64,000 bases of DNA from contig NZ_CP018016.1 of assembly GCF_000280495.2 (NCBI RefSeq), positions 1,860,001 through 1,924,000 of the forward strand, read 5' to 3'. The notes below the pieces were generated by a model. That model was not told where the DNA came from and ran no database searches. It was given only the letters and a program-made list of their open reading frames with translations. The DNA is from Kosakonia radicincitans DSM 16656. Lineage in GTDB: Bacteria; Pseudomonadota; Gammaproteobacteria; Enterobacterales; Enterobacteriaceae. This document shows positions 1 through 64,000 of the stretch, piece after piece; position 1 is the first letter of the stretch; each line of letters opens with the position of its first letter. A program made the position numbers and the translations under genes.

Positions 1-334
1 CATCCAACGGCAGCGTGAGCTGGAACTGCAACGTCACCACCGATGCGCCGCCGGAGCTTTGCGACGACATCTGTTTTAAGCCCGACATCTGGCCAAATTG
101 CCGTTCGAGCGGCGCGGTTATCGCCGACGTCACCACATCCGGGCTGGCTCCGGGGTAAAGGGTGACTACTTGAATGGTGGGGTAATCCACTTCCGGCAGC
201 GCAGAGACGGGAAGAAAACGGTAGCCGATGACCCCGGCAAGCAGAATCGCCACCATCAATAAGGTGGTGGCGACCGGGCGTAAGATAAACAGACGGGAAG
301 GACCTCCCGTCCGGCCTGGCGGTAGCAACTGCAT
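1..334 (-). CDS. mdtB: MdtB, RND multidrug efflux pump subunit (5' part only)
   Basis: Inner-membrane RND transporter subunit that pairs with MdtC and uses the MdtA adaptor to expel drugs and bile salts. About 111 N-terminal codons are visible and the gene runs off the left edge. The protein begins [16 protein letters not shown], followed by a first membrane helix (about residues 22-40) and the periplasmic start containing [15 protein letters not shown], both typical of MdtB. Its ATG overlaps the mdtA stop codon by one base (TGATG), so the two are translationally coupled in the mdtABC operon. In E. coli the operon is under BaeSR control. Identification is firm despite truncation. Confidence 0.93.
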
Positions 335-1566
335 CAGGAGTGCGCTCCTTTCGCCGGATGCTCACGTTTTGTGGGCATCTGCTGGGCGCTTTGCGCATCC
401 ACCACTTCCACTTTGGCCCCTTCGGTCAGACGGTCGATACCGTCCGTCACTACGCGATCGCCCGCCGACAGCCCGGCGGCAATCACCACTTTCTGGCTGT
501 CCTGAATACCCGGCGTAACGATATGTTTGCTGACCTGGTTATTCTCATTCACCACCCAGACAAAGTTGCCTTCATTACCCATTTGCAGCGCAGCGGCAGG
601 GATCACAACGGCATCTTGTTGCGTGGCGACCAGCATGCGCGCATTGACGAACTGGTTGGGGAACAGCGCGTCGTCCTGGTTATTAAAGCGTGCTTTCAGT
701 TTGATGGTGCCGGTGGTGGCATCGATCTGGTTATCAAGACTGAGCAGCGAACCGCTGCTCAGTTTCTGTTTGTTCGTGCGATCCCAGGCTTCCACTACCA
801 GCGGTTGGCCTGCTTTTTGCGCCTGCACCACGGTGGCGATTTCGCTTTCCGGCAGGGTAAAAACGAGGTCAATCGGGTGGGTTTGCGTCAGCACCACAAT
901 ACCGGTGGTGTCGCTGCTGCTGATTTGGTTACCAATATCCACCTGCTTTAAGCCAACGCGCCCGGAGATGGGTGCCGTGATGCGGCTCCAGTCCAGCTGC
1001 AACTGGGCGCTGGCGACCGAAGCTTCATCGGCTTTGACGGTGCCTTCAGATTCCGTTACCAGCGCCTGCTGGGTATCGAGATCCTGACGGGAGACGAGAC
1101 TGGTTTTCGCCAGTTGCTGATAGCGGGCCAGATCGCGGCGCGCATTCGCCAGCGTGGCTTTATCTTTTGCCAGTTGCCCCTGTGCCTGCGCCAGTGCCAC
1201 TTTAAATTCGCTGGGGTCGATTTCAGCCAGCAGATCGCCGGCCTTAACCTGTTGCCCTTCCTGGAAGTGGAGCGCCATCAGTTGGCCGGAAACACGGCTG
1301 CGGACGGTCACGGTATTGGTTGCCGTAATCGTACCGAGACCTGAGAGATAACGTGGAACGGATTCGCGGGTCGCTGTGGCAGCCTGTACCGGCGGTAACG
1401 CGCCGCCGCGCATGCCGTGGCGACCGCTGCCAGCCTGACGTTGCGTGTGCCCGGTGGCGGAAGAAGAAGTAGCCTCTTGATGGCTAAAGTGGTACCACGC
1501 GGCACCTGCCGCTGCGATAACCACGACCGCAACAAGCGTGCGGCGAAAAGTGAAACTGCGTTTCAT
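334..1566 (-). CDS. mdtA: MdtA, membrane-fusion (adaptor) protein of the MdtABC pump
   Basis: Periplasmic adaptor of the HlyD/AcrA family that links the MdtB/MdtC transporter to an outer-membrane channel such as TolC. The 410-residue protein has an N-terminal membrane anchor (about residues 10-28), a lipoyl-like half motif near residues 90-118 ([19 protein letters not shown]), an Ala/Gln-rich coiled-coil hairpin (about 120-180) and beta-barrel segments after it. E. coli MdtA is about the same length (415). It is the first gene of the operon; its stop overlaps the mdtB start. A candidate BaeR box lies about 70-85 bases upstream of the start. Confidence 0.95.
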
Positions 1567-1633
1567 CGTTATATGTATCTCGTCCTGAAAAAACCATGAC
1601 CAAAATAATACTAGTTTAGTGAGGCCTTAACGC

Positions 1634-1651
1634 AGAAAAATGGAGGAAATA
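1634..1651 (-). promoter_or_regulatory. candidate BaeR box upstream of mdtA
   Basis: On the minus strand this site contains TTTCCTCCAT, which agrees closely with the left part of the BaeR consensus TTTTTCTCCATNATTGGC as I recall it; the right part matches poorly. It lies 70-85 bases upstream of the mdtA ATG, where activation by the envelope-stress regulator BaeR is known in E. coli. The assignment rests on position plus a partial match. Confidence 0.4.
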
Positions 1652-1722
1652 TGAAACACTGTTTAGAAACGTCGAGCGGGGATGGAAATTTGCGTTAGGG
1701 GTAATATGGAGAAGAAAATCAT

Positions 1723-1743
1723 GCCGGATGGCGATCATCCGGC
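1723..1743. repeat. REP-like palindrome downstream of yegD
   Basis: A perfect 8-bp stem GCCGGATG/CATCCGGC encloses a 5-base loop, immediately after the yegD stop codon. The stem sequence is that of the outer arms of enterobacterial REP elements. No clean U-tract follows on either strand, so it may protect the 3' end of the yegD transcript rather than terminate it. Confidence 0.5.
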
Positions 1744-1749
1744 AAAATA

Positions 1750-3102
1750 TTAGCGAAACAGAACCTGCGCCCAGCGGGCAAGCCCGGCGGTGACAGAGCC
1801 AAAATCATCGCCGCCCGCAATCGGAATCCCCGGCAGCGTTTCCGCCAGCGCTTTCTTGATGATGGGCGAGCGGGCGCTCCCGCCGGTCAGGTAGATTACT
1901 TCCGGCGTTTCGTTGCTGTTTTCCAGCGCCAACTGCACCTGCTCAATAATGCGCTGTAACGGCTGATTGAGCGCCGCTTCCAGACCCTCCTGGGTGATGG
2001 CAGTGGCAAGATCGTCGCTGATAAACGGCAGCGGCGCGGTGACATGCGCTTCTTCCGAGAGCGCTATTTTGCTCTCTTCGGCGCTGCGCACCAGCCGGTA
2101 GCTCAGACGCTGCCGCCACACTTTCAGCAGCAGGGCCACTTTTTCCGCGTCGCGGGCGTCGCGCAGCAGATCGTTGAGCAGACGGCCATTGGCGGCGCTG
2201 TAAAATTCGGCTTGCGCCGGCACATCGTTGATCGCCACCGCGTTCCACCACGGCAGAATTGGCAGGGCGATGCCTTTTTCCGTCTGGCCGCCCATACCAA
2301 GCAGAGGCATCAGGCTTTTAAACGCCAGTGCGATATCCAGATCGTTACCGCCAACGCGGCAACCGCTGTGGCCGAGTAGGCTGGCTGCACGATCCTGTCT
2401 GGCGCGCCACTGTGGGCCCATCAGCAGAATGGAGCAGTCTGTTGTTCCGCCGCCAATATCCACCACCAGCACGCGTTTCTCTTCGCTTAGTGTGGCTTCA
2501 AAATCGAGCCCTGCTGCTACCGGTTCATACTGGAACACCACATCACGGAAACCGGCGCGTTTCGCCGCGCGCTCAAGGATCCCCTGTGCCTGGGCGTTAG
2601 CATCATCGCCGCCGAGCCCCTGGAAGTTGATCGGTCGGCCAATGACCGCCTGGTTGATGCTTTCCGGCAGTTGCGTTTCGGCCTGCTGGCGAATGTGCAG
2701 CATCATGGCGCAGACCAGATCCTCAAACAGGGCGATCTGCTGCGGTTTCAGGCCGCTGGCGCCGAGGAAGGATTTCGGCGATTTAACGAAGTAAACCTCT
2801 TCCGGATCGCTCACATACTGACGCAGCGAGGCGAGGCCAAATTGTACGCTGGCGGCGTTGACCTCAATATCTTCCTCACGGTTAAAGCTCACTGCCCGGC
2901 GCAGTAGCGCCTGGGTTTCGCTCCCCGTAGCCGGAACCTGATGGTGACGATAGAGCCATTCGCTGACGGCTTCGCGCGTTGGCGCGCAGAGCATAGATGG
3001 CAGCAGCGTACTGTTATTTTCCATGGTCAGCAGGTGTGGCGCGCCATCGCGCATTACTGCAATCGAGCAGTTTGCTGTCCCGTAGTCAAAGCCTACAAAC
3101 AC
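1750..3102 (-). CDS. yegD: YegD, Hsp70-like actin-fold ATPase
   Basis: Putative chaperone of the Hsp70 superfamily with only the actin-like ATPase region. The start is placed at GTG 3102 because the phosphate-1 motif GFDYGTANCS begins three residues later and this gives 450 codons, the length of E. coli YegD; an in-frame ATG at 3231 would add 43 residues unlike the family. Visible motifs are VVDIGGGTTDCS (phosphate 2) near residue 205 and YLTGGSARSPII (adenosine site) near residue 400. The substrate-binding domain of DnaK is absent. It is transcribed toward mdtA and divergently from alkA. Its cellular role is not established. Confidence 0.9.
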   Translation of the reverse strand: MFVGFDYGTANCSIAVMRDGAPHLLTMENNSTLLPSMLCAPTREAVSEWLYRHHQVPATGSETQALLRRAVSFNREEDIEVNAASVQFGLASLRQYVSDPEEVYFVKSPKSFLGASGLKPQQIALFEDLVCAMMLHIRQQAETQLPESINQAVIGRPINFQGLGGDDANAQAQGILERAAKRAGFRDVVFQYEPVAAGLDFEATLSEEKRVLVVDIGGGTTDCSILLMGPQWRARQDRAASLLGHSGCRVGGNDLDIALAFKSLMPLLGMGGQTEKGIALPILPWWNAVAINDVPAQAEFYSAANGRLLNDLLRDARDAEKVALLLKVWRQRLSYRLVRSAEESKIALSEEAHVTAPLPFISDDLATAITQEGLEAALNQPLQRIIEQVQLALENSNETPEVIYLTGGSARSPIIKKALAETLPGIPIAGGDDFGSVTAGLARWAQVLFR

Positions 3103-3175
3103 GTGTTTATCCCCATGCCAGTGAAGAAGGGGGGCGACTTTAGCCGAATGCGGCGCGGGCGACAACCGGAATATG

Positions 3176-3210
3176 AAAGCAAGGCGGAAAATTCCGATGC
3201 CGTTTATGCT
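3176..3210 (+). promoter_or_regulatory. alkA promoter with candidate Ada box
   Basis: AAAGCAAG (3176-3183) resembles the Ada box of alkA (AAAGCAAA), and TATGCT (3205-3210) is a fair -10 element. If transcription starts near 3217, the box falls at about -41 to -34, where methylated Ada binds in E. coli. This suggests alkA belongs to the adaptive response to alkylation damage. Confidence 0.5.
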
Positions 3211-3233
3211 GTTAGCAGAAAAGAGGAGCAACT

Positions 3234-4076
3234 ATGTACGAACTGCGCTGGCAGCCGCCCTATGACTGGGCCTGGATGTTGGGATTTTTAGGCGATCGCG
3301 CCGTGGCGGGTGTTGAAGAGATTGATGCGACACGCTATGTGCGCTCCTTTGCCGCTGGCGAGCATCGCGGGTTGATTATTGCCGAACCGGATGAGGCGAG
3401 CGCGACACTGAGGGTCACGCTCAGTGAAGGTTTGCAGCCGATTGCGGAACTGTGCCTGCAACGGATTCGCTGTCTGTTTGATCTTGACTGCAATCCGCAG
3501 GAGGTGACCGCGGCGCTGGGGACGTTGGGCGCTGCGCGACCGGGGTTGCGCCTGCCGGGATGTGTTGATCCATTTGAGCAGGGCGTGCGGGCGATTTTAG
3601 GCCAGTTAGTCAGCGTGGCGATGGCGGCAAAGCTGACGGCAAAGGTTGCGCAGCGTTATGGCGATGTGCTGGATGAGCGCGGTTTTATCTGTTTTCCCAC
3701 TCCGCAGCAGCTCTCTGCGGCGCAAGTCGGGGATTTACAAACGCTCGGCATGCCGCGCAAACGCGCTGAATCGCTGATATATCTGGCACAGGCAGCCTGC
3801 GACGGTTTGCTGCCGCTGACGGCACCGGTGGATGTGGAGCAGGGGGTGAAAGCCTTGCAAACTTTCCCCGGCATCGGCCGCTGGACCGCCAGCTACTTTG
3901 CCCTGCGCGGCTGGCAGGCGAAAGATATTTTTCTACCCGACGATTATCTGATCAAGCAGCGTTTTGCCGGGATGACGCCCGCGCAGACGAGGCGCTACGC
4001 CGAACGCTGGCAGCCGTGGCGCTCCTATGCACTGTTGCATATCTGGTATACGGCGGGGTGGGGGCCTGAAGTGTGA
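3234..4076 (+). CDS. alkA: AlkA, 3-methyladenine DNA glycosylase II
   Basis: Cytoplasmic base-excision repair enzyme that removes 3-methyladenine and other alkylated bases from DNA. The 280-residue protein (E. coli 282) has the N-terminal AlkA-specific domain (YELRWQPPYDW), the helix-hairpin-helix segment LQTFPGIGRWTASYFALRGW near residues 208-228, and FLPDDYLIKQ, where Asp237 corresponds to the catalytic aspartate. The start is supported by AGAGGA seven bases upstream. The gene is monocistronic, divergent from yegD and convergent with dgcE. Confidence 0.96.
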   Translation: MYELRWQPPYDWAWMLGFLGDRAVAGVEEIDATRYVRSFAAGEHRGLIIAEPDEASATLRVTLSEGLQPIAELCLQRIRCLFDLDCNPQEVTAALGTLGAARPGLRLPGCVDPFEQGVRAILGQLVSVAMAAKLTAKVAQRYGDVLDERGFICFPTPQQLSAAQVGDLQTLGMPRKRAESLIYLAQAACDGLLPLTAPVDVEQGVKALQTFPGIGRWTASYFALRGWQAKDIFLPDDYLIKQRFAGMTPAQTRRYAERWQPWRSYALLHIWYTAGWGPEV

Positions 4077-4102
4077 TGCCTTGTGGTTTTAATGCATTTT
4101 CC

Positions 4103-4116
4103 GTCCGGATAAGGCG
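4103..4116. repeat. half REP-like element between alkA and dgcE
   Basis: GTCCGGATAAGGCG matches one arm of the enterobacterial REP sequence (GCCGGATAAGGCG) almost exactly. It occupies the 52-base gap between the convergent 3' ends of alkA and dgcE, the usual setting for such elements. The second arm is missing. Confidence 0.4.
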
Positions 4117-4128
4117 CCACCCTGTTTG

Positions 4129-7100
4129 TCAGTTGATAGCGAAATAACTGGTATTCAGCATCAAATCCAGCGGCTGAGCCTGCGAAATAATATCGCCATA
4201 AATCATATCGATGCCGACGCCGGAAAGGGTATCCATCATCAGCGGCTGATTGGTCGGCCCGGCAATGCTCTTCATGCCAAGGCGCTGGGCGTGGCCCTGA
4301 ATAATGGTCACCATCATCTCGTCCATCAGATTACCGTGAACGTTGGTAACCAGTTCCGGATCGAGCATCAGGTAATCGACCATATTCGGACTCAGGCGGT
4401 TAAAAATATCCAGATCGTGCCCGATACGGCTGAGAATAATGCGGCAACCCGCCTGGCGCAGCCGCTTCAGATTGTCGAGCAGGGTGTTATCTTCACGCAT
4501 CAGCGCATCGGCATGTACCACCAGATGCAACAGCCGGGCGGATAGCGGGCCGCTTTCCAGCAGTTCGAGCAGTTCATTCACCAGCGTTGTGCTGGAGAGC
4601 CCGGCCACGGAAAGCGGCAGGGCAACGCCGAGCCCTTTACCCGCAACGGCAGTAGCGTGGTTACGGAAAAACTCATGGAATACGCGGCGGTCGAGCGCGC
4701 GGATCAGCTCTGGTTCGCTAAGGCCGGAACGGAAAGCGTGCTCCTCCATCACTTCGCCTTCGCTGGTCCACAAGCGCAGGGAGAGTAGCCAGAAGTTGCA
4801 GGCCTCCGGTACGCGCGGCGACGCTACGCCGCGGGCAATCAGCAGCAGATGATTGTCTTTGATCATATGCCACTGTTCATCCAGCGACATGATGCTGCGA
4901 TCATGCTGCATCTGGCCTTGCTGCGGTTCGTACACGGTCACGATCCCGCGCCCATTATTTTTGGAGGCATAACAGGCGATATCCGCCTGCGACATCACTT
5001 CTGAAGCCTGATAGTTAGTTTCATCAATCAGCGAAATTCCGGCGCTGGCGCCGATGCGGTGCAAACGGCCTTCCCACATAAAGTGGTAGTCATTGATGGC
5101 TTCAACAATACGCCCGGAAATATACCGCGCGCTCTCGACATTACAGTCCGGCAGCAGTAAACCGAATTCATCGCCGCCAAGGCGGGCAAGAATATCGGTC
5201 GAACGCAACATGCTGAGCATCAGCGACGCGATCTCGCGCAGCAGGGCATCCCCCGCCGCGTGCCCGGCTGTATCGTTGACGGCTTTAAAGCGGTCAAGAT
5301 CGATAAACACCAGCGCATGACGCTGGTGGAATTCCTGTACTGTCAGCAGCAGGCGTTTGAGATGGTTTTCAAAACTGACCCGGTTCGCCAGATGGGTCAG
5401 CGCATCGTGGGAAGCGCTGTAGCTCAGTTGCCGCAGCATTTTGCGGGATTCCGTTACGTCCTGGATCACCAGCACAGAGCCGATATGTTGCCCATCCAGC
5501 GTGCTGAGCGGCGTTACGCTGTAGTGAATGTCGAAGCTGCCGCCGGTGCGGCAGTGCAGTACCACATCCTGTTCAATGGCCGAACGTGACATATCACCAC
5601 TGTGGATGTTTTCCATCACCGGACCATTATCACCAAACGTAATGCGCAGCACTGTCAGCAACGGCTGGCCGATAGCCTGTTCCTGCGCCCAGCCGCTCAT
5701 TTTTTCCGCCACCGGATTCATAAAAGTGACGTTCATATCCACATCGGTACAAAGCACCGCTTCGCCGATGGAATCCAGCGTAATGTGCAGGCGCTCTTTT
5801 TCCTGGAACAGCGCGTCATTCAACTGCTTAACTTCCGTCATATCCATATTGACGCCGAGCAGGCGTTCGACTTCGCCATGCTTGTTCAGCACGCGGTTTG
5901 CCAGCGCGCGAATATGGCGAATACCGCCTTTGACGCTAATGCGGAACTCCAGTTTGAAGGCCATGCGCGCCGCCAGCCCGTCGCGGATAATGCGTTCGGT
6001 TTCCGGCCTGTCTTCCGGCAGCACGCGCTCGTACCACAATTGCCATGTCGGTTTCGTGTGGGGCGGCACTTCGTACATCTCGAACATGCGCTTATCCCAA
6101 CTGATAATGTCCGGCTCAAGCTCCCACTCCCAGATGCCAATCCCGCCCGCTTCGTTCGCCAGCGTGATACGCTCCATCAGGCGCTTGTTAACCCACTCGG
6201 TCTGCTTCAGATCGTTAATGTCTTCGACCTGGGCGATAAAGTAGAGCGGGGTGCCATCCGTATGGCGCACAACGGAAACTGCCATCAGCGCCCACACCAG
6301 TTCGCCGCTGCGCGTGTAATAGCGCTTTTCCATGGAGTAAGTGGAGATGTCGCCGCGCACCAATTGCTCAAGCTGTTCCAGATCGCTGTTTAAATCTTCC
6401 GGGCAGGTGAGCTGCTGGAAGGTCATCTGCTGCAGTTCCTCCTGGCTGTAGCCCAGAAACTGACATAACGCTTTGTTGGCCTGTAACCACTGTCCTTCGG
6501 TGCTCACCAGCGCCATCCCGATGGCGGAATACTCCATCGCATTTCGAAAGCGCTCTTCGCTTTCGATGATGTGTTTGCGCTCGGCGCGAAAGGCGTACAT
6601 CACCATCGTCATGACGTTCACCGGCAGCAGGATCATCAGAAACGGCAGCCACGGTGCGTTCATCATCACGTTGTTTTTCGGCATGGTGATGAGAGAGGGA
6701 TCATCTGCAATCATCAGCGAGACCATCATGATGGTAATCAGAAAGACGAGAAAGGCTTCAACCCGCGGCAGACGCACGGCGCTCCACATCAGCAGTACAA
6801 TGACCGCAGTAAACGGCCACGGCAGGTAGTGCAGCGCCAGCCAGCTTAGCCCGAGCGTGACAGCGAGCGTAACGAGTGTTTCCAGCAGCAACTGAGGTCT
6901 ACGGTGACGCAGCAGGTAATGCGGTTTAAACAGCAGGCCGAGCGGCACCAACGCCAGCGCGCCGATGGATTCCGACAGCACCCAGACCAGAAAAGTACGC
7001 AGAATATTGTCGCCGGGCACCAGCAAACAAACCAGCACGCCGCCGACCAGCGGCGGGATAATCGCGCTGCCGACCGCCAGACGCAGCCAGTCGCCGAGGT

Positions 7101-7458
7101 TTTGCAGCGGGTTATACCAGGGCAACAGTTTGCGCAGTAGCACCGCGCCTATCGCGGCCTCAATAACATTGACGGCGGTATAGCGTAGATCGACTGCGTT
7201 GGCCGATAAGAGCATGATTGTCGCAGCGACATTGCCCAGCACGCAGACCAGCGCGATGCCCGGCCACATCCGCCCTGCGTGGCGGTAAAATCCCACCATA
7301 ATGATGGCGGTGGGAAACCACAGCGGTGCGATAACAGTGCCAAAACGGATAAGCTCCAGCGAGAAGAGCGTAAAGATGAAAGAGAGCAGCCCTAAACTGA
7401 CAAGCCGCAACCCAGGATGTGGGGTGGTAACCAAAACGCGCTGGTGTTGTTTCTTCAT
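4129..7458 (-). CDS. dgcE: DgcE (YegE), MASE1-PAS-GGDEF-EAL diguanylate cyclase
   Basis: Large inner-membrane enzyme that makes cyclic di-GMP and promotes curli and biofilm regulation in E. coli. The 1109-residue protein (E. coli 1105) has a multi-helix MASE1 sensor (about residues 15-300), three PAS/PAC repeats (about 300-660; for example GMALVSTEGQWLQANKALCQ), a GGDEF domain with intact GGDEF at 761-765 and an RxxD product-inhibition site (RSTD, 752-755), and a C-terminal EAL-like domain (about 850-1100) lacking the EAL signature, hence probably inactive as a phosphodiesterase. It is divergent from udk. Confidence 0.94.
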   Translation of the reverse strand: MKKQHQRVLVTTPHPGLRLVSLGLLSFIFTLFSLELIRFGTVIAPLWFPTAIIMVGFYRHAGRMWPGIALVCVLGNVAATIMLLSANAVDLRYTAVNVIEAAIGAVLLRKLLPWYNPLQNLGDWLRLAVGSAIIPPLVGGVLVCLLVPGDNILRTFLVWVLSESIGALALVPLGLLFKPHYLLRHRRPQLLLETLVTLAVTLGLSWLALHYLPWPFTAVIVLLMWSAVRLPRVEAFLVFLITIMMVSLMIADDPSLITMPKNNVMMNAPWLPFLMILLPVNVMTMVMYAFRAERKHIIESEERFRNAMEYSAIGMALVSTEGQWLQANKALCQFLGYSQEELQQMTFQQLTCPEDLNSDLEQLEQLVRGDISTYSMEKRYYTRSGELVWALMAVSVVRHTDGTPLYFIAQVEDINDLKQTEWVNKRLMERITLANEAGGIGIWEWELEPDIISWDKRMFEMYEVPPHTKPTWQLWYERVLPEDRPETERIIRDGLAARMAFKLEFRISVKGGIRHIRALANRVLNKHGEVERLLGVNMDMTEVKQLNDALFQEKERLHITLDSIGEAVLCTDVDMNVTFMNPVAEKMSGWAQEQAIGQPLLTVLRITFGDNGPVMENIHSGDMSRSAIEQDVVLHCRTGGSFDIHYSVTPLSTLDGQHIGSVLVIQDVTESRKMLRQLSYSASHDALTHLANRVSFENHLKRLLLTVQEFHQRHALVFIDLDRFKAVNDTAGHAAGDALLREIASLMLSMLRSTDILARLGGDEFGLLLPDCNVESARYISGRIVEAINDYHFMWEGRLHRIGASAGISLIDETNYQASEVMSQADIACYASKNNGRGIVTVYEPQQGQMQHDRSIMSLDEQWHMIKDNHLLLIARGVASPRVPEACNFWLLSLRLWTSEGEVMEEHAFRSGLSEPELIRALDRRVFHEFFRNHATAVAGKGLGVALPLSVAGLSSTTLVNELLELLESGPLSARLLHLVVHADALMREDNTLLDNLKRLRQAGCRIILSRIGHDLDIFNRLSPNMVDYLMLDPELVTNVHGNLMDEMMVTIIQGHAQRLGMKSIAGPTNQPLMMDTLSGVGIDMIYGDIISQAQPLDLMLNTSYFAIN

Positions 7459-7664
7459 TACCGCTTTATCCGCAACCCTGTGACGTCCGGAACCGCGTCC
7501 GGAGAGTGAAATTTGAATTTTGGATTATGCTAGTACAAACAATTTACAATTCCTATGCCGGGCGCTCATAATTTGACACCATAATGTTATTAATTACTTA
7601 GTCAGTAATAAAAACACATCTGCCGGGTTAATTTTGAGCGTTTTAATTTATGGCTGGTCAGCCA

Positions 7665-7695
7665 GACGGGCAAAAGCGAGCGGCTTTTTACCGTC
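7665..7695. other. stem-loop upstream of udk promoter
   Basis: GACGG pairs with CCGTC (outer stem) and AAAAGC pairs with GCTTTT (inner stem), separated by a 2-by-2 internal loop and closed by GAGCG. The hairpin ends in a short U-run on the plus strand. It lies before the TATAAT at 7742, so it would be transcribed only from a more distal promoter. Its role is unknown. Confidence 0.4.
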
Positions 7696-7718
7696 CCTGT
7701 TTCCGCTAAGGATTCGGC

Positions 7719-7747
7719 TGGTATCACGACGGTGAAATCCCTATAAT
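7719..7747 (+). promoter_or_regulatory. probable udk-dcd-asmA promoter
   Basis: A perfect -10 hexamer TATAAT (7742-7747) is followed by a G+C-rich GCCGCG discriminator region, as in growth-rate-controlled promoters. The -35 at the right spacing (TGGTAT, 7719-7724) is weak. It is 65 bases upstream of the udk start. Confidence 0.5.
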
Positions 7748-7811
7748 TGCCGCGTTTGACGCTTCGGCGTCGTCCTTCCTTTACATCCAGGTTAATCAGG
7801 TCGCTAAATTT

Positions 7812-8453
7812 ATGACTGATCAGTCTCATCAGTGCGTCATCATCGGCATCGCCGGCGCATCTGCTTCAGGTAAAAGTCTTATCGCCAGCACGCTGTATCG
7901 TGAACTGCGCGAGCAGGTGGGTGATGAACACATTGGCGTTATTCCAGAAGATAGCTACTACAAAGATCAAAGCCATCTATCGATGGAAGAGCGTGTAAAA
8001 ACCAACTATGACCACCCCAGTGCAATGGATCATAGTCTGTTATTCCAGCATTTGCAGTCTCTCAAGCGCGGCGAAGCTATTGAGTTACCGGTGTACAGCT
8101 ATGTGGAACATACTCGCACCAAAGAAACTATCCGCATTGAAGCGAAAAAAGTGATCATCCTGGAAGGGATCCTGTTACTGACTGATTCACGCCTGCGCGA
8201 TGAGATGAATTTCTCCATTTTTGTTGATACGCCGCTGGATATCTGCCTGATGCGCCGCATCAAGCGCGACGTTAACGAGCGTGGCCGTTCAATGGACTCG
8301 GTCATGGCGCAATATCAGAAAACCGTGCGTCCGATGTTCCTGCAATTTATTGAACCCTCCAAGCAATACGCCGACATCATCGTGCCGCGCGGCGGTAAAA
8401 ACCGCATCGCCATCGATATCCTGAAAGCCAAAATCAGCCAGTTTTTTGAATAA
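7812..8453 (+). CDS. udk: Udk, uridine/cytidine kinase
   Basis: Cytoplasmic salvage enzyme that phosphorylates uridine and cytidine to UMP and CMP with GTP or ATP. The 213-residue protein (same length as E. coli) carries the P-loop GASASGKS (residues 15-22), [10 protein letters not shown] (nucleoside-binding region), DHPSAMDH, and the lid segment [12 protein letters not shown]. It heads the udk-dcd-asmA group; dcd starts 83 bases downstream after a stem-loop. No anomalies were seen. Confidence 0.97.
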
Positions 8454-8488
8454 TACATGTTAGGCTATAGCACTGAGTGTTAAGTCCG

Positions 8489-8509
8489 GCCCCTGATCTT
8501 CTCAGGGGC
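8489..8509 (+). terminator. stem-loop between udk and dcd
   Basis: A perfect 8-bp stem GCCCCTGA/TCAGGGGC with loop TCTTC lies in the 83-base gap. There is no U-tract after it, so it is more likely a partial attenuator or RNA-processing hairpin than a full terminator. It would separate udk expression from dcd-asmA. Confidence 0.45.
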
Positions 8510-8536
8510 GTGTCGCACTATTAAGGAGAATGCGCC

Positions 8537-9118
8537 ATGCGTCTTTGTGACCGCGATATTGAAGCCTGGCTGAATGACGGTCGGCTTGCTATTAACCCGC
8601 GTCCGCCGGTAGAACGGATTAACGGGGCGACGGTGGATGTCCGCCTCGGCAATAAATTCCGCACTTTCAGCGGACATACGGCGGCATTTATCGATCTCAG
8701 CGGCCCGAAGCATGAAGTCAGCGCGGCGCTTGACCGGGTAATGAGCGACGAGATTGTGCTTGATGAAGGCGAGGCGTTTTTCCTGCATCCGGGTGAACTG
8801 GCGCTGGCGGTGACTTATGAATCCGTTACCTTGCCTGCCGATCTGGTCGGCTGGCTGGACGGGCGCTCTTCACTTGCGCGTCTGGGTTTGATGGTGCACG
8901 TAACCGCGCACCGCATCGATCCCGGCTGGTCGGGCTGTATCGTGCTGGAGTTCTATAATTCAGGCAAGCTGCCGCTGGCGCTGCGACCGGGCATGCTGAT
9001 TGGCGCCCTGAGCTTTGAGCCGCTCTCCGGGCCGGCCGATCGTCCTTATAACCGACGTGAAGATGCGAAGTATCGCGATCAGCAAGGCGCGGTCGCCAGC
9101 CGCATTGATAAAGACTGA
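8537..9118 (+). CDS. dcd: Dcd, dCTP deaminase
   Basis: Homotrimeric enzyme that deaminates dCTP to dUTP, the main source of dUMP for thymidylate synthesis in enterobacteria. The 193-residue sequence is full length and contains [12 protein letters not shown] at the N-terminus, the conserved [17 protein letters not shown] substrate-binding segment and the catalytic region [15 protein letters not shown], whose Glu is the expected general base. AAGGAG lies eight bases upstream of the ATG. asmA follows after 18 bases, so the two are probably cotranscribed. Confidence 0.97.
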
Positions 9119-9136
9119 CTGATCTCCATTGAGGAT

Positions 9137-10987
9137 GTGATGAGAAGAGCGTTAACAACACTGATGATTTTGCTGGTCGTGCTGGTTGCCGGCCTTTCGG
9201 CATTAGTGTTACTGGTCAATCCGAACGATTTCCGCGCTTACATGGTGCGTCAGGTCGAGGCGCGAAGCGGCTATCAGCTACAGCTTGATGGCCCGCTGCG
9301 CTGGCACGTCTGGCCGCAGCTTAGCATCCTCTCTGGCCGCGTCACGTTGACGGCCCCCGGCGCGGAAATGCCGGTGGTGAAAGCCGATAATATGCGTCTT
9401 GATGTCAACCTGTTGCCGTTGCTGTCGCACCAGTTACAGGTGAAACAAGTGATGCTGAAGGGCGCGGTGATTCAGCTCACTCCGCAAAGTGAAGCGGCAC
9501 CGGAAAAAAATGCGCCAGTGGCGCCTCATGGCAACTCACTGCCGCAGGTGGAATCGGATCGCGGCTGGTCATGGGATATTGCCCGCTTACAGGTTGCGGA
9601 TAGCCTGCTGGTTTTCCAGCGCGCCAACGATGAACCGGTGACGGTACGCGATATTCGTCTGCAAATGGAGCAGGATGCGCAATATCAGGCGACGCTGGAT
9701 TTCTCCGGGCGGGTTAACCGCAATCAGCGCGACCTGACGCTTTCATTCAGCGCGAAAATAGATGCACGCGATTATCCGCGTAATGTCAGCGCCGCTATTG
9801 ATAAATTGCAGTGGCAACTTCAGGGGGGCGATACGCCGCCGAAGGGCATCAGCGGGGCGGGCACATTGCAAGCGCAGTGGCAAAGCGCGGCACAGCGACT
9901 GACGCTGAATGATGTCACCCTGAGCGCGAATGACAGCGCCTTTACCGGTAAGGGGAGCGTAACGTTTGGTACGCAGCCAGTCTGGGCAGTCGATGTGCAG
10001 TTCGACAATCTCAATCTGGATAACTTGCTGCCGCCGGAAGGGACGCTGAACGGCGACGGCGTGATGCCACAGGGACAGGAACAAAATCGCCTGCCGCGCC
10101 CGGTGATTTCCAGCGGGGCGGATACGCCGCAGTACAACGAACTGCGCGATTTTACGGCGCAAATCGGCATCACTGCGAAAAACGTACGCTGGCGCGGTAT
10201 GCAGTTTGCCGATGTCAGCGGTCAGCTCAACAATAATGCCGGTTTGCTGGCTATCCCGACGTTGCAGGGCAAAATGGGGAACGGGCAAATCTCATTGCCC
10301 GGCACGCTGGACGTGCGCGGCAAGCAACCTCGCGCCGAGTTCCAGCCACGGCTGGAGAGCATTGAGATTGGTAATATCCTGAAAGCGTTTAACTACCCGA
10401 TTGCGCTGACCGGCAGCCTGACCATGGCGGGCGATTTCAGCGGCCCGGATATCGATGCAGAATCTTTCCGCCGCGACTGGCAGGGGAGTGCACACGTCGA
10501 TCTGAAAAACAGCCGCATGGAAGGGCTTAACTTCCAGCAACTGGTACAACAGGCGGTGGCTCGCAGCAGCGATGTGCATGCGAAAGATAATTTCGACAGT
10601 GCCACCCGGCTGGATAATTTCAGCGCAGAGTTGTCGCTGGATAACGGGCAGATGACCTTCAGCGATATGCAGGGTAGCTCCGCGCTGCTGGCGCTCACCG
10701 GGGAAGGCAAGATGGATCTGGTGCAGGAGCAGACCGATACGCGCTTCAATGTCCGGGTTCTGGAAGGATGGGAAGGTGATAGCGCGCTGATCGACTTCCT
10801 GAAAGCGACGCCGATCCCACTGCGCGTTTACGGTAAATGGCAGGCGCTCAACTATAGCCTGCAAGTGGACCAGGTGTTGCGTAAACATTTGCAGGATGAA
10901 GCCAAACGTCGTCTCAACGACTGGGCTGAGCGTAATAAAGATTCGCAAAACAGCAAAGACCTGAAAAAGCTGCTTGATAAGATGTAA
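9137..10987 (+). CDS. asmA: AsmA, inner-membrane AsmA-family protein
   Basis: AsmA-type protein anchored in the inner membrane, with a large periplasmic part; the family is related to VPS13-like lipid-transport bridges and affects outer-membrane assembly and LPS content. The 616-residue protein (E. coli 617) has one N-terminal membrane helix (about residues 4-26), the AsmA signature VNPNDFRAYMVRQVEARSGY next to it, long beta-rich repeats, and a charged C-terminal helix. The likely start is ATG 9137 with GAGGATGTG just upstream. It ends at a perfect 9-bp inverted repeat facing the convergent Nudix gene. Confidence 0.94.
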   Translation: MMRRALTTLMILLVVLVAGLSALVLLVNPNDFRAYMVRQVEARSGYQLQLDGPLRWHVWPQLSILSGRVTLTAPGAEMPVVKADNMRLDVNLLPLLSHQLQVKQVMLKGAVIQLTPQSEAAPEKNAPVAPHGNSLPQVESDRGWSWDIARLQVADSLLVFQRANDEPVTVRDIRLQMEQDAQYQATLDFSGRVNRNQRDLTLSFSAKIDARDYPRNVSAAIDKLQWQLQGGDTPPKGISGAGTLQAQWQSAAQRLTLNDVTLSANDSAFTGKGSVTFGTQPVWAVDVQFDNLNLDNLLPPEGTLNGDGVMPQGQEQNRLPRPVISSGADTPQYNELRDFTAQIGITAKNVRWRGMQFADVSGQLNNNAGLLAIPTLQGKMGNGQISLPGTLDVRGKQPRAEFQPRLESIEIGNILKAFNYPIALTGSLTMAGDFSGPDIDAESFRRDWQGSAHVDLKNSRMEGLNFQQLVQQAVARSSDVHAKDNFDSATRLDNFSAELSLDNGQMTFSDMQGSSALLALTGEGKMDLVQEQTDTRFNVRVLEGWEGDSALIDFLKATPIPLRVYGKWQALNYSLQVDQVLRKHLQDEAKRRLNDWAERNKDSQNSKDLKKLLDKM

Positions 10988-10988
10988 C

Positions 10989-11011
10989 TATCCGGCCAGT
11001 TCGGCCGGATA
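10989..11011. terminator. inverted repeat between asmA and the Nudix gene
   Basis: TATCCGGCC and GGCCGGATA form a perfect 9-bp stem with a 5-base loop in the 42-base gap between convergent genes. The arms resemble REP arms (ATCCGGCC). There is no U-run, so it may be a REP-like 3'-end stabiliser or a bidirectional, Rho-assisted end point. Confidence 0.5.
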
Positions 11012-11029
11012 AGCAACGGCGCTGCAGGG

Positions 11030-11614
11030 CTATAAAATGCCTTCCAGCGCCAGATGTTGCAGTAGCATAATGGTTTTGCCGTCGGCAATATCGCCCGTAC
11101 GGATTGCCGCCAGCGCGGTGGCAAAATCCATCTCCACCACTTCAATATCCTCTCCCTCTTCGATTACGCCGCCACCGCTTCCGGTGCGTTTGCTGTCATC
11201 GTATTCAGCAATAAAAAAGTGCAGTTTTTCGCTGACGGAGCCGGGGCTCATCCACGCCACAAACACTTTCTGTACCTGTTCCAGCCGGTAGCCGGTCTCT
11301 TCTTCCGCTTCGTGACGAATGCGCTCCTCAGGCTCAAGCTCATCCAGCAGGCCAGCAGCCGCTTCCAGCAAAAAACCGTGATGCTGGTTGACGAAAAGCG
11401 GTAAACGAAACTGTCGGGTGAGGATCACGCTCCGCTTGCGGCGGTTATACAGCAGGATCACCGCGCCGTTGCCCCGGTCATACACCTCGCGGGTCTGGCG
11501 CTGCCATTCACCGTCATGACGGCGATAATCAAAGGTGTATTTGGTCAGTTTTCCCCAATCTTCAGCGAGAGGCATCGACGCAATAATGCGTATTTGTGCA
11601 TTTTCAGATGACAT
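11030..11614 (-). CDS. NudK-like Nudix hydrolase (GDP-mannose/ADP-ribose type)
   Basis: Nudix hydrolase resembling E. coli NudK (YffH), which splits GDP-mannose into GMP and mannose 1-phosphate. The start at ATG 11614 is favoured by AGGAGC just upstream and gives 194 residues (NudK 191); an upstream in-frame ATG at 11656 would add 14 residues with no ribosome site. Matches to NudK include REVYDRGNGA (residues 42-51), RQFRLPLFVN (67-76), the Nudix box from Gly88 to Tyr109 with its EEETGY end, FFIAEY and EDIEVVEM. The pair it forms with the divergent DeoR-type gene interrupts the asmA-yegH adjacency known in E. coli. Whether GDP-mannose or ADP-ribose is the substrate cannot be told from sequence. 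Confidence 0.82.
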   Translation of the reverse strand: MSSENAQIRIIASMPLAEDWGKLTKYTFDYRRHDGEWQRQTREVYDRGNGAVILLYNRRKRSVILTRQFRLPLFVNQHHGFLLEAAAGLLDELEPEERIRHEAEEETGYRLEQVQKVFVAWMSPGSVSEKLHFFIAEYDDSKRTGSGGGVIEEGEDIEVVEMDFATALAAIRTGDIADGKTIMLLQHLALEGIL

Positions 11615-11623
11615 ATCAGCTCC

Positions 11624-11698
11624 TGTGCAGGTAAGATAGCAGCATAACGTGCACATTCGTGCATTATCAAGGTTTTTCGTGCAAGCAGGAGCAACGCG
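11624..11698. promoter_or_regulatory. divergent promoter region with phased CGTGCA repeats
   Basis: The 84-base gap between the Nudix and DeoR-type genes contains CGTGCA at 11648, 11658 and 11678, i.e. 10 and 20 bases apart on one helix face, and TGTGCA at 11624. DeoR-family repressors typically bind such short tandem direct repeats at their own promoters, so this is the likely operator for both genes. AGGAGC at 11687-11692 is the ribosome site for the ATG at 11699. Confidence 0.5.
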
Positions 11699-12454
11699 AT
11701 GCTAACCCCACAACGTAAGCAATTGATCCTCAACCAGCTTGCTGAAGAAGGGCAGGTGCTGTCGAAGGAACTCAGCGAACGATTTGGCGTCTCGGAAGAT
11801 ACCGTGCGGCGGGATCTGCGTGAGCTGGCGGCTGAGGGTTTGTTACAGCGTGTGCACGGCGGCGCACTGCCATCTTCCGCCGCTACGGTGACATTTGCCG
11901 AGCGGCAACATTTGCAGTCTGACGCCAAGCGGCGTATCGCGCAGAAAGGCGCGCAGCTCGTCTCAGCAGGGCAGGTTGTTATGATTGATGGCGGTACGAC
12001 GACCTCTGAACTGATTACGCATTTCCCACAGGATTTACGCATTACCGTGGTAACACACAGCCCCAGTATCGCCGTTGGGCTGGCACAGCATCCGCTGATT
12101 GAAGTGGTGATGATCGGTGGCCATCTCTACAAACATTCGATCGTCAACGTTGGCGCAGGCGCGCTGGAATCTATCAGCCGGATACGCGCCGACCTCTTTT
12201 TTATGGGCGTGACCGGCGTACATGTGGACGCCGGTCTCAGCACCGGGGATTTTGAGGAGTCGCGTATCAAGCGCGCGCTGGCCGACAGGGCGGCAGAGAC
12301 TGTAGTTCTGGCCTCGCCGGAGAAACTGAACAGCGCATCGCCATGGGTGATTGGCGATATCTCGCTTATCAACACGCTGGTGGTGGACGCGCAGACGGAC
12401 GATCGCCTGCTGGCCCCGTTTAACCACCGTGGGGTGACGGTGGTTAAAGCGTAG
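11699..12454 (+). CDS. DeoR/GlpR-family transcriptional repressor
   Basis: Sugar-responsive repressor of the DeoR family; 251 residues, the normal length. The N-terminal winged helix-turn-helix (about residues 3-57) contains LSKELSERFGVSEDTVRRDL and ends in the family signature HGGAL. The C-terminal sensor domain has the phosphosugar-isomerase-like fold marker IDGGTTTSELI near residue 99 and a TGVHVDAGLSTGDFEE segment near 182. Its effector is unknown. It is divergent from the NudK-like gene, which is its most likely target, and its stop lies four bases from the yegH stop. I do not recognise it as a named E. coli regulator. Confidence 0.85.
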   Translation: MLTPQRKQLILNQLAEEGQVLSKELSERFGVSEDTVRRDLRELAAEGLLQRVHGGALPSSAATVTFAERQHLQSDAKRRIAQKGAQLVSAGQVVMIDGGTTTSELITHFPQDLRITVVTHSPSIAVGLAQHPLIEVVMIGGHLYKHSIVNVGAGALESISRIRADLFFMGVTGVHVDAGLSTGDFEESRIKRALADRAAETVVLASPEKLNSASPWVIGDISLINTLVVDAQTDDRLLAPFNHRGVTVVKA

Positions 12455-12458
12455 CCCT

Positions 12459-14042
12459 TTACACTTCGTAGTCCGGATCTTCGTCACGCGTCAGCGGAAT
12501 AATTTGCACTTTCTGCACGCGGTGGCTCTCAACTTCCAGGGTTTTCAGCAGAACATCGCCTACCTGCACCTCTTCACCGGGTTTGGGGATCCGCTGCAGG
12601 TACTCCATCAGCAGGCCGGCAATGGTGTGGTAGTCACGCTTCTCATCCAGCGGTATTGCGATGTACTGCACCAGATCCTCCAGCGGCATATGACCATTGG
12701 CCGTCCAGCTGCCATCGCTGTTTTTCTGAATATCATGGCGGGCATCGATCTCTTCCACTTCGTTTGGCAGATTCCCGGCGATGGTTTCCATCACATCGCT
12801 GAGAGTGACAATGCCTTCCACGGAACCAAACTCATCGACCACGAAAGCGAAGTGGGTGCGGGCATTGCGGAACTGCTCCAGCGCCTGCAACAGCGGCAGC
12901 GCTTCCGGGAACACCAGCGGCTGACGGATTAGCGCCTTGAGATCCAGCGGTTCGCCGCGCAGAGATTGTTGCAGCAGATCGAGCACATGAACAACGCCAA
13001 GCAAATCCTCTTCAGTATCGCCGCCCGTAACCACCACGCGCGTATGCTGGTTTTTATCCAGCAGGGCGCGGATCTCTGCTTCCGGCGCGCTGAGATCGAT
13101 ATGCTCAATATCGTGGCGCGACGTCATGATGCTGCTGACCGAGCGCTGATTGAGGTTCAGCACCCGCTCAATCATGCGCCGCTCCTGCGGATTAAAGATC
13201 TGGTTGTCGTCACTGTCGTGCAGCATCGAGGCGGTATCGGCATCCAGTTCAGCATCCTCTTTCCGCCCGCTGAGCAGGCGCATCACCGTTTCTGTCGTGC
13301 GCTGGCGTAGCGTCTGGTTGGCGAACAGAAAACGGCGGCGATTAAAGATAGCCAACTGGTTCAGCGCTTCAATCATCACCGAGAAGCCAATTGCGGCGTA
13401 CAGATAACCTTTCGGAATATGGAAACCAAAACCATCCGCCACCAGGCTAAAACCGATCATCAGCAGGAAACTGAGACAGAGAATAACAATTGTCGGGTGG
13501 CTGTTGACGAAGCGCGTCAGCGATTTACTGGCCAGCAGCATCAGGGAAATGGCAATCACCACGGCGGCCATCATGACGGCCAGGTGGTCAACCATGCCGA
13601 CGGCAGTGATCACCGAGTCGAGCGAGAAGACCGCATCCAGCACCACGATCTGGGTGACCACAGCCCAGAATTTCGCGCCACGTCGCTGCGTTGGATTGTC
13701 GCTGTCTTTGCCTTCAAGGCGCTCATTAAGTTCCACCGTCGCTTTAAACAGCAGGAACAGGCCGCCGAGCAGCATAATCAGATCGCGCGCGCTGAAGCTT
13801 AAGCCGCGCACCGTAAACAGAGGATTAGTGAGTGTCACCAGCCAGGAGATTGAGGCCAGTAAAAGCAATCGCATCAACATCGCCAGCAGCAGCCCGGTAA
13901 TACGGGCGCGATCGCGCTGCGCCGCCGGCAATTTTTCCGCAAGAATCGCAATAAAAACCAGGTTATCAATACCGAGTACCAGCTCGATCACGACCAGCGT
14001 GACCAACCCGGCCCAGATTGATGGATCGGCAATCCATTCCAT
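12459..14042 (-). CDS. yegH: YegH, TerC-CBS-CorC/HlyC membrane protein
   Basis: Inner-membrane protein of unknown transport function; 527 residues as in E. coli. Residues 5-235 form a TerC-type bundle of about seven helices with the signature [18 protein letters not shown] near the start and [18 protein letters not shown] in the middle. A CBS pair follows (about 300-425; [29 protein letters not shown]), then a CorC/HlyC transporter-associated domain (about 440-522). The combination suggests metal-ion related efflux sensing ligand through CBS. It reads away from the wza leader; a perfect 12-bp palindrome lies 26 bases upstream of its start. Confidence 0.92.
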
Positions 14043-14067
14043 CGTAAACGTAACACCTTCTGTGATA

Positions 14068-14079
14068 TGACAATTGTCA
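14068..14079. promoter_or_regulatory. perfect palindrome upstream of yegH
   Basis: TGACAATTGTCA is a perfect 12-bp palindrome, flanked by TGTGATA and CAGTG, 26 bases before the yegH start. It could be an operator for a dimeric regulator or lie in the yegH 5' leader. The spacing does not fit a CRP site. Confidence 0.3.
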
Positions 14080-14123
14080 CAGTGCGATCATGGATAAAGC
14101 TGGATGAAATTGCAATGCCAGCC

Positions 14124-14137
14124 TGCGATTATTCTTA
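14124..14137. promoter_or_regulatory. candidate RcsAB box (distal)
   Basis: TGCGATTATTCTTA agrees at 11 of 14 positions with the reverse complement of the RcsAB consensus TAAGAATATTCCTA as I recall it. It lies about 600 bases upstream of wza. RcsA-RcsB activation of wza is well established in enterobacteria. Confidence 0.4.
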
Positions 14138-14297
14138 ATTTATTGGTTATGAGCAATACGTATAAATTCAATTTCCTTATTGTTACTGTGATTAATTATA
14201 AGGGAAAAATTAGCAAATTAGGATATTTCGCATAAGTAATTCCATATACAAAGTTTGTCAATATACGGTTAGTCTTAAAATTCGAAAAGTTTGTTCT

Positions 14298-14311
14298 TAA
14301 ACTTATTCTTA
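14298..14311. promoter_or_regulatory. candidate RcsAB box (proximal)
   Basis: TAAACTTATTCTTA, read on the other strand as TAAGAATAAGTTTA, matches 10 of 14 positions of the RcsAB consensus, including a perfect left half TAAGAATA. It is closer to wza and at a more usual distance upstream of the ops element than the other candidate. Confidence 0.4.
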
Positions 14312-14513
14312 AAAATATGTTTATCAGGGCTGGTGCCTTGCCTGCTATTCGCTTAGCTGCAACAATTCTTCCTGCATCACTCAAATATACTAACGATGTT
14401 ATTTTCGTCATCGTTATTCGTTACAAATTCGATTCCTGCCGTATTTTTTCTGGTCTGCGGTACATTGCAACCTTAAGGCCTGTAAGGGATAACTATCAAT
14501 GAGTTAGAGATGT

Positions 14514-14552
14514 TCAGTGAATTGGTAACTGAAAGCCAGGGGCGGTAGCGTG
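14514..14552 (+). promoter_or_regulatory. JUMPstart with ops element of the colanic acid operon
   Basis: The core GGCGGTAGCGTG at 14541-14552 is the ops (operon polarity suppressor) sequence at which RfaH is loaded onto RNA polymerase. The preceding bases (CAGTGAATTGGTAACTGAAAG with CCAGGG) fit the rest of the 39-base JUMPstart element. It lies 179 bases before wza and implies that this long operon needs RfaH antitermination. Confidence 0.9.
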
Positions 14553-14731
14553 CCTGTGGGTATGTCAATCAGCCTGGATTATTCTGTAACCGCATGTGGT
14601 TGAATAAACGCTTTTTAGGATTGATGCCAGTTATATTCTTTCGTAATTAACTGCATTCTGATTCTGTGTACAACTTGAGCGCTTATATAAATCGCACAGG
14701 ATAATTACTCTGCCAAAGTGATAATTAATCA

Positions 14732-15877
14732 ATGATGAAATCTAAAATGAAATTGATGCCATTATTGGTGTCCATAAGCATGATGAGTGGCTGCACTGTT
14801 TTCCCCGGTAGCAATATGACTACGATGGGAAAGGATGTGATTAAACAGCAGGATGCAGACTTTGATTTAGACCGCATGGTGAATGTTTATCCTTTAACAC
14901 CACGTCTGATTGAACAATTGCGCCCGCGCGTTAATGTCGCTCAACCAAATATGTCGCTCGACAACGAAATTGCGGCTTACCAGTATCGTGTAGGGCCAGG
15001 GGATGTATTGAATGTCACCGTCTGGGATCACCCGGAATTAACCACGCCAGCGGGCCAATATCGTAGTTCCAGCGACACAGGCAACTGGGTACAGCCTGAT
15101 GGCACCATGTTTTATCCCTATGTCGGGAAAGTACAGGTGGTGGGGAAAACCCTCGCCGAGATCCGCAGTGATATTACCAGCCGTTTAGCGACGTACATTG
15201 CTGACCCGCAGGTGGACGTTAATATCGCCGCATTCCGCTCACAAAAAGCCTACATCTCCGGCCAGGTCGCCAAGTCCGGCCAGCAGGCGATCACCAACGT
15301 GCCGCTTACCGTGCTGGACGCTATCAACGCGGCGGGCGGGCTGACCGACAACGCCGACTGGCGCAACGTAGTGCTGACACATCAGGGAAAAGAGCAGCGC
15401 ATTTCGCTCCAGGCGCTGATGCAGAATGGCGACCTCAGCCAGAACCGCCTGCTTTATCCAGGCGATATCCTCTTTGTACCGCGTAATGACGATCTGAAAG
15501 TGTTCGTGATGGGCGAAGTGAAAAAACAGAGCACGCTCAAAATGGACTTCAGCGGCATGACGCTGACGGAAGCGCTTGGCCAGGCCGAAGGTATCGACCT
15601 GACGACCTCCAACGCCAGCGGCATCTTCGTTATCCGTCCGTTGAAAGGCGGCGAGAGCGATCGCAGCGGCAAGATTGCCAATATCTACCAGCTTGATATG
15701 TCGGACGCCACCTCTCTGGTGATGGCGACGAATTTCCGACTCCAGCCGTATGACGTGGTGTACGTCACGACTGCGCCGGTGGCGCGCTGGAATCGTCTTA
15801 TCAACCAGTTGCTGCCGACAATCAGTGGCGTTCGCTACATGACCAACACGGCCAACGATATCCAAAACTTGCAATGA
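14732..15877 (+). CDS. wza: Wza, outer-membrane polysaccharide export lipoprotein
   Basis: Octameric outer-membrane channel through which colanic acid leaves the cell. The 381-residue precursor (E. coli 379) has a lipoprotein signal ending in the lipobox MMSGC, with Cys21 as the lipidated residue. The poly-export domain follows ([20 protein letters not shown] near residue 90), then two SLBB domains ([28 protein letters not shown]), and the C-terminal amphipathic helix [16 protein letters not shown] that forms the membrane barrel. Two adjacent ATGs open the gene; the first is used here. wzb overlaps its 3' end or starts two bases after it. Confidence 0.97.
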
Positions 15878-15879
15878 CT

Positions 15880-16323
15880 ATGTTCAACAAAATTCTGGTG
15901 GTTTGTGTGGGGAACATTTGTCGTTCCCCAACAGCAGAACGACTGCTGAAAAAATACCAGCCCGGATTAACAGTGGCATCGGCAGGGCTGGGCGCGCTGG
16001 TCGGACGTGGCGCGGATGCTAACGCGGTGAGCGTAGCGGCAGACAATCAACTTTCTCTGGAGGGACATCGCGCGCGGCAGGTTTCCGGTGCCATGTGTCG
16101 TGAATATGACCTGATTCTGGTCATGGAAAAACGCCACATCGCCAGCCTGTGTGAGATTGCCCCGGAGATGCGCGGCAAGGTCATGTTATTTGGCCACTGG
16201 GATAACGAACGAGAAATTCCCGACCCGTATCGTAAAAGTCGTGAAGCTTTTGAAGCCGTTTACACCTTACTTGACCAGTCTGCCCGCCAGTGGGCGCAGG
16301 CATTGCAAGCTCAGCAGGGATAA
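15880..16323 (+). CDS. wzb: Wzb, low-molecular-weight protein tyrosine phosphatase
   Basis: Cytoplasmic phosphatase that dephosphorylates the Wzc kinase and so permits colanic acid polymerisation. The start ATG 15880 (MFNKILVV) matches E. coli Wzb (147 residues); ATG 15874, overlapping the wza stop, is a possible alternative adding two residues. The active-site loop is CVGNICRS with Cys9 and Arg15 (CX5R), and the general-acid loop is IPDPYRKS near residue 113. It lies between wza and wzc with gaps of two bases each side. Confidence 0.96.
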   Translation: MFNKILVVCVGNICRSPTAERLLKKYQPGLTVASAGLGALVGRGADANAVSVAADNQLSLEGHRARQVSGAMCREYDLILVMEKRHIASLCEIAPEMRGKVMLFGHWDNEREIPDPYRKSREAFEAVYTLLDQSARQWAQALQAQQG

Positions 16324-16325
16324 TA

Positions 16326-18494
16326 ATGACAGAGAAAACACACCATTCGCATTCTGCTGCCCCGGTGGTGGGCAATGACGAAATCGATATTGGCCGTTTG
16401 CTCGGCACTATCATTGAAGCTCGCTGGTGGGTACTGGGCATCACCTCGGTGTTTGCACTGATCGCGGTTGTCTACTGCCTGTTTGCGACACCCATTTACA
16501 GCGCCGATTCACTGGTGCAAATCGAACAAAACACCGGCAGTTCACTGGTGCAGGATATCAGCAGCGCCCTGGCGAATAAGCCACCGGCGTCAGATGCGGA
16601 AATCCAGCTTATCCAGTCGCGTATGGTGCTGGGCAAAACCGTTGAGGATCTGGATCTCGACATCTCCGTAGTGAAAAACACCTTTCCGCTGTTCGGTACC
16701 GGCTGGGAGCGGCTGATGGGGAGGCAGAACGAGACGGTGAAAGTCACCACCTTTACGTTGCCTGCCGGGATGAATCAGCAAACCTTTACGCTGAAAGTGC
16801 TGAGCCCAAAACAGTATCAGTTAACCAGCGATGGCGGTTTTGAGGCGCGTGGCGAAGTTGGCAAGTTGTTGAGCAAGCAGGGCGTGACCATGATGGTGAG
16901 CGACATTCTTGCCTCGAATGACTCCGAGTTTACCGTCACTAAATTCTCCACGCTGGGGATGATTAACAACCTGCAAAATAACCTGACGGTAGTGGAAAAC
17001 GGTAAAGATACCGGTGTGCTCAGCCTGACGTATACCGGTGAAGATCGCGATCAGATCCGCGCTATTTTGAACAGCATTACCCGTAATTACCTTGAGCAAA
17101 ATATCGAGCGTAAATCCGAGGAAGCAGCGAAGAGCCTGGTATTCCTCGATAAACAGCTGCCGGAAGTGCGCCACAATCTGGATATCGCAGAAGATAAGCT
17201 CAACACCTATCGCCAGACCAAAGACTCTGTCGATCTGCCGCTGGAAGCCAAATCTGTGCTCGATTCGATGGTCAACATCGACTCGCAGTTGAACGAACTG
17301 ACTTTCCGTGAAGCGGAAATCTCCAAGTTGTATACCAAAGTTCACCCGGCATACCGCACGCTGCTGGAAAAACGTAAAGCGTTGGAAGATGAAAAAGCGA
17401 AGCTGAACAACCGCATTACCGCGATGCCGCAAACGCAACAGGAAATTGTTCGCCTGACGCGTGATGTGGAATCCGGCCAGCAGGTCTATATGCAACTGCT
17501 GAATAAACAGCAGGAACTGCGTATTACCCAGGCCAGTACCGTGGGCGATGTGCGTATTGTTGACCCGGCGATCACTCAGCCTGGCGTGCTGAAGCCGAAG
17601 AAAGCGTTGATCATTCTCGGCAGCATTATTCTTGGCCTGATTGTCTCTGTGGTTGGCGTTCTGCTGCGCTCGTTGTTCAATCGCGGTGTGGAAAGCCCGC
17701 AGATCCTTGAAGAGCACGGCATCAGCGTGTATGCCAGCATCCCGCTTTCCGAATGGCAGAAAGCGCGTGATAGCGTCAAAACCGTTAAGGGCGTGAAGCG
17801 CTACAAGCAGAGCCAGTTGCTGGCGGTGGGTAACCCGACGGATCTGGCGATTGAAGCCGTGCGCAGTCTGCGTACCAGCCTGCACTTCGCCATGATGCAG
17901 TCCACTAATAATGTGTTGATGATGACCGGGGTCAGCCCCTCCATCGGTAAAACCTTTGTCTGCGCCAACCTCGCAGCGGTGATCAGCCAGACGAACAAAC
18001 GTGTGCTGCTCATCGACTGTGACATGCGCAAAGGCTACACCCACGAACTGCTGGGCACCGACAACATTAACGGTTTGTCCGATGTGCTGGCCGGAAAAGG
18101 TTCGGTTGAGAATTGCGCCAAACCAACCTCCATCAGCAATTTCGATCTGGTTCCGCGCGGGCAGGTGCCGCCGAATCCGTCCGAACTGTTGATGAGCGAA
18201 CGTTTTACGCAACTGGTGAAATGGGCCAGCAGTCACTATGACCTGGTGCTGATCGACACCCCGCCAATTCTGGCGGTTACAGATGCGGCGATTGTCGGTC
18301 GTCATGCCGGCACTACGCTGATGGTGGCTCGCTACGCCGTGAATACGCTGAAAGAGATCCAGACCAGCCTGAGCCGCTTCGAACAGAACGGTATTGAGGT
18401 TAAAGGCGTGATCCTGAACTCGATTTTCCGCCGCGCGACGGGCTATCAGGATTACGGCTACTACGAATACGAATACAAGTCCGATTCGAAATAA
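16326..18494 (+). CDS. wzc: Wzc, tyrosine autokinase and polysaccharide co-polymerase
   Basis: Inner-membrane kinase that controls colanic acid chain length and export with Wza. The start at ATG 16326 gives 722 residues (E. coli 720) and begins MTEKTHHSH. It has a membrane helix near 38-58, a Wzz-type periplasmic domain with coiled coil, a second helix near 428-450, and a BY-kinase domain with Walker A GVSPSIGKT, Walker A' VLLIDCDMRKG and Walker B LVLIDTPP. The tail (residues 707-717) has six tyrosines for autophosphorylation, reversed by Wzb. A stem-loop follows before wcaA. Confidence 0.97.
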   Translation: MTEKTHHSHSAAPVVGNDEIDIGRLLGTIIEARWWVLGITSVFALIAVVYCLFATPIYSADSLVQIEQNTGSSLVQDISSALANKPPASDAEIQLIQSRMVLGKTVEDLDLDISVVKNTFPLFGTGWERLMGRQNETVKVTTFTLPAGMNQQTFTLKVLSPKQYQLTSDGGFEARGEVGKLLSKQGVTMMVSDILASNDSEFTVTKFSTLGMINNLQNNLTVVENGKDTGVLSLTYTGEDRDQIRAILNSITRNYLEQNIERKSEEAAKSLVFLDKQLPEVRHNLDIAEDKLNTYRQTKDSVDLPLEAKSVLDSMVNIDSQLNELTFREAEISKLYTKVHPAYRTLLEKRKALEDEKAKLNNRITAMPQTQQEIVRLTRDVESGQQVYMQLLNKQQELRITQASTVGDVRIVDPAITQPGVLKPKKALIILGSIILGLIVSVVGVLLRSLFNRGVESPQILEEHGISVYASIPLSEWQKARDSVKTVKGVKRYKQSQLLAVGNPTDLAIEAVRSLRTSLHFAMMQSTNNVLMMTGVSPSIGKTFVCANLAAVISQTNKRVLLIDCDMRKGYTHELLGTDNINGLSDVLAGKGSVENCAKPTSISNFDLVPRGQVPPNPSELLMSERFTQLVKWASSHYDLVLIDTPPILAVTDAAIVGRHAGTTLMVARYAVNTLKEIQTSLSRFEQNGIEVKGVILNSIFRRATGYQDYGYYEYEYKSDSK

Positions 18495-18525
18495 CCAGTC
18501 CCTCACTTCAATCTTTAGCACGAAC

Positions 18526-18553
18526 TGCTCTCCCTCCGCCCGGGGGGAGAGCA
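18526..18553 (+). terminator. stem-loop between wzc and wcaA
   Basis: A perfect 9-bp stem TGCTCTCCC/GGGAGAGCA with a 10-base G+C-rich loop lies in the 105-base gap. There is no U-tract, so it probably attenuates or marks an RNA-processing site between the export genes and the transferase genes. A hairpin with the same CTCTCCC arm lies before wcaJ. Confidence 0.5.
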
Positions 18554-18599
18554 GACGTGGGGGCGAACGTGGCATGTTGAACGCATTAGGGATCGCATC

Positions 18600-19445
18600 A
18601 TGAGCACAACAGCAAACCCATTAATTTCTATCTATATGCCAACCTGGAACCGGCAACAGCTGGCGATCCGCGCCATTAAATCGGTGCTGCGCCAGGATTA
18701 CCCGCACTGGGAAATGATCGTTGTGGACGACTGTTCCGACGCGTATGAACAACTGCAACAGTTTGTTGAGGAGCTGGGTGATTCACGCGTGAGTTATACG
18801 CGCAACCCCTATAACTCGGGTGCCTGCGCGGTACGTAACCAGGCGATTTTACAGGCGCAGGGGCAGTACATTACCGGGATTGATGACGACGATGAATGGA
18901 CGCCGAACCGACTGTCAGTTTTTCTGGCGCACAAACATCTGCTCAACACCCGCGCGTTTCTCTATGCCAATGATTATCTCTGCCAGGGCGAGGTTTATGC
19001 GCAGCCCACCAGTCTGCCGCTGTATCCGAAATCGCCGTTCTCGCGCAAGCTGTTCTGGAAGCGCAACATCGTCGGCAACCAGGTCTTTACCTGGGCCTGG
19101 CGCTTCAAAGAGAGCTTGTTCGATACGCAACTGAAAGCGGCTCAGGATTACGATATTTTCCTGCGCATGGTGGATGAGTATGGCGAACCGTGGAAGATTG
19201 AAGAAGCCACGCAGATTCTGCACGTTAATCACGGCGAAATGCAAATCACCTCGTCGCCGAAGAAATTCTCTGGCTACTTCCACTTTTATCGGAAGCATAA
19301 AAACAAGTTCGATCGCGCCAGTAAAAAATATCAGTTATTTACGTTGTATCAGATCCGCAATAAGCGCATGACCTGGCGCACGCTGCTGACGTTATTCTCG
19401 CTGCGTAACGGTAAACGACTGGCTGACGGGCTGCGGGGGAAATAA
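18600..19445 (+). CDS. wcaA: WcaA, colanic acid glycosyltransferase (GT2)
   Basis: Family 2 glycosyltransferase of the GT-A fold that acts in the cytoplasm on the lipid-linked colanic acid unit. The 281-residue protein (E. coli 279) opens with ISIYMPTWNRQQLAIRAIKSVL, then has IVVDDCSD near residue 40 and the metal-binding GIDDDDEW near residue 93. Which linkage it forms is not certain. It is the first gene after the wzc-wcaA hairpin and its stop overlaps the wcaB start (TAATG). Confidence 0.95.
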   Translation: MSTTANPLISIYMPTWNRQQLAIRAIKSVLRQDYPHWEMIVVDDCSDAYEQLQQFVEELGDSRVSYTRNPYNSGACAVRNQAILQAQGQYITGIDDDDEWTPNRLSVFLAHKHLLNTRAFLYANDYLCQGEVYAQPTSLPLYPKSPFSRKLFWKRNIVGNQVFTWAWRFKESLFDTQLKAAQDYDIFLRMVDEYGEPWKIEEATQILHVNHGEMQITSSPKKFSGYFHFYRKHKNKFDRASKKYQLFTLYQIRNKRMTWRTLLTLFSLRNGKRLADGLRGK

Positions 19446-19936
19446 TGCGACTGGAAGATTTTCGCGCAAACCACTGGAGCTTGCGCCCTTGCTGCATGGT
19501 TGCGGCTTACCGTATTGCCCACTTTTGCTCCGTGTGGCGCAAAAAACACGTCATCAATAACCTGTGGGCTGCGCCCGCGATCCTGCTCTATCGCTTTGTC
19601 ACCGAGTGTCTGTTTGGCTACGAAATCCAGGCTGCTGCGACCATCGGGCGCCGTTTTACTATCCATCACGGTTATGCGGTGGTGATCAATAAAAATGTGG
19701 TCGCGGGTGATGATTTCACGATTCGCCACGCCGTTACCATCGGTAATCGCGGTGCCGATAATCTGGCCTGCCCGGTGATTGGCAACAATGTCGAGCTGGG
19801 CGCGAATGTGGTGATCATTGGCGACATTACGATTGGCAACAATGTCACTATCGGCGCGGGAAGCGTCGTACTCGACAGCATCCCCGATAACGCGCTGGTG
19901 GTGGGCGAGAAAGCGCGCGTGAAGGTGATCAAATGA
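19445..19936 (+). CDS. wcaB: WcaB, colanic acid O-acetyltransferase (hexapeptide)
   Basis: Serine-acetyltransferase-like enzyme with a left-handed beta helix; in colanic acid synthesis it is assigned one of the sugar O-acetylations. Hexapeptide turns are visible in TIGRRFTIHHGYAVVINKNV and VVIIGDITIGNNVTIGAG, with the catalytic-type histidines HHG near residue 76. The protein has 163 residues (E. coli 162). It overlaps wcaA by one base and wcaC by four (ATGA), so translation is coupled. Confidence 0.94.
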   Translation: MRLEDFRANHWSLRPCCMVAAYRIAHFCSVWRKKHVINNLWAAPAILLYRFVTECLFGYEIQAAATIGRRFTIHHGYAVVINKNVVAGDDFTIRHAVTIGNRGADNLACPVIGNNVELGANVVIIGDITIGNNVTIGAGSVVLDSIPDNALVVGEKARVKVIK

Positions 19937-21150
19937 ATATTTTACAGTTCAATGTCCGCCTTGCCGAAGGCGGCGCTGCGGGCGTGGCGCTGGATTTACA
20001 CCAGCGCGCGCTGCAAAAGGGTATGCAATCACGTTTTATTTATGGCTACGGCAAAGGCGGGAAAAAAAGTGTCAGTCACGATAACTATCCGCAGGTTTAC
20101 AAGCAGACGCCGCGTCTGACTTCCGTTGCTAATCTCGCGCTGTTCCGCCTGTTTAACCGCGACGTTTTTGGCAATTTGAATAACCTTTATCGCACCGTCA
20201 CCCGCACGCAAGGGCCGGTGGTGCTGCACTTTCATGTAATGCACAGCTACTGGCTGAACCTTGATGATTTGGTGGCGTTCTGCCAGAAAGTGAAAGCGCA
20301 CAAACCTGACGTCACGCTGGTCTGGACGCTGCATGATCACTGGAGCGTAACCGGGCGCTGCGCCTTTACCGATGGCTGCGAAGGCTGGAAAGAGAATTGC
20401 CGCAAATGCCCGACACTGAGCAACTATCCGCCGGTGAAGGTGGATCGTGCGCATCAACTGGTCAACCGCAAGCGCCAGTTGTTTAACAATATGCTGGCGC
20501 TGGGCTGCCAGTTTATCTCCCCCAGCCAGCATGTGGCGGACGCTTTTAACAGCCTCTATGGCGCAGGGCGCTGCAACATTATTAATAACGGTATTGATGT
20601 TGCGACCGAGGCGATTCTGGCTGAACTTGCGCCGGTAAAAGCCACCGAAGGAAAACCGAAAATCGCCGTGGTTGCCCATGACCTGCGCTACGACGGTAAA
20701 ACCAATCAGCAACTGGTGCGCGACATCATGGCGCTGGGTGACCGCGTGGAGTTGCACACCTTTGGCAAGTTTTCTCCGTTTGAGGGGCAAAACGTTGTCA
20801 ACCACGGCTTTCTTACAGATAAGCGCCAATTGATGAGCGAACTCAATCAGATGGATGCACTGGTCTTCTCTTCCAGGGTGGATAACTACCCGCTGATCCT
20901 CTGCGAAGCGCTCTCCATTGGCGTGCCGGTGATCGCCACGCACAGCGATGCGGCGCGGGAAGTGTTGCAGAAATCCGGCGGTAAAACTTTTGCCGAACAG
21001 GAGGTGCTGCCGCTGGTGCAGTGCCGTAAAGCAGAAATTGCCCAGGCGGTGTTTGGCGAAAGCCTCGACGCATTTCGCGCGCGCAGCCGCCAGGCCTACA
21101 GTGGACAACAGATGCTGGAGGAATATGTCTCGTTCTATCAGAGTCTGTAG
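19933..21150 (+). CDS. wcaC: WcaC, colanic acid glycosyltransferase (GT4)
   Basis: GT-B fold glycosyltransferase of family 4, cytoplasmic, for the colanic acid repeat unit. At 405 residues it equals the E. coli protein. The N-terminal domain has NVRLAEGGAAGVALDLH, and LHDHWSVTGRCAFTDGCEGW includes a cysteine-rich patch continued by CRKCPTLSNY, typical of this WcaC subgroup. The C-terminal EX7E region is YPLILCEALSIGVPVIA. It overlaps wcaB (4 bases) and wcaD (26 bases). Confidence 0.95.
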   Translation: MNILQFNVRLAEGGAAGVALDLHQRALQKGMQSRFIYGYGKGGKKSVSHDNYPQVYKQTPRLTSVANLALFRLFNRDVFGNLNNLYRTVTRTQGPVVLHFHVMHSYWLNLDDLVAFCQKVKAHKPDVTLVWTLHDHWSVTGRCAFTDGCEGWKENCRKCPTLSNYPPVKVDRAHQLVNRKRQLFNNMLALGCQFISPSQHVADAFNSLYGAGRCNIINNGIDVATEAILAELAPVKATEGKPKIAVVAHDLRYDGKTNQQLVRDIMALGDRVELHTFGKFSPFEGQNVVNHGFLTDKRQLMSELNQMDALVFSSRVDNYPLILCEALSIGVPVIATHSDAAREVLQKSGGKTFAEQEVLPLVQCRKAEIAQAVFGESLDAFRARSRQAYSGQQMLEEYVSFYQSL

Positions 21151-22345
21151 TTACCTGCTGCTGCCGGTGATTTACCTGCTGGTTAACGTGAAAATCATGC
21201 AGCTCGGTGAAAGTTTCCCGATCACGATCGTGACGTTTTTGCCGCTACTGTTGCTGCTCTATCTCGACAAAATCAATCTGAAAAAGTTGATGATTGCACT
21301 GGGGGCCGGAGCCGGGTTAACGCTGTTTAACTTTATTTTTGGTAAATCGCTGGATGCCAGCAAATATGTCACTTCAACCATGCTGTTTGTTTACATTGTG
21401 ATCATTGTTGGCATGGTGTGGAGCATCCGCTTTAAAACCATATCACCGCATAATTACCGCAAGATTTTGCGATTCTTCTATGTGGTTGTGGCAATGGTGG
21501 TGATGCTTGCGGCGATGGAGATGGCTCAGATTATTCTCACCGGTGGGAGTAGTTTGATGGAGGGTATTTCTAAATACCTCATCTACAGCAACAGTTACGT
21601 GCTGAATTTTATCAAGTTCGGCGGTAAGCGTACTACCGCGTTATATTTCGAACCGGCATTCTTCGCTCTGGCATTAATCTCAATTTGGCTCAGTATCAAA
21701 CAGTTTGGTATCAAAACGCCGAAGACCGATGCTATGATTTTGGCAGGGATAGTACTTTCGGGATCGTTCTCTGGGGTAATGACTTTTATCCTGTTTTATT
21801 TGCTGGAGTGGGCATTCCAGTATCTGAACAAAGAGGCGATTCGTAAAAAGTTACCACTGGCAATTATTTCTCTTGCAGTGTTTATTGTCGGTGTGGTTTT
21901 CGCTTTCCCCTATATTGCAGAACGACTCGGCGATTTAGGTACGGAAGGTTCTTCTTCTTATTATCGTATTATCGGTCCGCTGGTGATGGTGGGATATTCA
22001 CTGACCAATATTGATGGGGTAGTAAGATTTGGCTCACTTTATGAATATGTCGCATCATTCGGAATCTTTAACGGTGCAGATGTCGGGAAAACAATAGACA
22101 ATGGGTTGTATCTGCTGATCATTTATTTCTCGTGGTTCGCAGTGTTGTTGACAGGCTGGTATTTGTTCAAAGTCGGGAAAATGATGGTAAATGCCTTTGG
22201 CAATAATCAGAATTTTCGCGTACAGCTTTACCTGTTTACGCCTATATCGTTGTTTTTTACGGGGTCAATTTTTAGCCCGGAATATGCGTTTTTAATTGTT
22301 TGTCCGTTTATTCTGCGTAAAGCGCTGAATATCGTGAATTCATGA
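21125..22345 (+). CDS. wcaD: WcaD, colanic acid polymerase (Wzy-like)
   Basis: Polytopic inner-membrane protein assigned as the polymerase that joins colanic acid repeat units on undecaprenyl pyrophosphate at the periplasmic face. The start is ATG 21125 (MSRSIRV), with GGAGGAAT overlapping it from inside wcaC; this yields 406 residues (E. coli 405). About ten membrane segments are visible, with a conserved loop [20 protein letters not shown] around residues 175-195 and [14 protein letters not shown] near 275. It overlaps wcaC by 26 bases. Confidence 0.94.
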
Positions 22346-22358
22346 AAAGGTGGGTCAT

Positions 22359-23105
22359 ATGCTGCTAAGTGTTATTACTGTCGCGTTTCGCAATTATGAA
22401 GGTGTGATGAAGACCTGGCAGTCTCTGGCTCACCTGGCGAAAGCGCAGAATATCGAATTCGAATGGATTGTCGTTGACGGCGGCTCGCAGGATGGTACTG
22501 CGGAATTTCTGAAAAATCTCAACGGACAATACAATTTACGTTTTATCAGCGAGCGTGACAAAGGCATCTATGATGCCATGAATAAAGGCATTGACATGGC
22601 GACGGGACGCTATGCATTGTTTTTGAATTCCGGCGATATTTTCCATGAGGAAATTGTGGATGTTGTTCGCCAGTTAGATGAAGAAAACGAGAACGCCATG
22701 TATATTGGCGATGCGCTGCTGGATTTTGGCGACGGCAACAAATTACGCCGTAGCGCCAAACATGGCTGGTATATTTACCACAGCTTACCGGCCAGCCATC
22801 AGGCTATATTTTTCCCGGTAAATGGTCTGAAAACATACCCCTACGATCTGCAATTTAAAGTCTCTTCCGATTACGCATTAGCGGCCAGAATGTTTAAAGC
22901 CGGTTTTCCTTTCAAACGTTTGAAAGGGCTGGTATCTGAATTTTCAATGGGCGGCGTATCTACCTCTAATAACGTTGAATTGTGCCAGGATGCCCGCAAA
23001 GTTCAGCGTACGATATTACGAGTCCCGGGTTTTTGGGCGCAATTGTCATATATATTGCGCCTGCGGACGACTGGCAAAGCAAAGGCCTTATATAACAAAG
23101 CATAA
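22359..23105 (+). CDS. wcaE: WcaE, colanic acid glycosyltransferase (GT2)
   Basis: Family 2 glycosyltransferase of 248 residues, the E. coli length. ATG 22359 ([12 protein letters not shown]) is chosen over an in-frame GTG at 22350 because AAGGTGG is placed correctly for it. Motifs are [12 protein letters not shown] near residue 36, [14 protein letters not shown] near 65 and FLNSGDIFH near 88, typical of WcaE-like transferases. A fucosyl step has been proposed for the family. It is followed after 22 bases by wcaF. Confidence 0.94.
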
Positions 23106-23127
23106 CGCTCAAATATAGGGAAAAAAG

Positions 23128-23682
23128 ATGCAGGATTTACAAGGATTCTCCGTGCCGAAAGGCTTTCGGGGCGGCAATGCTATTAAGGTTCAACTGTGGT
23201 GGGCGGTACAGGCGACATTATTTGCCTGGTCTCCACAGGTGCTGTATCGCTGGCGTGCATTCCTCTTGCGTTTATTTGGCGCAAAGGTTGGTAAGGGCGT
23301 GGTTATTCGCCCATCGGTAAAGATTACCTACCCGTGGAAATTAACATTAGGCGATTACAGTTGGGTTGGTGATGACGCGGTGTTGTACACCCTTGGCGAT
23401 ATCACCATCGGCGCAAATTCCGTGGTTTCACAGAAATGTTATTTGTGCACCGGCAGTCACGATTATCAGAGCGCGCATTTCGATATTAACGCGACGCCAA
23501 TCGTGATTGGTGAGAAGTGCTGGCTGGCGACGGATGTCTTTGTCGCGCCAGGCGTCTCCATCGGCGACGGGACGGTAGTCGGTGCGCGCAGCAGTGTTTT
23601 TAAATCGCTTCCGGCAAATGCAATTTGCCGTGGCAATCCCGCAGTGGTGACGCGCGAACGCGTTGAAAAGGTAACTCCCTAA
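23128..23682 (+). CDS. wcaF: WcaF, colanic acid O-acetyltransferase (hexapeptide)
   Basis: Left-handed beta-helix acyltransferase of the WcaF/NodL group that acetylates a sugar of colanic acid. It has 184 residues (E. coli 182), hexapeptide repeats such as LGDYSWVGDDAVLYTLGD and VSIGDGTVVGARSSV, and the catalytic GSHDYQSAHF near residue 112. The ending NAICRGNPAVV is characteristic. It precedes gmd by 25 bases, with a GAGGAAA ribosome site between them. Confidence 0.95.
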   Translation: MQDLQGFSVPKGFRGGNAIKVQLWWAVQATLFAWSPQVLYRWRAFLLRLFGAKVGKGVVIRPSVKITYPWKLTLGDYSWVGDDAVLYTLGDITIGANSVVSQKCYLCTGSHDYQSAHFDINATPIVIGEKCWLATDVFVAPGVSIGDGTVVGARSSVFKSLPANAICRGNPAVVTRERVEKVTP

Positions 23683-23707
23683 CAGGGACTATTGAGGAAA
23701 ATAAATT

Positions 23708-24829
23708 ATGTCTAAAGTCGCTCTCATCACCGGCGTAACCGGGCAAGATGGCTCTTATCTGGCAGAACTGCTTCTGGAAAAAGGCTATGAAGTTCATGGT
23801 ATTAAACGCCGTGCTTCCTCATTCAATACCGAGCGTGTGGATCACATCTATCAGGATCCGCACACCTGCAATCCGAAGTTCCATCTGCACTACGGCGACC
23901 TGACGGATACGTCCAACCTGACCCGTATCCTGCAGGAAGTTCAACCGGATGAAGTCTACAACCTGGGCGCAATGAGCCATGTGGCCGTTTCGTTTGAATC
24001 CCCGGAATACACCGCCGACGTGGATGCGATGGGTACGCTGCGTCTGCTGGAAGCGATTCGCTTCCTCGGCCTTGAGAAGAAAACCCGTTTCTACCAGGCA
24101 TCAACCTCTGAACTGTATGGTCTGGTGCAGGAAATTCCGCAGAAAGAGACCACGCCGTTCTACCCGCGTTCTCCGTATGCCGTTGCCAAACTTTACGCCT
24201 ACTGGATCACCGTGAACTACCGTGAATCTTATGGCATGTATGCCTGCAACGGCATTCTGTTCAACCACGAATCTCCGCGTCGCGGCGAAACCTTCGTAAC
24301 CCGTAAAATCACCCGTGCGATCGCCAACATTGCTCAGGGTCTGGAATCCTGCCTGTACCTCGGCAACATGGATTCCCTGCGTGACTGGGGCCATGCGAAA
24401 GACTACGTGAGAATGCAGTGGATGATGCTGCAACAGGAAAAACCGGAAGACTTCGTTATCGCCACCGGCGTGCAGTACTCCGTGCGTCAGTTCGTCGAAA
24501 TGGCAGCAGCGCAACTGGGTATCAAACTGCGCTTTGAAGGCACGGGCGTAGAAGAGAAGGGTATTGTGGTTTCCGTGACCGGCCATGATGCACCGGGCGT
24601 GAAACCGGGTGATGTAATCGTCGCCGTTGACCCGCGCTACTTCCGTCCTGCGGAAGTGGAAACCCTGCTGGGCGATCCGACCAAAGCACACGAAAAACTG
24701 GGCTGGAAACCGGAAACCACGCTGCAGGAGATGGTCTCCGAGATGGTGGCGAAAGATCTGGAAGCAGCGAAAAAACACTCACTGCTTAAAGCCCACGGTT
24801 ACGAGGTTGCCATCGCGCTGGAGTCTTAA
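23708..24829 (+). CDS. gmd: Gmd, GDP-mannose 4,6-dehydratase
   Basis: First step of GDP-L-fucose synthesis: GDP-mannose to GDP-4-keto-6-deoxymannose, with bound NADP. The 373-residue short-chain dehydrogenase has the nucleotide motif [14 protein letters not shown] at residues 9-22, the substrate-binding [13 protein letters not shown], the STSELYG active-site strand and [12 protein letters not shown] with the catalytic YxxxK. It is directly followed by fcl (two bases between), and is supplied by ManC/CpsG encoded downstream. Confidence 0.98.
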
Positions 24830-24831
24830 GC

Positions 24832-25797
24832 ATGACCAAACAACGTATTTTCGTGGCTGGCCATCGCGGGATGGTGGGATCAGCCATTGTTCGCCAGCTC
24901 GAACAACGTGCGGATGTTGAACTGGTACTGCGCTCCCGTGAAGAGCTGAACCTGCTGGATTCCGCTGCTGTCGATGCTTTTTTCGCCAGCAACCGTATCG
25001 ACCAGGTTTACCTGGCGGCGGCAAAAGTGGGCGGTATTGTGGCGAACAATACCTACCCGGCGGACTTCATCTACGAAAACATGATGATTGAGAGCAACAT
25101 CATTCACTCAGCGCATAAGCATGACGTGAACAAGCTGTTGTTCCTCGGTTCGTCCTGTATCTACCCGAAACTGGCACACCAACCGATCGCGGAAAGTGAG
25201 CTGTTGCAGGGGACGCTGGAGCCGACCAACGAGCCGTACGCGATTGCCAAGATCGCCGGTATCAAACTGTGCGAGTCCTACAATCGCCAGTATGACCGCG
25301 ACTACCGCTCGGTAATGCCGACGAACCTGTATGGTCCGCACGATAACTTCCACCCGAGCAATTCGCACGTGATCCCGGCGCTGCTGCGCCGCTTCCACGA
25401 GGCGACGCAGGAGAACACGCCGGACGTGGTGGTGTGGGGAAGCGGCACGCCGATGCGTGAATTCCTGCACGTGGACGATATGGCGGCAGCCAGCATCCAT
25501 GTTCAGGAGCTGGCGCGCGAAGTGTGGCAAGAGAACACCGAACCGATGCTGTCGCATATCAACGTTGGTACTGGTGTGGATTGCACGATTCGCGAACTGG
25601 CGCAGACAGTTGCCAGCGTTGTCGGCTACAAAGGCCGCGTGGTGTTTGACGCCACCAAGCCGGACGGTACGCCGCGTAAATTGCTGGATGTGACGCGTCT
25701 GCATCAGCTTGGCTGGTATCACGAGATCTCACTGGAAGCAGGGCTTGCAAGCACCTACCAGTGGTTCCTTGAAAACCAGCACCGGTTCCGGGGGTAG
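24832..25797 (+). CDS. fcl: Fcl (WcaG), GDP-L-fucose synthase
   Basis: NADPH-dependent epimerase-reductase that converts GDP-4-keto-6-deoxymannose to GDP-L-fucose. It has 321 residues as in E. coli. Seen are [17 protein letters not shown] (residues 10-26), [21 protein letters not shown], the active-site SSCIYPK and YAIAKIAG (YxxxK, catalytic Tyr about 136), and [13 protein letters not shown]. It is tightly packed between gmd and gmm. Confidence 0.98.
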
Positions 25798-25799
25798 GC

Positions 25800-26273
25800 A
25801 TGTTTTTGAGTCAGGAAGATTTTGCCACGGTGGTGCGCTCCACTCCGCTGATTTCCATCGATTTGATCGTGGAAAACTCACGCGGCGAGTTTTTGCTCGG
25901 CAAGCGCACTAACCGTCCGGCCCAGGGATACTGGTTTGTGCCGGGCGGACGCGTGCAAAAGGACGAACCGCTGGCGGCCGCTTTCGAGCGGCTGACCCTG
26001 GCGGAACTGGGGCTGCGCCTGCCGATGTCTGCAGGCGAGTTTTACGGCGTCTGGCAGCACTTCTATGACGATAATTTCTCCGGTAGCGATTTTTCCACCC
26101 ACTACATTGTGCTGGGTTTCCGCCTGCGCGTGGACGAGCAAACGCTCGCACTGCCGCCGGATCAGCACAATGACTATCGCTGGGGGACGCCGGAGTCGCT
26201 GATTGCCGACCCGCTGGTGCATGACAACAGCCGCGCCTATTTCCTCGACGCACAGGGAGTACCGGGCTTATGA
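25800..26273 (+). CDS. gmm: Gmm (NudD, WcaH), GDP-mannose mannosyl hydrolase
   Basis: Nudix-related enzyme that hydrolyses GDP-mannose and GDP-glucose to GDP and the free sugar with inversion, thought to tune GDP-mannose supply in colanic acid synthesis. The 157-residue protein carries the modified Nudix box [23 protein letters not shown] (short form shown by its ends GGRVQKDE and LAELG), which lacks a standard Nudix glutamate as usual in this family. It follows fcl by two bases and overlaps wcaI by four (ATGA). Confidence 0.95.
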
Positions 26274-27577
26274 AGATCCTGGTCTATGGCATCAACTATT
26301 CGCCGGAGCTTACCGGGATCGGTAAGTACACCGGCGAAATGGTGGAATGGATGGCCCGTCAGGGCCATGAAGTGCGCGTGATCACAGCGCCGCCTTACTA
26401 TCCGGAATGGAAAGTCGGCGAGCACTACAGCGCCTGGCGCTGGCGTAAAGAGCAGGGTGCCGCCACGGTGTGGCGCTGCCCGCTGTATGTGCCAAAACAG
26501 CCATCGACCCTGAAGCGTTTACTGCATCTGGGCAGCTTTGCCCTCAGCAGCTTTTTCCCGCTGATGGCGCAGCGTAGCTGGAAACCGGACCGCATTATCG
26601 GCGTGGTGCCAACGTTGTTTTGCACGCCGGGGATGCGCCTGCTGGCCAAACTGAGCGGCGCAAAAACCGTGCTGCATATTCAGGATTATGAAGTGGACGC
26701 CATGCTCGGTCTGGGAATGGCGGGTAAAGGTAAAAGCGGCCGCGTGGCGAAGCTGGCGACCGCGTTTGAACGCAGCAATCTGCATAACGTCGATAACGTC
26801 TCCACCATCTCTCGCTCAATGATGAACAAAGCGCGCGAGAAAGGGGTGGAGGCCGACAAAATCATCTTCTTCCCGAACTGGTCGGAAGTGGCGCGGTTTC
26901 GCGATGTCAGCGATGCCGATGTCACGGAACTGCGCCGCAATCTCGGTCTGCCGGATGACAAAAAAATCATTCTTTACTCCGGCAACATCGGCGAGAAGCA
27001 GGGGCTGGAAAACGTCATTGAAGCCGCTGCGCAGTTACACACCCATCCATGGCTGTTTGTCATTGTCGGTCAGGGCGGGGGGAAGGCGCGGCTGGAAAAA
27101 CAGGTTAGTGAACGCGGCCTGAACAACGTCATCTTCTTCCCGTTGCAGCCGTACGATGCGCTGCCGGCGCTGCTGAAAATGGGCGATTGCCATCTGGTTA
27201 TTCAGAAACGTGGTGCGGCCGATGCGGTATTGCCGTCCAAGCTGACCAACATTCTGGCGGTGGGCGGTAATGCGGTAATCACTGCTGAAGAGAGCACTGA
27301 GCTCGGGCAACTCTGTCTGGCAGAGCCAGGCATTGCGGTCTGCGTGGAGCCGGAATCGGTCGAGGCGCTGACCTGGGGCATTGAGCGCGCGCTGGCGCTG
27401 CCCAAAAACAACACGGTGGCACGTGAATATGCCGAACGCACGCTCGAAAAAGAGAGCGTATTAAACCAGTTTATTGCTGATATCAGCCCGGAAAGTTCCG
27501 TGAAGCCCGTACGCGCCCGCGAAAGCGCGCAGCACGAAGGCCGCCTGAATTTTGACGGGAATGGGGATAAATCATGA
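26270..27577 (+). CDS. wcaI: WcaI, colanic acid glycosyltransferase (GT4), C-terminally extended
   Basis: GT-B family 4 transferase, assigned as the fucosyltransferase adding the second sugar of the colanic acid unit. Family motifs are [19 protein letters not shown] at the start, [19 protein letters not shown] near residue 227 and a C-terminal ERALALPK region. At 435 residues it is about 28 longer than E. coli WcaI (407): after FIADI comes a polar tail rich in Ser, Arg and Gly running to ...GNGDKS, overlapping manC by four bases. The tail may be genus-specific or result from a lost upstream stop. Confidence 0.94.
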
Positions 27578-29010
27578 GTCAAACACAACTCTATCCGGTA
27601 GTGATGGCCGGAGGCTCCGGAAGCCGTCTGTGGCCGTTGTCCCGCGTGCTTTACCCTAAACAGTTTCTCTGCCTGAAGGGCGATCTCACCATGTTGCAGA
27701 CCACCGTCTGTCGCCTGAATGGTGTCGAGTGTGAAAGCCCGGTGGTGATTTGTAATGAACAACATCGCTTTATTGTCGCCGAGCAACTGCGTCAACTGCA
27801 CAAGCTGACCGAGAACATCATTCTCGAACCGGCTGGCCGTAATACCGCTCCGGCGATTGCGCTGGCGGCGCTGGCGATAAAACGCCACAACCCGGACAGC
27901 GATCCGCTGATGCTGGTGCTGGCGGCCGACCATGTCATTCAGAACGAAGAGGCGTTTCGCGCCTCGGTTCGCGACGCTATTCCTTATGCGCAGAGTGGCA
28001 AACTGGTGACCTTCGGCATCGTGCCGGATCTGCCGGAAACGGGCTATGGCTATATCCGCCGCGGCGGTGTCAGTGCCGGGCAGGCCGATTCCGTTGCCTT
28101 TGAGGTGGCGCAGTTCGTTGAAAAACCGAACCTGGAAACGGCACAGGGTTACGTTGCCAGCGGCGAATATTACTGGAACAGCGGTATGTTCCTGTTCCGT
28201 GCCGGTCGTTTCCTTGAAGAGCTGAATAAATATCGTCCGGACATTTTGCGCGCCTGCGAACAGGCGATGCAGGCCGCTGATCCGGATATGGATTTTGTCC
28301 GCGTTGATGAAGAGGCGTTCCTCGCCTGCCCGGAAGAGTCGATTGACTATGCGGTAATGGAACGCACGGCGGATGCGGTGGTCGTGCCGATGGATGCAGG
28401 CTGGAGCGATGTCGGTTCCTGGTCTTCGCTGTGGGAAATCAGCCAGCACACACCGGAGGGAAACGTCCATCACGGCGACGTCATCAGCCATAACACCCAA
28501 AACAGCTACGTGTATGCGGAGTCCGGGCTGGTCACGACCGTCGGCGTGAAAGATCTGGTGGTGGTTCAGACCAAAGATGCGGTGCTGATTGCCGATCGCA
28601 ATCAGGTACAGGATGTGAAAAAAGTGGTGGAGAAAATCAAAGCCGACGGGCGTCACGAGCATCATATCCACCGTGAAGTTTACCGCCCATGGGGCAAATA
28701 TGACTCCATCGATACCGGCGATCGCTATCAAGTGAAACGCATTACCGTGAAGCCGGGCGAGGGGCTCTCCGTACAGATGCATCATCACCGTGCGGAGCAC
28801 TGGGTAGTGGTGGCGGGAACGGCGAAAGTGACCATCAATGATGAAGTGAAATTACTCGGTGAGAATGAATCGATCTATATCCCGCTTGGCGCGCATCACT
28901 GTCTGGAAAACCCGGGGAAAATTCCGCTCGATCTGATTGAAGTTCGTTCGGGTTCGTACCTGGAAGAAGACGACATCGTGCGCTTTGCGGATCGCTACGG
29001 GCGAGTTTAA
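27574..29010 (+). CDS. manC: ManC (CpsB), mannose-1-phosphate guanylyltransferase, colanic acid copy
   Basis: Makes GDP-mannose from mannose 1-phosphate and GTP for the Gmd/Fcl branch. The 478-residue protein has the pyrophosphorylase signature [12 protein letters not shown] at residues 11-22, the FVEKP sugar-phosphate motif, and a C-terminal cupin segment ([11 protein letters not shown] near residue 405) of the type II PMI/GMP family, although colanic acid copies are mainly guanylyltransferases. A second, divergent manC lies in the O-antigen cluster at 54867. It overlaps wcaI by four bases; cpsG follows after a REP-like hairpin. Confidence 0.96.
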
Positions 29011-29018
29011 AAGCCAGT

Positions 29019-29044
29019 GCCGGACGCGGTGTTGCCCGTCCGGC
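29019..29044. repeat. REP-like hairpin between manC and cpsG
   Basis: GCCGGACG and CGTCCGGC form a perfect 8-bp stem with a 10-base loop in the 109-base gap. The arms match REP-type sequence. It may protect upstream mRNA ends or bring partial polarity within the operon. Confidence 0.5.
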
Positions 29045-29119
29045 AGAAAAAACAAACGAATCAATAACAAATGGCCATTTTACGGTCAAGGCTGACTGTT
29101 GCCTTAAGAAGAGGTAATG

Positions 29120-30490
29120 ATGGAAAAATTAACCTGTTTTAAAGCTTACGATATCCGTGGAAAGCTGGGCGAAGAACTGAATGAAGATATCGCATGGCGT
29201 ATCGGCCGCGCCTACGGTGAATACCTGAAGCCGCAAACGATTGTGCTGGGCGGCGATGTGCGTCAGACCAGCGAATCGTTGAAACTGGCGCTGGCGAAAG
29301 GGCTGCAGGATGCGGGCGTCAACGTGCTGGATATCGGTCTTTCCGGTACCGAAGAGATCTATTTTGCCACGTTCCATCTCGGCGTGGATGGCGGCATCGA
29401 AGTGACTGCCAGCCACAACCCGATGGACTATAACGGTATGAAGCTGGTGCGCAAAGGCGCACGTCCGATCAGCGGCGATACCGGGCTGCGCGATGTGCAG
29501 CGTCTGGCGGAAGCCAACGACTTTCCGCCGGTGGATGCGGAAAAACGCGGCAGCTATGAGCAGATTAACCTGCGCGATGCCTATATCGATCATCTGCTGG
29601 GCTATATCAATCCGGCTAACCTTAAGCCATTGAAACTGGTGATCAACTCCGGTAACGGCGCGGCAGGTCCGGTAGTGGATGCCATTGAAGCCCGCTTCAA
29701 AGCGCTGAACGTGCCGGTGACCTTTATCAAAGTGCATAACGAACCGGACGGCACTTTCCCGCACGGTATTCCTAACCCGCTACTGCCGGAGTGTCGCGCG
29801 GATACCCGCAATGCGGTGCTGGAACATCACGCCGACATGGGGATCGCCTTTGACGGCGATTTCGACCGCTGCTTCTTGTTCGATGGTGAAGGGCGCTTTA
29901 TTGAAGGCTACTACATCGTTGGTTTGCTGGCGGAAGCGTTCCTCGAAAAACACCCTGGCGCCAAAATCATCCACGACCCGCGTCTCTCCTGGAATACGGT
30001 GGATGTGGTGACGCGCGCGGGCGGCACGCCGGTGATGTCAAAAACCGGGCACGCATTTATTAAAGAACGTATGCGTAACGAAGATGCCATCTATGGCGGC
30101 GAGATGAGCGCGCACCACTACTTCCGCGATTTCGCCTATTGCGACAGCGGCATGATCCCGTGGCTGCTGGTCACTGAGCTGCTGTGCCTGAAAGGTAAAA
30201 CCCTCGCCGAGCTGGTCAGCGATCGAATGCTGGCGTTCCCGGCGAGTGGTGAAATCAACAGCAAGCTTGCCGATCCGGTCACGGCTATCCAGCGTGTTGA
30301 GCAGCATTTTACGCCCGGCGCGCTGGAGATCGATCGCACCGACGGCATCAGCATCGCCTTCCCTGAGTGGCGCTTTAACCTCCGTTCATCCAATACCGAG
30401 CCGGTAGTGCGACTGAACGTTGAGTCGCGTCGCGATGTGTCACTGATGGAGGCACGAACGCAGGAAATTCTGGCGCTGTTGAATCAGTAA
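29120..30490 (+). CDS. cpsG: CpsG (ManB), phosphomannomutase, colanic acid copy
   Basis: Interconverts mannose 6-phosphate and mannose 1-phosphate. ATG 29120 is preferred to the overlapping ATG 29117 because GAGG at 29111-29114 is then at a usable distance; this gives 456 residues as in E. coli. The phosphoserine loop is [11 protein letters not shown] (Ser about 98), the metal loop is DGDFDRCF near 245, the sugar-binding loop is [10 protein letters not shown] and the C-terminal phosphate site is [10 protein letters not shown]. It is the CpsG type, much unlike the RfbK-type enzyme at 56293. Confidence 0.97.
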
Positions 30491-30500
30491 ATCTCGGCGT

Positions 30501-30529
30501 TGCTCTCCCCCGGACGTGGGGAGAGTCAA
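30501..30529 (+). terminator. stem-loop between cpsG and wcaJ
   Basis: CTCTCCCC and GGGGAGAG form a perfect 8-bp stem with a 7-base loop; GTTG and CAAC could extend it around a bulge. No U-run follows. It shares the TGCTCTCCC arm with the hairpin before wcaA. Confidence 0.5.
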
Positions 30530-30548
30530 CATACAGGCAGGTAAAACG

Positions 30549-31943
30549 ATGACTCATCTAAAAAAGCGCGACCGGGCCAAAACGAATGCATCGTTAATCT
30601 CAATCGTGCAGCGATTCTCTGACATCACCATTATGTTCGGTGGGCTGTGGCTGGTGTGCAAATTGAATGCGTTGCCCTTTTTCTACATGCATCTGCTGAT
30701 GGCTCTGCTCTCCCTGGTTGTCTTCCAGATGATTGGCGGAATGACCGATTTTTATCGCTCCTGGCGAGGGGTAAAAATTACGACTGAACTGACCCTACTG
30801 TTGCAGAACTGGACGCTCAGCCTGATTTTCAGCGCGGGGCTGCTCTCGTTCAACAACGATTTCGATAACACCTTCATGATTTATCTCCCCTGGTATTTGT
30901 TAACCAGTATGGGGCTGATGCTGAGCCGCGCGGTGATCCGCTTTGGCGCAGGCTGGCTGCGGAACCTGGGCTATAACACGCGCCGCGTTGCGGTGGCGGG
31001 GGATATGCCGATGGGCCAGGCGTTGCTGGAAGGTTTTCGCAATGAACCCTGGTTGGGATTCGATGTGGTGGGGGTGTACCACGATCCGCAACCGGGCGGC
31101 ATCACCACCGGCTGGGCGGGTAATCTCGACCAGCTGGTTGACGATGCGAAAGCGGGGAAAATTCACAACGTCTATATCGCGATGTCGATGAATGATGCGG
31201 CCAGCATCAAAAAGCTGGTGCGTCAGTTGGCAGACACCACCTGTTCAGTGATCCTGATCCCGGATGTCTTCACCTTCAATATTCTGCATTCGCGGATTGA
31301 AGAGATGAATGGTGTGCCGGTAGTTCCGCTGTACGAAACACCGCTTTCCGGCGTGAACCGCATTCTGAAACGCCTTGAAGACATTGTACTCTCGTCAATG
31401 ATTTTACTGCTGATCTCTCCGGTTCTGCTGGCGATTGCGGTGGCGGTAAAACTCAGCTCTCCCGGCCCGATTATCTTCCGTCAGACCCGTTATGGCATGG
31501 ACGGTAAGCCAATCAAAGTCTGGAAATTCCGTTCCATGAGGGTGATGGAAAACGACAAAGTGGTGACCCAGGCAACGCAGAACGATCCGCGTGTAACCAA
31601 AGTGGGGAGCTTCCTGCGCCGTACCTCGCTCGACGAACTGCCGCAGTTCATTAATGTGCTGCTCGGCGGCATGTCTATCGTTGGCCCACGCCCGCATGCG
31701 GTGGCGCACAACGAGCAGTACCGTTCGCTGATTGAGGGTTACATGCTGCGTCATAAAGTGAAACCAGGCATTACCGGCTGGGCGCAGATTAACGGCTGGC
31801 GCGGCGAAACCGACACGCTGGAAAAAATGGAAAAACGCGTTGAGTTCGACCTGGAGTACATCCGCGAGTGGAGTCTGTGGTTCGATATCAAAATCGTTTT
31901 TCTGACCATCTTTAAAGGCTTTATTAATAAAGCGGCGTATTAA
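30549..31943 (+). CDS. wcaJ: WcaJ, undecaprenyl-phosphate glucose phosphotransferase
   Basis: Starts colanic acid units by transferring glucose 1-phosphate from UDP-glucose to undecaprenyl phosphate. ATG 30549 (MTHLKKRDRAK) gives 464 residues, the E. coli length. Four N-terminal membrane helices, a Rossmann-like central domain (VAVAGDMPMGQALLEGF) and a C-terminal phosphoglycosyltransferase domain with a reentrant helix near residue 280 are visible, with the motifs [31 protein letters not shown] and GPRPHA. WbaP at 57768 is the O-antigen counterpart. Confidence 0.97.
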   Translation: MTHLKKRDRAKTNASLISIVQRFSDITIMFGGLWLVCKLNALPFFYMHLLMALLSLVVFQMIGGMTDFYRSWRGVKITTELTLLLQNWTLSLIFSAGLLSFNNDFDNTFMIYLPWYLLTSMGLMLSRAVIRFGAGWLRNLGYNTRRVAVAGDMPMGQALLEGFRNEPWLGFDVVGVYHDPQPGGITTGWAGNLDQLVDDAKAGKIHNVYIAMSMNDAASIKKLVRQLADTTCSVILIPDVFTFNILHSRIEEMNGVPVVPLYETPLSGVNRILKRLEDIVLSSMILLLISPVLLAIAVAVKLSSPGPIIFRQTRYGMDGKPIKVWKFRSMRVMENDKVVTQATQNDPRVTKVGSFLRRTSLDELPQFINVLLGGMSIVGPRPHAVAHNEQYRSLIEGYMLRHKVKPGITGWAQINGWRGETDTLEKMEKRVEFDLEYIREWSLWFDIKIVFLTIFKGFINKAAY

Positions 31944-31953
31944 AGGAAAGGTC

Positions 31954-33432
31954 ATGAGCCTGAGAGAAAAAACCATCAGCGGTGCAAAGTGGTCAGCGAT
32001 GGCCACTTTAACCATCATCGGCCTGGGGCTGGTGCAGATGACGGTGCTGGCGCGCATTATCGATAATCACCAGTTCGGTCTGTTGACCGTCTCACTGGTG
32101 ATTATCGCGCTGGCGGATACGCTGTCGGATTTTGGTATTGCTAACTCCATTATTCAGCGCAAAGAGATAAGCCATCTGGAACTCACCACCCTGTACTGGC
32201 TGAACGTTGGGCTGGGGATTGTGGTTTGTCTGCTGGTTTTCTCGCTGAGCAACGTCATTGCCAGCGTCTTGCACAACCCGGATCTGGCGCCGCTGATCAA
32301 AACCCTGTCGTTCGCCTTTGTGGTGATCCCGCACGGTCAGCAGTTCCGCGCGCTGATGCAGAAAGAGCTGGAGTTCAATAAGATTGGCGCGATTGAAACC
32401 GTGTCGGTACTGGCGGGCTTCTGCTTTACGGTGATCAGCGCCTTTTACTGGCCGCTGGCGATGACAGCCATCCTCGGTTATCTGGTCAACAGCGCCGTTC
32501 GTACGCTGCTGTTCGGCTATTTTGGCCGCAAGATCTATCGCCCTGGCTTGCATTTCTCCCTTGCGTCGGTCAGTTCAAATCTGCGCTTTGGCGCATGGCT
32601 GACGGCTGACAGCATCATTAACTATGTCAACACCAACCTCTCCACGTTAGTGCTGGCGCGTATCCTCGGCGCCAGCGTCGCCGGGGGATACAACCTGGCG
32701 TACAACGTGGCGGTGGTGCCGCCGATGAAGCTCAACCCGATTATTACCCGCGTACTGTTCCCGGCGTTCGCCAAAATTCAGGACGACACGGAGAAGCTGC
32801 GTGTTAACTTCTACAAGCTGCTGTCGGTGGTGGGGATCATCAACTTCCCCATCCTGCTGGGGCTGATGGTGGTGTCGAACAATTTTGTGCCGCTGGTCTT
32901 TGGCGACAAGTGGAACAGCATTATCCCGATCCTGCAATTGCTCTGTATTGTTGGCCTGCTGCGCGCGGTCGGTAACCCTATCGGTTCGCTGCTGATGGCG
33001 AAAGCGCGGGTGGATATCAGTTTTAAATTCAATGTTTTCAAAACGTTTCTCTTTATTCCCGCCATTATTATCGGCGGCCATCTGGCCGGTGCGCTGGGCG
33101 TAACGCTGGGTTTCCTGCTGGTGCAAATCATCAACACCGTGTTGAGCTACTTCGTGATGATCAAACCGGTGCTCGGTTCCAGCTATCGTCAGTACATCCT
33201 CAGCCTGTGGTTGCCGTTCTACTTATCGCTGCCGACGCTGGTCGTGAGCTATGGCCTTGGGCTGGCGCTGAACGGGCATATGCCGCTGGCCGCCATGCTG
33301 GCAGTACAGGTCGCGGCAGGCGTACTGGCTTTCGCGGTGATGCTGATTGTCTCGCGCAACGCGCTGGTGGTGGAGATGAAGCGCCAGTTTTGCCGCAACG
33401 AGAAACTTAAAACGCTGCTTCGCGCAGGATAA
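31954..33432 (+). CDS. wzxC: WzxC, colanic acid repeat-unit flippase
   Basis: Polytopic inner-membrane transporter of the MOP superfamily that flips the lipid-linked colanic acid unit to the periplasmic face. It has 492 residues as in E. coli, about 14 membrane segments, and family motifs including SGAKWSAMATLTIIGLGLVQ at the N-terminus and SNLRFGAWLTADSIINYVNT near residue 205. It begins 10 bases after wcaJ, and AAGGAAAGG precedes its ATG. Confidence 0.96.
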   Translation: MSLREKTISGAKWSAMATLTIIGLGLVQMTVLARIIDNHQFGLLTVSLVIIALADTLSDFGIANSIIQRKEISHLELTTLYWLNVGLGIVVCLLVFSLSNVIASVLHNPDLAPLIKTLSFAFVVIPHGQQFRALMQKELEFNKIGAIETVSVLAGFCFTVISAFYWPLAMTAILGYLVNSAVRTLLFGYFGRKIYRPGLHFSLASVSSNLRFGAWLTADSIINYVNTNLSTLVLARILGASVAGGYNLAYNVAVVPPMKLNPIITRVLFPAFAKIQDDTEKLRVNFYKLLSVVGIINFPILLGLMVVSNNFVPLVFGDKWNSIIPILQLLCIVGLLRAVGNPIGSLLMAKARVDISFKFNVFKTFLFIPAIIIGGHLAGALGVTLGFLLVQIINTVLSYFVMIKPVLGSSYRQYILSLWLPFYLSLPTLVVSYGLGLALNGHMPLAAMLAVQVAAGVLAFAVMLIVSRNALVVEMKRQFCRNEKLKTLLRAG

Positions 33433-33464
33433 GAAACGTTATTGAACCCCTTCATGAGGTCGTT

Positions 33465-34745
33465 ATGAAATTATTGATCCTTGGCAATCATACCTGCGGA
33501 AACCGTGGTGACAGCGCAATTTTACGCGGATTGCTGGATGCGATTGCCCTGATTAATCCTGATGCAGACGTTGACGTGATGAGTCGCTATCCGGTGAGTT
33601 CATCATGGTTATTAAACCGTCCGGTGATGGGCGATCCGCTCTACAGCCAGATGAAAGAGCACAATAACGCCGCCGGTCTGATGGGGCGGGTGAAGAAAGT
33701 GCTACGCCGTCGCTATCAGCACCAGGTTCTGCTTTCACGCGTGACGGACACCGGCAAGCTGCGCAATATCGCCATCGCCCAGGGCTTTACCGATTTTGTC
33801 CGCAGGCTTAACGATTATGACGCGATTATTCAGGTCGGCGGTTCGTTCTTTGTCGATCTCTATGGCGTGCCGCAATTTGAACATGCGCTCTGCACCTTCA
33901 TGGCGAAAAAGCCGCTTTATATGATTGGTCACAGCGTTGGCCCGTTCCAGAATGAAGCTTTCAACCAACTGGCGAATTATGTTTTCGGTCACTGTGATGC
34001 GCTGATCTTACGTGAAACCGTCAGCCTGAATCTGATGAAGCAGAGCAATATCACTACAGCGAAAGTGGAGCAGGGCGTGGATACCGCCTGGCTGGTGGAT
34101 CACCATCAGCACGATTTTGTTGCCAGCTATGCGGTGCAGCACTGGCTGAACCTGGCAGCAAAACAGAAAACCGTCGCCATTACCCTGCGCGAACTGGCAC
34201 CGTTCGACAAGCGATTGAATACCACGCAGCAGGCCTACGAACAGGCATTTGCCGGAGTGGTCAACCGCATTATCGATGCGGGCTACCAGGTGATTGCGCT
34301 TTCCACCTGTACCGGTATCGACAGCTACAACAAAGATGACCGCATGGTGGCGCTCAACCTGGGCCAGTACGTTAACGATCCGTCGCAATACCATGTGGTG
34401 ATGGATGAACTCAACGATCTGGAGATGGGAAAATTGCTGGCCGCCTGCGATTTGACTGTCGGCACGCGTCTGCACTCGGCGATCATCTCAATGAACTTTG
34501 GTACCCCGGCGATTGCCATCAACTACGAACACAAATCGGCGGGCATCATGCAGCAACTGGGCATGCCGGAAATGGCGGTCGATATTCGTCACTTGCTGGA
34601 CGGTTCGCTGGCGGCGATGGTCGCCGATTCGCTGGGTCAGTTACCTGCAATTAACCAGCGTCTGGCAACAGCGGTTGCGGCTGAACGCGAACAGGGCATG
34701 AAGATGGTGAAATCGGTGCTTGATCGCGTACAGGAGGTGAAATGA
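33465..34745 (+). CDS. wcaK: WcaK, colanic acid pyruvyltransferase
   Basis: Member of the polysaccharide pyruvyltransferase family, assigned to ketal pyruvylation of the terminal galactose of colanic acid with phosphoenolpyruvate. The 426-residue protein (same as E. coli) contains GNHTCGNRGDSAILRGLLDA near the N-terminus, IIQVGGSFFVDLYG near residue 122 and the C-terminal TVGTRLHSAIISMNFGTPAI, typical of the family's GT-B-like fold. It overlaps wcaL by four bases. Confidence 0.95.
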   Translation: MKLLILGNHTCGNRGDSAILRGLLDAIALINPDADVDVMSRYPVSSSWLLNRPVMGDPLYSQMKEHNNAAGLMGRVKKVLRRRYQHQVLLSRVTDTGKLRNIAIAQGFTDFVRRLNDYDAIIQVGGSFFVDLYGVPQFEHALCTFMAKKPLYMIGHSVGPFQNEAFNQLANYVFGHCDALILRETVSLNLMKQSNITTAKVEQGVDTAWLVDHHQHDFVASYAVQHWLNLAAKQKTVAITLRELAPFDKRLNTTQQAYEQAFAGVVNRIIDAGYQVIALSTCTGIDSYNKDDRMVALNLGQYVNDPSQYHVVMDELNDLEMGKLLAACDLTVGTRLHSAIISMNFGTPAIAINYEHKSAGIMQQLGMPEMAVDIRHLLDGSLAAMVADSLGQLPAINQRLATAVAAEREQGMKMVKSVLDRVQEVK

Positions 34746-35962
34746 AAGTCAGCTTCTTTTTGCTGAAGTTTCCATTATCTTCCGAAACCTTTGTCCTCAA
34801 CCAGATTGTTGCGTTTATCAATATGGGGTTTGAGGTGGAAATCATCGCTCTGCAAAAGGGCGATATGAACAATACCCATGCGGCGTACACTGAATACCGA
34901 CTGGCGGAGAAAACCCGCTGGTTGCTGTCGGAACCGGAAGGACGTATGGCGAAGCTGGGTTACCGTGCGCAGGCAATGGCGCGCGGGATGTGGAAATCAG
35001 CAACCTGGAAAGCGCTGAATATCAGCCGCTATGGTAACGAGGCGCGTAACCTGATCCTGCCGGCGATTTGCGCCCTCGCGCCACGTACCTTCAAGGCGGA
35101 TATTTTTATTGCTCACTTTGGCCCGGCAGGCGTTACGGCGGCAAAACTGCGTGAACTTGGGGTGCTGAAGGGCAAAATTGCCACGGTTTTCCATGGCATC
35201 GATATTTCCCATCGCGATGTGCTGAACCACTACACGCCGGAGTATCAGCAACTGTTCCAGCGCGGGGATTTGATGCTGCCGATCAGCGAACTGTGGGCGG
35301 GAAGACTGAAAAAGATGGGATGCCCGGAGAAAAAAATCGCGGTTTCGCGTATGGGCGTCGATATGGCGCGCTTTAGCCTGCGCCCGGTTAGAACGCCGGG
35401 CACTCCGCTGCAAATTATCTCAGTGGCGCGTCTTACCGAGAAAAAAGGGCTGCATGTGGCGATTGAAGCCTGCCGCCTGCTGAAGGAACGCGGCGTCGAT
35501 TTCAAATATCGCATTCTGGGTATCGGTCCGTGGGAACGCCGTTTGCGTACGTTGATCGAACAGTTCCAACTGGAAGATGTGATCGAGATGCCGGGCTTCA
35601 AACCGAGCCATGAAGTCAAGGCCATGCTCGATGAAGCGGATGTTTTCCTGTTACCTTCGGTGACGGGCGCGGATGGCGATATGGAAGGGATACCCGTTGC
35701 CCTGATGGAAGCGATGGCCGTGGGCATTCCGGTGGTTTCGACGGTGCACAGCGGCATTCCGGAGCTGATTGAAGCCGGGAAATCTGGCTGGCTGGTGCCG
35801 GAAAACGATGCTCAGGCGCTGGCGCAGCGGCTTGCCGCGTTTGGCTCGATGCAGGGCCAGGATTTAGCGCCGGTGGTGACGCGTGCGCGGGAAAAAGTCG
35901 AAGCCGACTTTAATCAAAAGATCATCAATCAGCAGCTTGCCAGCCTGTTGCAGGCGCTTTGA
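34742..35962 (+). CDS. wcaL: WcaL, colanic acid glycosyltransferase (GT4)
   Basis: Family 4 GT-B glycosyltransferase acting late in assembly of the colanic acid unit. It has 406 residues as in E. coli. Visible are [14 protein letters not shown] at the start, [18 protein letters not shown] near residue 224, and the nucleotide-sugar site [20 protein letters not shown] with the EX7E glutamates near residue 317. It is coupled to wcaK (ATGA overlap) and followed after 11 bases by wcaM. Confidence 0.95.
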
Positions 35963-35973
35963 ATCGAGGTTTT

Positions 35974-37389
35974 ATGACCGCAAAAAAAGCATCAACACCG
36001 CTCTCACGCCGCACTTTTCTCGCTGCCAGCTCTGCACTGGCAGCGCTTCCGTTACTGCATTCGCCAGCCGCGCGTGCGCTGGGGGGCAAGGGTTCCGTCA
36101 ATATCAGTGATTATGATCACAACGACTGGCCCGCTGCGTTAAATAAAGCCTTTAACGAGGGGCAAACGGTAGAAATTCCCGCCGGCCTGGTGTGTGAAAA
36201 TATCAATACCGGGATCTTTATCCCGCCGGGTAAAACGCTTTTGATACGCGGTACGCTAAAGAGCAGTGGGCGCGGACGATTTGTGTTGCAGGATGGTAGC
36301 CGCGTTATCGGCGAGAAAGGCGGAAGCTTGTATAACATTACGCTGGATGTGCGCGGTTCCAACTGTGTCATCCAGGGCGTCAGCATGAGTGGCTACGGCC
36401 CGATCATGCAGATTTATATTGGTGGCAAAAATACCGGCACGATGCGTAACTTACTGATAGATAACATCACTGTCAGCAAGGCTAACTACGGTATCCTGCG
36501 CCAGGGTTACCATAATCAACTGGATGGCGCGCGCATCACGAATAGCCGTTTCAGCGATTTGCAGGGCGATGCCATCGAATGGAACGTGGCAATTAACGAT
36601 CGCAATATCCTGATTTCCGACCATGTCATCAAAAATATCGATTGCACCAACGGCCAGATTAACTGGGGAATCGGTATCGGGCTGGCGGGCAGTACCTACG
36701 ACAATAATTACCCGGAAGATCAGGCGGTTAAAAATTTCGTCGTGGCCAATATTACCGGCAGTAATTGCCGCCAACTGGTACACGTCGAGAACGGCAAACA
36801 TTTCATTATCCGCAACGTTAAAGCCGAAAATATCACTCCCGATTTCAGCAAAAAGGCGGGCCTGGATAATGCCACGATCGCTATTTACGGCTGCGATAAT
36901 TTTGTTATTGATAATGTCAGTATGGTCAATAGTGCCGGAATGTTGATTGGTTATGGCGTGATCAAGGGGAATTATTTATCCATTCCGCAGAACTTTAAAC
37001 TGAACGATATTCAGCAGGATAACAGCGGTAGCAAATATAAACTGCGTGGTATCCAGATATCGTCCGGTAATGCCACGTCGTTTGTGGCGATCACTAATCT
37101 AAAAATGCAGCATGCGACACTCGAGTTGCATAACAAGCCGCAACATCTTTTCTTACGCAATATCAATGTAATGCAAGATGCAGCTAATGGCCCGGCGTTG
37201 AAACTCAATTTTGACATGCGCAAAGATGTGCGCGGACGCTTTATGGCCAGGCAGGACACGCTGTTGTCCCTGGCGAATATTCACGCAGTTAACGAAAACG
37301 GGCAAAGCTCGGTGGATATCGACAGGGTCGATCAGCATGTGGTGAATGTTGATAATTTGAACTTCCGACTACCGGCGAAGCGGTTATAA
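35974..37389 (+). CDS. wcaM: WcaM, Tat-exported beta-helix protein of the colanic acid cluster
   Basis: Last gene of the colanic acid cluster; its function is not firmly known. ATG 35974 is chosen (GAGG at 35966-35969), giving 471 residues (E. coli 464). The N-terminus has a twin-arginine signal: SRRTFL with Arg12-Arg13, a hydrophobic stretch and AARAL cleavage region, so the folded protein should reach the periplasm via Tat. The rest is a pectate-lyase-like right-handed beta helix rich in Asn and Ile (for example [19 protein letters not shown]). A lyase or sugar-modifying role is possible but unproven. Confidence 0.94.
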
Positions 37390-37408
37390 CCCGTTATTAC
37401 GGGCTTTT
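37390..37408 (+). terminator. probable terminator of the colanic acid operon
   Basis: CCCGT TATT ACGGG followed by CTTTT starts at the base after the wcaM stop codon. The stem is only 5 bp but G+C-rich with a U-run, fitting a weak Rho-independent terminator before galF. Confidence 0.55.
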
Positions 37409-37575
37409 GCGATAAATCCTGGTGATTTAACCGGGGGGTTAGGATTACATCGTTGGCCTGATCTGGACAGTCATAACACAACATAAGACTTTTTACCGAT
37501 CCTCATCGCTAACTTGCTGGCGAAACCAGGTTAAAGGTTTATACTTCGTCCAATTATTATAGGTGGATAGAAATA

Positions 37576-38469
37576 ATGGTTAATTTGAAAGCAGTTATTC
37601 CGGTAGCAGGGCTGGGAATGCATATGCTTCCTGCCACGAAGGCCATTCCAAAAGAGATGCTGCCGATTGTCGACAAGCCGATGATTCAGTATATCGTCGA
37701 TGAAGTTGTTGCTGCAGGGATCAAAGAAATCGTTCTGGTTACTCACTCGTCTAAAAACGCAGTGGAGAACCACTTCGACACCTCATATGAGCTGGAAGCG
37801 CTGCTGGAGCAGCGTGTTAAGCGCCAGCTGCTGGCGGAAGTACAGTCTATTTGTCCGCCGGGCGTAACGATCATGAACGTGCGTCAGGCGCAGCCGCTGG
37901 GTCTGGGTCACTCTATCCTCTGTGCGCATCCGATTATTGGCGACAACCCGTTCGTGGTGGTCCTGCCGGATATCGTTCTGGACAACGCCACTGCGGATCC
38001 GCTGCGCTACAACCTTGCCGCCATGGTGGCGCGTTTCACGGAAACGGGTCGCAGCCAGGTACTGGCAAAACGCATGAAAGGCGATCTCTCTGAATACTCC
38101 GTGATTCAGACTAAAGAGCCGCTGGATACTGAAGGCAAGATTAGCCGTATCGTTCAGTTCATCGAAAAACCGGATCAGCCGCAAACGCTGGATTCTGACC
38201 TGATGGCCGTAGGGCGCTATGTGCTTTCTGCGGATATCTGGCCTGAGCTGGAGAAAACCGAACCGGGCGCCTGGGGCCGTATCCAGTTGACCGATGCGAT
38301 TGCCAAACTGGCGGAAAAACAGTCTGTTGATGCAATGCTGATGACCGGCGAGAGCTACGACTGCGGTAAGAAAATGGGCTATATGCAGGCTTTTGTGCAG
38401 TATGGCTTACGCAACCTGAAAGAAGGTCAGAAGTTCCGCGATAGTATTAAGAAATTACTTACACAATAA
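37576..38469 (+). CDS. galF: GalF, UTP-glucose-1-phosphate uridylyltransferase-like protein
   Basis: GalU paralogue linked to UDP-glucose supply; in E. coli it has little activity alone and is thought to modulate GalU. The 297-residue protein has the pyrophosphorylase motif [20 protein letters not shown], in which GalF carries GMHM where active GalU has GTRM, as seen here, plus VEKP-like FIEKPDQP near residue 196. AGGTGG precedes the ATG. It marks the left boundary of the O-antigen locus and has its own promoter region (187 bases) and terminator. Confidence 0.96.
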
Positions 38470-38504
38470 GCAATTAAAACGTTGCAGTTGCAACGCTAGT
38501 TTAT

Positions 38505-38570
38505 AAGGCAGTAAAGAGTCGCTATGAGGTGTTTCATTCTCAGGTTATTCTTACTGCCTTTATTTATTTT
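38505..38570 (+). terminator. galF terminator
   Basis: AAGGCAGTAA (38505-38514) pairs perfectly with TTACTGCCTT (38551-38560), with an inner TGAG...CTCA hairpin, followed by TATTTATTTT. The long stem plus U-rich tail make a good intrinsic terminator. A separate palindrome CGTTGCA-GT-TGCAACG at 38480-38495 precedes it. Confidence 0.75.
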
Positions 38571-38753
38571 ACTATTAAATCAATAAGTAAAAGCGTGTTT
38601 TTGCGGGATTATTGTACGACCAGAACTAAGATTTTCCCTTGTTTCAGTGCCTGTTTCGGTAGAGAATAGCCGCTTAGCATTTTGTGCCTGATGGCAAAAC
38701 AGAAATTACGTTAACGAAACATGTTAACGACAGAAATAGAAGATAGTTTCAAT

Positions 38754-38792
38754 CAGTTAACAGGTAGCTGAAGAGCCTGGGGCGGTAGCGTG
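38754..38792 (+). promoter_or_regulatory. JUMPstart with ops element of the O-antigen operon
   Basis: A 39-base element starting CAGTTAACAGGTAGCTGAAG and ending with the ops core GGCGGTAGCGTG (38781-38792). RfaH recruitment here is needed for expression of long O-antigen operons in enterobacteria. It lies 76 bases before rmlB. Confidence 0.93.
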
Positions 38793-38868
38793 CCTGAAAT
38801 TATTTGGCTTCTCTCTTTCGCCCGTTCATATAGTTCAAAATATTGCATAGCAAGTACGGATAATTCTC

Positions 38869-39951
38869 GTGAAAATATTGGTTACCGGTGGCGCAGGCTT
38901 TATTGGCTCTGCAGTGGTTCGTCATATCATTAATAACACGCAAGATTCTGTGGTTAATGTCGATAAATTGACCTATGCAGGAAATCTTCAATCACTTACA
39001 GACGTCTCGGATAGCGAGCGTTATTTTTTTGAGCATGCGGATATTTGCAATGCAGCAGAAATGGCGCGTATCCTGGATGAGCACAAGCCGGATGCGGTAA
39101 TGCACCTGGCTGCGGAAAGCCATGTTGACCGTTCTATCACCGGGCCTGCGGCCTTCATTGAAACCAATATTGTAGGCACCTACGTATTGCTGGAAGCTGT
39201 TCGTGCGTATTGGTCCTCGCTGGCAGATGCGGCAAAAAAAGCATTCCGTTTTCATCATATCTCGACAGATGAAGTTTACGGTGATTTGCCACATCCTGAT
39301 GAGCAGCCGCAAGGTCAGCCGTTACCGCTGTTTACTGAAAAAACGGCCTATGCGCCGAGCAGCCCTTACTCCGCGTCAAAAGCCTCCAGCGATCATCTGG
39401 TTCGCGCCTGGTTACGTACCTATGGTATGCCTACCATTGTCACCAACTGTTCCAATAACTACGGTCCTTACCACTTCCCGGAAAAATTGATCCCGCTGGT
39501 TATTCTCAATGCGCTTGAAGGCAAACCGTTGCCAATCTATGGCAAAGGCGATCAAATCCGCGACTGGTTGTACGTTGAAGATCACGCCCGTGCCCTCTAT
39601 ACCGTGGTTACTCAGGGTGTTGGCGGTGAAACTTACAACATTGGCGGCCATAACGAAAAACAGAACCTCGATGTTGTCTATACAATCTGTGATTTGCTTG
39701 ATGAGATCGTGCCGAAAACCGGTTCTTACCGCGATCAAATCACCTATGTTACCGATCGTCCTGGCCACGACAGGCGGTACGCCATCGACGCTGAGAAAAT
39801 CAGTCGCGAACTGGGCTGGAAACCGCAGGAAACCTTTGAGTCGGGCATCCGTAAGACAGTGCAGTGGTACCTCGATAATCAGAATTGGGTTGAGAACGTT
39901 AAAAGCGGCGCGTACAAAAGCTGGATCGAACAGAACTACGAGAAGCGTTAA
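38869..39951 (+). CDS. rmlB: RmlB (RfbB), dTDP-glucose 4,6-dehydratase
   Basis: Second step of dTDP-L-rhamnose synthesis: NAD-dependent 4,6-dehydration of dTDP-glucose. The 360-residue SDR protein starts with GTG or the equivalent codon at 38869 ([17 protein letters not shown]), has the STDEVYGD catalytic strand near residue 132 (Thr-Asp-Glu triad), [11 protein letters not shown] (YxxxK) near 167, and [14 protein letters not shown]. First gene of the O-antigen operon, in the order rmlB-D-A-C. Confidence 0.97.
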
Positions 39952-39953
39952 TC

Positions 39954-40853
39954 ATGAATATTTTGTTATTCGGTAAAACGGGGCAGGTAGGTTGGGAGCT
40001 GCAACGTGCGCTGGCGCCCCTTGGCAAGGTGGTTGCTGTTGACGTTCACTCTGCTGAGTATTGTGGTGATTTCAGTAAACCGAACGAGGTGGCTGAAACC
40101 GTTCGCCGTATTCGCCCTGATGTGGTGGTGAATGCCGCTGCGCACACTGCCGTGGATAAAGCTGAATCAGAGCGTGAGTTTGCGCAACTGCTGAATGCAA
40201 CCAGTGTCGAGGCCATTGCGCGTGAAGTTGGCGCGATTGGCGGCTGGCTGGTGCACTATTCGACGGATTATGTTTTTCCTGGCACCGGTGACAAACCCTG
40301 GTGTGAAACGGATGCTCCCGCGCCGCTGAATGTCTATGGTGAGACTAAGCTGGCAGGGGAAAAGGCCGTCCAGCAACATTGCCCTCATCATCTTATTTTC
40401 CGTACCAGTTGGGTCTACGCCAGCAAAGGAAATAACTTTGCCAAAACAATGCTTAAACTGGCGAAAGACCGCGAAGAGCTCTCCATTATCGATGATCAGT
40501 ATGGTGCACCAACCGGTGCTGAATTACTGGCCGACTGTACGGCGCATGCGATTCGTACTGCAATGAGTAAACCGGAGGTCGCCGGGCTTTACCATCTGGT
40601 TGCTGCGGGAACCACAACCTGGTACGCCTTTGCGCAAATGGTGTTTGACGAGGCGAGGAAAGCGGGTTTAACACTGGCGCTTAATAAAGCTAACCCGATT
40701 GCTACAGAAGCTTATCCGACTCCAGCGAAGCGCCCTGGTAATTCGCGCCTCAACACAGAAAAATTCCAGCGTGAATTCGGTCTTGTTCTGCCTCCATGGG
40801 AGAACGGCGTAAAACGTATGCTTGCTGAGCTCTTTGCTGCAACGTCAAATTAA
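39954..40853 (+). CDS. rmlD: RmlD (RfbD), dTDP-4-dehydrorhamnose reductase
   Basis: Last step of dTDP-L-rhamnose synthesis, reducing the 4-keto group with NADPH. The 299-residue protein has GKTGQVGWELQRAL at residues 7-20, NAAAHTAVDKAES near 63, HYSTDYVFPG near 102 and VYGETKLAGE with the catalytic YxxxK near 128. It begins two bases after rmlB and is followed by rmlA after 48 bases. Confidence 0.97.
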   Translation: MNILLFGKTGQVGWELQRALAPLGKVVAVDVHSAEYCGDFSKPNEVAETVRRIRPDVVVNAAAHTAVDKAESEREFAQLLNATSVEAIAREVGAIGGWLVHYSTDYVFPGTGDKPWCETDAPAPLNVYGETKLAGEKAVQQHCPHHLIFRTSWVYASKGNNFAKTMLKLAKDREELSIIDDQYGAPTGAELLADCTAHAIRTAMSKPEVAGLYHLVAAGTTTWYAFAQMVFDEARKAGLTLALNKANPIATEAYPTPAKRPGNSRLNTEKFQREFGLVLPPWENGVKRMLAELFAATSN

Positions 40854-40901
40854 CTTCTTGAAAATGCCTCTGGGCAGGTATTTTTTGCGCGGGAATACGA
40901 A

Positions 40902-41780
40902 ATGAAAACACGTAAAGGAATCATACTGGCGGGCGGTTCGGGAACCCGCTTGTATCCGGTAACAATGGCAGTGAGCAAACAACTGTTGCCGATTTACGAT
41001 AAGCCAATGATTTATTATCCCCTGTCCACACTGATGCTGGCCGGGATTCGCGATATTCTGATCATCAGCACGCCGCAGGATCTCCCCCGTTTTGAACAGT
41101 TGCTTGGTGATGGAAGCCAGTGGGGATTAACCCTGCATTATAAAGTTCAGCCAAGCCCGGACGGGTTGGCGCAGGCATTTATCCTCGGTGAAGAATTTAT
41201 TGGTAACGATCCTTGCGCACTGGTGCTGGGCGACAATATTTTCTATGGCCATGATTTGCCGAAACTGATGGATACAGCGGTCAACCAGGAAAGCGGCGCG
41301 ACTGTTTTTGCCTATCATGTTACCGATCCTGAACGCTACGGTGTCGTCGAGTTTGATAGCGAAGGTACTGCTGTCAGCCTGGAAGAGAAGCCGCTGGAAC
41401 CGAAAAGTAATTATGCGGTGACCGGTCTCTATTTTTACGATAATGATGTGGTTGCGCTGGCGAAAAGTCTGAAGCCTTCGGCTCGCGGTGAATTAGAGAT
41501 TACCGATATCAATCGCCTTTACATGGAGCAGGGCCGTTTGTCCGTAGCGATGATGGGGCGTGGTTATGCGTGGCTGGATACCGGTACCCACCAGAGTTTG
41601 ATTGAAGCCAGTAATTTTATTCAGACCATTGAAGCACGGCAGGGGCTTAAAGTTTCTTGTCCTGAAGAGATTGCTTACCGCAAGAATTTCATTGATGCAG
41701 AGCAGGTTAAAAAATTGGCTGAGCCGCTGAAAAAAAATGCTTACGGTCAATATCTGCTAAGAATGGTTAAAGGTCACTAA
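40902..41780 (+). CDS. rmlA: RmlA (RfbA), glucose-1-phosphate thymidylyltransferase
   Basis: First committed step to dTDP-rhamnose: dTTP plus glucose 1-phosphate to dTDP-glucose. The 292-residue protein shows [20 protein letters not shown] at residues 11-30, [27 protein letters not shown] and VSLEEKP motifs. It is feedback-inhibited by dTDP-rhamnose in the family. It precedes rmlC by two bases. Confidence 0.97.
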
Positions 41781-41782
41781 AA

Positions 41783-42331
41783 ATGAAAATCGTTGAGACT
41801 GCGATCCCTGATGTATTAATTTTTGAGCCAAAGGTTTTTGGCGATGATCGCGGCTTTTTCTTTGAAAGCTTCAGCCAGCGTCAGTTTGAAGAGGCGGTTG
41901 GGCGTAAAGTACAATTCGTGCAGGACAATCACTCCAAATCCAAAAAAGGGGTTTTACGTGGTCTGCATTATCAGTTAGATCCCCATGCTCAGGGAAAACT
42001 GGTGCGTGCTGTAGCAGGGGAAGTTTTTGATGTTGCGGTAGATGTTCGCAAAAGCTCACCGACATTTGGGCAGTGGGTCGGCGTACATTTATCCGCGGAA
42101 AATAAGCGTCAGTTGTGGATCCCTGAAGGTTTTGCACATGGATTTGTCGTGTTAAGCGATAGCGCTGAATTTGTTTATAAAGCCACCAATTATTACTGCC
42201 CGCAGTCGGAAAGTAGTATCATCTGGAACGATCCGGAATTGAATATCGCGTGGCCGCTAGCCGTAGAGCCTGAGCTCTCCGGCAAAGATGCGGTGGCGCC
42301 TTCATTTACCTCAGCGAAATTTTTCGAGTAA
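41783..42331 (+). CDS. rmlC: RmlC (RfbC), dTDP-4-dehydrorhamnose 3,5-epimerase
   Basis: Cupin-fold epimerase acting on dTDP-4-keto-6-deoxyglucose at C3 and C5. The 182-residue protein has DDRGFFFESFSQ, QDNHSKSKKGVLRGLHYQ (catalytic His about 65), GEVFDVAVDVRKSSPTFG and the IPEGFAHGF loop with YKATNYY (catalytic Tyr region). It closes the rhamnose block; ddhD starts six bases later. Confidence 0.96.
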   Translation: MKIVETAIPDVLIFEPKVFGDDRGFFFESFSQRQFEEAVGRKVQFVQDNHSKSKKGVLRGLHYQLDPHAQGKLVRAVAGEVFDVAVDVRKSSPTFGQWVGVHLSAENKRQLWIPEGFAHGFVVLSDSAEFVYKATNYYCPQSESSIIWNDPELNIAWPLAVEPELSGKDAVAPSFTSAKFFE

Positions 42332-42337
42332 CTGTCC

Positions 42338-43312
42338 GTGTCACATGTAATTAAAATATTCCCTGCTGATATTGCCTTTGAAGGCGACAGCGGGAAAACG
42401 CTGCTTGATTCTGCCCTTGATTCAGGTATCCACCTTGAACACAGCTGTAAAAACGGCAGTTGTGGTATTTGCGAAGCCGGACTGATGGCCGGGGAAGTGA
42501 TCGATGCCGAGGGCCAGGTTATTACTGCAGGAAATAATATCCTGACATGTAGTTGCCGTCCCCAGGGTGATATATCGCTACAGGCAACGTATTATCCTGA
42601 GCTTGCCGGGCAGGTTAAAAAAATCACCCCATGTAAAGTGGTTAGCGCTGAAAATGTTTCTGCGGACGTAATCAAGTTGCTGCTGCGTTTCCCGCCGACG
42701 GCGCAGATTAACTACTTACCGGGTCAGTATATTAATTTGCAGTATCAAGGTGTAACGCGCAGTTACTCAATTGCTAATGCCAATGAAAAAGAAGGCATTG
42801 AATTGCATATTCGCAATGTGCCTGATGGACAAATGAGCCAGTTAATTTTCGGCGGGCTTGCGGCAAATACATTGATGCGAATTGAAGGACCGTGCGGAAC
42901 ATTCTTCATCCGTAACAATGAGCGCCCGGTAATATTTATCGCCGGAGGGACGGGGTTCGCTCCGGTAAAAGCGATGGTTGAATCGCTGATTGCCGAAAAT
43001 ACGCAACGGAAGATCTATATCTATTGGGGAATGCAGCATTCAACGCATTTCTATTCGTCTTTACCTCAGCAATGGGCTGATGCGAATCCTGATATCCATT
43101 TTATTCCTGTGGTCTCAGGTGAAGAAAGCAACTGGCAAGGACGTAAGGGTTTTGTTCACAATGCGGTCGTGGAAGACTTCGAAAACTTAGCGGATTTCGA
43201 TGTTTATGCTTGTGGTTCACCTGTGATGATCGACGCGAGCCGAAAAGATCTGATGACATTGGGATTACCGGCTAAACACTTTTATGCGGACGCGTTTACC
43301 GTATCAAAATAA
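42338..43312 (+). CDS. ddhD: DdhD (RfbI), CDP-6-deoxy-glucoseen reductase (E3)
   Basis: NADH-dependent flavo-iron-sulfur reductase that passes electrons to DdhC in CDP-3,6-dideoxyhexose synthesis. It begins at GTG 42338 (protein [12 protein letters not shown]), 324 residues. The N-terminal plant-type ferredoxin domain has Cys37, Cys42, Cys45 and a fourth cysteine at 71 or 73. Then come the FAD motif RSYSIAN near residue 147, the NAD site [13 protein letters not shown] near 208 and the C-terminal [10 protein letters not shown]. The close likeness to Salmonella RfbI supports the name. Confidence 0.95.
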
Positions 43313-43328
43313 GACAGAGGATAAAGAG

Positions 43329-44102
43329 ATGAAAGCCGTTATTTTAGCCGGTGGGTTGGGTACACGTTTAAGTGAAGAGACCGTATTAAAACCAAAACCC
43401 ATGGTTGAAATCGGTGGTAAACCGATTTTATGGCATATCATGAAAATGTATTCCGCTCACGGTATCCGTGATTTTGTTATTTGCTGCGGGTACAAGGGAT
43501 ATGTCATTAAAGAGTATTTCGCCAACTATTTTCTGCATATGTCTGATGTGACTTTTCATATGGCTGAAAATCGTATGGAAGTTCATCAGAAGCGTGTAGA
43601 ACCCTGGAACGTTACACTCGTTGATACGGGCGAAGCCTCAATGACTGGCGGACGCCTGAAACGCGTACGTGAGTATGTGAAAGATGACGAGGCTTTTCTG
43701 TTTACTTACGGTGATGGCGTATCTGATTTGGATATTAGCGCGACGATCGATTTCCATCGTAAACATGGCAAAAAAGCCACGCTGACCGCTACTTTTCCGC
43801 CAGGCCGTTTTGGTGCGCTGGATATTCAGAATCGCCAGGTTCGCTCGTTCAAAGAAAAACCGAAAGGCGATGGTGCGATGATCAATGGTGGGTTCTTTGT
43901 CCTGCACCCGTCAGTTATCGATCTGATCGAAAACGATGCGACGACGTGGGAACAGGAACCGCTGATGCGTTTGGCTGAACAGGGCGAGTTAATGGCGTTT
44001 GAGCATCCTGGTTTCTGGCAGCCGATGGATACCCTTCGTGATAAAACTTATCTGGAAGGCCTTTGGGAAAAAGGGAATGCTCCCTGGAAAACGTGGGAGT
44101 AA
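43329..44102 (+). CDS. ddhA: DdhA (RfbF), glucose-1-phosphate cytidylyltransferase
   Basis: Makes CDP-glucose from CTP and glucose 1-phosphate, the entry to CDP-dideoxyhexoses. ATG 43329 is taken because the nucleotide-binding motif begins at residue 2 ([17 protein letters not shown]) and this gives 257 residues, the Salmonella length; upstream in-frame codons overlap ddhD. Others are [19 protein letters not shown] and [11 protein letters not shown]. ddhB follows after three bases. Confidence 0.97.
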
Positions 44103-44105
44103 AAG

Positions 44106-45185
44106 ATGATTGACGCATCATTCTGGAAAGGTAAACGAGTCTTTATCACCGGTCATACAGGTTTTAAAGGCTCATGGTTGACGCTCTGGCTGCAATCGAT
44201 GGGTGCGGTGCTGAAGGGGTATTCGCTGAATCCTCCTACCGAGCCTTCTTTATATGAAAGCGCGGCTGTCGACGATCTGATTGATTCCACGATTGGCGAT
44301 ATTCGTAACTTCGATCAGTTACATGCGGCAATCAGCGCGTTCAGGCCTGAAATCGTCTTTCATATGGCCGCGCAGCCGCTGGTCAGACTCTCCTACGATG
44401 AGCCTATCGAGACCTATTCGACCAATGTAATGGGCACAGTCCATTTACTGGAAGCGGTTAAACGCGTGGGTGGCGTAAAGGCGATCGTCAACATTACCAG
44501 TGACAAATGCTACGAAAACCGCGAATGGGTCTGGGGATATCGTGAGCATGAGGCAATGGGGGGTTACGATCCTTACTCAAACAGTAAAGGATGCGCTGAG
44601 CTAGTAGCCTCTGCCTACAGAAACTCATTTTTTAATGAAAAAGACTATGCAAAACACGGAGTAGCTCTCGCTTCCGTGCGTGCAGGTAACGTGATTGGCG
44701 GTGGTGACTGGGCGAAAGATCGTTTGATTCCGGATATCCTGCGTTCCTTTGAGAACAACCAAACTGTTATTATCCGCAACCCACACGCTATTCGCCCGTG
44801 GCAGCATGTGCTTGAACCTCTCTCTGGTTACATCGCTATCGCTCAGCGATTGTATGAGGAAGGCCCTGCTTTCGCTGAGGGCTGGAACTTTGGACCACGC
44901 GAAGATGATGCAATGCCCGTGCAGTTTATCGTCGAAACCATGGTGAAAATTTGGGGAGACGATGCAGCGTGGCTGTTAGACGGTAATGAGCATCCACACG
45001 AAGCTCACTATTTGAAACTCGATTGCTCCAAAGCGCGTATGCGTCTGGGGTGGCAGCCGCGCTGGAATTTAGTTGAAACGCTGGAGCGTATTGTGAAATG
45101 GCATAAAGCATGGATTGCTGGTGAAGATATGCTTGCTCGTTCACGGAATGAAATCAGCGAATACATGAACACCTCTTTGAAATAA
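44106..45185 (+). CDS. ddhB: DdhB (RfbG), CDP-glucose 4,6-dehydratase
   Basis: NAD-dependent SDR enzyme converting CDP-glucose to CDP-4-keto-6-deoxyglucose. The 359-residue protein has GHTGFKGSWLTLWLQSMGA near residue 15, HMAAQPLVRLSYDEP near 83, the NITSDKCYEN active-site strand, and DPYSNSKGCAEL with YxxxK near 158. VIGGGDWAKDRLIPD is typical of the CDP-glucose type. It is packed between ddhA and ddhC. Confidence 0.97.
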   Translation: MIDASFWKGKRVFITGHTGFKGSWLTLWLQSMGAVLKGYSLNPPTEPSLYESAAVDDLIDSTIGDIRNFDQLHAAISAFRPEIVFHMAAQPLVRLSYDEPIETYSTNVMGTVHLLEAVKRVGGVKAIVNITSDKCYENREWVWGYREHEAMGGYDPYSNSKGCAELVASAYRNSFFNEKDYAKHGVALASVRAGNVIGGGDWAKDRLIPDILRSFENNQTVIIRNPHAIRPWQHVLEPLSGYIAIAQRLYEEGPAFAEGWNFGPREDDAMPVQFIVETMVKIWGDDAAWLLDGNEHPHEAHYLKLDCSKARMRLGWQPRWNLVETLERIVKWHKAWIAGEDMLARSRNEISEYMNTSLK

Positions 45186-45206
45186 TTGACTAACAGGAAA
45201 AAAGCA

Positions 45207-46520
45207 ATGAGCGCAAATAACCTGCGTGAGCAAATCTCTCAACTAGTTGCCCAATATGCTGACGAAGCGTTAAGTCCAAAGCCGTTTGTTGCTGGCAGCA
45301 GTGTCGTACCGCCTTCTGGCAAAGTGATTGGCGCAAAAGAGCTTCAATTGATGGTAGAAGCATCGCTGGATGGCTGGTTAACTACGGGCCGTTTTAACGA
45401 TGCTTTTGAAAAAAAACTGGGTGAGTTTATTGGTGTCCCGCATGTTCTGACCACCACTTCAGGCTCTTCAGCAAACCTGCTGGCATTAACTGCATTGACG
45501 TCGCCAAAACTGGGTGACCGCGCCCTCAAACCGGGTGATGAAGTGATTACAGTTGCTGCGGGGTTCCCGACTACCGTTAACCCGACGATCCAGAATGGTT
45601 TAATTCCGGTATTTATCGATGTTGATATTCCGACTTATAACGTCGATTCGAAACTGATTGAAGCTGCAGTATCAGATAAAACCAAAGCTATTATGATTGC
45701 CCATACGCTGGGTAATGCCTTCGATCTGACGGAAGTTCGCCGTATTGCCGATAAATATAATCTGTGGCTGATTGAAGACTGCTGCGATGCTCTTGGTACG
45801 ACTTATGACGGCAAAATGGTCGGTACTTTTGGTGATATCGGCACCGTAAGTTTCTATCCTGCTCACCATATTACGATGGGTGAGGGTGGCGCGGTGTTCA
45901 CCAAATCTGCTGAACTGAAAAAGCTGATTGAGTCTTTCCGTGACTGGGGCCGTGATTGCTACTGTGCACCGGGCTGTGATAACACCTGCGGCAAGCGTTT
46001 CGGTCATCAGTTGGGTTCGCTGCCGTTCGGCTACGATCACAAATATACCTATTCTCATCTGGGTTATAACCTCAAAATTACCGATATGCAGGCAGCGTGT
46101 GGCCTGGCGCAGTTGGAGCGTATTGATGAATTCGTTCGTCTGCGTAAAGAGAACTTTGCATATCTCAAGCAAGGTCTTCAGTCTTGTGCTGAGTTCCTGG
46201 AATTACCGGAAGCTACTGAAAAATCGGATCCATCATGGTTTGGTTTCCCGATTACACTCAAAGAAACCAGCGGCGTTACGCGCGTTGACCTGGTGAAATT
46301 CCTTGATGACGCAAAAATCGGTACCCGCTTATTGTTTGCCGGTAACCTTACCCGCCAGCCATATTTTGCAAATGTGAAATATCGTGTTGTTGGTGAGTTA
46401 ACCAATACTGACCGCATTATGAATCAGACTTTCTGGATCGGTATTTATCCAGGCCTGACAAAAGAACATTTGGATTATGTCGTTTCCAAATTTGAAGAGT
46501 TCTTTGGTCTGAATTTCTAA
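45207..46520 (+). CDS. ddhC: DdhC (RfbH), CDP-4-keto-6-deoxyglucose 3-dehydrase (E1)
   Basis: PMP-dependent, iron-sulfur enzyme that removes the C3 hydroxyl to create the 3,6-dideoxy skeleton with DdhD. ATG 45207 (MSANNLREQ) gives 437 residues, as in Salmonella; AGGAAAA precedes it. The PLP-lysine is replaced by His220 in [14 protein letters not shown], diagnostic of this class. The [2Fe-2S] ligands Cys193, Cys251, Cys253 and Cys261 keep the spacing C-X57-C-X1-C-X7-C known for the Yersinia E1 enzyme. It ends the block of base composition like the host; the next gene is A+T-rich. Confidence 0.97.
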
Positions 46521-46541
46521 TCGTTAAGTTACGGGCGTTTT

Positions 46542-47420
46542 ATGCAAAATAGAAAGATCATATTAACCGGTGCCAGTGGTTTCATTGGTGCAAAACTTTT
46601 AGAGCGTTTACTGGCCATTGGTTATGAGGTTTTTGCAATAAAACGCCCGAATAGCGACAGAACAACATGTGGCAAGGTCACATGGCTAACATATGATGAA
46701 TTAAAAATGAGATCAGCAGAGTTAGATACTGTTGATGCAATTATTCATCTTGCCACTGAATATGGTCGAAATGTTCAGGATGGGCTATCTCCTGTGCTGG
46801 CTTGTAATGTTTTACTTCCTCTTCAGTTAATGGAGTTAGCCGCAGTTGTCGGTATTAAAAAATTTATTTCAACAGATTCATTTTTTGGTAAGTATGAAAA
46901 AACATATAACTATATGAAGTCGTATATTATTTCTAAGCGACAATTAAATGAATTGGCTGAAATATTCTGTGCGGAAAATGAACTTTCTTTTTTCAATATG
47001 CGACTTGAGCATGTCTATGGTGAAGGGGATGGTGAAAATAAATTCATTCCTTTCATTATAAGGTCACTGCAACAGAATGATCATGCAATTAAGTGTACAA
47101 CTGGGTTGCAGAAAAGAGATTTTGTTTATATTGATGATGTCGTTGATGCCTATATTGCTGTAATTAAATGTGAAGCAAAAAGAAAATATACTGAATTTGA
47201 GGTTGGGACTGGGGTGTCAAGCCCGTTAAAAGAAATTATCGAAGAAATAAAAAGACAGCTACCCAGTAATACCAGTATTGACTACGGTGCGATCCCGCTT
47301 CGACATGATGAAATAATGGATTCGAAGGCTAATATAAGCGCGTTGATGGATATTGGTTGGACAGCAACATACGATTTGAGACGTGGCGTCGAAAAGATGC
47401 TGGGCAGTATTAAGCGATGA
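46542..47420 (+). CDS. abe: CDP-4-keto-3,6-dideoxyglucose reductase, abequose synthase-like
   Basis: Short-chain reductase that should complete the CDP-3,6-dideoxyhexose; by position and the motifs STDSFF (residues 110-115) and RLEHVYGEGD it resembles Salmonella RfbJ (CDP-abequose synthase). Seen also are GASGFIGAKLLE near residue 10, the catalytic Tyr128-I-I-S-Lys132 and LQKRDFVYIDDVVDAY near 188. A paratose synthase or ascarylose-type reductase is possible, since they differ in C4 stereochemistry only. No paratose 2-epimerase (tyv) follows, which argues against tyvelose. 292 residues, A+T-rich, and overlapping wzx by four bases. Confidence 0.78.
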   Translation: MQNRKIILTGASGFIGAKLLERLLAIGYEVFAIKRPNSDRTTCGKVTWLTYDELKMRSAELDTVDAIIHLATEYGRNVQDGLSPVLACNVLLPLQLMELAAVVGIKKFISTDSFFGKYEKTYNYMKSYIISKRQLNELAEIFCAENELSFFNMRLEHVYGEGDGENKFIPFIIRSLQQNDHAIKCTTGLQKRDFVYIDDVVDAYIAVIKCEAKRKYTEFEVGTGVSSPLKEIIEEIKRQLPSNTSIDYGAIPLRHDEIMDSKANISALMDIGWTATYDLRRGVEKMLGSIKR

Positions 47421-48802
47421 TAAAAAAAATTCTTCAAAAAATTGGTATTGATGACGCAATTTTCTATGTGTTACTTGGTAAGGTTTCATCAATTCTTTCC
47501 GGTTTAGCAATAATATTGCTTATACCTTATTTCATGAGTGAACAAGTCCAGGGCTATTACTATACTTTTAGTTCTGTGGTTGCTTTGCAAATTATATTTG
47601 AGTTGGGGTTGTCAACTGTCATTACTCAATTTGCCAGCCATGAAATGGTAGGTTTGAAGTATGATATAGGTAGTCATTCTCTTTCCGGTGAAGAAAAGAA
47701 CAGACAGCGGTATTTATCCCTGGTCAGATTATCAATAAAGTGGTACTGCGCAGTTTCTTTACTCATTGTTTGTCTTATTGGACCACTAGGGCTCAAATTT
47801 TTCTTGTCAGAAGCTAATCAAGGCGTTGACTGGATATCGGCATGGGCCGTCCTTGTTATAGCCACTGCTTTAAACCTTCTTTTTATATCTATTACCTCTA
47901 TTGCTGAAGGAAGTGGTCTGGTTGCACATGTCAATAAGATGCGTGCAATTCAGTCCCTCATTACTGCTACTTTTGCTGTTGTGTTTATTGTTTCAGGCAT
48001 TGGATTATACGCGACAGCAGCATCCGCTCTTTCAGGCTGTATTGTGTTTTTTGCATTCAGCAGGAAATATTTCAAAAACATCATTAAAGATGCATTGTTA
48101 TCTGGACGTGATAAAAATAATAATGTGCACAGGATCTCTTGGGTAAAAGAGATTTTGCCGATGCAATGGCGTATAGCGTTAAGTTGGATGGCTGGATACT
48201 TTATTTTTTTTACAATGACACCTATCTCGTTTAAATTTCTTGGAGCAGTCTATGCCGGAAAATTAGGGATGTCATTGACGCTGTGTAACATGATTATGGC
48301 AACCGGTCTGGCATGGATATCAACAAAATATGCGCGATGGGGCGGATATATTGCCGGTGGTAAAAGAAATGAATTAAATCACTCATATAAAACATCGCTC
48401 ATCCAGTCAACATTATTCATTGGTATATGTTTAATCGGTGCTCTGATCTGTTTAATTATTTTCGGTCACTTAGGACTGAAATTTACACAACGCTTTTTTG
48501 AACCATCACAATTCTGTTTTCTTGCTTTAGCTATAATTGGCAATCATATCGTCGCATGTATGGCAACATATATTCGTGTGCATAAAACTGAAAAAATGAC
48601 ATGGGCCTCGGTAGTAATGGCTATATTAACGACGACAGGTATGTTGATCATAGCTTATTTTAAGTTGGAAAGTTTCTATATAATAAGTTATTGCATCCTC
48701 ATCTGGGTATATTTTGTGCCACAGTCATTCTATATTTATATAAAGTTTAAAGAAAACTATGAAAAACAGTTCATTGCTGACAATAGCAATTCCAACTTAT
48801 AA
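47417..48802 (+). CDS. wzx: Wzx, O-antigen flippase
   Basis: Polytopic inner-membrane protein (461 residues, about 12 hydrophobic segments) of the polysaccharide-transport MOP superfamily, expected to flip the undecaprenyl-linked O-unit. Segments include YVLLGKVSSILSGLAIILLI near the N-terminus, GYYYTFSSVVALQIIFELGL and WRIALSWMAGYFIFF in the middle. Such flippases are recognised mostly by topology and locus position rather than strict motifs. It is coupled to the preceding reductase gene (ATGA) and its end overlaps the next transferase by 44 bases. Confidence 0.88.
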   Translation: MIKKILQKIGIDDAIFYVLLGKVSSILSGLAIILLIPYFMSEQVQGYYYTFSSVVALQIIFELGLSTVITQFASHEMVGLKYDIGSHSLSGEEKNRQRYLSLVRLSIKWYCAVSLLIVCLIGPLGLKFFLSEANQGVDWISAWAVLVIATALNLLFISITSIAEGSGLVAHVNKMRAIQSLITATFAVVFIVSGIGLYATAASALSGCIVFFAFSRKYFKNIIKDALLSGRDKNNNVHRISWVKEILPMQWRIALSWMAGYFIFFTMTPISFKFLGAVYAGKLGMSLTLCNMIMATGLAWISTKYARWGGYIAGGKRNELNHSYKTSLIQSTLFIGICLIGALICLIIFGHLGLKFTQRFFEPSQFCFLALAIIGNHIVACMATYIRVHKTEKMTWASVVMAILTTTGMLIIAYFKLESFYIISYCILIWVYFVPQSFYIYIKFKENYEKQFIADNSNSNL

Positions 48803-49715
48803 TCGGGCCACCTATCTTGATAAGTTGCTATCAAGCCTTCTATTACAGGCAGGTGAGTTTTCAAATAGCATTGAGATTGTTATTTGTGATAATCACTCTA
48901 CTGATAATACTGAAGAAATATGCAATAAATATTTAGCCATCAATAACGATATTCGGTATGTTAGAAATGACGAGAATATTGGCATGGATGGTAACTTTGA
49001 AAAATGCTTTAGCCTTGCTAATGGCCGATATTTTTGGATGATTGGTGATGACGATGTGTTACGACCAAACGCATTAAGCGTAGTCTTAACAATATTGGGA
49101 AAAGAAAATAGTTACGATCTGATTTATGTTAATTCAAGTGATGAGATAATCAGTGATAAACAAGATGTCATCAGTTTTGATGAATATAACAATGGCGCTG
49201 AGTTTATCAATCGCGTTGGTGTAATGTTTACTTTTATTTCAGGAATGATTTGCAATAAACATAATTACTCCAGACTTGCTGAACAAAGTCGTGTTTCCTT
49301 TGTTTCTGGTACCTATTTGTTGCATTTGTTCTGGCAGCTTCCTCTGGTAAAATCAGGGAAATGTTTTGGTTATATTAATAATAATTTAATCCAATCTACG
49401 TCTGATAATTCTGGCGGATACGGGCTCTTTACTGTTTTTGGCAAAAATCTGGCATCGATTGTCGATTTGTTTTATCCCCGAAAGCACTTAATTAGCCAGA
49501 GTTTGAGAAAGTCAGCAGCCAAGTTTTTGCTTAACTTCCTTCATAATGATAAAAAAACTAGCGCGTTTACAGTTTCAAATTACCTGGCAGATGCGGATGC
49601 AGCCTTCTATGATCTGACGATATATAAGGTTGTTTTGCGATTTTTGTACCGCAATCCGGGATTTTCATTCTGGGTTATTAACTTTAGAAAATCTTTAAAA
49701 AAGACTCTTCATTAA
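48759..49715 (+). CDS. O-antigen glycosyltransferase, GT2 (WbaR-like, candidate abequosyltransferase)
   Basis: Family 2 glycosyltransferase of 318 residues with LTIAIPTYNRATYLDKLLSS at residues 7-26, IEIVICDNHSTDNTEEI near 39, ENIGMDGNFEKCF near 74 and the DXD-like metal site MIGDDDVL near 94. It resembles the Salmonella RfbV/WbaV group that adds dideoxyhexose branches, and it holds the position of wbaR (abequosyltransferase) in the C2-type cluster. The start overlaps the wzx end by 44 bases; no ribosome site is obvious, so coupling is likely. Donor assignment is inference. Confidence 0.75.
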   Translation: MKNSSLLTIAIPTYNRATYLDKLLSSLLLQAGEFSNSIEIVICDNHSTDNTEEICNKYLAINNDIRYVRNDENIGMDGNFEKCFSLANGRYFWMIGDDDVLRPNALSVVLTILGKENSYDLIYVNSSDEIISDKQDVISFDEYNNGAEFINRVGVMFTFISGMICNKHNYSRLAEQSRVSFVSGTYLLHLFWQLPLVKSGKCFGYINNNLIQSTSDNSGGYGLFTVFGKNLASIVDLFYPRKHLISQSLRKSAAKFLLNFLHNDKKTSAFTVSNYLADADAAFYDLTIYKVVLRFLYRNPGFSFWVINFRKSLKKTLH

Positions 49716-49772
49716 GTAGTAATATCATACTGACTTTCCGGTGTGGAAATTTATAAAGTGAGTAGATAGATC

Positions 49773-50369
49773 ATGTTGCGAAGTATAATCGTTAGTTGTT
49801 TTCTTAAACAGCAAAGAGTCAGAAAAAAAATCAAAGCGTTAATTTTTACTCTGATCTATGGTCATTCATTTTCTTCTATAGGTAAAAATTTTAAGTTATA
49901 TATTAAACCGTATGGCGTTCCCACGATCAAAAAAATTAATAATATCCGTGTGGGGGATAATTGTTGGGTGGAAACAGTATATCGTTATGGTAATAACGAT
50001 TTTAGCCCCGTTTTGCTTATTGGTGAAAATGTTGCAATGAGTGATTTTGTGCATATTTCTTGCGCATATAAAATTAAAATAGGCAAAGGCGTGCTGATTG
50101 GCAGTAAGGTTTATATTGGTGATCATAGTCACGGTGAATATAAAGGGAAAAGCTATCAGAATGACGCGCCAGCAAACCGACCCCTTGGTGATTTCGGTGA
50201 GATTATAATAAGTGATAATTGCTGGATCGGTGATAATGCAGTAATTCTGGGGGGGAGCGAGATTGGCGAGGGCTGTATTATTGCGGCAAACTCTGTTGTG
50301 AGAAACCTCAAAGTAACACAGCCATCTCTAATTGGTGGTATTCCTGCAAAAATTATCAAAACCTTATGA
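49773..50369 (+). CDS. O-acetyltransferase of the left-handed beta-helix family (WbaL-like)
   Basis: 198-residue hexapeptide-repeat acyltransferase, probably acetylating the O-unit in the cytoplasm. The repeat region runs from about residue 65, with KINNIRVGDNCWVE, IGKGVLIGSKVYIGDHSHGEY (catalytic His about 116) and NCWIGDNAVILGGSEIGEGC, ending SLIGGIPAKIIKT as in WcaF/WbbJ-type enzymes. Its place between two GT2 genes matches wbaL in the Salmonella C2 cluster, assigned there to rhamnose O-acetylation (from memory). It overlaps the following gene by four bases. Confidence 0.8.
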   Translation: MLRSIIVSCFLKQQRVRKKIKALIFTLIYGHSFSSIGKNFKLYIKPYGVPTIKKINNIRVGDNCWVETVYRYGNNDFSPVLLIGENVAMSDFVHISCAYKIKIGKGVLIGSKVYIGDHSHGEYKGKSYQNDAPANRPLGDFGEIIISDNCWIGDNAVILGGSEIGEGCIIAANSVVRNLKVTQPSLIGGIPAKIIKTL

Positions 50370-51415
50370 AGGATAATATGTTTATTAGTATATGTATTCC
50401 CTCTTATAATCGCGCTGAATTTTTAGAACCGTTATTAGATAGCATCTATAATCAGAGTTATGTCAAAGACCACGATGATTTTGAGGTGATTATATGTGAG
50501 GATGTGTCGCCACAACGTGAGGAAATTAATGCAATCGCAGTTGCATATCGCGATAAGCATAACCTGACAAACCTCAAAGTTGTATTGAATGAAGAAAATC
50601 TAGGGTATGATCGCAACTTAAGACATTGCTTTGAAGTGACTACCGGCAAGTATTGTCTGATCATGGGCAACGATGATCTCCTCAACGTTAATGCCCTGGA
50701 AAAAATTGTTACGACGTTAAAAGCTAACCCTGATGTTGTTCTTGCAACTCGCGCTTATGGCTGGTTTAAGGAAGATCCTAATGAGTTATGCGATGTTGTT
50801 AAGCATCTGGGGCACGACCAATTATTTGAACCAGGATTAGATGCAATTAAATTCTTCTTCCGTAGAGTAGGTGTAATTTCTGGTTTTGTGGTTGATGCTG
50901 CCAAAGCCAGATCTGTCGCTTGTGATAAATTTGATGGCCGTTTGTACTATCAGATGTATTTGGCTGGCATGTTGTTGACGCAGGGAAAAGGTTATTATTT
51001 TAGCGATATTATGACACTTTCCCGTGATACCGAAGCACCAGATTTTGGTAACGCAGGGACCGAAAAGGGAGTATTTGTACCTGGCGGTTACAAACCGGAA
51101 GGGCGAATTCATATGGTCGAGGGGCTTTTATTGATTGCCAGACATATTGAAGAAGTCAGCAAAATTTCGGGCGTATACAATGCTATCAAACATGACATTG
51201 CGAATTATTTTTATCCCTATATCCGCGACCAATTGTCACTTCCTTTCTCATCTTATTTGAAGATGATTAATAAATTCCGAAGTATTGGCTTCAATAATGA
51301 GCCTCTTTTTTATGCTCATTCTCTGCTGGGATATGTTTTGAAACGTGATGGATATGATGCCATGATCAAATTCATTAGGAAGCGAAACGGCGGAACGCCA
51401 AGGCTTGGCATTTGA
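50366..51415 (+). CDS. O-antigen glycosyltransferase, GT2 (WbaQ-like, candidate rhamnosyltransferase)
   Basis: Family 2 glycosyltransferase of 349 residues. Motifs are ISICIPSYNRAEFLEPLLDS at residues 7-26, FEVIICEDVSPQREEI near 38, ENLGYDRNLRHCFEV near 77 and the metal site LIMGNDDLLNV near 98. A C-terminal half with no clear motif carries a helical region. By position it equals wbaQ, the rhamnosyltransferase of the C2-type cluster; the alternative is that this and the preceding GT2 have swapped roles. Its start overlaps the acetyltransferase stop (ATGA). Confidence 0.75.
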   Translation: MKDNMFISICIPSYNRAEFLEPLLDSIYNQSYVKDHDDFEVIICEDVSPQREEINAIAVAYRDKHNLTNLKVVLNEENLGYDRNLRHCFEVTTGKYCLIMGNDDLLNVNALEKIVTTLKANPDVVLATRAYGWFKEDPNELCDVVKHLGHDQLFEPGLDAIKFFFRRVGVISGFVVDAAKARSVACDKFDGRLYYQMYLAGMLLTQGKGYYFSDIMTLSRDTEAPDFGNAGTEKGVFVPGGYKPEGRIHMVEGLLLIARHIEEVSKISGVYNAIKHDIANYFYPYIRDQLSLPFSSYLKMINKFRSIGFNNEPLFYAHSLLGYVLKRDGYDAMIKFIRKRNGGTPRLGI

Positions 51416-51449
51416 TTTTATGATGGGAATAGACAACTTTTGGTAGATT

Positions 51450-52727
51450 ATGTACACAAATCTCATATCGTTACTGCTTGCAGTTAACCTGATATCGCCA
51501 TACCTGAGTTCCTGGTTTAATAATATTTTACCTTTCCCTCCAGGGGCTATGTTAAGGGATATTATTAGCTTTGTGTTGATAGCAATAATATTGAGTCGCG
51601 TTTTTTTGGTAAGGGAAAAACTGGATATGTTCAAGGTTTTTCTCTTATTTACCTGGCTTTCACTTGCTGCGCTGGTCTTAGTTTTAATTGTTTATTCACC
51701 AGACAAAATACAAGCAATAATGGGGGCTCGAAGCTATATTCTATTCCCTTCAATATTTATCTGTGTAGCGATGCTGACGCGAAGAGAGAAAAGTGATGTC
51801 AATGTCTATAAACTTAGCCGGTTTAGTGTATATACGCTGACAATCTGTGCTCTGATAGCCATCATCGATGTATTCATGCATGGTGAATTCATTAAGCTGT
51901 TAGGATATGACTCTCACTATGCGGGAGAACAATTCAGACTCATAGATAGTTACGATGATACAATCCGAGCGACCGGAGGATTTAGTGATGCCTTAAATTT
52001 TGGCTATACGCTGGCAATAGGTATTTTTCTGTGTATGGAGTGTTACGCCCAAAGAATCATGCGCAAGCGAATGCTGATTTTGAGCATCATAATGTCAGTT
52101 GCCGTGTGCATGACGTTAACGAGGGGGGCAATACTTATTGTATTTTTGATCTATTTCGCCTATTTCGTAACAAATCGCACATTGATAAAAACGGCTTTTA
52201 TGCTGTGTATCTTAATGATTCCGGTTATTGCCCTCCAAACTGATTATCTGGATAAATATACTGATCTCCTTGTCGGCAGGTTTACGGATTCATCTGCTAC
52301 GTCGAAAGGATCTACTCAGGGGCGTTTTGATATGGCAGCAAAATCGATGGCATATCTGGCAGATAATCCGATGGGGGTTGGTCTGGGTACTCAAGGATCA
52401 GGTAATTTGATCGCGCAGGATGATAAGCGTATTAATACGGACAATTATTTTTTTTGGATGGCCTTAGAGACGGGTATCCTGGGATTGATACTAAACCTGA
52501 TATATATTAGCACTCAATTTATTTATGGATTCTCCCGGCAATTGGTTAGTGAAAAAATCCATCCGCTGCGTCCTTATATGGTTATGGCAATGGCGTATTT
52601 TATTGCTTCAGCACTGAGTTCGGCGCCATCTTCATCCACGTTCTCGCTGTTCTTTTGGTGTGTTCTGGCTTTATTGCCTGGGTTAAAATTACATAAAGGA
52701 TATTATGAAAAAAATCATAATGGATAG
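51450..52727 (+). CDS. wzy: Wzy, O-antigen polymerase
   Basis: Polytopic inner-membrane protein of 425 residues with about ten hydrophobic helices and a large central periplasmic loop (about residues 150-190 and 270-340). It carries the O-antigen ligase/polymerase family marker MTLTRGAILIVFLIYF near residue 215 and NPMGVGLGTQGSGN near 306. It should join O-units at the periplasmic face, with chain length set by Wzz. The linkage cannot be predicted. The ribosome site is weak, and its 3' end overlaps the next transferase by 23 bases. Confidence 0.88.
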   Translation: MYTNLISLLLAVNLISPYLSSWFNNILPFPPGAMLRDIISFVLIAIILSRVFLVREKLDMFKVFLLFTWLSLAALVLVLIVYSPDKIQAIMGARSYILFPSIFICVAMLTRREKSDVNVYKLSRFSVYTLTICALIAIIDVFMHGEFIKLLGYDSHYAGEQFRLIDSYDDTIRATGGFSDALNFGYTLAIGIFLCMECYAQRIMRKRMLILSIIMSVAVCMTLTRGAILIVFLIYFAYFVTNRTLIKTAFMLCILMIPVIALQTDYLDKYTDLLVGRFTDSSATSKGSTQGRFDMAAKSMAYLADNPMGVGLGTQGSGNLIAQDDKRINTDNYFFWMALETGILGLILNLIYISTQFIYGFSRQLVSEKIHPLRPYMVMAMAYFIASALSSAPSSSTFSLFFWCVLALLPGLKLHKGYYEKNHNG

Positions 52728-53694
52728 TAGTTGGCTGGGTAAAGGGGGGATTGGCCGTTTTACCTTTGAGTTGACACACTATTTAAAAAAAATAGATAGC
52801 CGGGAGTTCTATAAAAATTGTGCATCGCCATTAGCAACAATTGTTACGGCATTTAAATCATTATCAGTAAATAAAAAAGATGTGATTTTCTTTCCCGGAT
52901 ATATTCCACCCTTGTTTTGTGCCTGTAACTATATTTTTACCATTCATGATTTAAATCATATTGACATTGATGATAATGCATCGCGAACAAAAGATTTTTT
53001 TTATGAATATGTCATAAAACATGGCTGTCGTCGCGCTGAATACATATTTACCGTTTCTGATTTCTCCCGCAATCGTATCGCTGAATGGTCTGGTGTTGCT
53101 AAAGATAAAATAATTAATGTTGGGAACGGGGTTTCCAAAAATTTTAACGCCAGTGTCACTCCCTATAAACCGGGTTATGAATATTTGTTGTGCGTTAGTA
53201 ACCGTAAAACACATAAAAATGAAAAAAGAATTATTCATTCGTTTGCCCGGTCTGATATCGATCCGACAATTAAATTAGTTCTAACCGGTAAACCCACTAA
53301 CGAACTTTTAGCACTTATTGACGAAGTCGGATGTAAGGAACGGGTTATTTTTACAGGTTTTATATTGGAAGATGACTTGCCTGGTTTATACCGCGGTTCA
53401 CTTGCGCTTATTTTCCCATCGCTGTATGAGGGGTTTGGCTTGCCAGTGATTGAGGCGATGGCTTGCGGTGTGCCTGTTGTAACATCAACTGTTACCTCTT
53501 TACCTGAAGTTGCAGGTGATGCAGCACTGTTAGTGGATCCTGAATCCGTCGAACAAATTACGGCTGCAATAAATGAAATCGTGAATAACACAGAAACTCG
53601 AGCCATGATGATTGATAAAGGTTTTGCGCAGGCTAAATTGTTCAGTTGGGAAGAAGTGGCCAGAAAAATTTCTAAAGTCTTTGAAGAGATATAA
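52705..53694 (+). CDS. O-antigen mannosyltransferase candidate, GT4 (WbaW-like)
   Basis: Family 4 GT-B transferase of 329 residues. The N-terminus has DSSWLGKGGIGRFTFELTHY; the acceptor side has TIHDLNHIDI near residue 78; the C-terminal donor site has LVLTGKP, RGSLALIFPSLYEGFGLPVI near 235 and EAMACGVPVVTS with the EX7E glutamates. AAGGATATT precedes the ATG inside wzy. GDP-mannose is the probable donor because the cluster carries its own manC-manB and this position is wbaW in C2-type loci. Confidence 0.78.
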   Translation: MKKIIMDSSWLGKGGIGRFTFELTHYLKKIDSREFYKNCASPLATIVTAFKSLSVNKKDVIFFPGYIPPLFCACNYIFTIHDLNHIDIDDNASRTKDFFYEYVIKHGCRRAEYIFTVSDFSRNRIAEWSGVAKDKIINVGNGVSKNFNASVTPYKPGYEYLLCVSNRKTHKNEKRIIHSFARSDIDPTIKLVLTGKPTNELLALIDEVGCKERVIFTGFILEDDLPGLYRGSLALIFPSLYEGFGLPVIEAMACGVPVVTSTVTSLPEVAGDAALLVDPESVEQITAAINEIVNNTETRAMMIDKGFAQAKLFSWEEVARKISKVFEEI

Positions 53695-53695
53695 G

Positions 53696-54853
53696 ATGAA
53701 TATTACGGAAACGAAGATTTCACTTGTTCATGAGTGGCTACTTTCATACGCTGGTTCAGAACAAGTTTCTGCCGCGATTCTTAACGTTTATCCAGATGCT
53801 GAGCTATTCTCTGTGGTTGATTTTTTAACCGATGAACAGCGCTCTTTTTTCCATGGGAAAATAGCAACAACCACATTTATTCAAAAGCTGCCGAAAGCTA
53901 AAAGGCTTTATCAAAAATACTTGCCATTGATGCCCTTGGCTATTGAGCAACTCGATGTTTCCGCTGCTGATATCGTTATTTCAAGTGCGCATGCGGTAGC
54001 GAAAGGCGTGATTACAGGTCCGGATCAGTTACATATAAGTTATGTCCATTCACCGATACGCTATGCCTGGGATTTACAGCATCAATATCTACGTGAATCA
54101 GGATTGAATAATGGGCTGAAGGGGTGGCTGGCAAAATGGGTTTTGCACAAAATGCGTATCTGGGATTGCCGTACTGCAAATGGTGTCGATCATTTTGTGG
54201 CAAACTCTCAGTACATTGCCCGCAGAATTAAAAAGGTGTATGGGCGAGACGCAGATGTCATATATCCACCTGTCGCGGTTGAAAAATTTAAAGTCGGAAC
54301 TGAAAAGTCAGATTTTTACTTAACTGCTTCACGGATGGTGCCGTATAAGCGTATTGGCCTGATTGTTGAAGCTTTCAATGCAATGCCTGATAAAAAGCTT
54401 ATTGTTATTGGTGATGGTCCTGAGTTTGAAAAAATTAAAAAAAGTGCAGCTTCGAATGTGACAATTATGGGATATCAACCCTTCGACGTTCTTAAGCAAC
54501 ATATGGAAAAAGCCAAAGCCTTCGTTTTCGCAGCAGAAGAAGATTTCGGCATCATTCCGGTAGAAGCGCAGGCATGTGGAACTCCTGTTATTGCTTTCGG
54601 TAAAGGTGGTGCGCTGGAGACGGTGATTCCCATGGGTTGCAACGAGCCAACAGGCGTATTTTTTTCGCAACAAACTTCGAAATCTATTATTGATGCCATT
54701 CAAGTCTTCGAAAATAACATAGGCCTGTTCACCCCTGAATCGTGCCGAAAGAACGCTGAACGATTTTCGCAAGAAAGATTCGAGCGTGAATTTAATATTT
54801 ATGTCGACTCAAAATGGACCGAGTTTTGCAATTCTCGACAGATAATTCGTTAA
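53696..54853 (+). CDS. O-antigen mannosyltransferase candidate, GT4 (WbaZ-like)
   Basis: Family 4 GT-B transferase; ATG 53696 is chosen because the conserved N-terminus KISLVHEWLLSYAGSEQV begins there, giving 385 residues; an upstream in-frame ATG would lie in the preceding gene. Further motifs are SYVHSPIRYAWDLQHQYL near residue 118, ASRMVPYKRIGLIVEAF near 212 and FGIIPVEAQACGTPVIAFGKGG near 283. This is the WbaZ-type mannosyltransferase family. It begins one base after the preceding stop, and manC follows after 13 bases. Confidence 0.8.
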   Translation: MNITETKISLVHEWLLSYAGSEQVSAAILNVYPDAELFSVVDFLTDEQRSFFHGKIATTTFIQKLPKAKRLYQKYLPLMPLAIEQLDVSAADIVISSAHAVAKGVITGPDQLHISYVHSPIRYAWDLQHQYLRESGLNNGLKGWLAKWVLHKMRIWDCRTANGVDHFVANSQYIARRIKKVYGRDADVIYPPVAVEKFKVGTEKSDFYLTASRMVPYKRIGLIVEAFNAMPDKKLIVIGDGPEFEKIKKSAASNVTIMGYQPFDVLKQHMEKAKAFVFAAEEDFGIIPVEAQACGTPVIAFGKGGALETVIPMGCNEPTGVFFSQQTSKSIIDAIQVFENNIGLFTPESCRKNAERFSQERFEREFNIYVDSKWTEFCNSRQIIR

Positions 54854-54866
54854 TATTGGTAATGAT

Positions 54867-56291
54867 ATGAACAAGATAATGCCTGTGATCATGGCTGGTG
54901 GCAGTGGTAGTCGTTTATGGCCGCTTTCACGAGAAATGTATCCAAAACAATTCCTGGAAGTTGAGGGCAACATGACCATGTTGCAGCATACTGTGCAACG
55001 GCTGAAAGAATTAAAGACTTATTCGCCGGTTGTCATATGCAATAATGAACACAGGTTTTTGGTCGCAGAGCAGTTACGCACTATTGATAAACTTGCAGAC
55101 AATATTATTCTGGAACCAGTAGGTCGGAATACCGCACCTGCGATAGCATTAGCTGCATTCACTATTTTAAAAAATATTGATAAAGATGTTGAGCCGATAA
55201 TGCTTGTGCTTGCCGCTGATCATATTATCCAGAATGAGGGCGCTTTTGTCTCTTCAGTGATGCACGCGGTCCCTCACGCTGAGCAAGATAAATTAGTGAC
55301 ATTTGGTATTGTTCCTTCTCATCCTGAAACGGGCTATGGCTATATTCGCCGTGGTCAGGCTCAGGGTAATGATGCTTTTGTTGTGGCCGAGTTTGTGGAA
55401 AAACCTGACTATGATGTCGCTTGCAACTATATTTCCAGCGGTGAGTATTACTGGAATAGCGGCATGTTTATGTTTAAAGCAAAAAGCTATCTTGATGAGT
55501 TAAAACGATATAGACCAGATATTTATGCATGCTGTGAAGCTGCCGTGAAGCATACCGATCGCGACCTGGATTTTGTTCGTATCGATGAGCAAGCCTTTTC
55601 GCAATGCCCTGCTGAATCGATTGACTATGCTGTCATGGAGCATACTGAACACGCTATCGTCGTTCCAATGGATGCAGGTTGGTCAGATGTCGGTTCGTGG
55701 TCATCACTCTGGGATATCTCGCAAAAAGATGAGGATGGAAACGTTCAACGCGGTGATGTCGTTCAGTTTGATTGTCGTGACACCTATGTGCATGCCGAAG
55801 ATGCTTTAGTCGCTACCCTCGGTTTACAAAATACTGTGGTAGTACAGACCTGCGATGCCATCTTGATTGCTGATAAAAACCACGTACAGAACGTCAAAAA
55901 AGTCGTAGAGCATTTGAAATCGGCGCGTCGTACGGAGCATCGCGATCATCGTGAAATCTTTCGTCCATGGGGAAGCGTCCGTACTCTTGTACAGGGACAG
56001 GAATATTTGGTCCGCAAAGTCGTAGTTCGTCCTGAGAAACAGCTGACCGCGCAGATCCACCATCACAGGGCTGAGCACTGGACTGTCGTTTCCGGACGGG
56101 CAAAAGTCATCCTTAACGATCGCGAATATTATGTTGAAGAAAATCAGTCAACATTTATTCCAGCAGGTGTAACCCATGTACTGGCAAATCCTGGCTTAAT
56201 TCCCCTGGAAATAATAGAAATTCAGTCAGGAAAGAATTTAAGCGAAGACGATATTATTCGTGTTGGAAATTTTGTTTCAGAGAAGAAATAG
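54867..56291 (+). CDS. manC: ManC (RfbM), mannose-1-phosphate guanylyltransferase, O-antigen copy
   Basis: Second GDP-mannose pyrophosphorylase of the window, serving the O-antigen mannosyltransferases. The 474-residue protein has [20 protein letters not shown] at residues 11-30, VEFVEKPDYD-type FVEKP near 173 and the C-terminal cupin [16 protein letters not shown] near 402. It is clearly homologous to the colanic acid copy at 27574 but differs at many positions and is richer in A+T, so the two are not a recent duplication. Its 3' end abuts manB (one base between). Confidence 0.95.
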   Translation: MNKIMPVIMAGGSGSRLWPLSREMYPKQFLEVEGNMTMLQHTVQRLKELKTYSPVVICNNEHRFLVAEQLRTIDKLADNIILEPVGRNTAPAIALAAFTILKNIDKDVEPIMLVLAADHIIQNEGAFVSSVMHAVPHAEQDKLVTFGIVPSHPETGYGYIRRGQAQGNDAFVVAEFVEKPDYDVACNYISSGEYYWNSGMFMFKAKSYLDELKRYRPDIYACCEAAVKHTDRDLDFVRIDEQAFSQCPAESIDYAVMEHTEHAIVVPMDAGWSDVGSWSSLWDISQKDEDGNVQRGDVVQFDCRDTYVHAEDALVATLGLQNTVVVQTCDAILIADKNHVQNVKKVVEHLKSARRTEHRDHREIFRPWGSVRTLVQGQEYLVRKVVVRPEKQLTAQIHHHRAEHWTVVSGRAKVILNDREYYVEENQSTFIPAGVTHVLANPGLIPLEIIEIQSGKNLSEDDIIRVGNFVSEKK

Positions 56292-56292
56292 A

Positions 56293-57720
56293 ATGTCAGA
56301 TTATTTAAGCAATGTCGTAATTAAAAATTCAAATATCAATTTTGGTACCAGTGGTGCCAGAGGTTTGGTAACAGATTTCTGTCCAGAAGTTTGTGGTGCT
56401 TTTACTGCTAATTTTCTGAAGGTTAGTGCTGCTAATTACTCTTTCAACACTGTTGCCATCGGAATTGACAATCGCCCCAGTAGCTATGATATGGCAAGGG
56501 CGTGTGCAGCGGTTATTGCATTTATGGGATTTAAGCCGTTGTATTGTGGGGTCATACCCACACCAGGCTTGGCTTACTATGCCCTTGAAGAGAAAATTCC
56601 GGCAATAATGATCACGGGGAGTCACATTCCTTTCGATCGGAATGGTTTAAAATTCTATCATCCAAACGGCGAAATCACTAAAGCTGACGAAGTGGCGATA
56701 CTGGCGGAAGAGATACCATTCAGCATGCCCGTAATGCTTCCGGCATTGAATGTTTGCCCGGTCGCCAGCGAAAAATATGTCGAACGCTATACTTCCTTTT
56801 TCCCAAAAAATGCATTAACCGGTTTGCGAATTGGCATCTATGAGCACTCAAGTGCTGGCAGAGATATTTATCCCCAGATTTTCTCTACACTTGGAGCCGA
56901 TGTTGTCAGTTTAGGACGCAGTGATTCGTTTGTTCCTATCGATACAGAAGCGGTTTCGGCGGAAGATCGGCAGCGCGCAAAGGAATGGTTGCGTGAGTTT
57001 GATCTTGACGCTGTCTTTTCAACGGATGGAGATGGGGATCGTCCTTTGCTAAGTGACGAAAACGGACAATGGCTGCGAGGCGATATCCTTGGGCTGCTAT
57101 GTTCTGCTCACCTTGGTGTCACTGCTGCAGCTGTACCAGTAAGCTGTAATAGCATTATCGCGGCAAGTGGATTAATTCCTGAGGTAGTTCTAACGAAAAT
57201 TGGTTCGCCGTATGTTATTGCTGCGTTGGAATCGTTGCTTAATAAATTCGAAAATGTCGCTGGTTTCGAAGCGAATGGCGGTTATATGCTGGCCAGTAAT
57301 ATTCATAAGTATGGGCGTACGCTCAAAGCACTACCTACGCGTGATGCCTTACTACCAGCGGTGACGCTGCTGGTTTCCAGCCAGCAGAAAAAAATCAGTG
57401 CACAAGTACAAGCACTGCCTGCACGTTACACTTCTTCAGACCGGCTTCAGGAGTTTGCTGCAAGCCGCAGCACAGCTCTGCTGGCAAAAGTAGTTGCAGA
57501 TGCGAATTCCGTTATTAAAGATTTCGGGTTCCATAACATGAGCGTGGCAGGAATGGATATGACGGACGGTGTGAGATTGCGACTGGATAATCTTGATATT
57601 ATTCATCTGCGTCCGTCCGGCAACGCACCAGAGCTTCGCTGCTATGCTGAGTCCACAACTTCAGATAAAGCTGATGAATTGGTCAGAATGACACTTACTG
57701 CAATTAAGGAAAAGTTCTGA
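56293..57720 (+). CDS. manB: ManB (RfbK), phosphomannomutase, O-antigen copy
   Basis: RfbK-type phosphomannomutase of 475 residues; start ATG 56293 follows the manC stop directly. The N-terminus has INFGTSGARGLVTDF, the phosphoserine loop TGSHIPFDRNGLKFY near residue 110, the metal loop STDGDGDRPL near 243, GFEANGGYML near 328 and the C-terminal phosphate site RPSGNAPELRCYAE. Matches to Salmonella group RfbK are strong by recall. It differs deeply from CpsG at 29120 though both do the same reaction. Confidence 0.94.
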   Translation: MSDYLSNVVIKNSNINFGTSGARGLVTDFCPEVCGAFTANFLKVSAANYSFNTVAIGIDNRPSSYDMARACAAVIAFMGFKPLYCGVIPTPGLAYYALEEKIPAIMITGSHIPFDRNGLKFYHPNGEITKADEVAILAEEIPFSMPVMLPALNVCPVASEKYVERYTSFFPKNALTGLRIGIYEHSSAGRDIYPQIFSTLGADVVSLGRSDSFVPIDTEAVSAEDRQRAKEWLREFDLDAVFSTDGDGDRPLLSDENGQWLRGDILGLLCSAHLGVTAAAVPVSCNSIIAASGLIPEVVLTKIGSPYVIAALESLLNKFENVAGFEANGGYMLASNIHKYGRTLKALPTRDALLPAVTLLVSSQQKKISAQVQALPARYTSSDRLQEFAASRSTALLAKVVADANSVIKDFGFHNMSVAGMDMTDGVRLRLDNLDIIHLRPSGNAPELRCYAESTTSDKADELVRMTLTAIKEKF

Positions 57721-57767
57721 TGATGAATATATACCAATTTTTCATTCAAAGAGCATGGTGAGAAAAC

Positions 57768-59204
57768 ATGGAGCTTAAGGATGTGCGGAATAATTACAAG
57801 CCTTTCTTGTGCCAGTTTTTTCTTGCGCTGTCAGACTTTATATTTTTCAATCTTTCATTAGTTTTTTCTCTCGCTCTGGTTTATTTTCTTTTTGATGACC
57901 TACAGCGCTTTATTCCAAAGGAGCAATTTCAGTTCCGTATTGTTTCGCACTTTATTTTATCGTTAACCTGCGTTGCCTGGTTTTTGATCAGGCTCCGACA
58001 TTACTCTTACCGGAAGCCTTTCTGGTATGAATTAAAAGAAATATTGCGCACTATCGTGATATTCGCCATTTTTGATCTGGCATTAATCGCGTTTACGAAA
58101 TGGCAATTCTCTCGTTTTGTTTGGGTTTTTTGCTGGAGTCTGGCGCTTTTTCTTGTCCCGTTTTTCCGCTTTTCTACAAAATTTCTGCTCAATAAATTTG
58201 GCATCTGGAGAAAGAAAACCATCATTTTGGGCAGCGGCAAAAATGCCCGTGAAGCCTATTACGCTCTGCAGAGTGAGGAAATGTTGGGCTTTGAGGTGTG
58301 CGCTTTTTTTGACGAGGAAAGCTCCGAAACTCATCTTTTGGATTGCCCAATAATAAAAGATGCGAATGATATCTGGCAGAGCGCCGATATTAAGCATATT
58401 CATTTTATTATTGCTTTTGATGTGGATGAAATCGACAAAACACTGGGTTGGTTAAGGGAACTATCCAAACACCAATGTCGCTCTGTTACTGTTATTCCTT
58501 CACTGAGAGGGCTACCGCTTTACAATACGGATATGTCTTTTATTTTCAGCCACGAAGTGATGTTGCTGCGTATCAATAATAACCTTGCAAAACGTACATC
58601 GCGTTTCCTGAAACGTACTTTTGACATTGTCTGTACATTGATCATCCTTATTGTCGCATCGCCGCTCCTTTTATATCTGTGGTACAAAGTTACGCGTGAT
58701 GGGGGGCCTGCAATCTATGGGCACCAGCGTGTTGGGCGTCACGGTAAGTTATTCCCATGCTATAAATTCCGCTCTATGGTAATGAATTCACAAGAAGTCT
58801 TACAGAATTTGCTGGATTCGGACCCGCAAGCGCGTGAGGAATGGGAAAAAGATTTTAAACTTAAAAACGATCCGCGAATCACCCGTGTTGGTCATTTTAT
58901 CCGTAAAACCAGCCTTGATGAGCTACCACAGCTCTTTAATGTCCTGAAAGGAGAAATGAGCCTGGTCGGACCGCGGCCGATTGTAACTGAGGAATTAGAA
59001 CGTTACGAACTGGACGTTGACTACTATCTGATGGCAAAACCTGGAATGACCGGTTTATGGCAAGTCAGCGGTCGTAACGACGTTGATTACGAAACACGTG
59101 TTTATTTTGATTCATGGTATGTAAAAAACTGGTCCTTGTGGAATGATATCGCCATTCTTTTTAAGACAGTAAAGGTCGTTCTTCGTCGGGATGGTGCTTA
59201 TTAG
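57768..59204 (+). CDS. wbaP: WbaP (RfbP), undecaprenyl-phosphate galactose phosphotransferase
   Basis: Starts O-units by transferring galactose 1-phosphate from UDP-Gal to undecaprenyl phosphate. The 478-residue protein (Salmonella RfbP 476) has four or more N-terminal helices, [20 protein letters not shown] near residue 87, a Rossmann-like part [17 protein letters not shown] and the catalytic domain with [47 protein letters not shown] and [25 protein letters not shown] precedes the ATG. It fixes Gal as the reducing-end sugar of the repeat. Confidence 0.95.
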
Positions 59205-59338
59205 CGCTTTCAGACCATCCAAATGTTTGTGGTGGCATCTATTGCTACCAGCTCGATGAGTTCCTGAGTTAACATTGTTTTTACTTATCCCGGTCGAAGA
59301 CAGACCGGCCGGGTGCTCTAACCTGACAGGAGTATGTA

Positions 59339-60745
<1,407 letters not shown>

Positions 60746-60772
60746 TCTGAAATCATTCGTTTGATGAATGTA

Positions 60773-60801
60773 AGCCCGGTTAGTGTAACCGGGTTTTTTT
60801 T
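60773..60801 (+). terminator. gnd terminator
   Basis: CCCGGTTA (60775-60782) and TAACCGGG (60786-60793) form a perfect 8-bp stem with a GTG loop, followed by eight T residues. A strong intrinsic terminator 28 bases after the gnd stop. Confidence 0.9.
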
Positions 60802-61010
60802 CGGCCGTAGTGCGGCTTTTCAGGGCACTCGTCTTTAATTTGTTGACATTTCGACATTAAACTTCGCATCAACGCCGCTGTTACAGGTTGGTTGTCGCCT
60901 TGACAGCCCCTCAACAGAAGAGGTAAAAACCCCAACAGTTATTGATATTAAGTGGGTGGCGACAGGCTCGTCATCTCCGGTTTCATACACTCACAAAAGT
61001 TGCTTATCGA

Positions 61011-62177
61011 ATGAAAATAACAATCTCCGGAACAGGTTACGTTGGGCTATCAAACGGGATTCTGATCGCGCAGAACCATGAGGTCGTCGCGCTGGATATC
61101 GTGCAATCCAAAGTTGATATGCTTAACCAGAAGATTTCTCCCATCGTTGATAAGGAAATCCAGGAGTATTTGCAGAATAAGCCACTGAATTTCCGTGCCA
61201 CCACGGACAAGCAGGAAGCCTATCGCGGCGCCGACTTTGTGATTATCGCCACCCCAACGGATTACGACCCGAAAACCAACTACTTCAATACCAGCAGCGT
61301 GGAATCGGTGATCCGCGATGTGCTGGAAATTAACCCGCAGGCGGTGATGATTATCAAATCCACCATTCCGGTGGGCTTTACCCAGTCGATCCGCGAAAAA
61401 TTCGGCGTGGATAACATCATTTTCTCACCAGAATTCCTGCGTGAAGGGAAAGCGCTGTACGATAACCTGCATCCGTCACGTATCGTCATCGGCGAGCGTT
61501 CTGAACGTGCTGAGCGTTTTGCCGCGCTGTTGCAGGAAGGGGCGATTAAAAAAGATATTCGCGTGCTGTTTACCGACTCTACGGAAGCCGAAGCGATCAA
61601 ACTGTTCGCCAACACCTATCTGGCGATGCGTGTTGCTTACTTCAACGAGCTGGACAGCTACGCGGAAAGCCTGGGGCTGAACAGCCGCCAGATTATTGAA
61701 GGCGTTTGTCTCGATCCGCGCATCGGCAACCACTACAACAACCCGTCATTTGGTTACGGCGGCTACTGTCTGCCGAAAGACACCAAACAGCTGCTGGCAA
61801 ATTACCAGTCAGTGCCGAACAACATTATTTCGGCCATCGTTGATGCTAACCGCACGCGTAAAGACTTTATCGCCGATTCCATTCTTTCGCGTAAACCGAA
61901 AGTGGTCGGCGTTTACCGCCTGATCATGAAGAGCGGTTCCGATAACTTCCGCGCGTCGTCCATTCAGGGCATCATGAAACGCATTAAAGCGAAGGGCGTG
62001 CAGGTTATCATTTATGAACCGGTGATGCAGGAGGATGAATTCTTCCATTCCCGCGTAGTGCGCGACCTGGAGGCGTTTAAGCAGGAAGCTGACGTGATTA
62101 TCTCCAACCGTATGGCGGAAGAACTGTCTGATGTTGCGGATAAAGTCTATACCCGTGATTTATTCGGTAACGACTAA
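61011..62177 (+). CDS. ugd: Ugd, UDP-glucose 6-dehydrogenase
   Basis: Oxidises UDP-glucose to UDP-glucuronate with two NAD, supplying colanic acid glucuronate, UDP-galacturonate (through the next gene) and aminoarabinose. ATG 61011 gives 388 residues, the E. coli length; an in-frame ATG at 60942 would add 23 unlike residues. Motifs are [20 protein letters not shown] at the start, [20 protein letters not shown] and the catalytic cysteine in [14 protein letters not shown] near residue 253. Its leader is 265 bases and no PmrA box was clear. Confidence 0.97.
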
Positions 62178-62190
62178 AGACGAAAAATGA

Positions 62191-62216
62191 AAACGGCCCA
62201 TAAGGGCCGTTTTTTT
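62191..62216. terminator. bidirectional terminator between ugd and uge
   Basis: ACGGCCC/GGGCCGT with loop ATAA, flanked by AAAA on the left and a run of Ts on the right. It fits intrinsic termination for ugd (plus) and uge (minus), whose stop codon it touches at 62215. Confidence 0.9.
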
Positions 62217-63219
62217 ATACCTTATAAAAGTCTCTGTACCACTCAACAAAGCGTTTCACCCCTTCTTTAACCGAGGTTTGCGGTTTGAAACCGATCGTTT
62301 CGTACAGTGGTTGAGTATCTGCGCTGGTCTCCAGCACATCGCCCGGTTGAATCGGCAGCATGTTTTTCTGTGCTTCAATGCCCAGCGCCTCTTCCAGCGC
62401 CGTAATGTAATCCATCAACTCCACCGGTGAGCTATTGCCGATGTTATAGACGTGGTAAGGCGCAGAGCTGCTGGCTGGCGTGCCGGTTTCAACCGTCCAG
62501 GCCGGATTGGCCTGCGGAATGACCTCCTGCATACGGACAATCGCTTCAACGATATCGTCGATATAGGTGAAGTCGCGCTTCATCTTGCCGTAGTTATAAA
62601 CGTCGATGCTTTTGCCTTCCAGCATCGCTTTGGTGAATTTAAACAGCGCCATGTCCGGGCGGCCCCACGGGCCATAAACGGTGAAGAAACGCAAACCGGT
62701 AGTCGGTAATCCGTACAGGTGAGAGTAGGTGTGGGACATCAACTCGTTAGCTTTTTTGGTTGCCGCATACAGCGAAACCGGATGATCAACGGAATCATCT
62801 GTGGAGAACGGCATTTTACGGTTCAGGCCATAAACAGAACTGGAGGAGGCATAGAGCAAGTGCTGTACTTTATTGTGGCGGCAACCTTCCAGTACGTTCA
62901 GATGCCCAATGAGATTTGATTCGGCATAAACATGCGGATTTTCCAGCGAATAGCGTACGCCAGCCTGCGCCGCCAGATGGATCACCCGGTCGAATTTCTC
63001 CGTCGCAAACAACTGCGCCATATTCTCACGGTCGGCGAGGTCAATCTTGTGGAAGCTGAAGCCGGGCGAGGCCAGCAGATCCAGGCGCGCCTGTTTCAGA
63101 CTCACATCGTAATAATCATTGAGATTATCAATCCCTACAACCTGGTGGCCTGCCTGCAAAAGGCGCTCGCTGACGTGGAAGCCGATAAAGCCGGCCGCGC
63201 CGGTAACCAGAAATTTCAT
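62215..63219 (-). CDS. uge: Uge-like UDP-glucuronate 4-epimerase
   Basis: NAD-dependent SDR epimerase of 334 residues, the length of Klebsiella Uge, interconverting UDP-glucuronate and UDP-galacturonate; the product feeds LPS core or capsule. Motifs are VTGAAGFIGFHVSERLLQAG at residues 5-24, IDNLNDYYDVSLKQARLDLL near 34, the YASSSSVYG active-site strand and VSLYAATKKANELM with the YxxxK tyrosine. It lies convergent with ugd, its substrate source, and divergent from wzz. Whether UDP-glucose could also be used is not decided by sequence. Confidence 0.9.
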   Translation of the reverse strand: MKFLVTGAAGFIGFHVSERLLQAGHQVVGIDNLNDYYDVSLKQARLDLLASPGFSFHKIDLADRENMAQLFATEKFDRVIHLAAQAGVRYSLENPHVYAESNLIGHLNVLEGCRHNKVQHLLYASSSSVYGLNRKMPFSTDDSVDHPVSLYAATKKANELMSHTYSHLYGLPTTGLRFFTVYGPWGRPDMALFKFTKAMLEGKSIDVYNYGKMKRDFTYIDDIVEAIVRMQEVIPQANPAWTVETGTPASSSAPYHVYNIGNSSPVELMDYITALEEALGIEAQKNMLPIQPGDVLETSADTQPLYETIGFKPQTSVKEGVKRFVEWYRDFYKV

Positions 63220-63241
63220 CTCTCATCCTTTATGACATCTA

Positions 63242-63261
63242 ATACAATTCGCATATTGTAT
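63242..63261. promoter_or_regulatory. inverted repeat in the uge-wzz divergent region
   Basis: ATACAAT and ATTGTAT are perfect 7-base inverted arms 6 bases apart, 22 bases before the uge start. The position fits an operator or -10 region for uge. The 202-base gap also has a TATACT (63383-63388) that may be the wzz -10 element. Confidence 0.35.
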
Positions 63262-63421
63262 GATGCTGACAGGCTAATCGCTATAAGTTATAGACATCAG
63301 AATAAGGTGAAATAATAAACAGCAAAACACATTTACATGTAATCCTATAGAAAAAAAAGCATGAATGGTTAAACTCGCGCTCTATACTATTTCTCTTATG
63401 CGCTTCTCATTTAAGGTTGCT

Positions 63422-64000
63422 ATGACGTACGAAAAAAATGGCTTCCCAGCCAGCCGAGGCAATAATCAGGAAAATGTTGATTTAATTGACCTTTTCTTGC
63501 AAATCTGGCGTGGAAAATGGCTCGTTGGATTATTTGTTCTGTTGTGTCTGGTTATTGCTGTCGCTTATTTAAGCGTTGCCAAGGAGAAATGGACTTCCGT
63601 CGCTGTTATCAGTTCGCCTGATGCCGGGCAGATTGCCAGCTATACAAACGCAATGAGTGTGCTGAACAATGATGGCAAGTACGAGATTGCTGACATTCAG
63701 CAGCTTGTAATTGGGCGTTTTAATTCTGCTTTTTCTGCTTTAGCTGAAACACTGTATAACCAGGAAAAACCCGAGAAACTGACCATTGACCCTGCGGTGC
63801 AGGGGCAACCGCTACCTCTCAAACTTACCTATCAGGGCCCGACGGCCAGAGAAGCTCAGCAAAAACTGGCGCAATATATTGAAAAAGTAGATCAACAGAT
63901 CGCCAAAGAGCTGATCGATGATTTAAACACCAGCATCAAATCCCGTTCAGCCGATTTGGTTGAAACACTCGCAGCGCAGGAAAAAGTGGCGCAGGAACAA
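63422..64000 (+). CDS. wzz: Wzz (WzzB), O-antigen chain-length regulator (5' part)
   Basis: Inner-membrane polysaccharide co-polymerase that sets O-antigen chain length with Wzy. The start ATG 63422 (MTYEKNGFPASRG) opens 193 visible codons before the window ends. The first membrane helix is about residues 36-55 (LVGLFVLLCLVIAVAYLSVA), followed by the periplasmic domain with KEKWTSVAVISSP and GPTAREAQQKLAQYIEKVDQ and a coiled-coil region at the edge. It lies in the normal position right of ugd. Confidence 0.93.
   Translation, partial: MTYEKNGFPASRGNNQENVDLIDLFLQIWRGKWLVGLFVLLCLVIAVAYLSVAKEKWTSVAVISSPDAGQIASYTNAMSVLNNDGKYEIADIQQLVIGRFNSAFSALAETLYNQEKPEKLTIDPAVQGQPLPLKLTYQGPTAREAQQKLAQYIEKVDQQIAKELIDDLNTSIKSRSADLVETLAAQEKVAQEQ

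Follow-up and report, generated by a model that had tools for sequence, protein, structure and literature searches.

The galF-gnd stretch of the Kosakonia radicincitans DSM 16656 chromosome holds a single intact Wzx/Wzy O-antigen operon of 19 genes, at positions 38869-59204 of the 64,000-nucleotide stretch of DNA that was analyzed (NZ_CP018016.1; hereafter, the window). The order is rmlBDAC-ddhDABC-abe-wzx-GT2-acetyltransferase-GT2-wzy-GT4-GT4-manC-manB-wbaP, with both wzx and wzy inside the galF-gnd operon (Table 1). All 19 genes are on the plus strand with open frames, and gaps between neighbors range from -44 to +57 bp; rmlB-wbaP spans 20,336 bp and wzx-gtZ 7,437 bp. GC content is 35-40% across abe to gtW, compared with 52% for galF and 54% for gnd. 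NCBIfam models scored above their curated cut-offs for rmlB, rmlD, rmlA, rmlC, ddhA, ddhB, ddhC, wbaP, and manC, and Pfam assigned two GT2 proteins, the hexapeptide acetyltransferase, Wzy_C, and two GT4 proteins. The ddhD protein is 65% identical to the Salmonella group B counterpart in the same position. Wzx is without a Pfam match at 0.001.

The ops/JUMPstart core upstream of rmlB, GGCGGTAGCGT, has a second exact copy in the window at 14541, ahead of a wza-type export gene at 14732; three further window sites carry one mismatch, and shuffles average 0.94. Elsewhere on the host chromosome are wzzB (G000:C1 1923365), a second Wzy_C protein (C1:107362), and a ligase candidate identified by domain alone. 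The host also carries two nifH genes above the model cut-off and is probably a nitrogen-fixing relative of Salmonella; nifH exceeded the cut-off in 10/15 genomes of the host genus and in 3/14 control genomes.

Table 1. Features of the O-antigen locus and its flanks (window positions).
Feature	Product or role	Position	Strand	Evidence
galF	left flank	37576..38469	+	TIGR01105 above cut-off
ops/JUMPstart core	upstream of rmlB	38781..38791	+	exact GGCGGTAGCGT
rmlB	dTDP-glucose 4,6-dehydratase	38869..39951	+	NCBIfam above cut-off
rmlD		39954..40853	+	NCBIfam above cut-off
rmlA		40902..41780	+	NCBIfam above cut-off
rmlC		41783..42331	+	NCBIfam above cut-off
ddhD	CDP-6-deoxy-delta-3,4-glucoseen reductase (E3)	42338..43312	+	ferredoxin-reductase kind and position; below all equivalog cut-offs
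ddhA	glucose-1-phosphate cytidylyltransferase	43329..44102	+	TIGR02623 above cut-off
ddhB	CDP-glucose 4,6-dehydratase	44106..45185	+	TIGR02622 above cut-off; PDB 1wvg, 1rkx
ddhC	RfbH dehydrase (E1)	45207..46520	+	NF011936 above cut-off
abe	abe-type SDR reductase, probable CDP-abequose synthase	46542..47420	+	42% to Salmonella B Abe, 29% to Prt; tree
wzx	flippase	47417..48802	+	WZX_like 78/300 bits (below cut-off); 10 hydrophobic segments
gtR	GT2, probable abequosyltransferase (WbaR position)	48759..49715	+	PF00535
oac	hexapeptide O-acetyltransferase (WbaL position)	49773..50369	+	Hexapep; WbbJ-like below cut-off
gtQ	GT2, probable rhamnosyltransferase (WbaQ position)	50366..51415	+	PF00535; 97% to G392
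wzy	polymerase	51450..52727	+	PF04932; 93% to G392
gtW	GT4, probable second mannosyltransferase (WbaW position)	52705..53694	+	Pfam GT4
gtZ	GT4, probable first mannosyltransferase (WbaZ position)	53696..54853	+	Pfam GT4
manC		54867..56291	+	TIGR01479 above cut-off
manB	phosphomannomutase	56293..57720	+	Pfam PGM_PMM phosphohexomutase domains above cut-off; below every NCBIfam cut-off
wbaP	undecaprenyl-phosphate galactose phosphotransferase	57768..59204	+	NF011751, 933 bits vs 907 cut-off
gnd	right flank	59339..60745	+	protein 94-96% identical to E. coli and Salmonella gnd

The sequence-only reading had equated this order, gene for gene, with that of the Salmonella C2 (O:8) cluster, in what looked like a non-Salmonella host. 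Both points are borne out: the host genus is distinct from Salmonella (g1 vs g46), and the 19 genes agree in kind, number, and order with published descriptions of C2-C3 (PMC3715488, PMC5591321, and PMC5722840), which served as the basis of comparison. Published coordinates for rmlB-wbaP of S. Newport SL254 (2169633-2190020; PMC3715488 Table 1) give 20,388 bp, within 0.3% of the length found here, and another study counts 19 genes in the C2 cluster and reports 7,547 bp for its wzx-wbaZ amplicon (PMC5591321). The C2 gene order follows function in reverse (PMC3715488). According to PMC5722840, an O4 strain became O8 upon receiving the seven C2 genes wzx-wbaZ, and on that account this block sets the O type.

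We propose that RmlBDAC would supply dTDP-Rha, ManBC GDP-Man, and DdhABCD-Abe CDP-abequose. WbaP would place Gal-1-P onto undecaprenyl phosphate, two mannoses would be transferred by gtZ and gtW and a rhamnose by gtQ, oac would acetylate, probably on the rhamnose, and gtR would attach the abequose branch. The repeat unit would then be flipped by Wzx and polymerized by Wzy, and completed by WzzB and the ligase candidate encoded elsewhere. The sugar and linkage of each step are what we infer from gene kind and position; the galactose, mannose, rhamnose, and dideoxyhexose predicted earlier are likewise the sugars to be expected from the genes. The initial transferase is of the WbaP type, as in Gal-initiated O antigens, and matches the solved enzyme PDB 8t53 at E 1.8e-260. 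The top PDB match of gtZ is 2f9f, 'first mannosyl transferase (wbaZ-1)' (E 1.6e-18). GT4 proteins in E. coli loci L019-L021 are 64-67% identical to gtZ, a homology that is no proof of a Gal acceptor because a wcaJ (glucose-initiated) locus, L020, contains relatives too. Proteins in L019 and L021 are 42% identical to gtW, and the wbaZ primers in PMC9769513 match gtZ relatives at 14/17 bases at best, an uninformative result. We assign a probability of roughly three in four to the reading that the locus specifies a Gal-initiated, abequose-branched Wzx/Wzy O antigen, a three-block mosaic in which side-branch cassettes are exchanged on a C2-like backbone.

Cross-reaction with O8 serum is possible. 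There is, however, somewhat under an even chance that the locus shares the C2 layout and sugars yet differs in at least one linkage or in the side-branch sugar, giving a distinct antigen with partial or no O8 cross-reaction. These gene families do not reveal linkage, and the central genes are distant from everything searched beyond the host genus: among 392 family genomes sampled, wzy returned its self match and one marginal match (E 6.4e-6), and gtQ returned one match in the family genome sample, at 38%. On the other hand, gene kinds and order correspond one-to-one with C2, where order mirrors function in reverse.

The side-branch sugar is expected to be a 3,6-dideoxyhexose, most likely abequose. 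Whereas ddhA, ddhB, and ddhC are assigned to the CDP-abequose pathway by model scores, abe is placed by a tree and by its 42% identity to group B Abe, near the 45% published between the C2 and group B enzymes (PMC3715488). In the tree, the window reductase lies within the abe clade with support of 98/95, and Prt lies outside, on a long branch. To our knowledge, within this clade an established function is known for the Salmonella group B enzyme alone. The nearest relatives of the window reductase are only 42-50% identical to it, which leaves a small chance that the product is CDP-paratose or another 3,6-dideoxyhexose; the clade position, the greater similarity to Abe than to Prt, and the lack of a tyv gene downstream of abe all argue against it.

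The C2 abe primers (PMC2577679) match the window gene at 12/20 and 12/20 bases, short of the C2-specific allele. These 24/40 bases lie at near-right spacing (-3), a level reached by 5/300 codon shuffles. The group B primers also match at 24/40 (8/18 and 16/22), so the primers are unable to separate type C2 from type B here; as a control, the group B primers matched group B abe at 18/18 and 22/22. A scan of genome contigs built on the abe alignment found 95 stretches that fit a pattern, 8 of which coded for relatives, a list that is incomplete for Salmonella, since that genus is missing though group B abe contains both peptide patterns.

That the locus is a group 1 K-type capsule rather than an O antigen is very unlikely, and this reading was rejected. 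Relatives of gtW and gtZ are adjacent in the E. coli wbaP locus L019, which has a tyrosine autokinase gene. However, no wza-wzb-wzc set occurs among the galF-gnd ORFs of at least 120 aa, the wza-type gene at 14732 is located before the colanic acid region, and the host has wzzB and the ligase candidate.

Sister genomes hold parts of the cluster separately, which is new here. In G392 (locus L048), gtQ, wzy, gtW, gtZ, manC, manB, and wbaP are 93-97% identical in protein with order kept, and the acetyltransferase is 73% identical, but a WecE-type transaminase (Fuc4N-type cassette), another wzx, and an extra glycosyltransferase replace ddhDABC-abe-wzx-gtR; the two Wzx proteins gave no BLASTP match. 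DNA identity to G392 is 90-95% for rmlB-rmlA, with none from ddhD to gtR, 91-93% for gtQ-manB, and 87% for wbaP; in 150-bp steps from 49950, it runs 76, 76, and 87% across oac, then 95% in gtQ. In G072 (L050), rmlBDAC-ddhDABC is 96-99% identical in protein, with DNA at 93-95% per gene from rmlB to ddhC and none beyond except a weak wbaP stretch. There, an RmlC-like epimerase and a 288-aa reductase replace abe (probably CDP-ascarylose type), and wzx, wzy, the glycosyltransferases, and the backbone are different ones.

The private part of the window cluster is limited to abe-wzx-gtR plus most of the acetyltransferase gene. Its nearest kin found, at 37-50%, are in Citrobacter sp. MGH106 (L009): abe 50%, wzx 48% (in the same position), gtR 37% (versus 32%, partial, to WbaV), and the acetyltransferase 38%, with abe-to-acetyltransferase order kept after rmlBDAC-ddhDABC. 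The MGH106 backbone differs: counterparts of gtQ, wzy, and gtZ are missing from the same place, and by eye the GT2 before manCB resembles WbaN. Compared at third codon positions, the G392 backbone genes show an identity of 0.81-0.84 (gnd 0.85, rmlB 0.89) and the G072 ddh genes one of 0.86-0.88 (gnd 0.84, ugd 0.87), so the two outer halves are roughly as diverged as adjacent housekeeping genes, close to the distance between species; exchange between species is conceivable because the G392 values fall slightly below that of its gnd. The locus looks assembled from exchangeable blocks, since sister species hold its halves separately. Like gene content and integrity, the block structure is established by the sequences: a mosaic of an rmlBDAC-ddhDABC block, a gtQ-wzy-gtW-gtZ-manCB-wbaP block, and a private abe-wzx-gtR-(5´ oac) cassette.

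The idea of a Salmonella C2 locus in another host thus stands for gene order and number and fails in the sense of a recent copy: although order and number are equal and length almost equal, a late transfer of the C2 cluster encoding O:8 itself is exceedingly improbable and was rejected, given cluster DNA only 65-80% identical to Salmonella group B over alignable parts, C2 abe primers matching at 12/20 each, a ddh tree that sets the window and G072 outside a Salmonella-Citrobacter-Enterobacter-G237 clade (100/99), and sister species that possess both halves.

No C2 record was found across E. coli genomes, plasmids, viral contigs, and five Salmonella genomes. Among 5,426 E. coli genomes, window 47417-51415 had no match, and 51430-54860 had matches in 728, all eight of those listed falling in query 2302-3388, which is gtZ. 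Against 72,556 plasmid records, gtQ gave 40 matches, all below 60% identity and none spanning 80% of the query, and viral contigs yielded no relative. For wzx, 0/5 Salmonella genomes matched, in a search without a known positive whose empty answer shows nothing. Some Salmonella 'plasmid' records contain entire O-antigen loci, and the C2 layout is absent from five of these: group B (Abortusequi), a prt-tyv cluster (India), and three Infantis. Separately, the first 12 kb of a 290-kb host contig are 100% identical to plasmids from several genera.

The window locus is a C2-type layout outside Salmonella, and its sisters combine the same backbone genes with a different side branch. We met no such cluster among the open-licence PMC papers listed on Kosakonia O antigen, C2 genes and variants, abequose in Citrobacter or Enterobacter, and WbaZ. 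According to PMC6436433, Yersinia pseudotuberculosis O antigens similarly share a main chain and Wzy while dideoxyhexose genes are swapped and wzx is unrelated, though that main chain consists of GlcNAc, Gal, and 6-deoxymannoheptose. More speculatively, and with the odds against it, the host genus could have an old, modular repertoire of Gal-initiated O antigens. Side-branch cassettes (abequose, Fuc4N, ascarylose type), each bringing a Wzx of its own, would be exchanged on common backbones with a common Wzy, and lineages of this kind would have supplied Salmonella with its C2-C3 cluster. If so, C2 abe, wzx, and wbaR should group in trees with the window and Citrobacter MGH106, whereas wbaQ-wbaZ should group with the window and G392. 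The window and G392 offer a natural experiment on flippase specificity, with Wzy 93% alike and Wzx unrelated and travelling with the side-branch genes. In diagnostic work, antisera could be misled by an O8-like antigen from a host other than Salmonella, while PCR for C2 abe would probably fail to detect it.

The 19 genes of the galF-gnd interval form a single operon with every frame open, and family searches identify them as rmlBDAC, ddhDABC, an abe-type SDR reductase, wzx, a GT2 gene (gtR), a hexapeptide acetyltransferase gene (oac), a second GT2 gene (gtQ), wzy (PF04932), two GT4 genes (gtW and gtZ), manC, manB and wbaP. S113, Y128 and K132 are retained in the abe-type reductase and are invariant across an alignment of four rows, one of them partial. 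Among solved structures, WbaP matches 8t53 (E 1.8e-260), and the best solved relative of gtZ bears the name 'first mannosyl transferase (wbaZ-1)'.

Comparison with sister species is more informative than the locus itself: Wzx goes with the side branch and Wzy stays with the backbone, a pattern with a known parallel in Y. pseudotuberculosis (PMC6436433). Window DNA is 93-95% identical per gene to that of one congener (G072) from rmlB through ddhC, and is unalignable beyond ddhC up to a weak stretch in wbaP. There, 3´ of ddhC, G072 encodes an epimerase resembling RmlC together with a reductase of 288 aa, which we infer to be an ascarylose pair; its cluster also has another wzx, glycosyltransferases and a TIGR04370 polymerase. 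With a second congener (G392), identity is 90-95% over rmlB-rmlA and drops to 67-72% in rmlC. The stretch from ddhD to gtR is unalignable, identity rises through oac (76, 76, 87), each gene of the gtQ-manB stretch is then 91-93% identical, and wbaP stands at 87% (74-86% over its 3´ end). The corresponding gap in G392 encodes a transaminase that passes the dTDP-4-amino-4,6-dideoxygalactose (Fuc4N) cut-off. It also encodes a large membrane protein, which we read as a putative Wzx, and, by eye, a putative GT4. The membrane protein gave no BLASTP match to the window Wzx at 1e-5, and neither of these two proteins matched an NCBIfam model at 1e-20. This type of cassette also occurs in G397 and G399, there before a further backbone (G397 proteins 87, 75 and 70% identical to those of G392; DNA 75% for both genomes).

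Third-codon identity is 0.86-0.88 for the ddh genes of G072 (gnd 0.84, ugd 0.87) and 0.81-0.84 for the G392 backbone, slightly below gnd (0.85), and a 6-kb upstream stretch ending within galF is 93.6% identical between window and G392. Given these values near those of flanking genes, both halves diverged about as far as the species themselves. Either the halves were inherited and then reshuffled by cassette replacement, or they were exchanged among sister species near the time of the split.

The sequence-only reading had likened the layout to Salmonella serogroup C2, and order, gene number and length (20,336 bp, against 20,388 bp in C2) do match the published cluster; the abe distance also agrees (window abe 42% to group B Abe). 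The agreement is one of plan. The seven genes from wzx to wbaZ convert O4 to O8 (PMC5722840). A C2 record was not found in the collections searched (E. coli genomes, plasmids, viral contigs and five Salmonella genomes), and the sole C2 sequence letters compared were two abe primers from PMC2577679. Each matches window abe at 12/20, in the right place with spacing -3. These mismatches speak against a recent copy but leave abe unplaced, since 5 of 300 codon shuffles matched equally well and the group B pair did no worse in total (24/40). The Rha-Man-Man-Gal structure with a dideoxyhexose branch, proposed earlier, is reasonable as a putative structure.

In the ddh tree, window and G072 are joined (100/98) beside, not within, a clade of Salmonella, Citrobacter sp. 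MGH106, E. chuandaensis and G237 (100/99). In the abe tree, in which long branches lead to Prt and to two further rows, the window joins MGH106 (95/96), away from the group B type shared by Salmonella, E. chuandaensis and G237 (99/99). Our key prediction is that C2 abe falls in the window-MGH106 type. The hybrid MGH106 cluster retains abe-wzx-gtR-oac in C2 order before a different backbone, a further sign that this cassette travels as a unit.

Among 392 family genomes sampled from a larger group, abe (E 1e-30) occurs in four including the host, wzy (1e-5) in the host and one marginal case, and gtQ (1e-20) in the host and G024 (38%). Within the 15 genomes of the genus, abe (1e-25) is found as the host copy only, and wzy in four (host; G392, 93%; G397, 34%; G399, 33%). 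WbaP at ≥50% identity is present in the region next to gnd in at least 6 of 14 genus-mates, at least 7 of 15 with the host; these are lower bounds, as the gnd-adjoining stretches spanned up to 20 kb (two each for G392 and G394) and some stopped short of galF. By gnd, G398 comes closest to the host (97% in DNA); it has a different cluster at that place.

Features of the window, the host genome (G000) and related clusters
Feature	Location	Remark
NudK-like pyrophosphatase and DeoR-family regulator	11030-12454	
GC dip upstream of the locus	21001-23000	44-46%
JUMPstart/ops core	38781	
O-antigen operon	38869-59204	+ strand
SDR epimerase	62215-63219	called uge in the sequence-only reading
wzzB start	G000:C1 1923365	
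Second Wzy_C protein	G000:C1 107362	may be a ligase (candidate)
Nitrogenase-reductase genes, two	G000:C1 2337010 and 2905867	over nifH cut-off; outside window
Start of 290-kb host contig	G000:C2:1-12000	outside window; 100% DNA identity to large Citrobacter and Klebsiella plasmids
G072 cluster, ddhDABC to polymerase, with wbaP	L050:3494-11755	probably ascarylose-type
Transaminase (Fuc4N type)-wzx-GT cassette, G392	L048:4704-8674	two different backbones behind it in the genus
Same cassette, G397	L058:10482-14464	
E. coli O9:H10 wbaP locus, adjacent gtW-like (42%) and gtZ-like (66%) genes	L019:5914-8122	

The host was rightly taken to be other than Salmonella: its 6.12-Mb, three-contig genome belongs to genus g1 and Salmonella to g46, where Ddh proteins of one genome (G260) are 99-100% identical to those of a Salmonella Abortusequi record. 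NifH is above cut-off in 10 of 15 g1 genomes, with two copies in the host, and g1 is therefore probably Kosakonia. The earlier pairing of NudK and DeoR genes also holds, the NudK-like protein scoring 209.5 of 234 bits against NF011585. Directly beyond the SDR epimerase, wzzB precedes genes that by eye resemble the his operon. Five records filed as Salmonella plasmids (NZ_CP022016.1, CP075030.1, NZ_CP148876.1, CP148755.1 and CP148763.1) look like chromosome pieces, since they hold galF, O-antigen and his genes. Serovar India is expected to be of C1 type; the record so named among the five carries prt-tyv instead.
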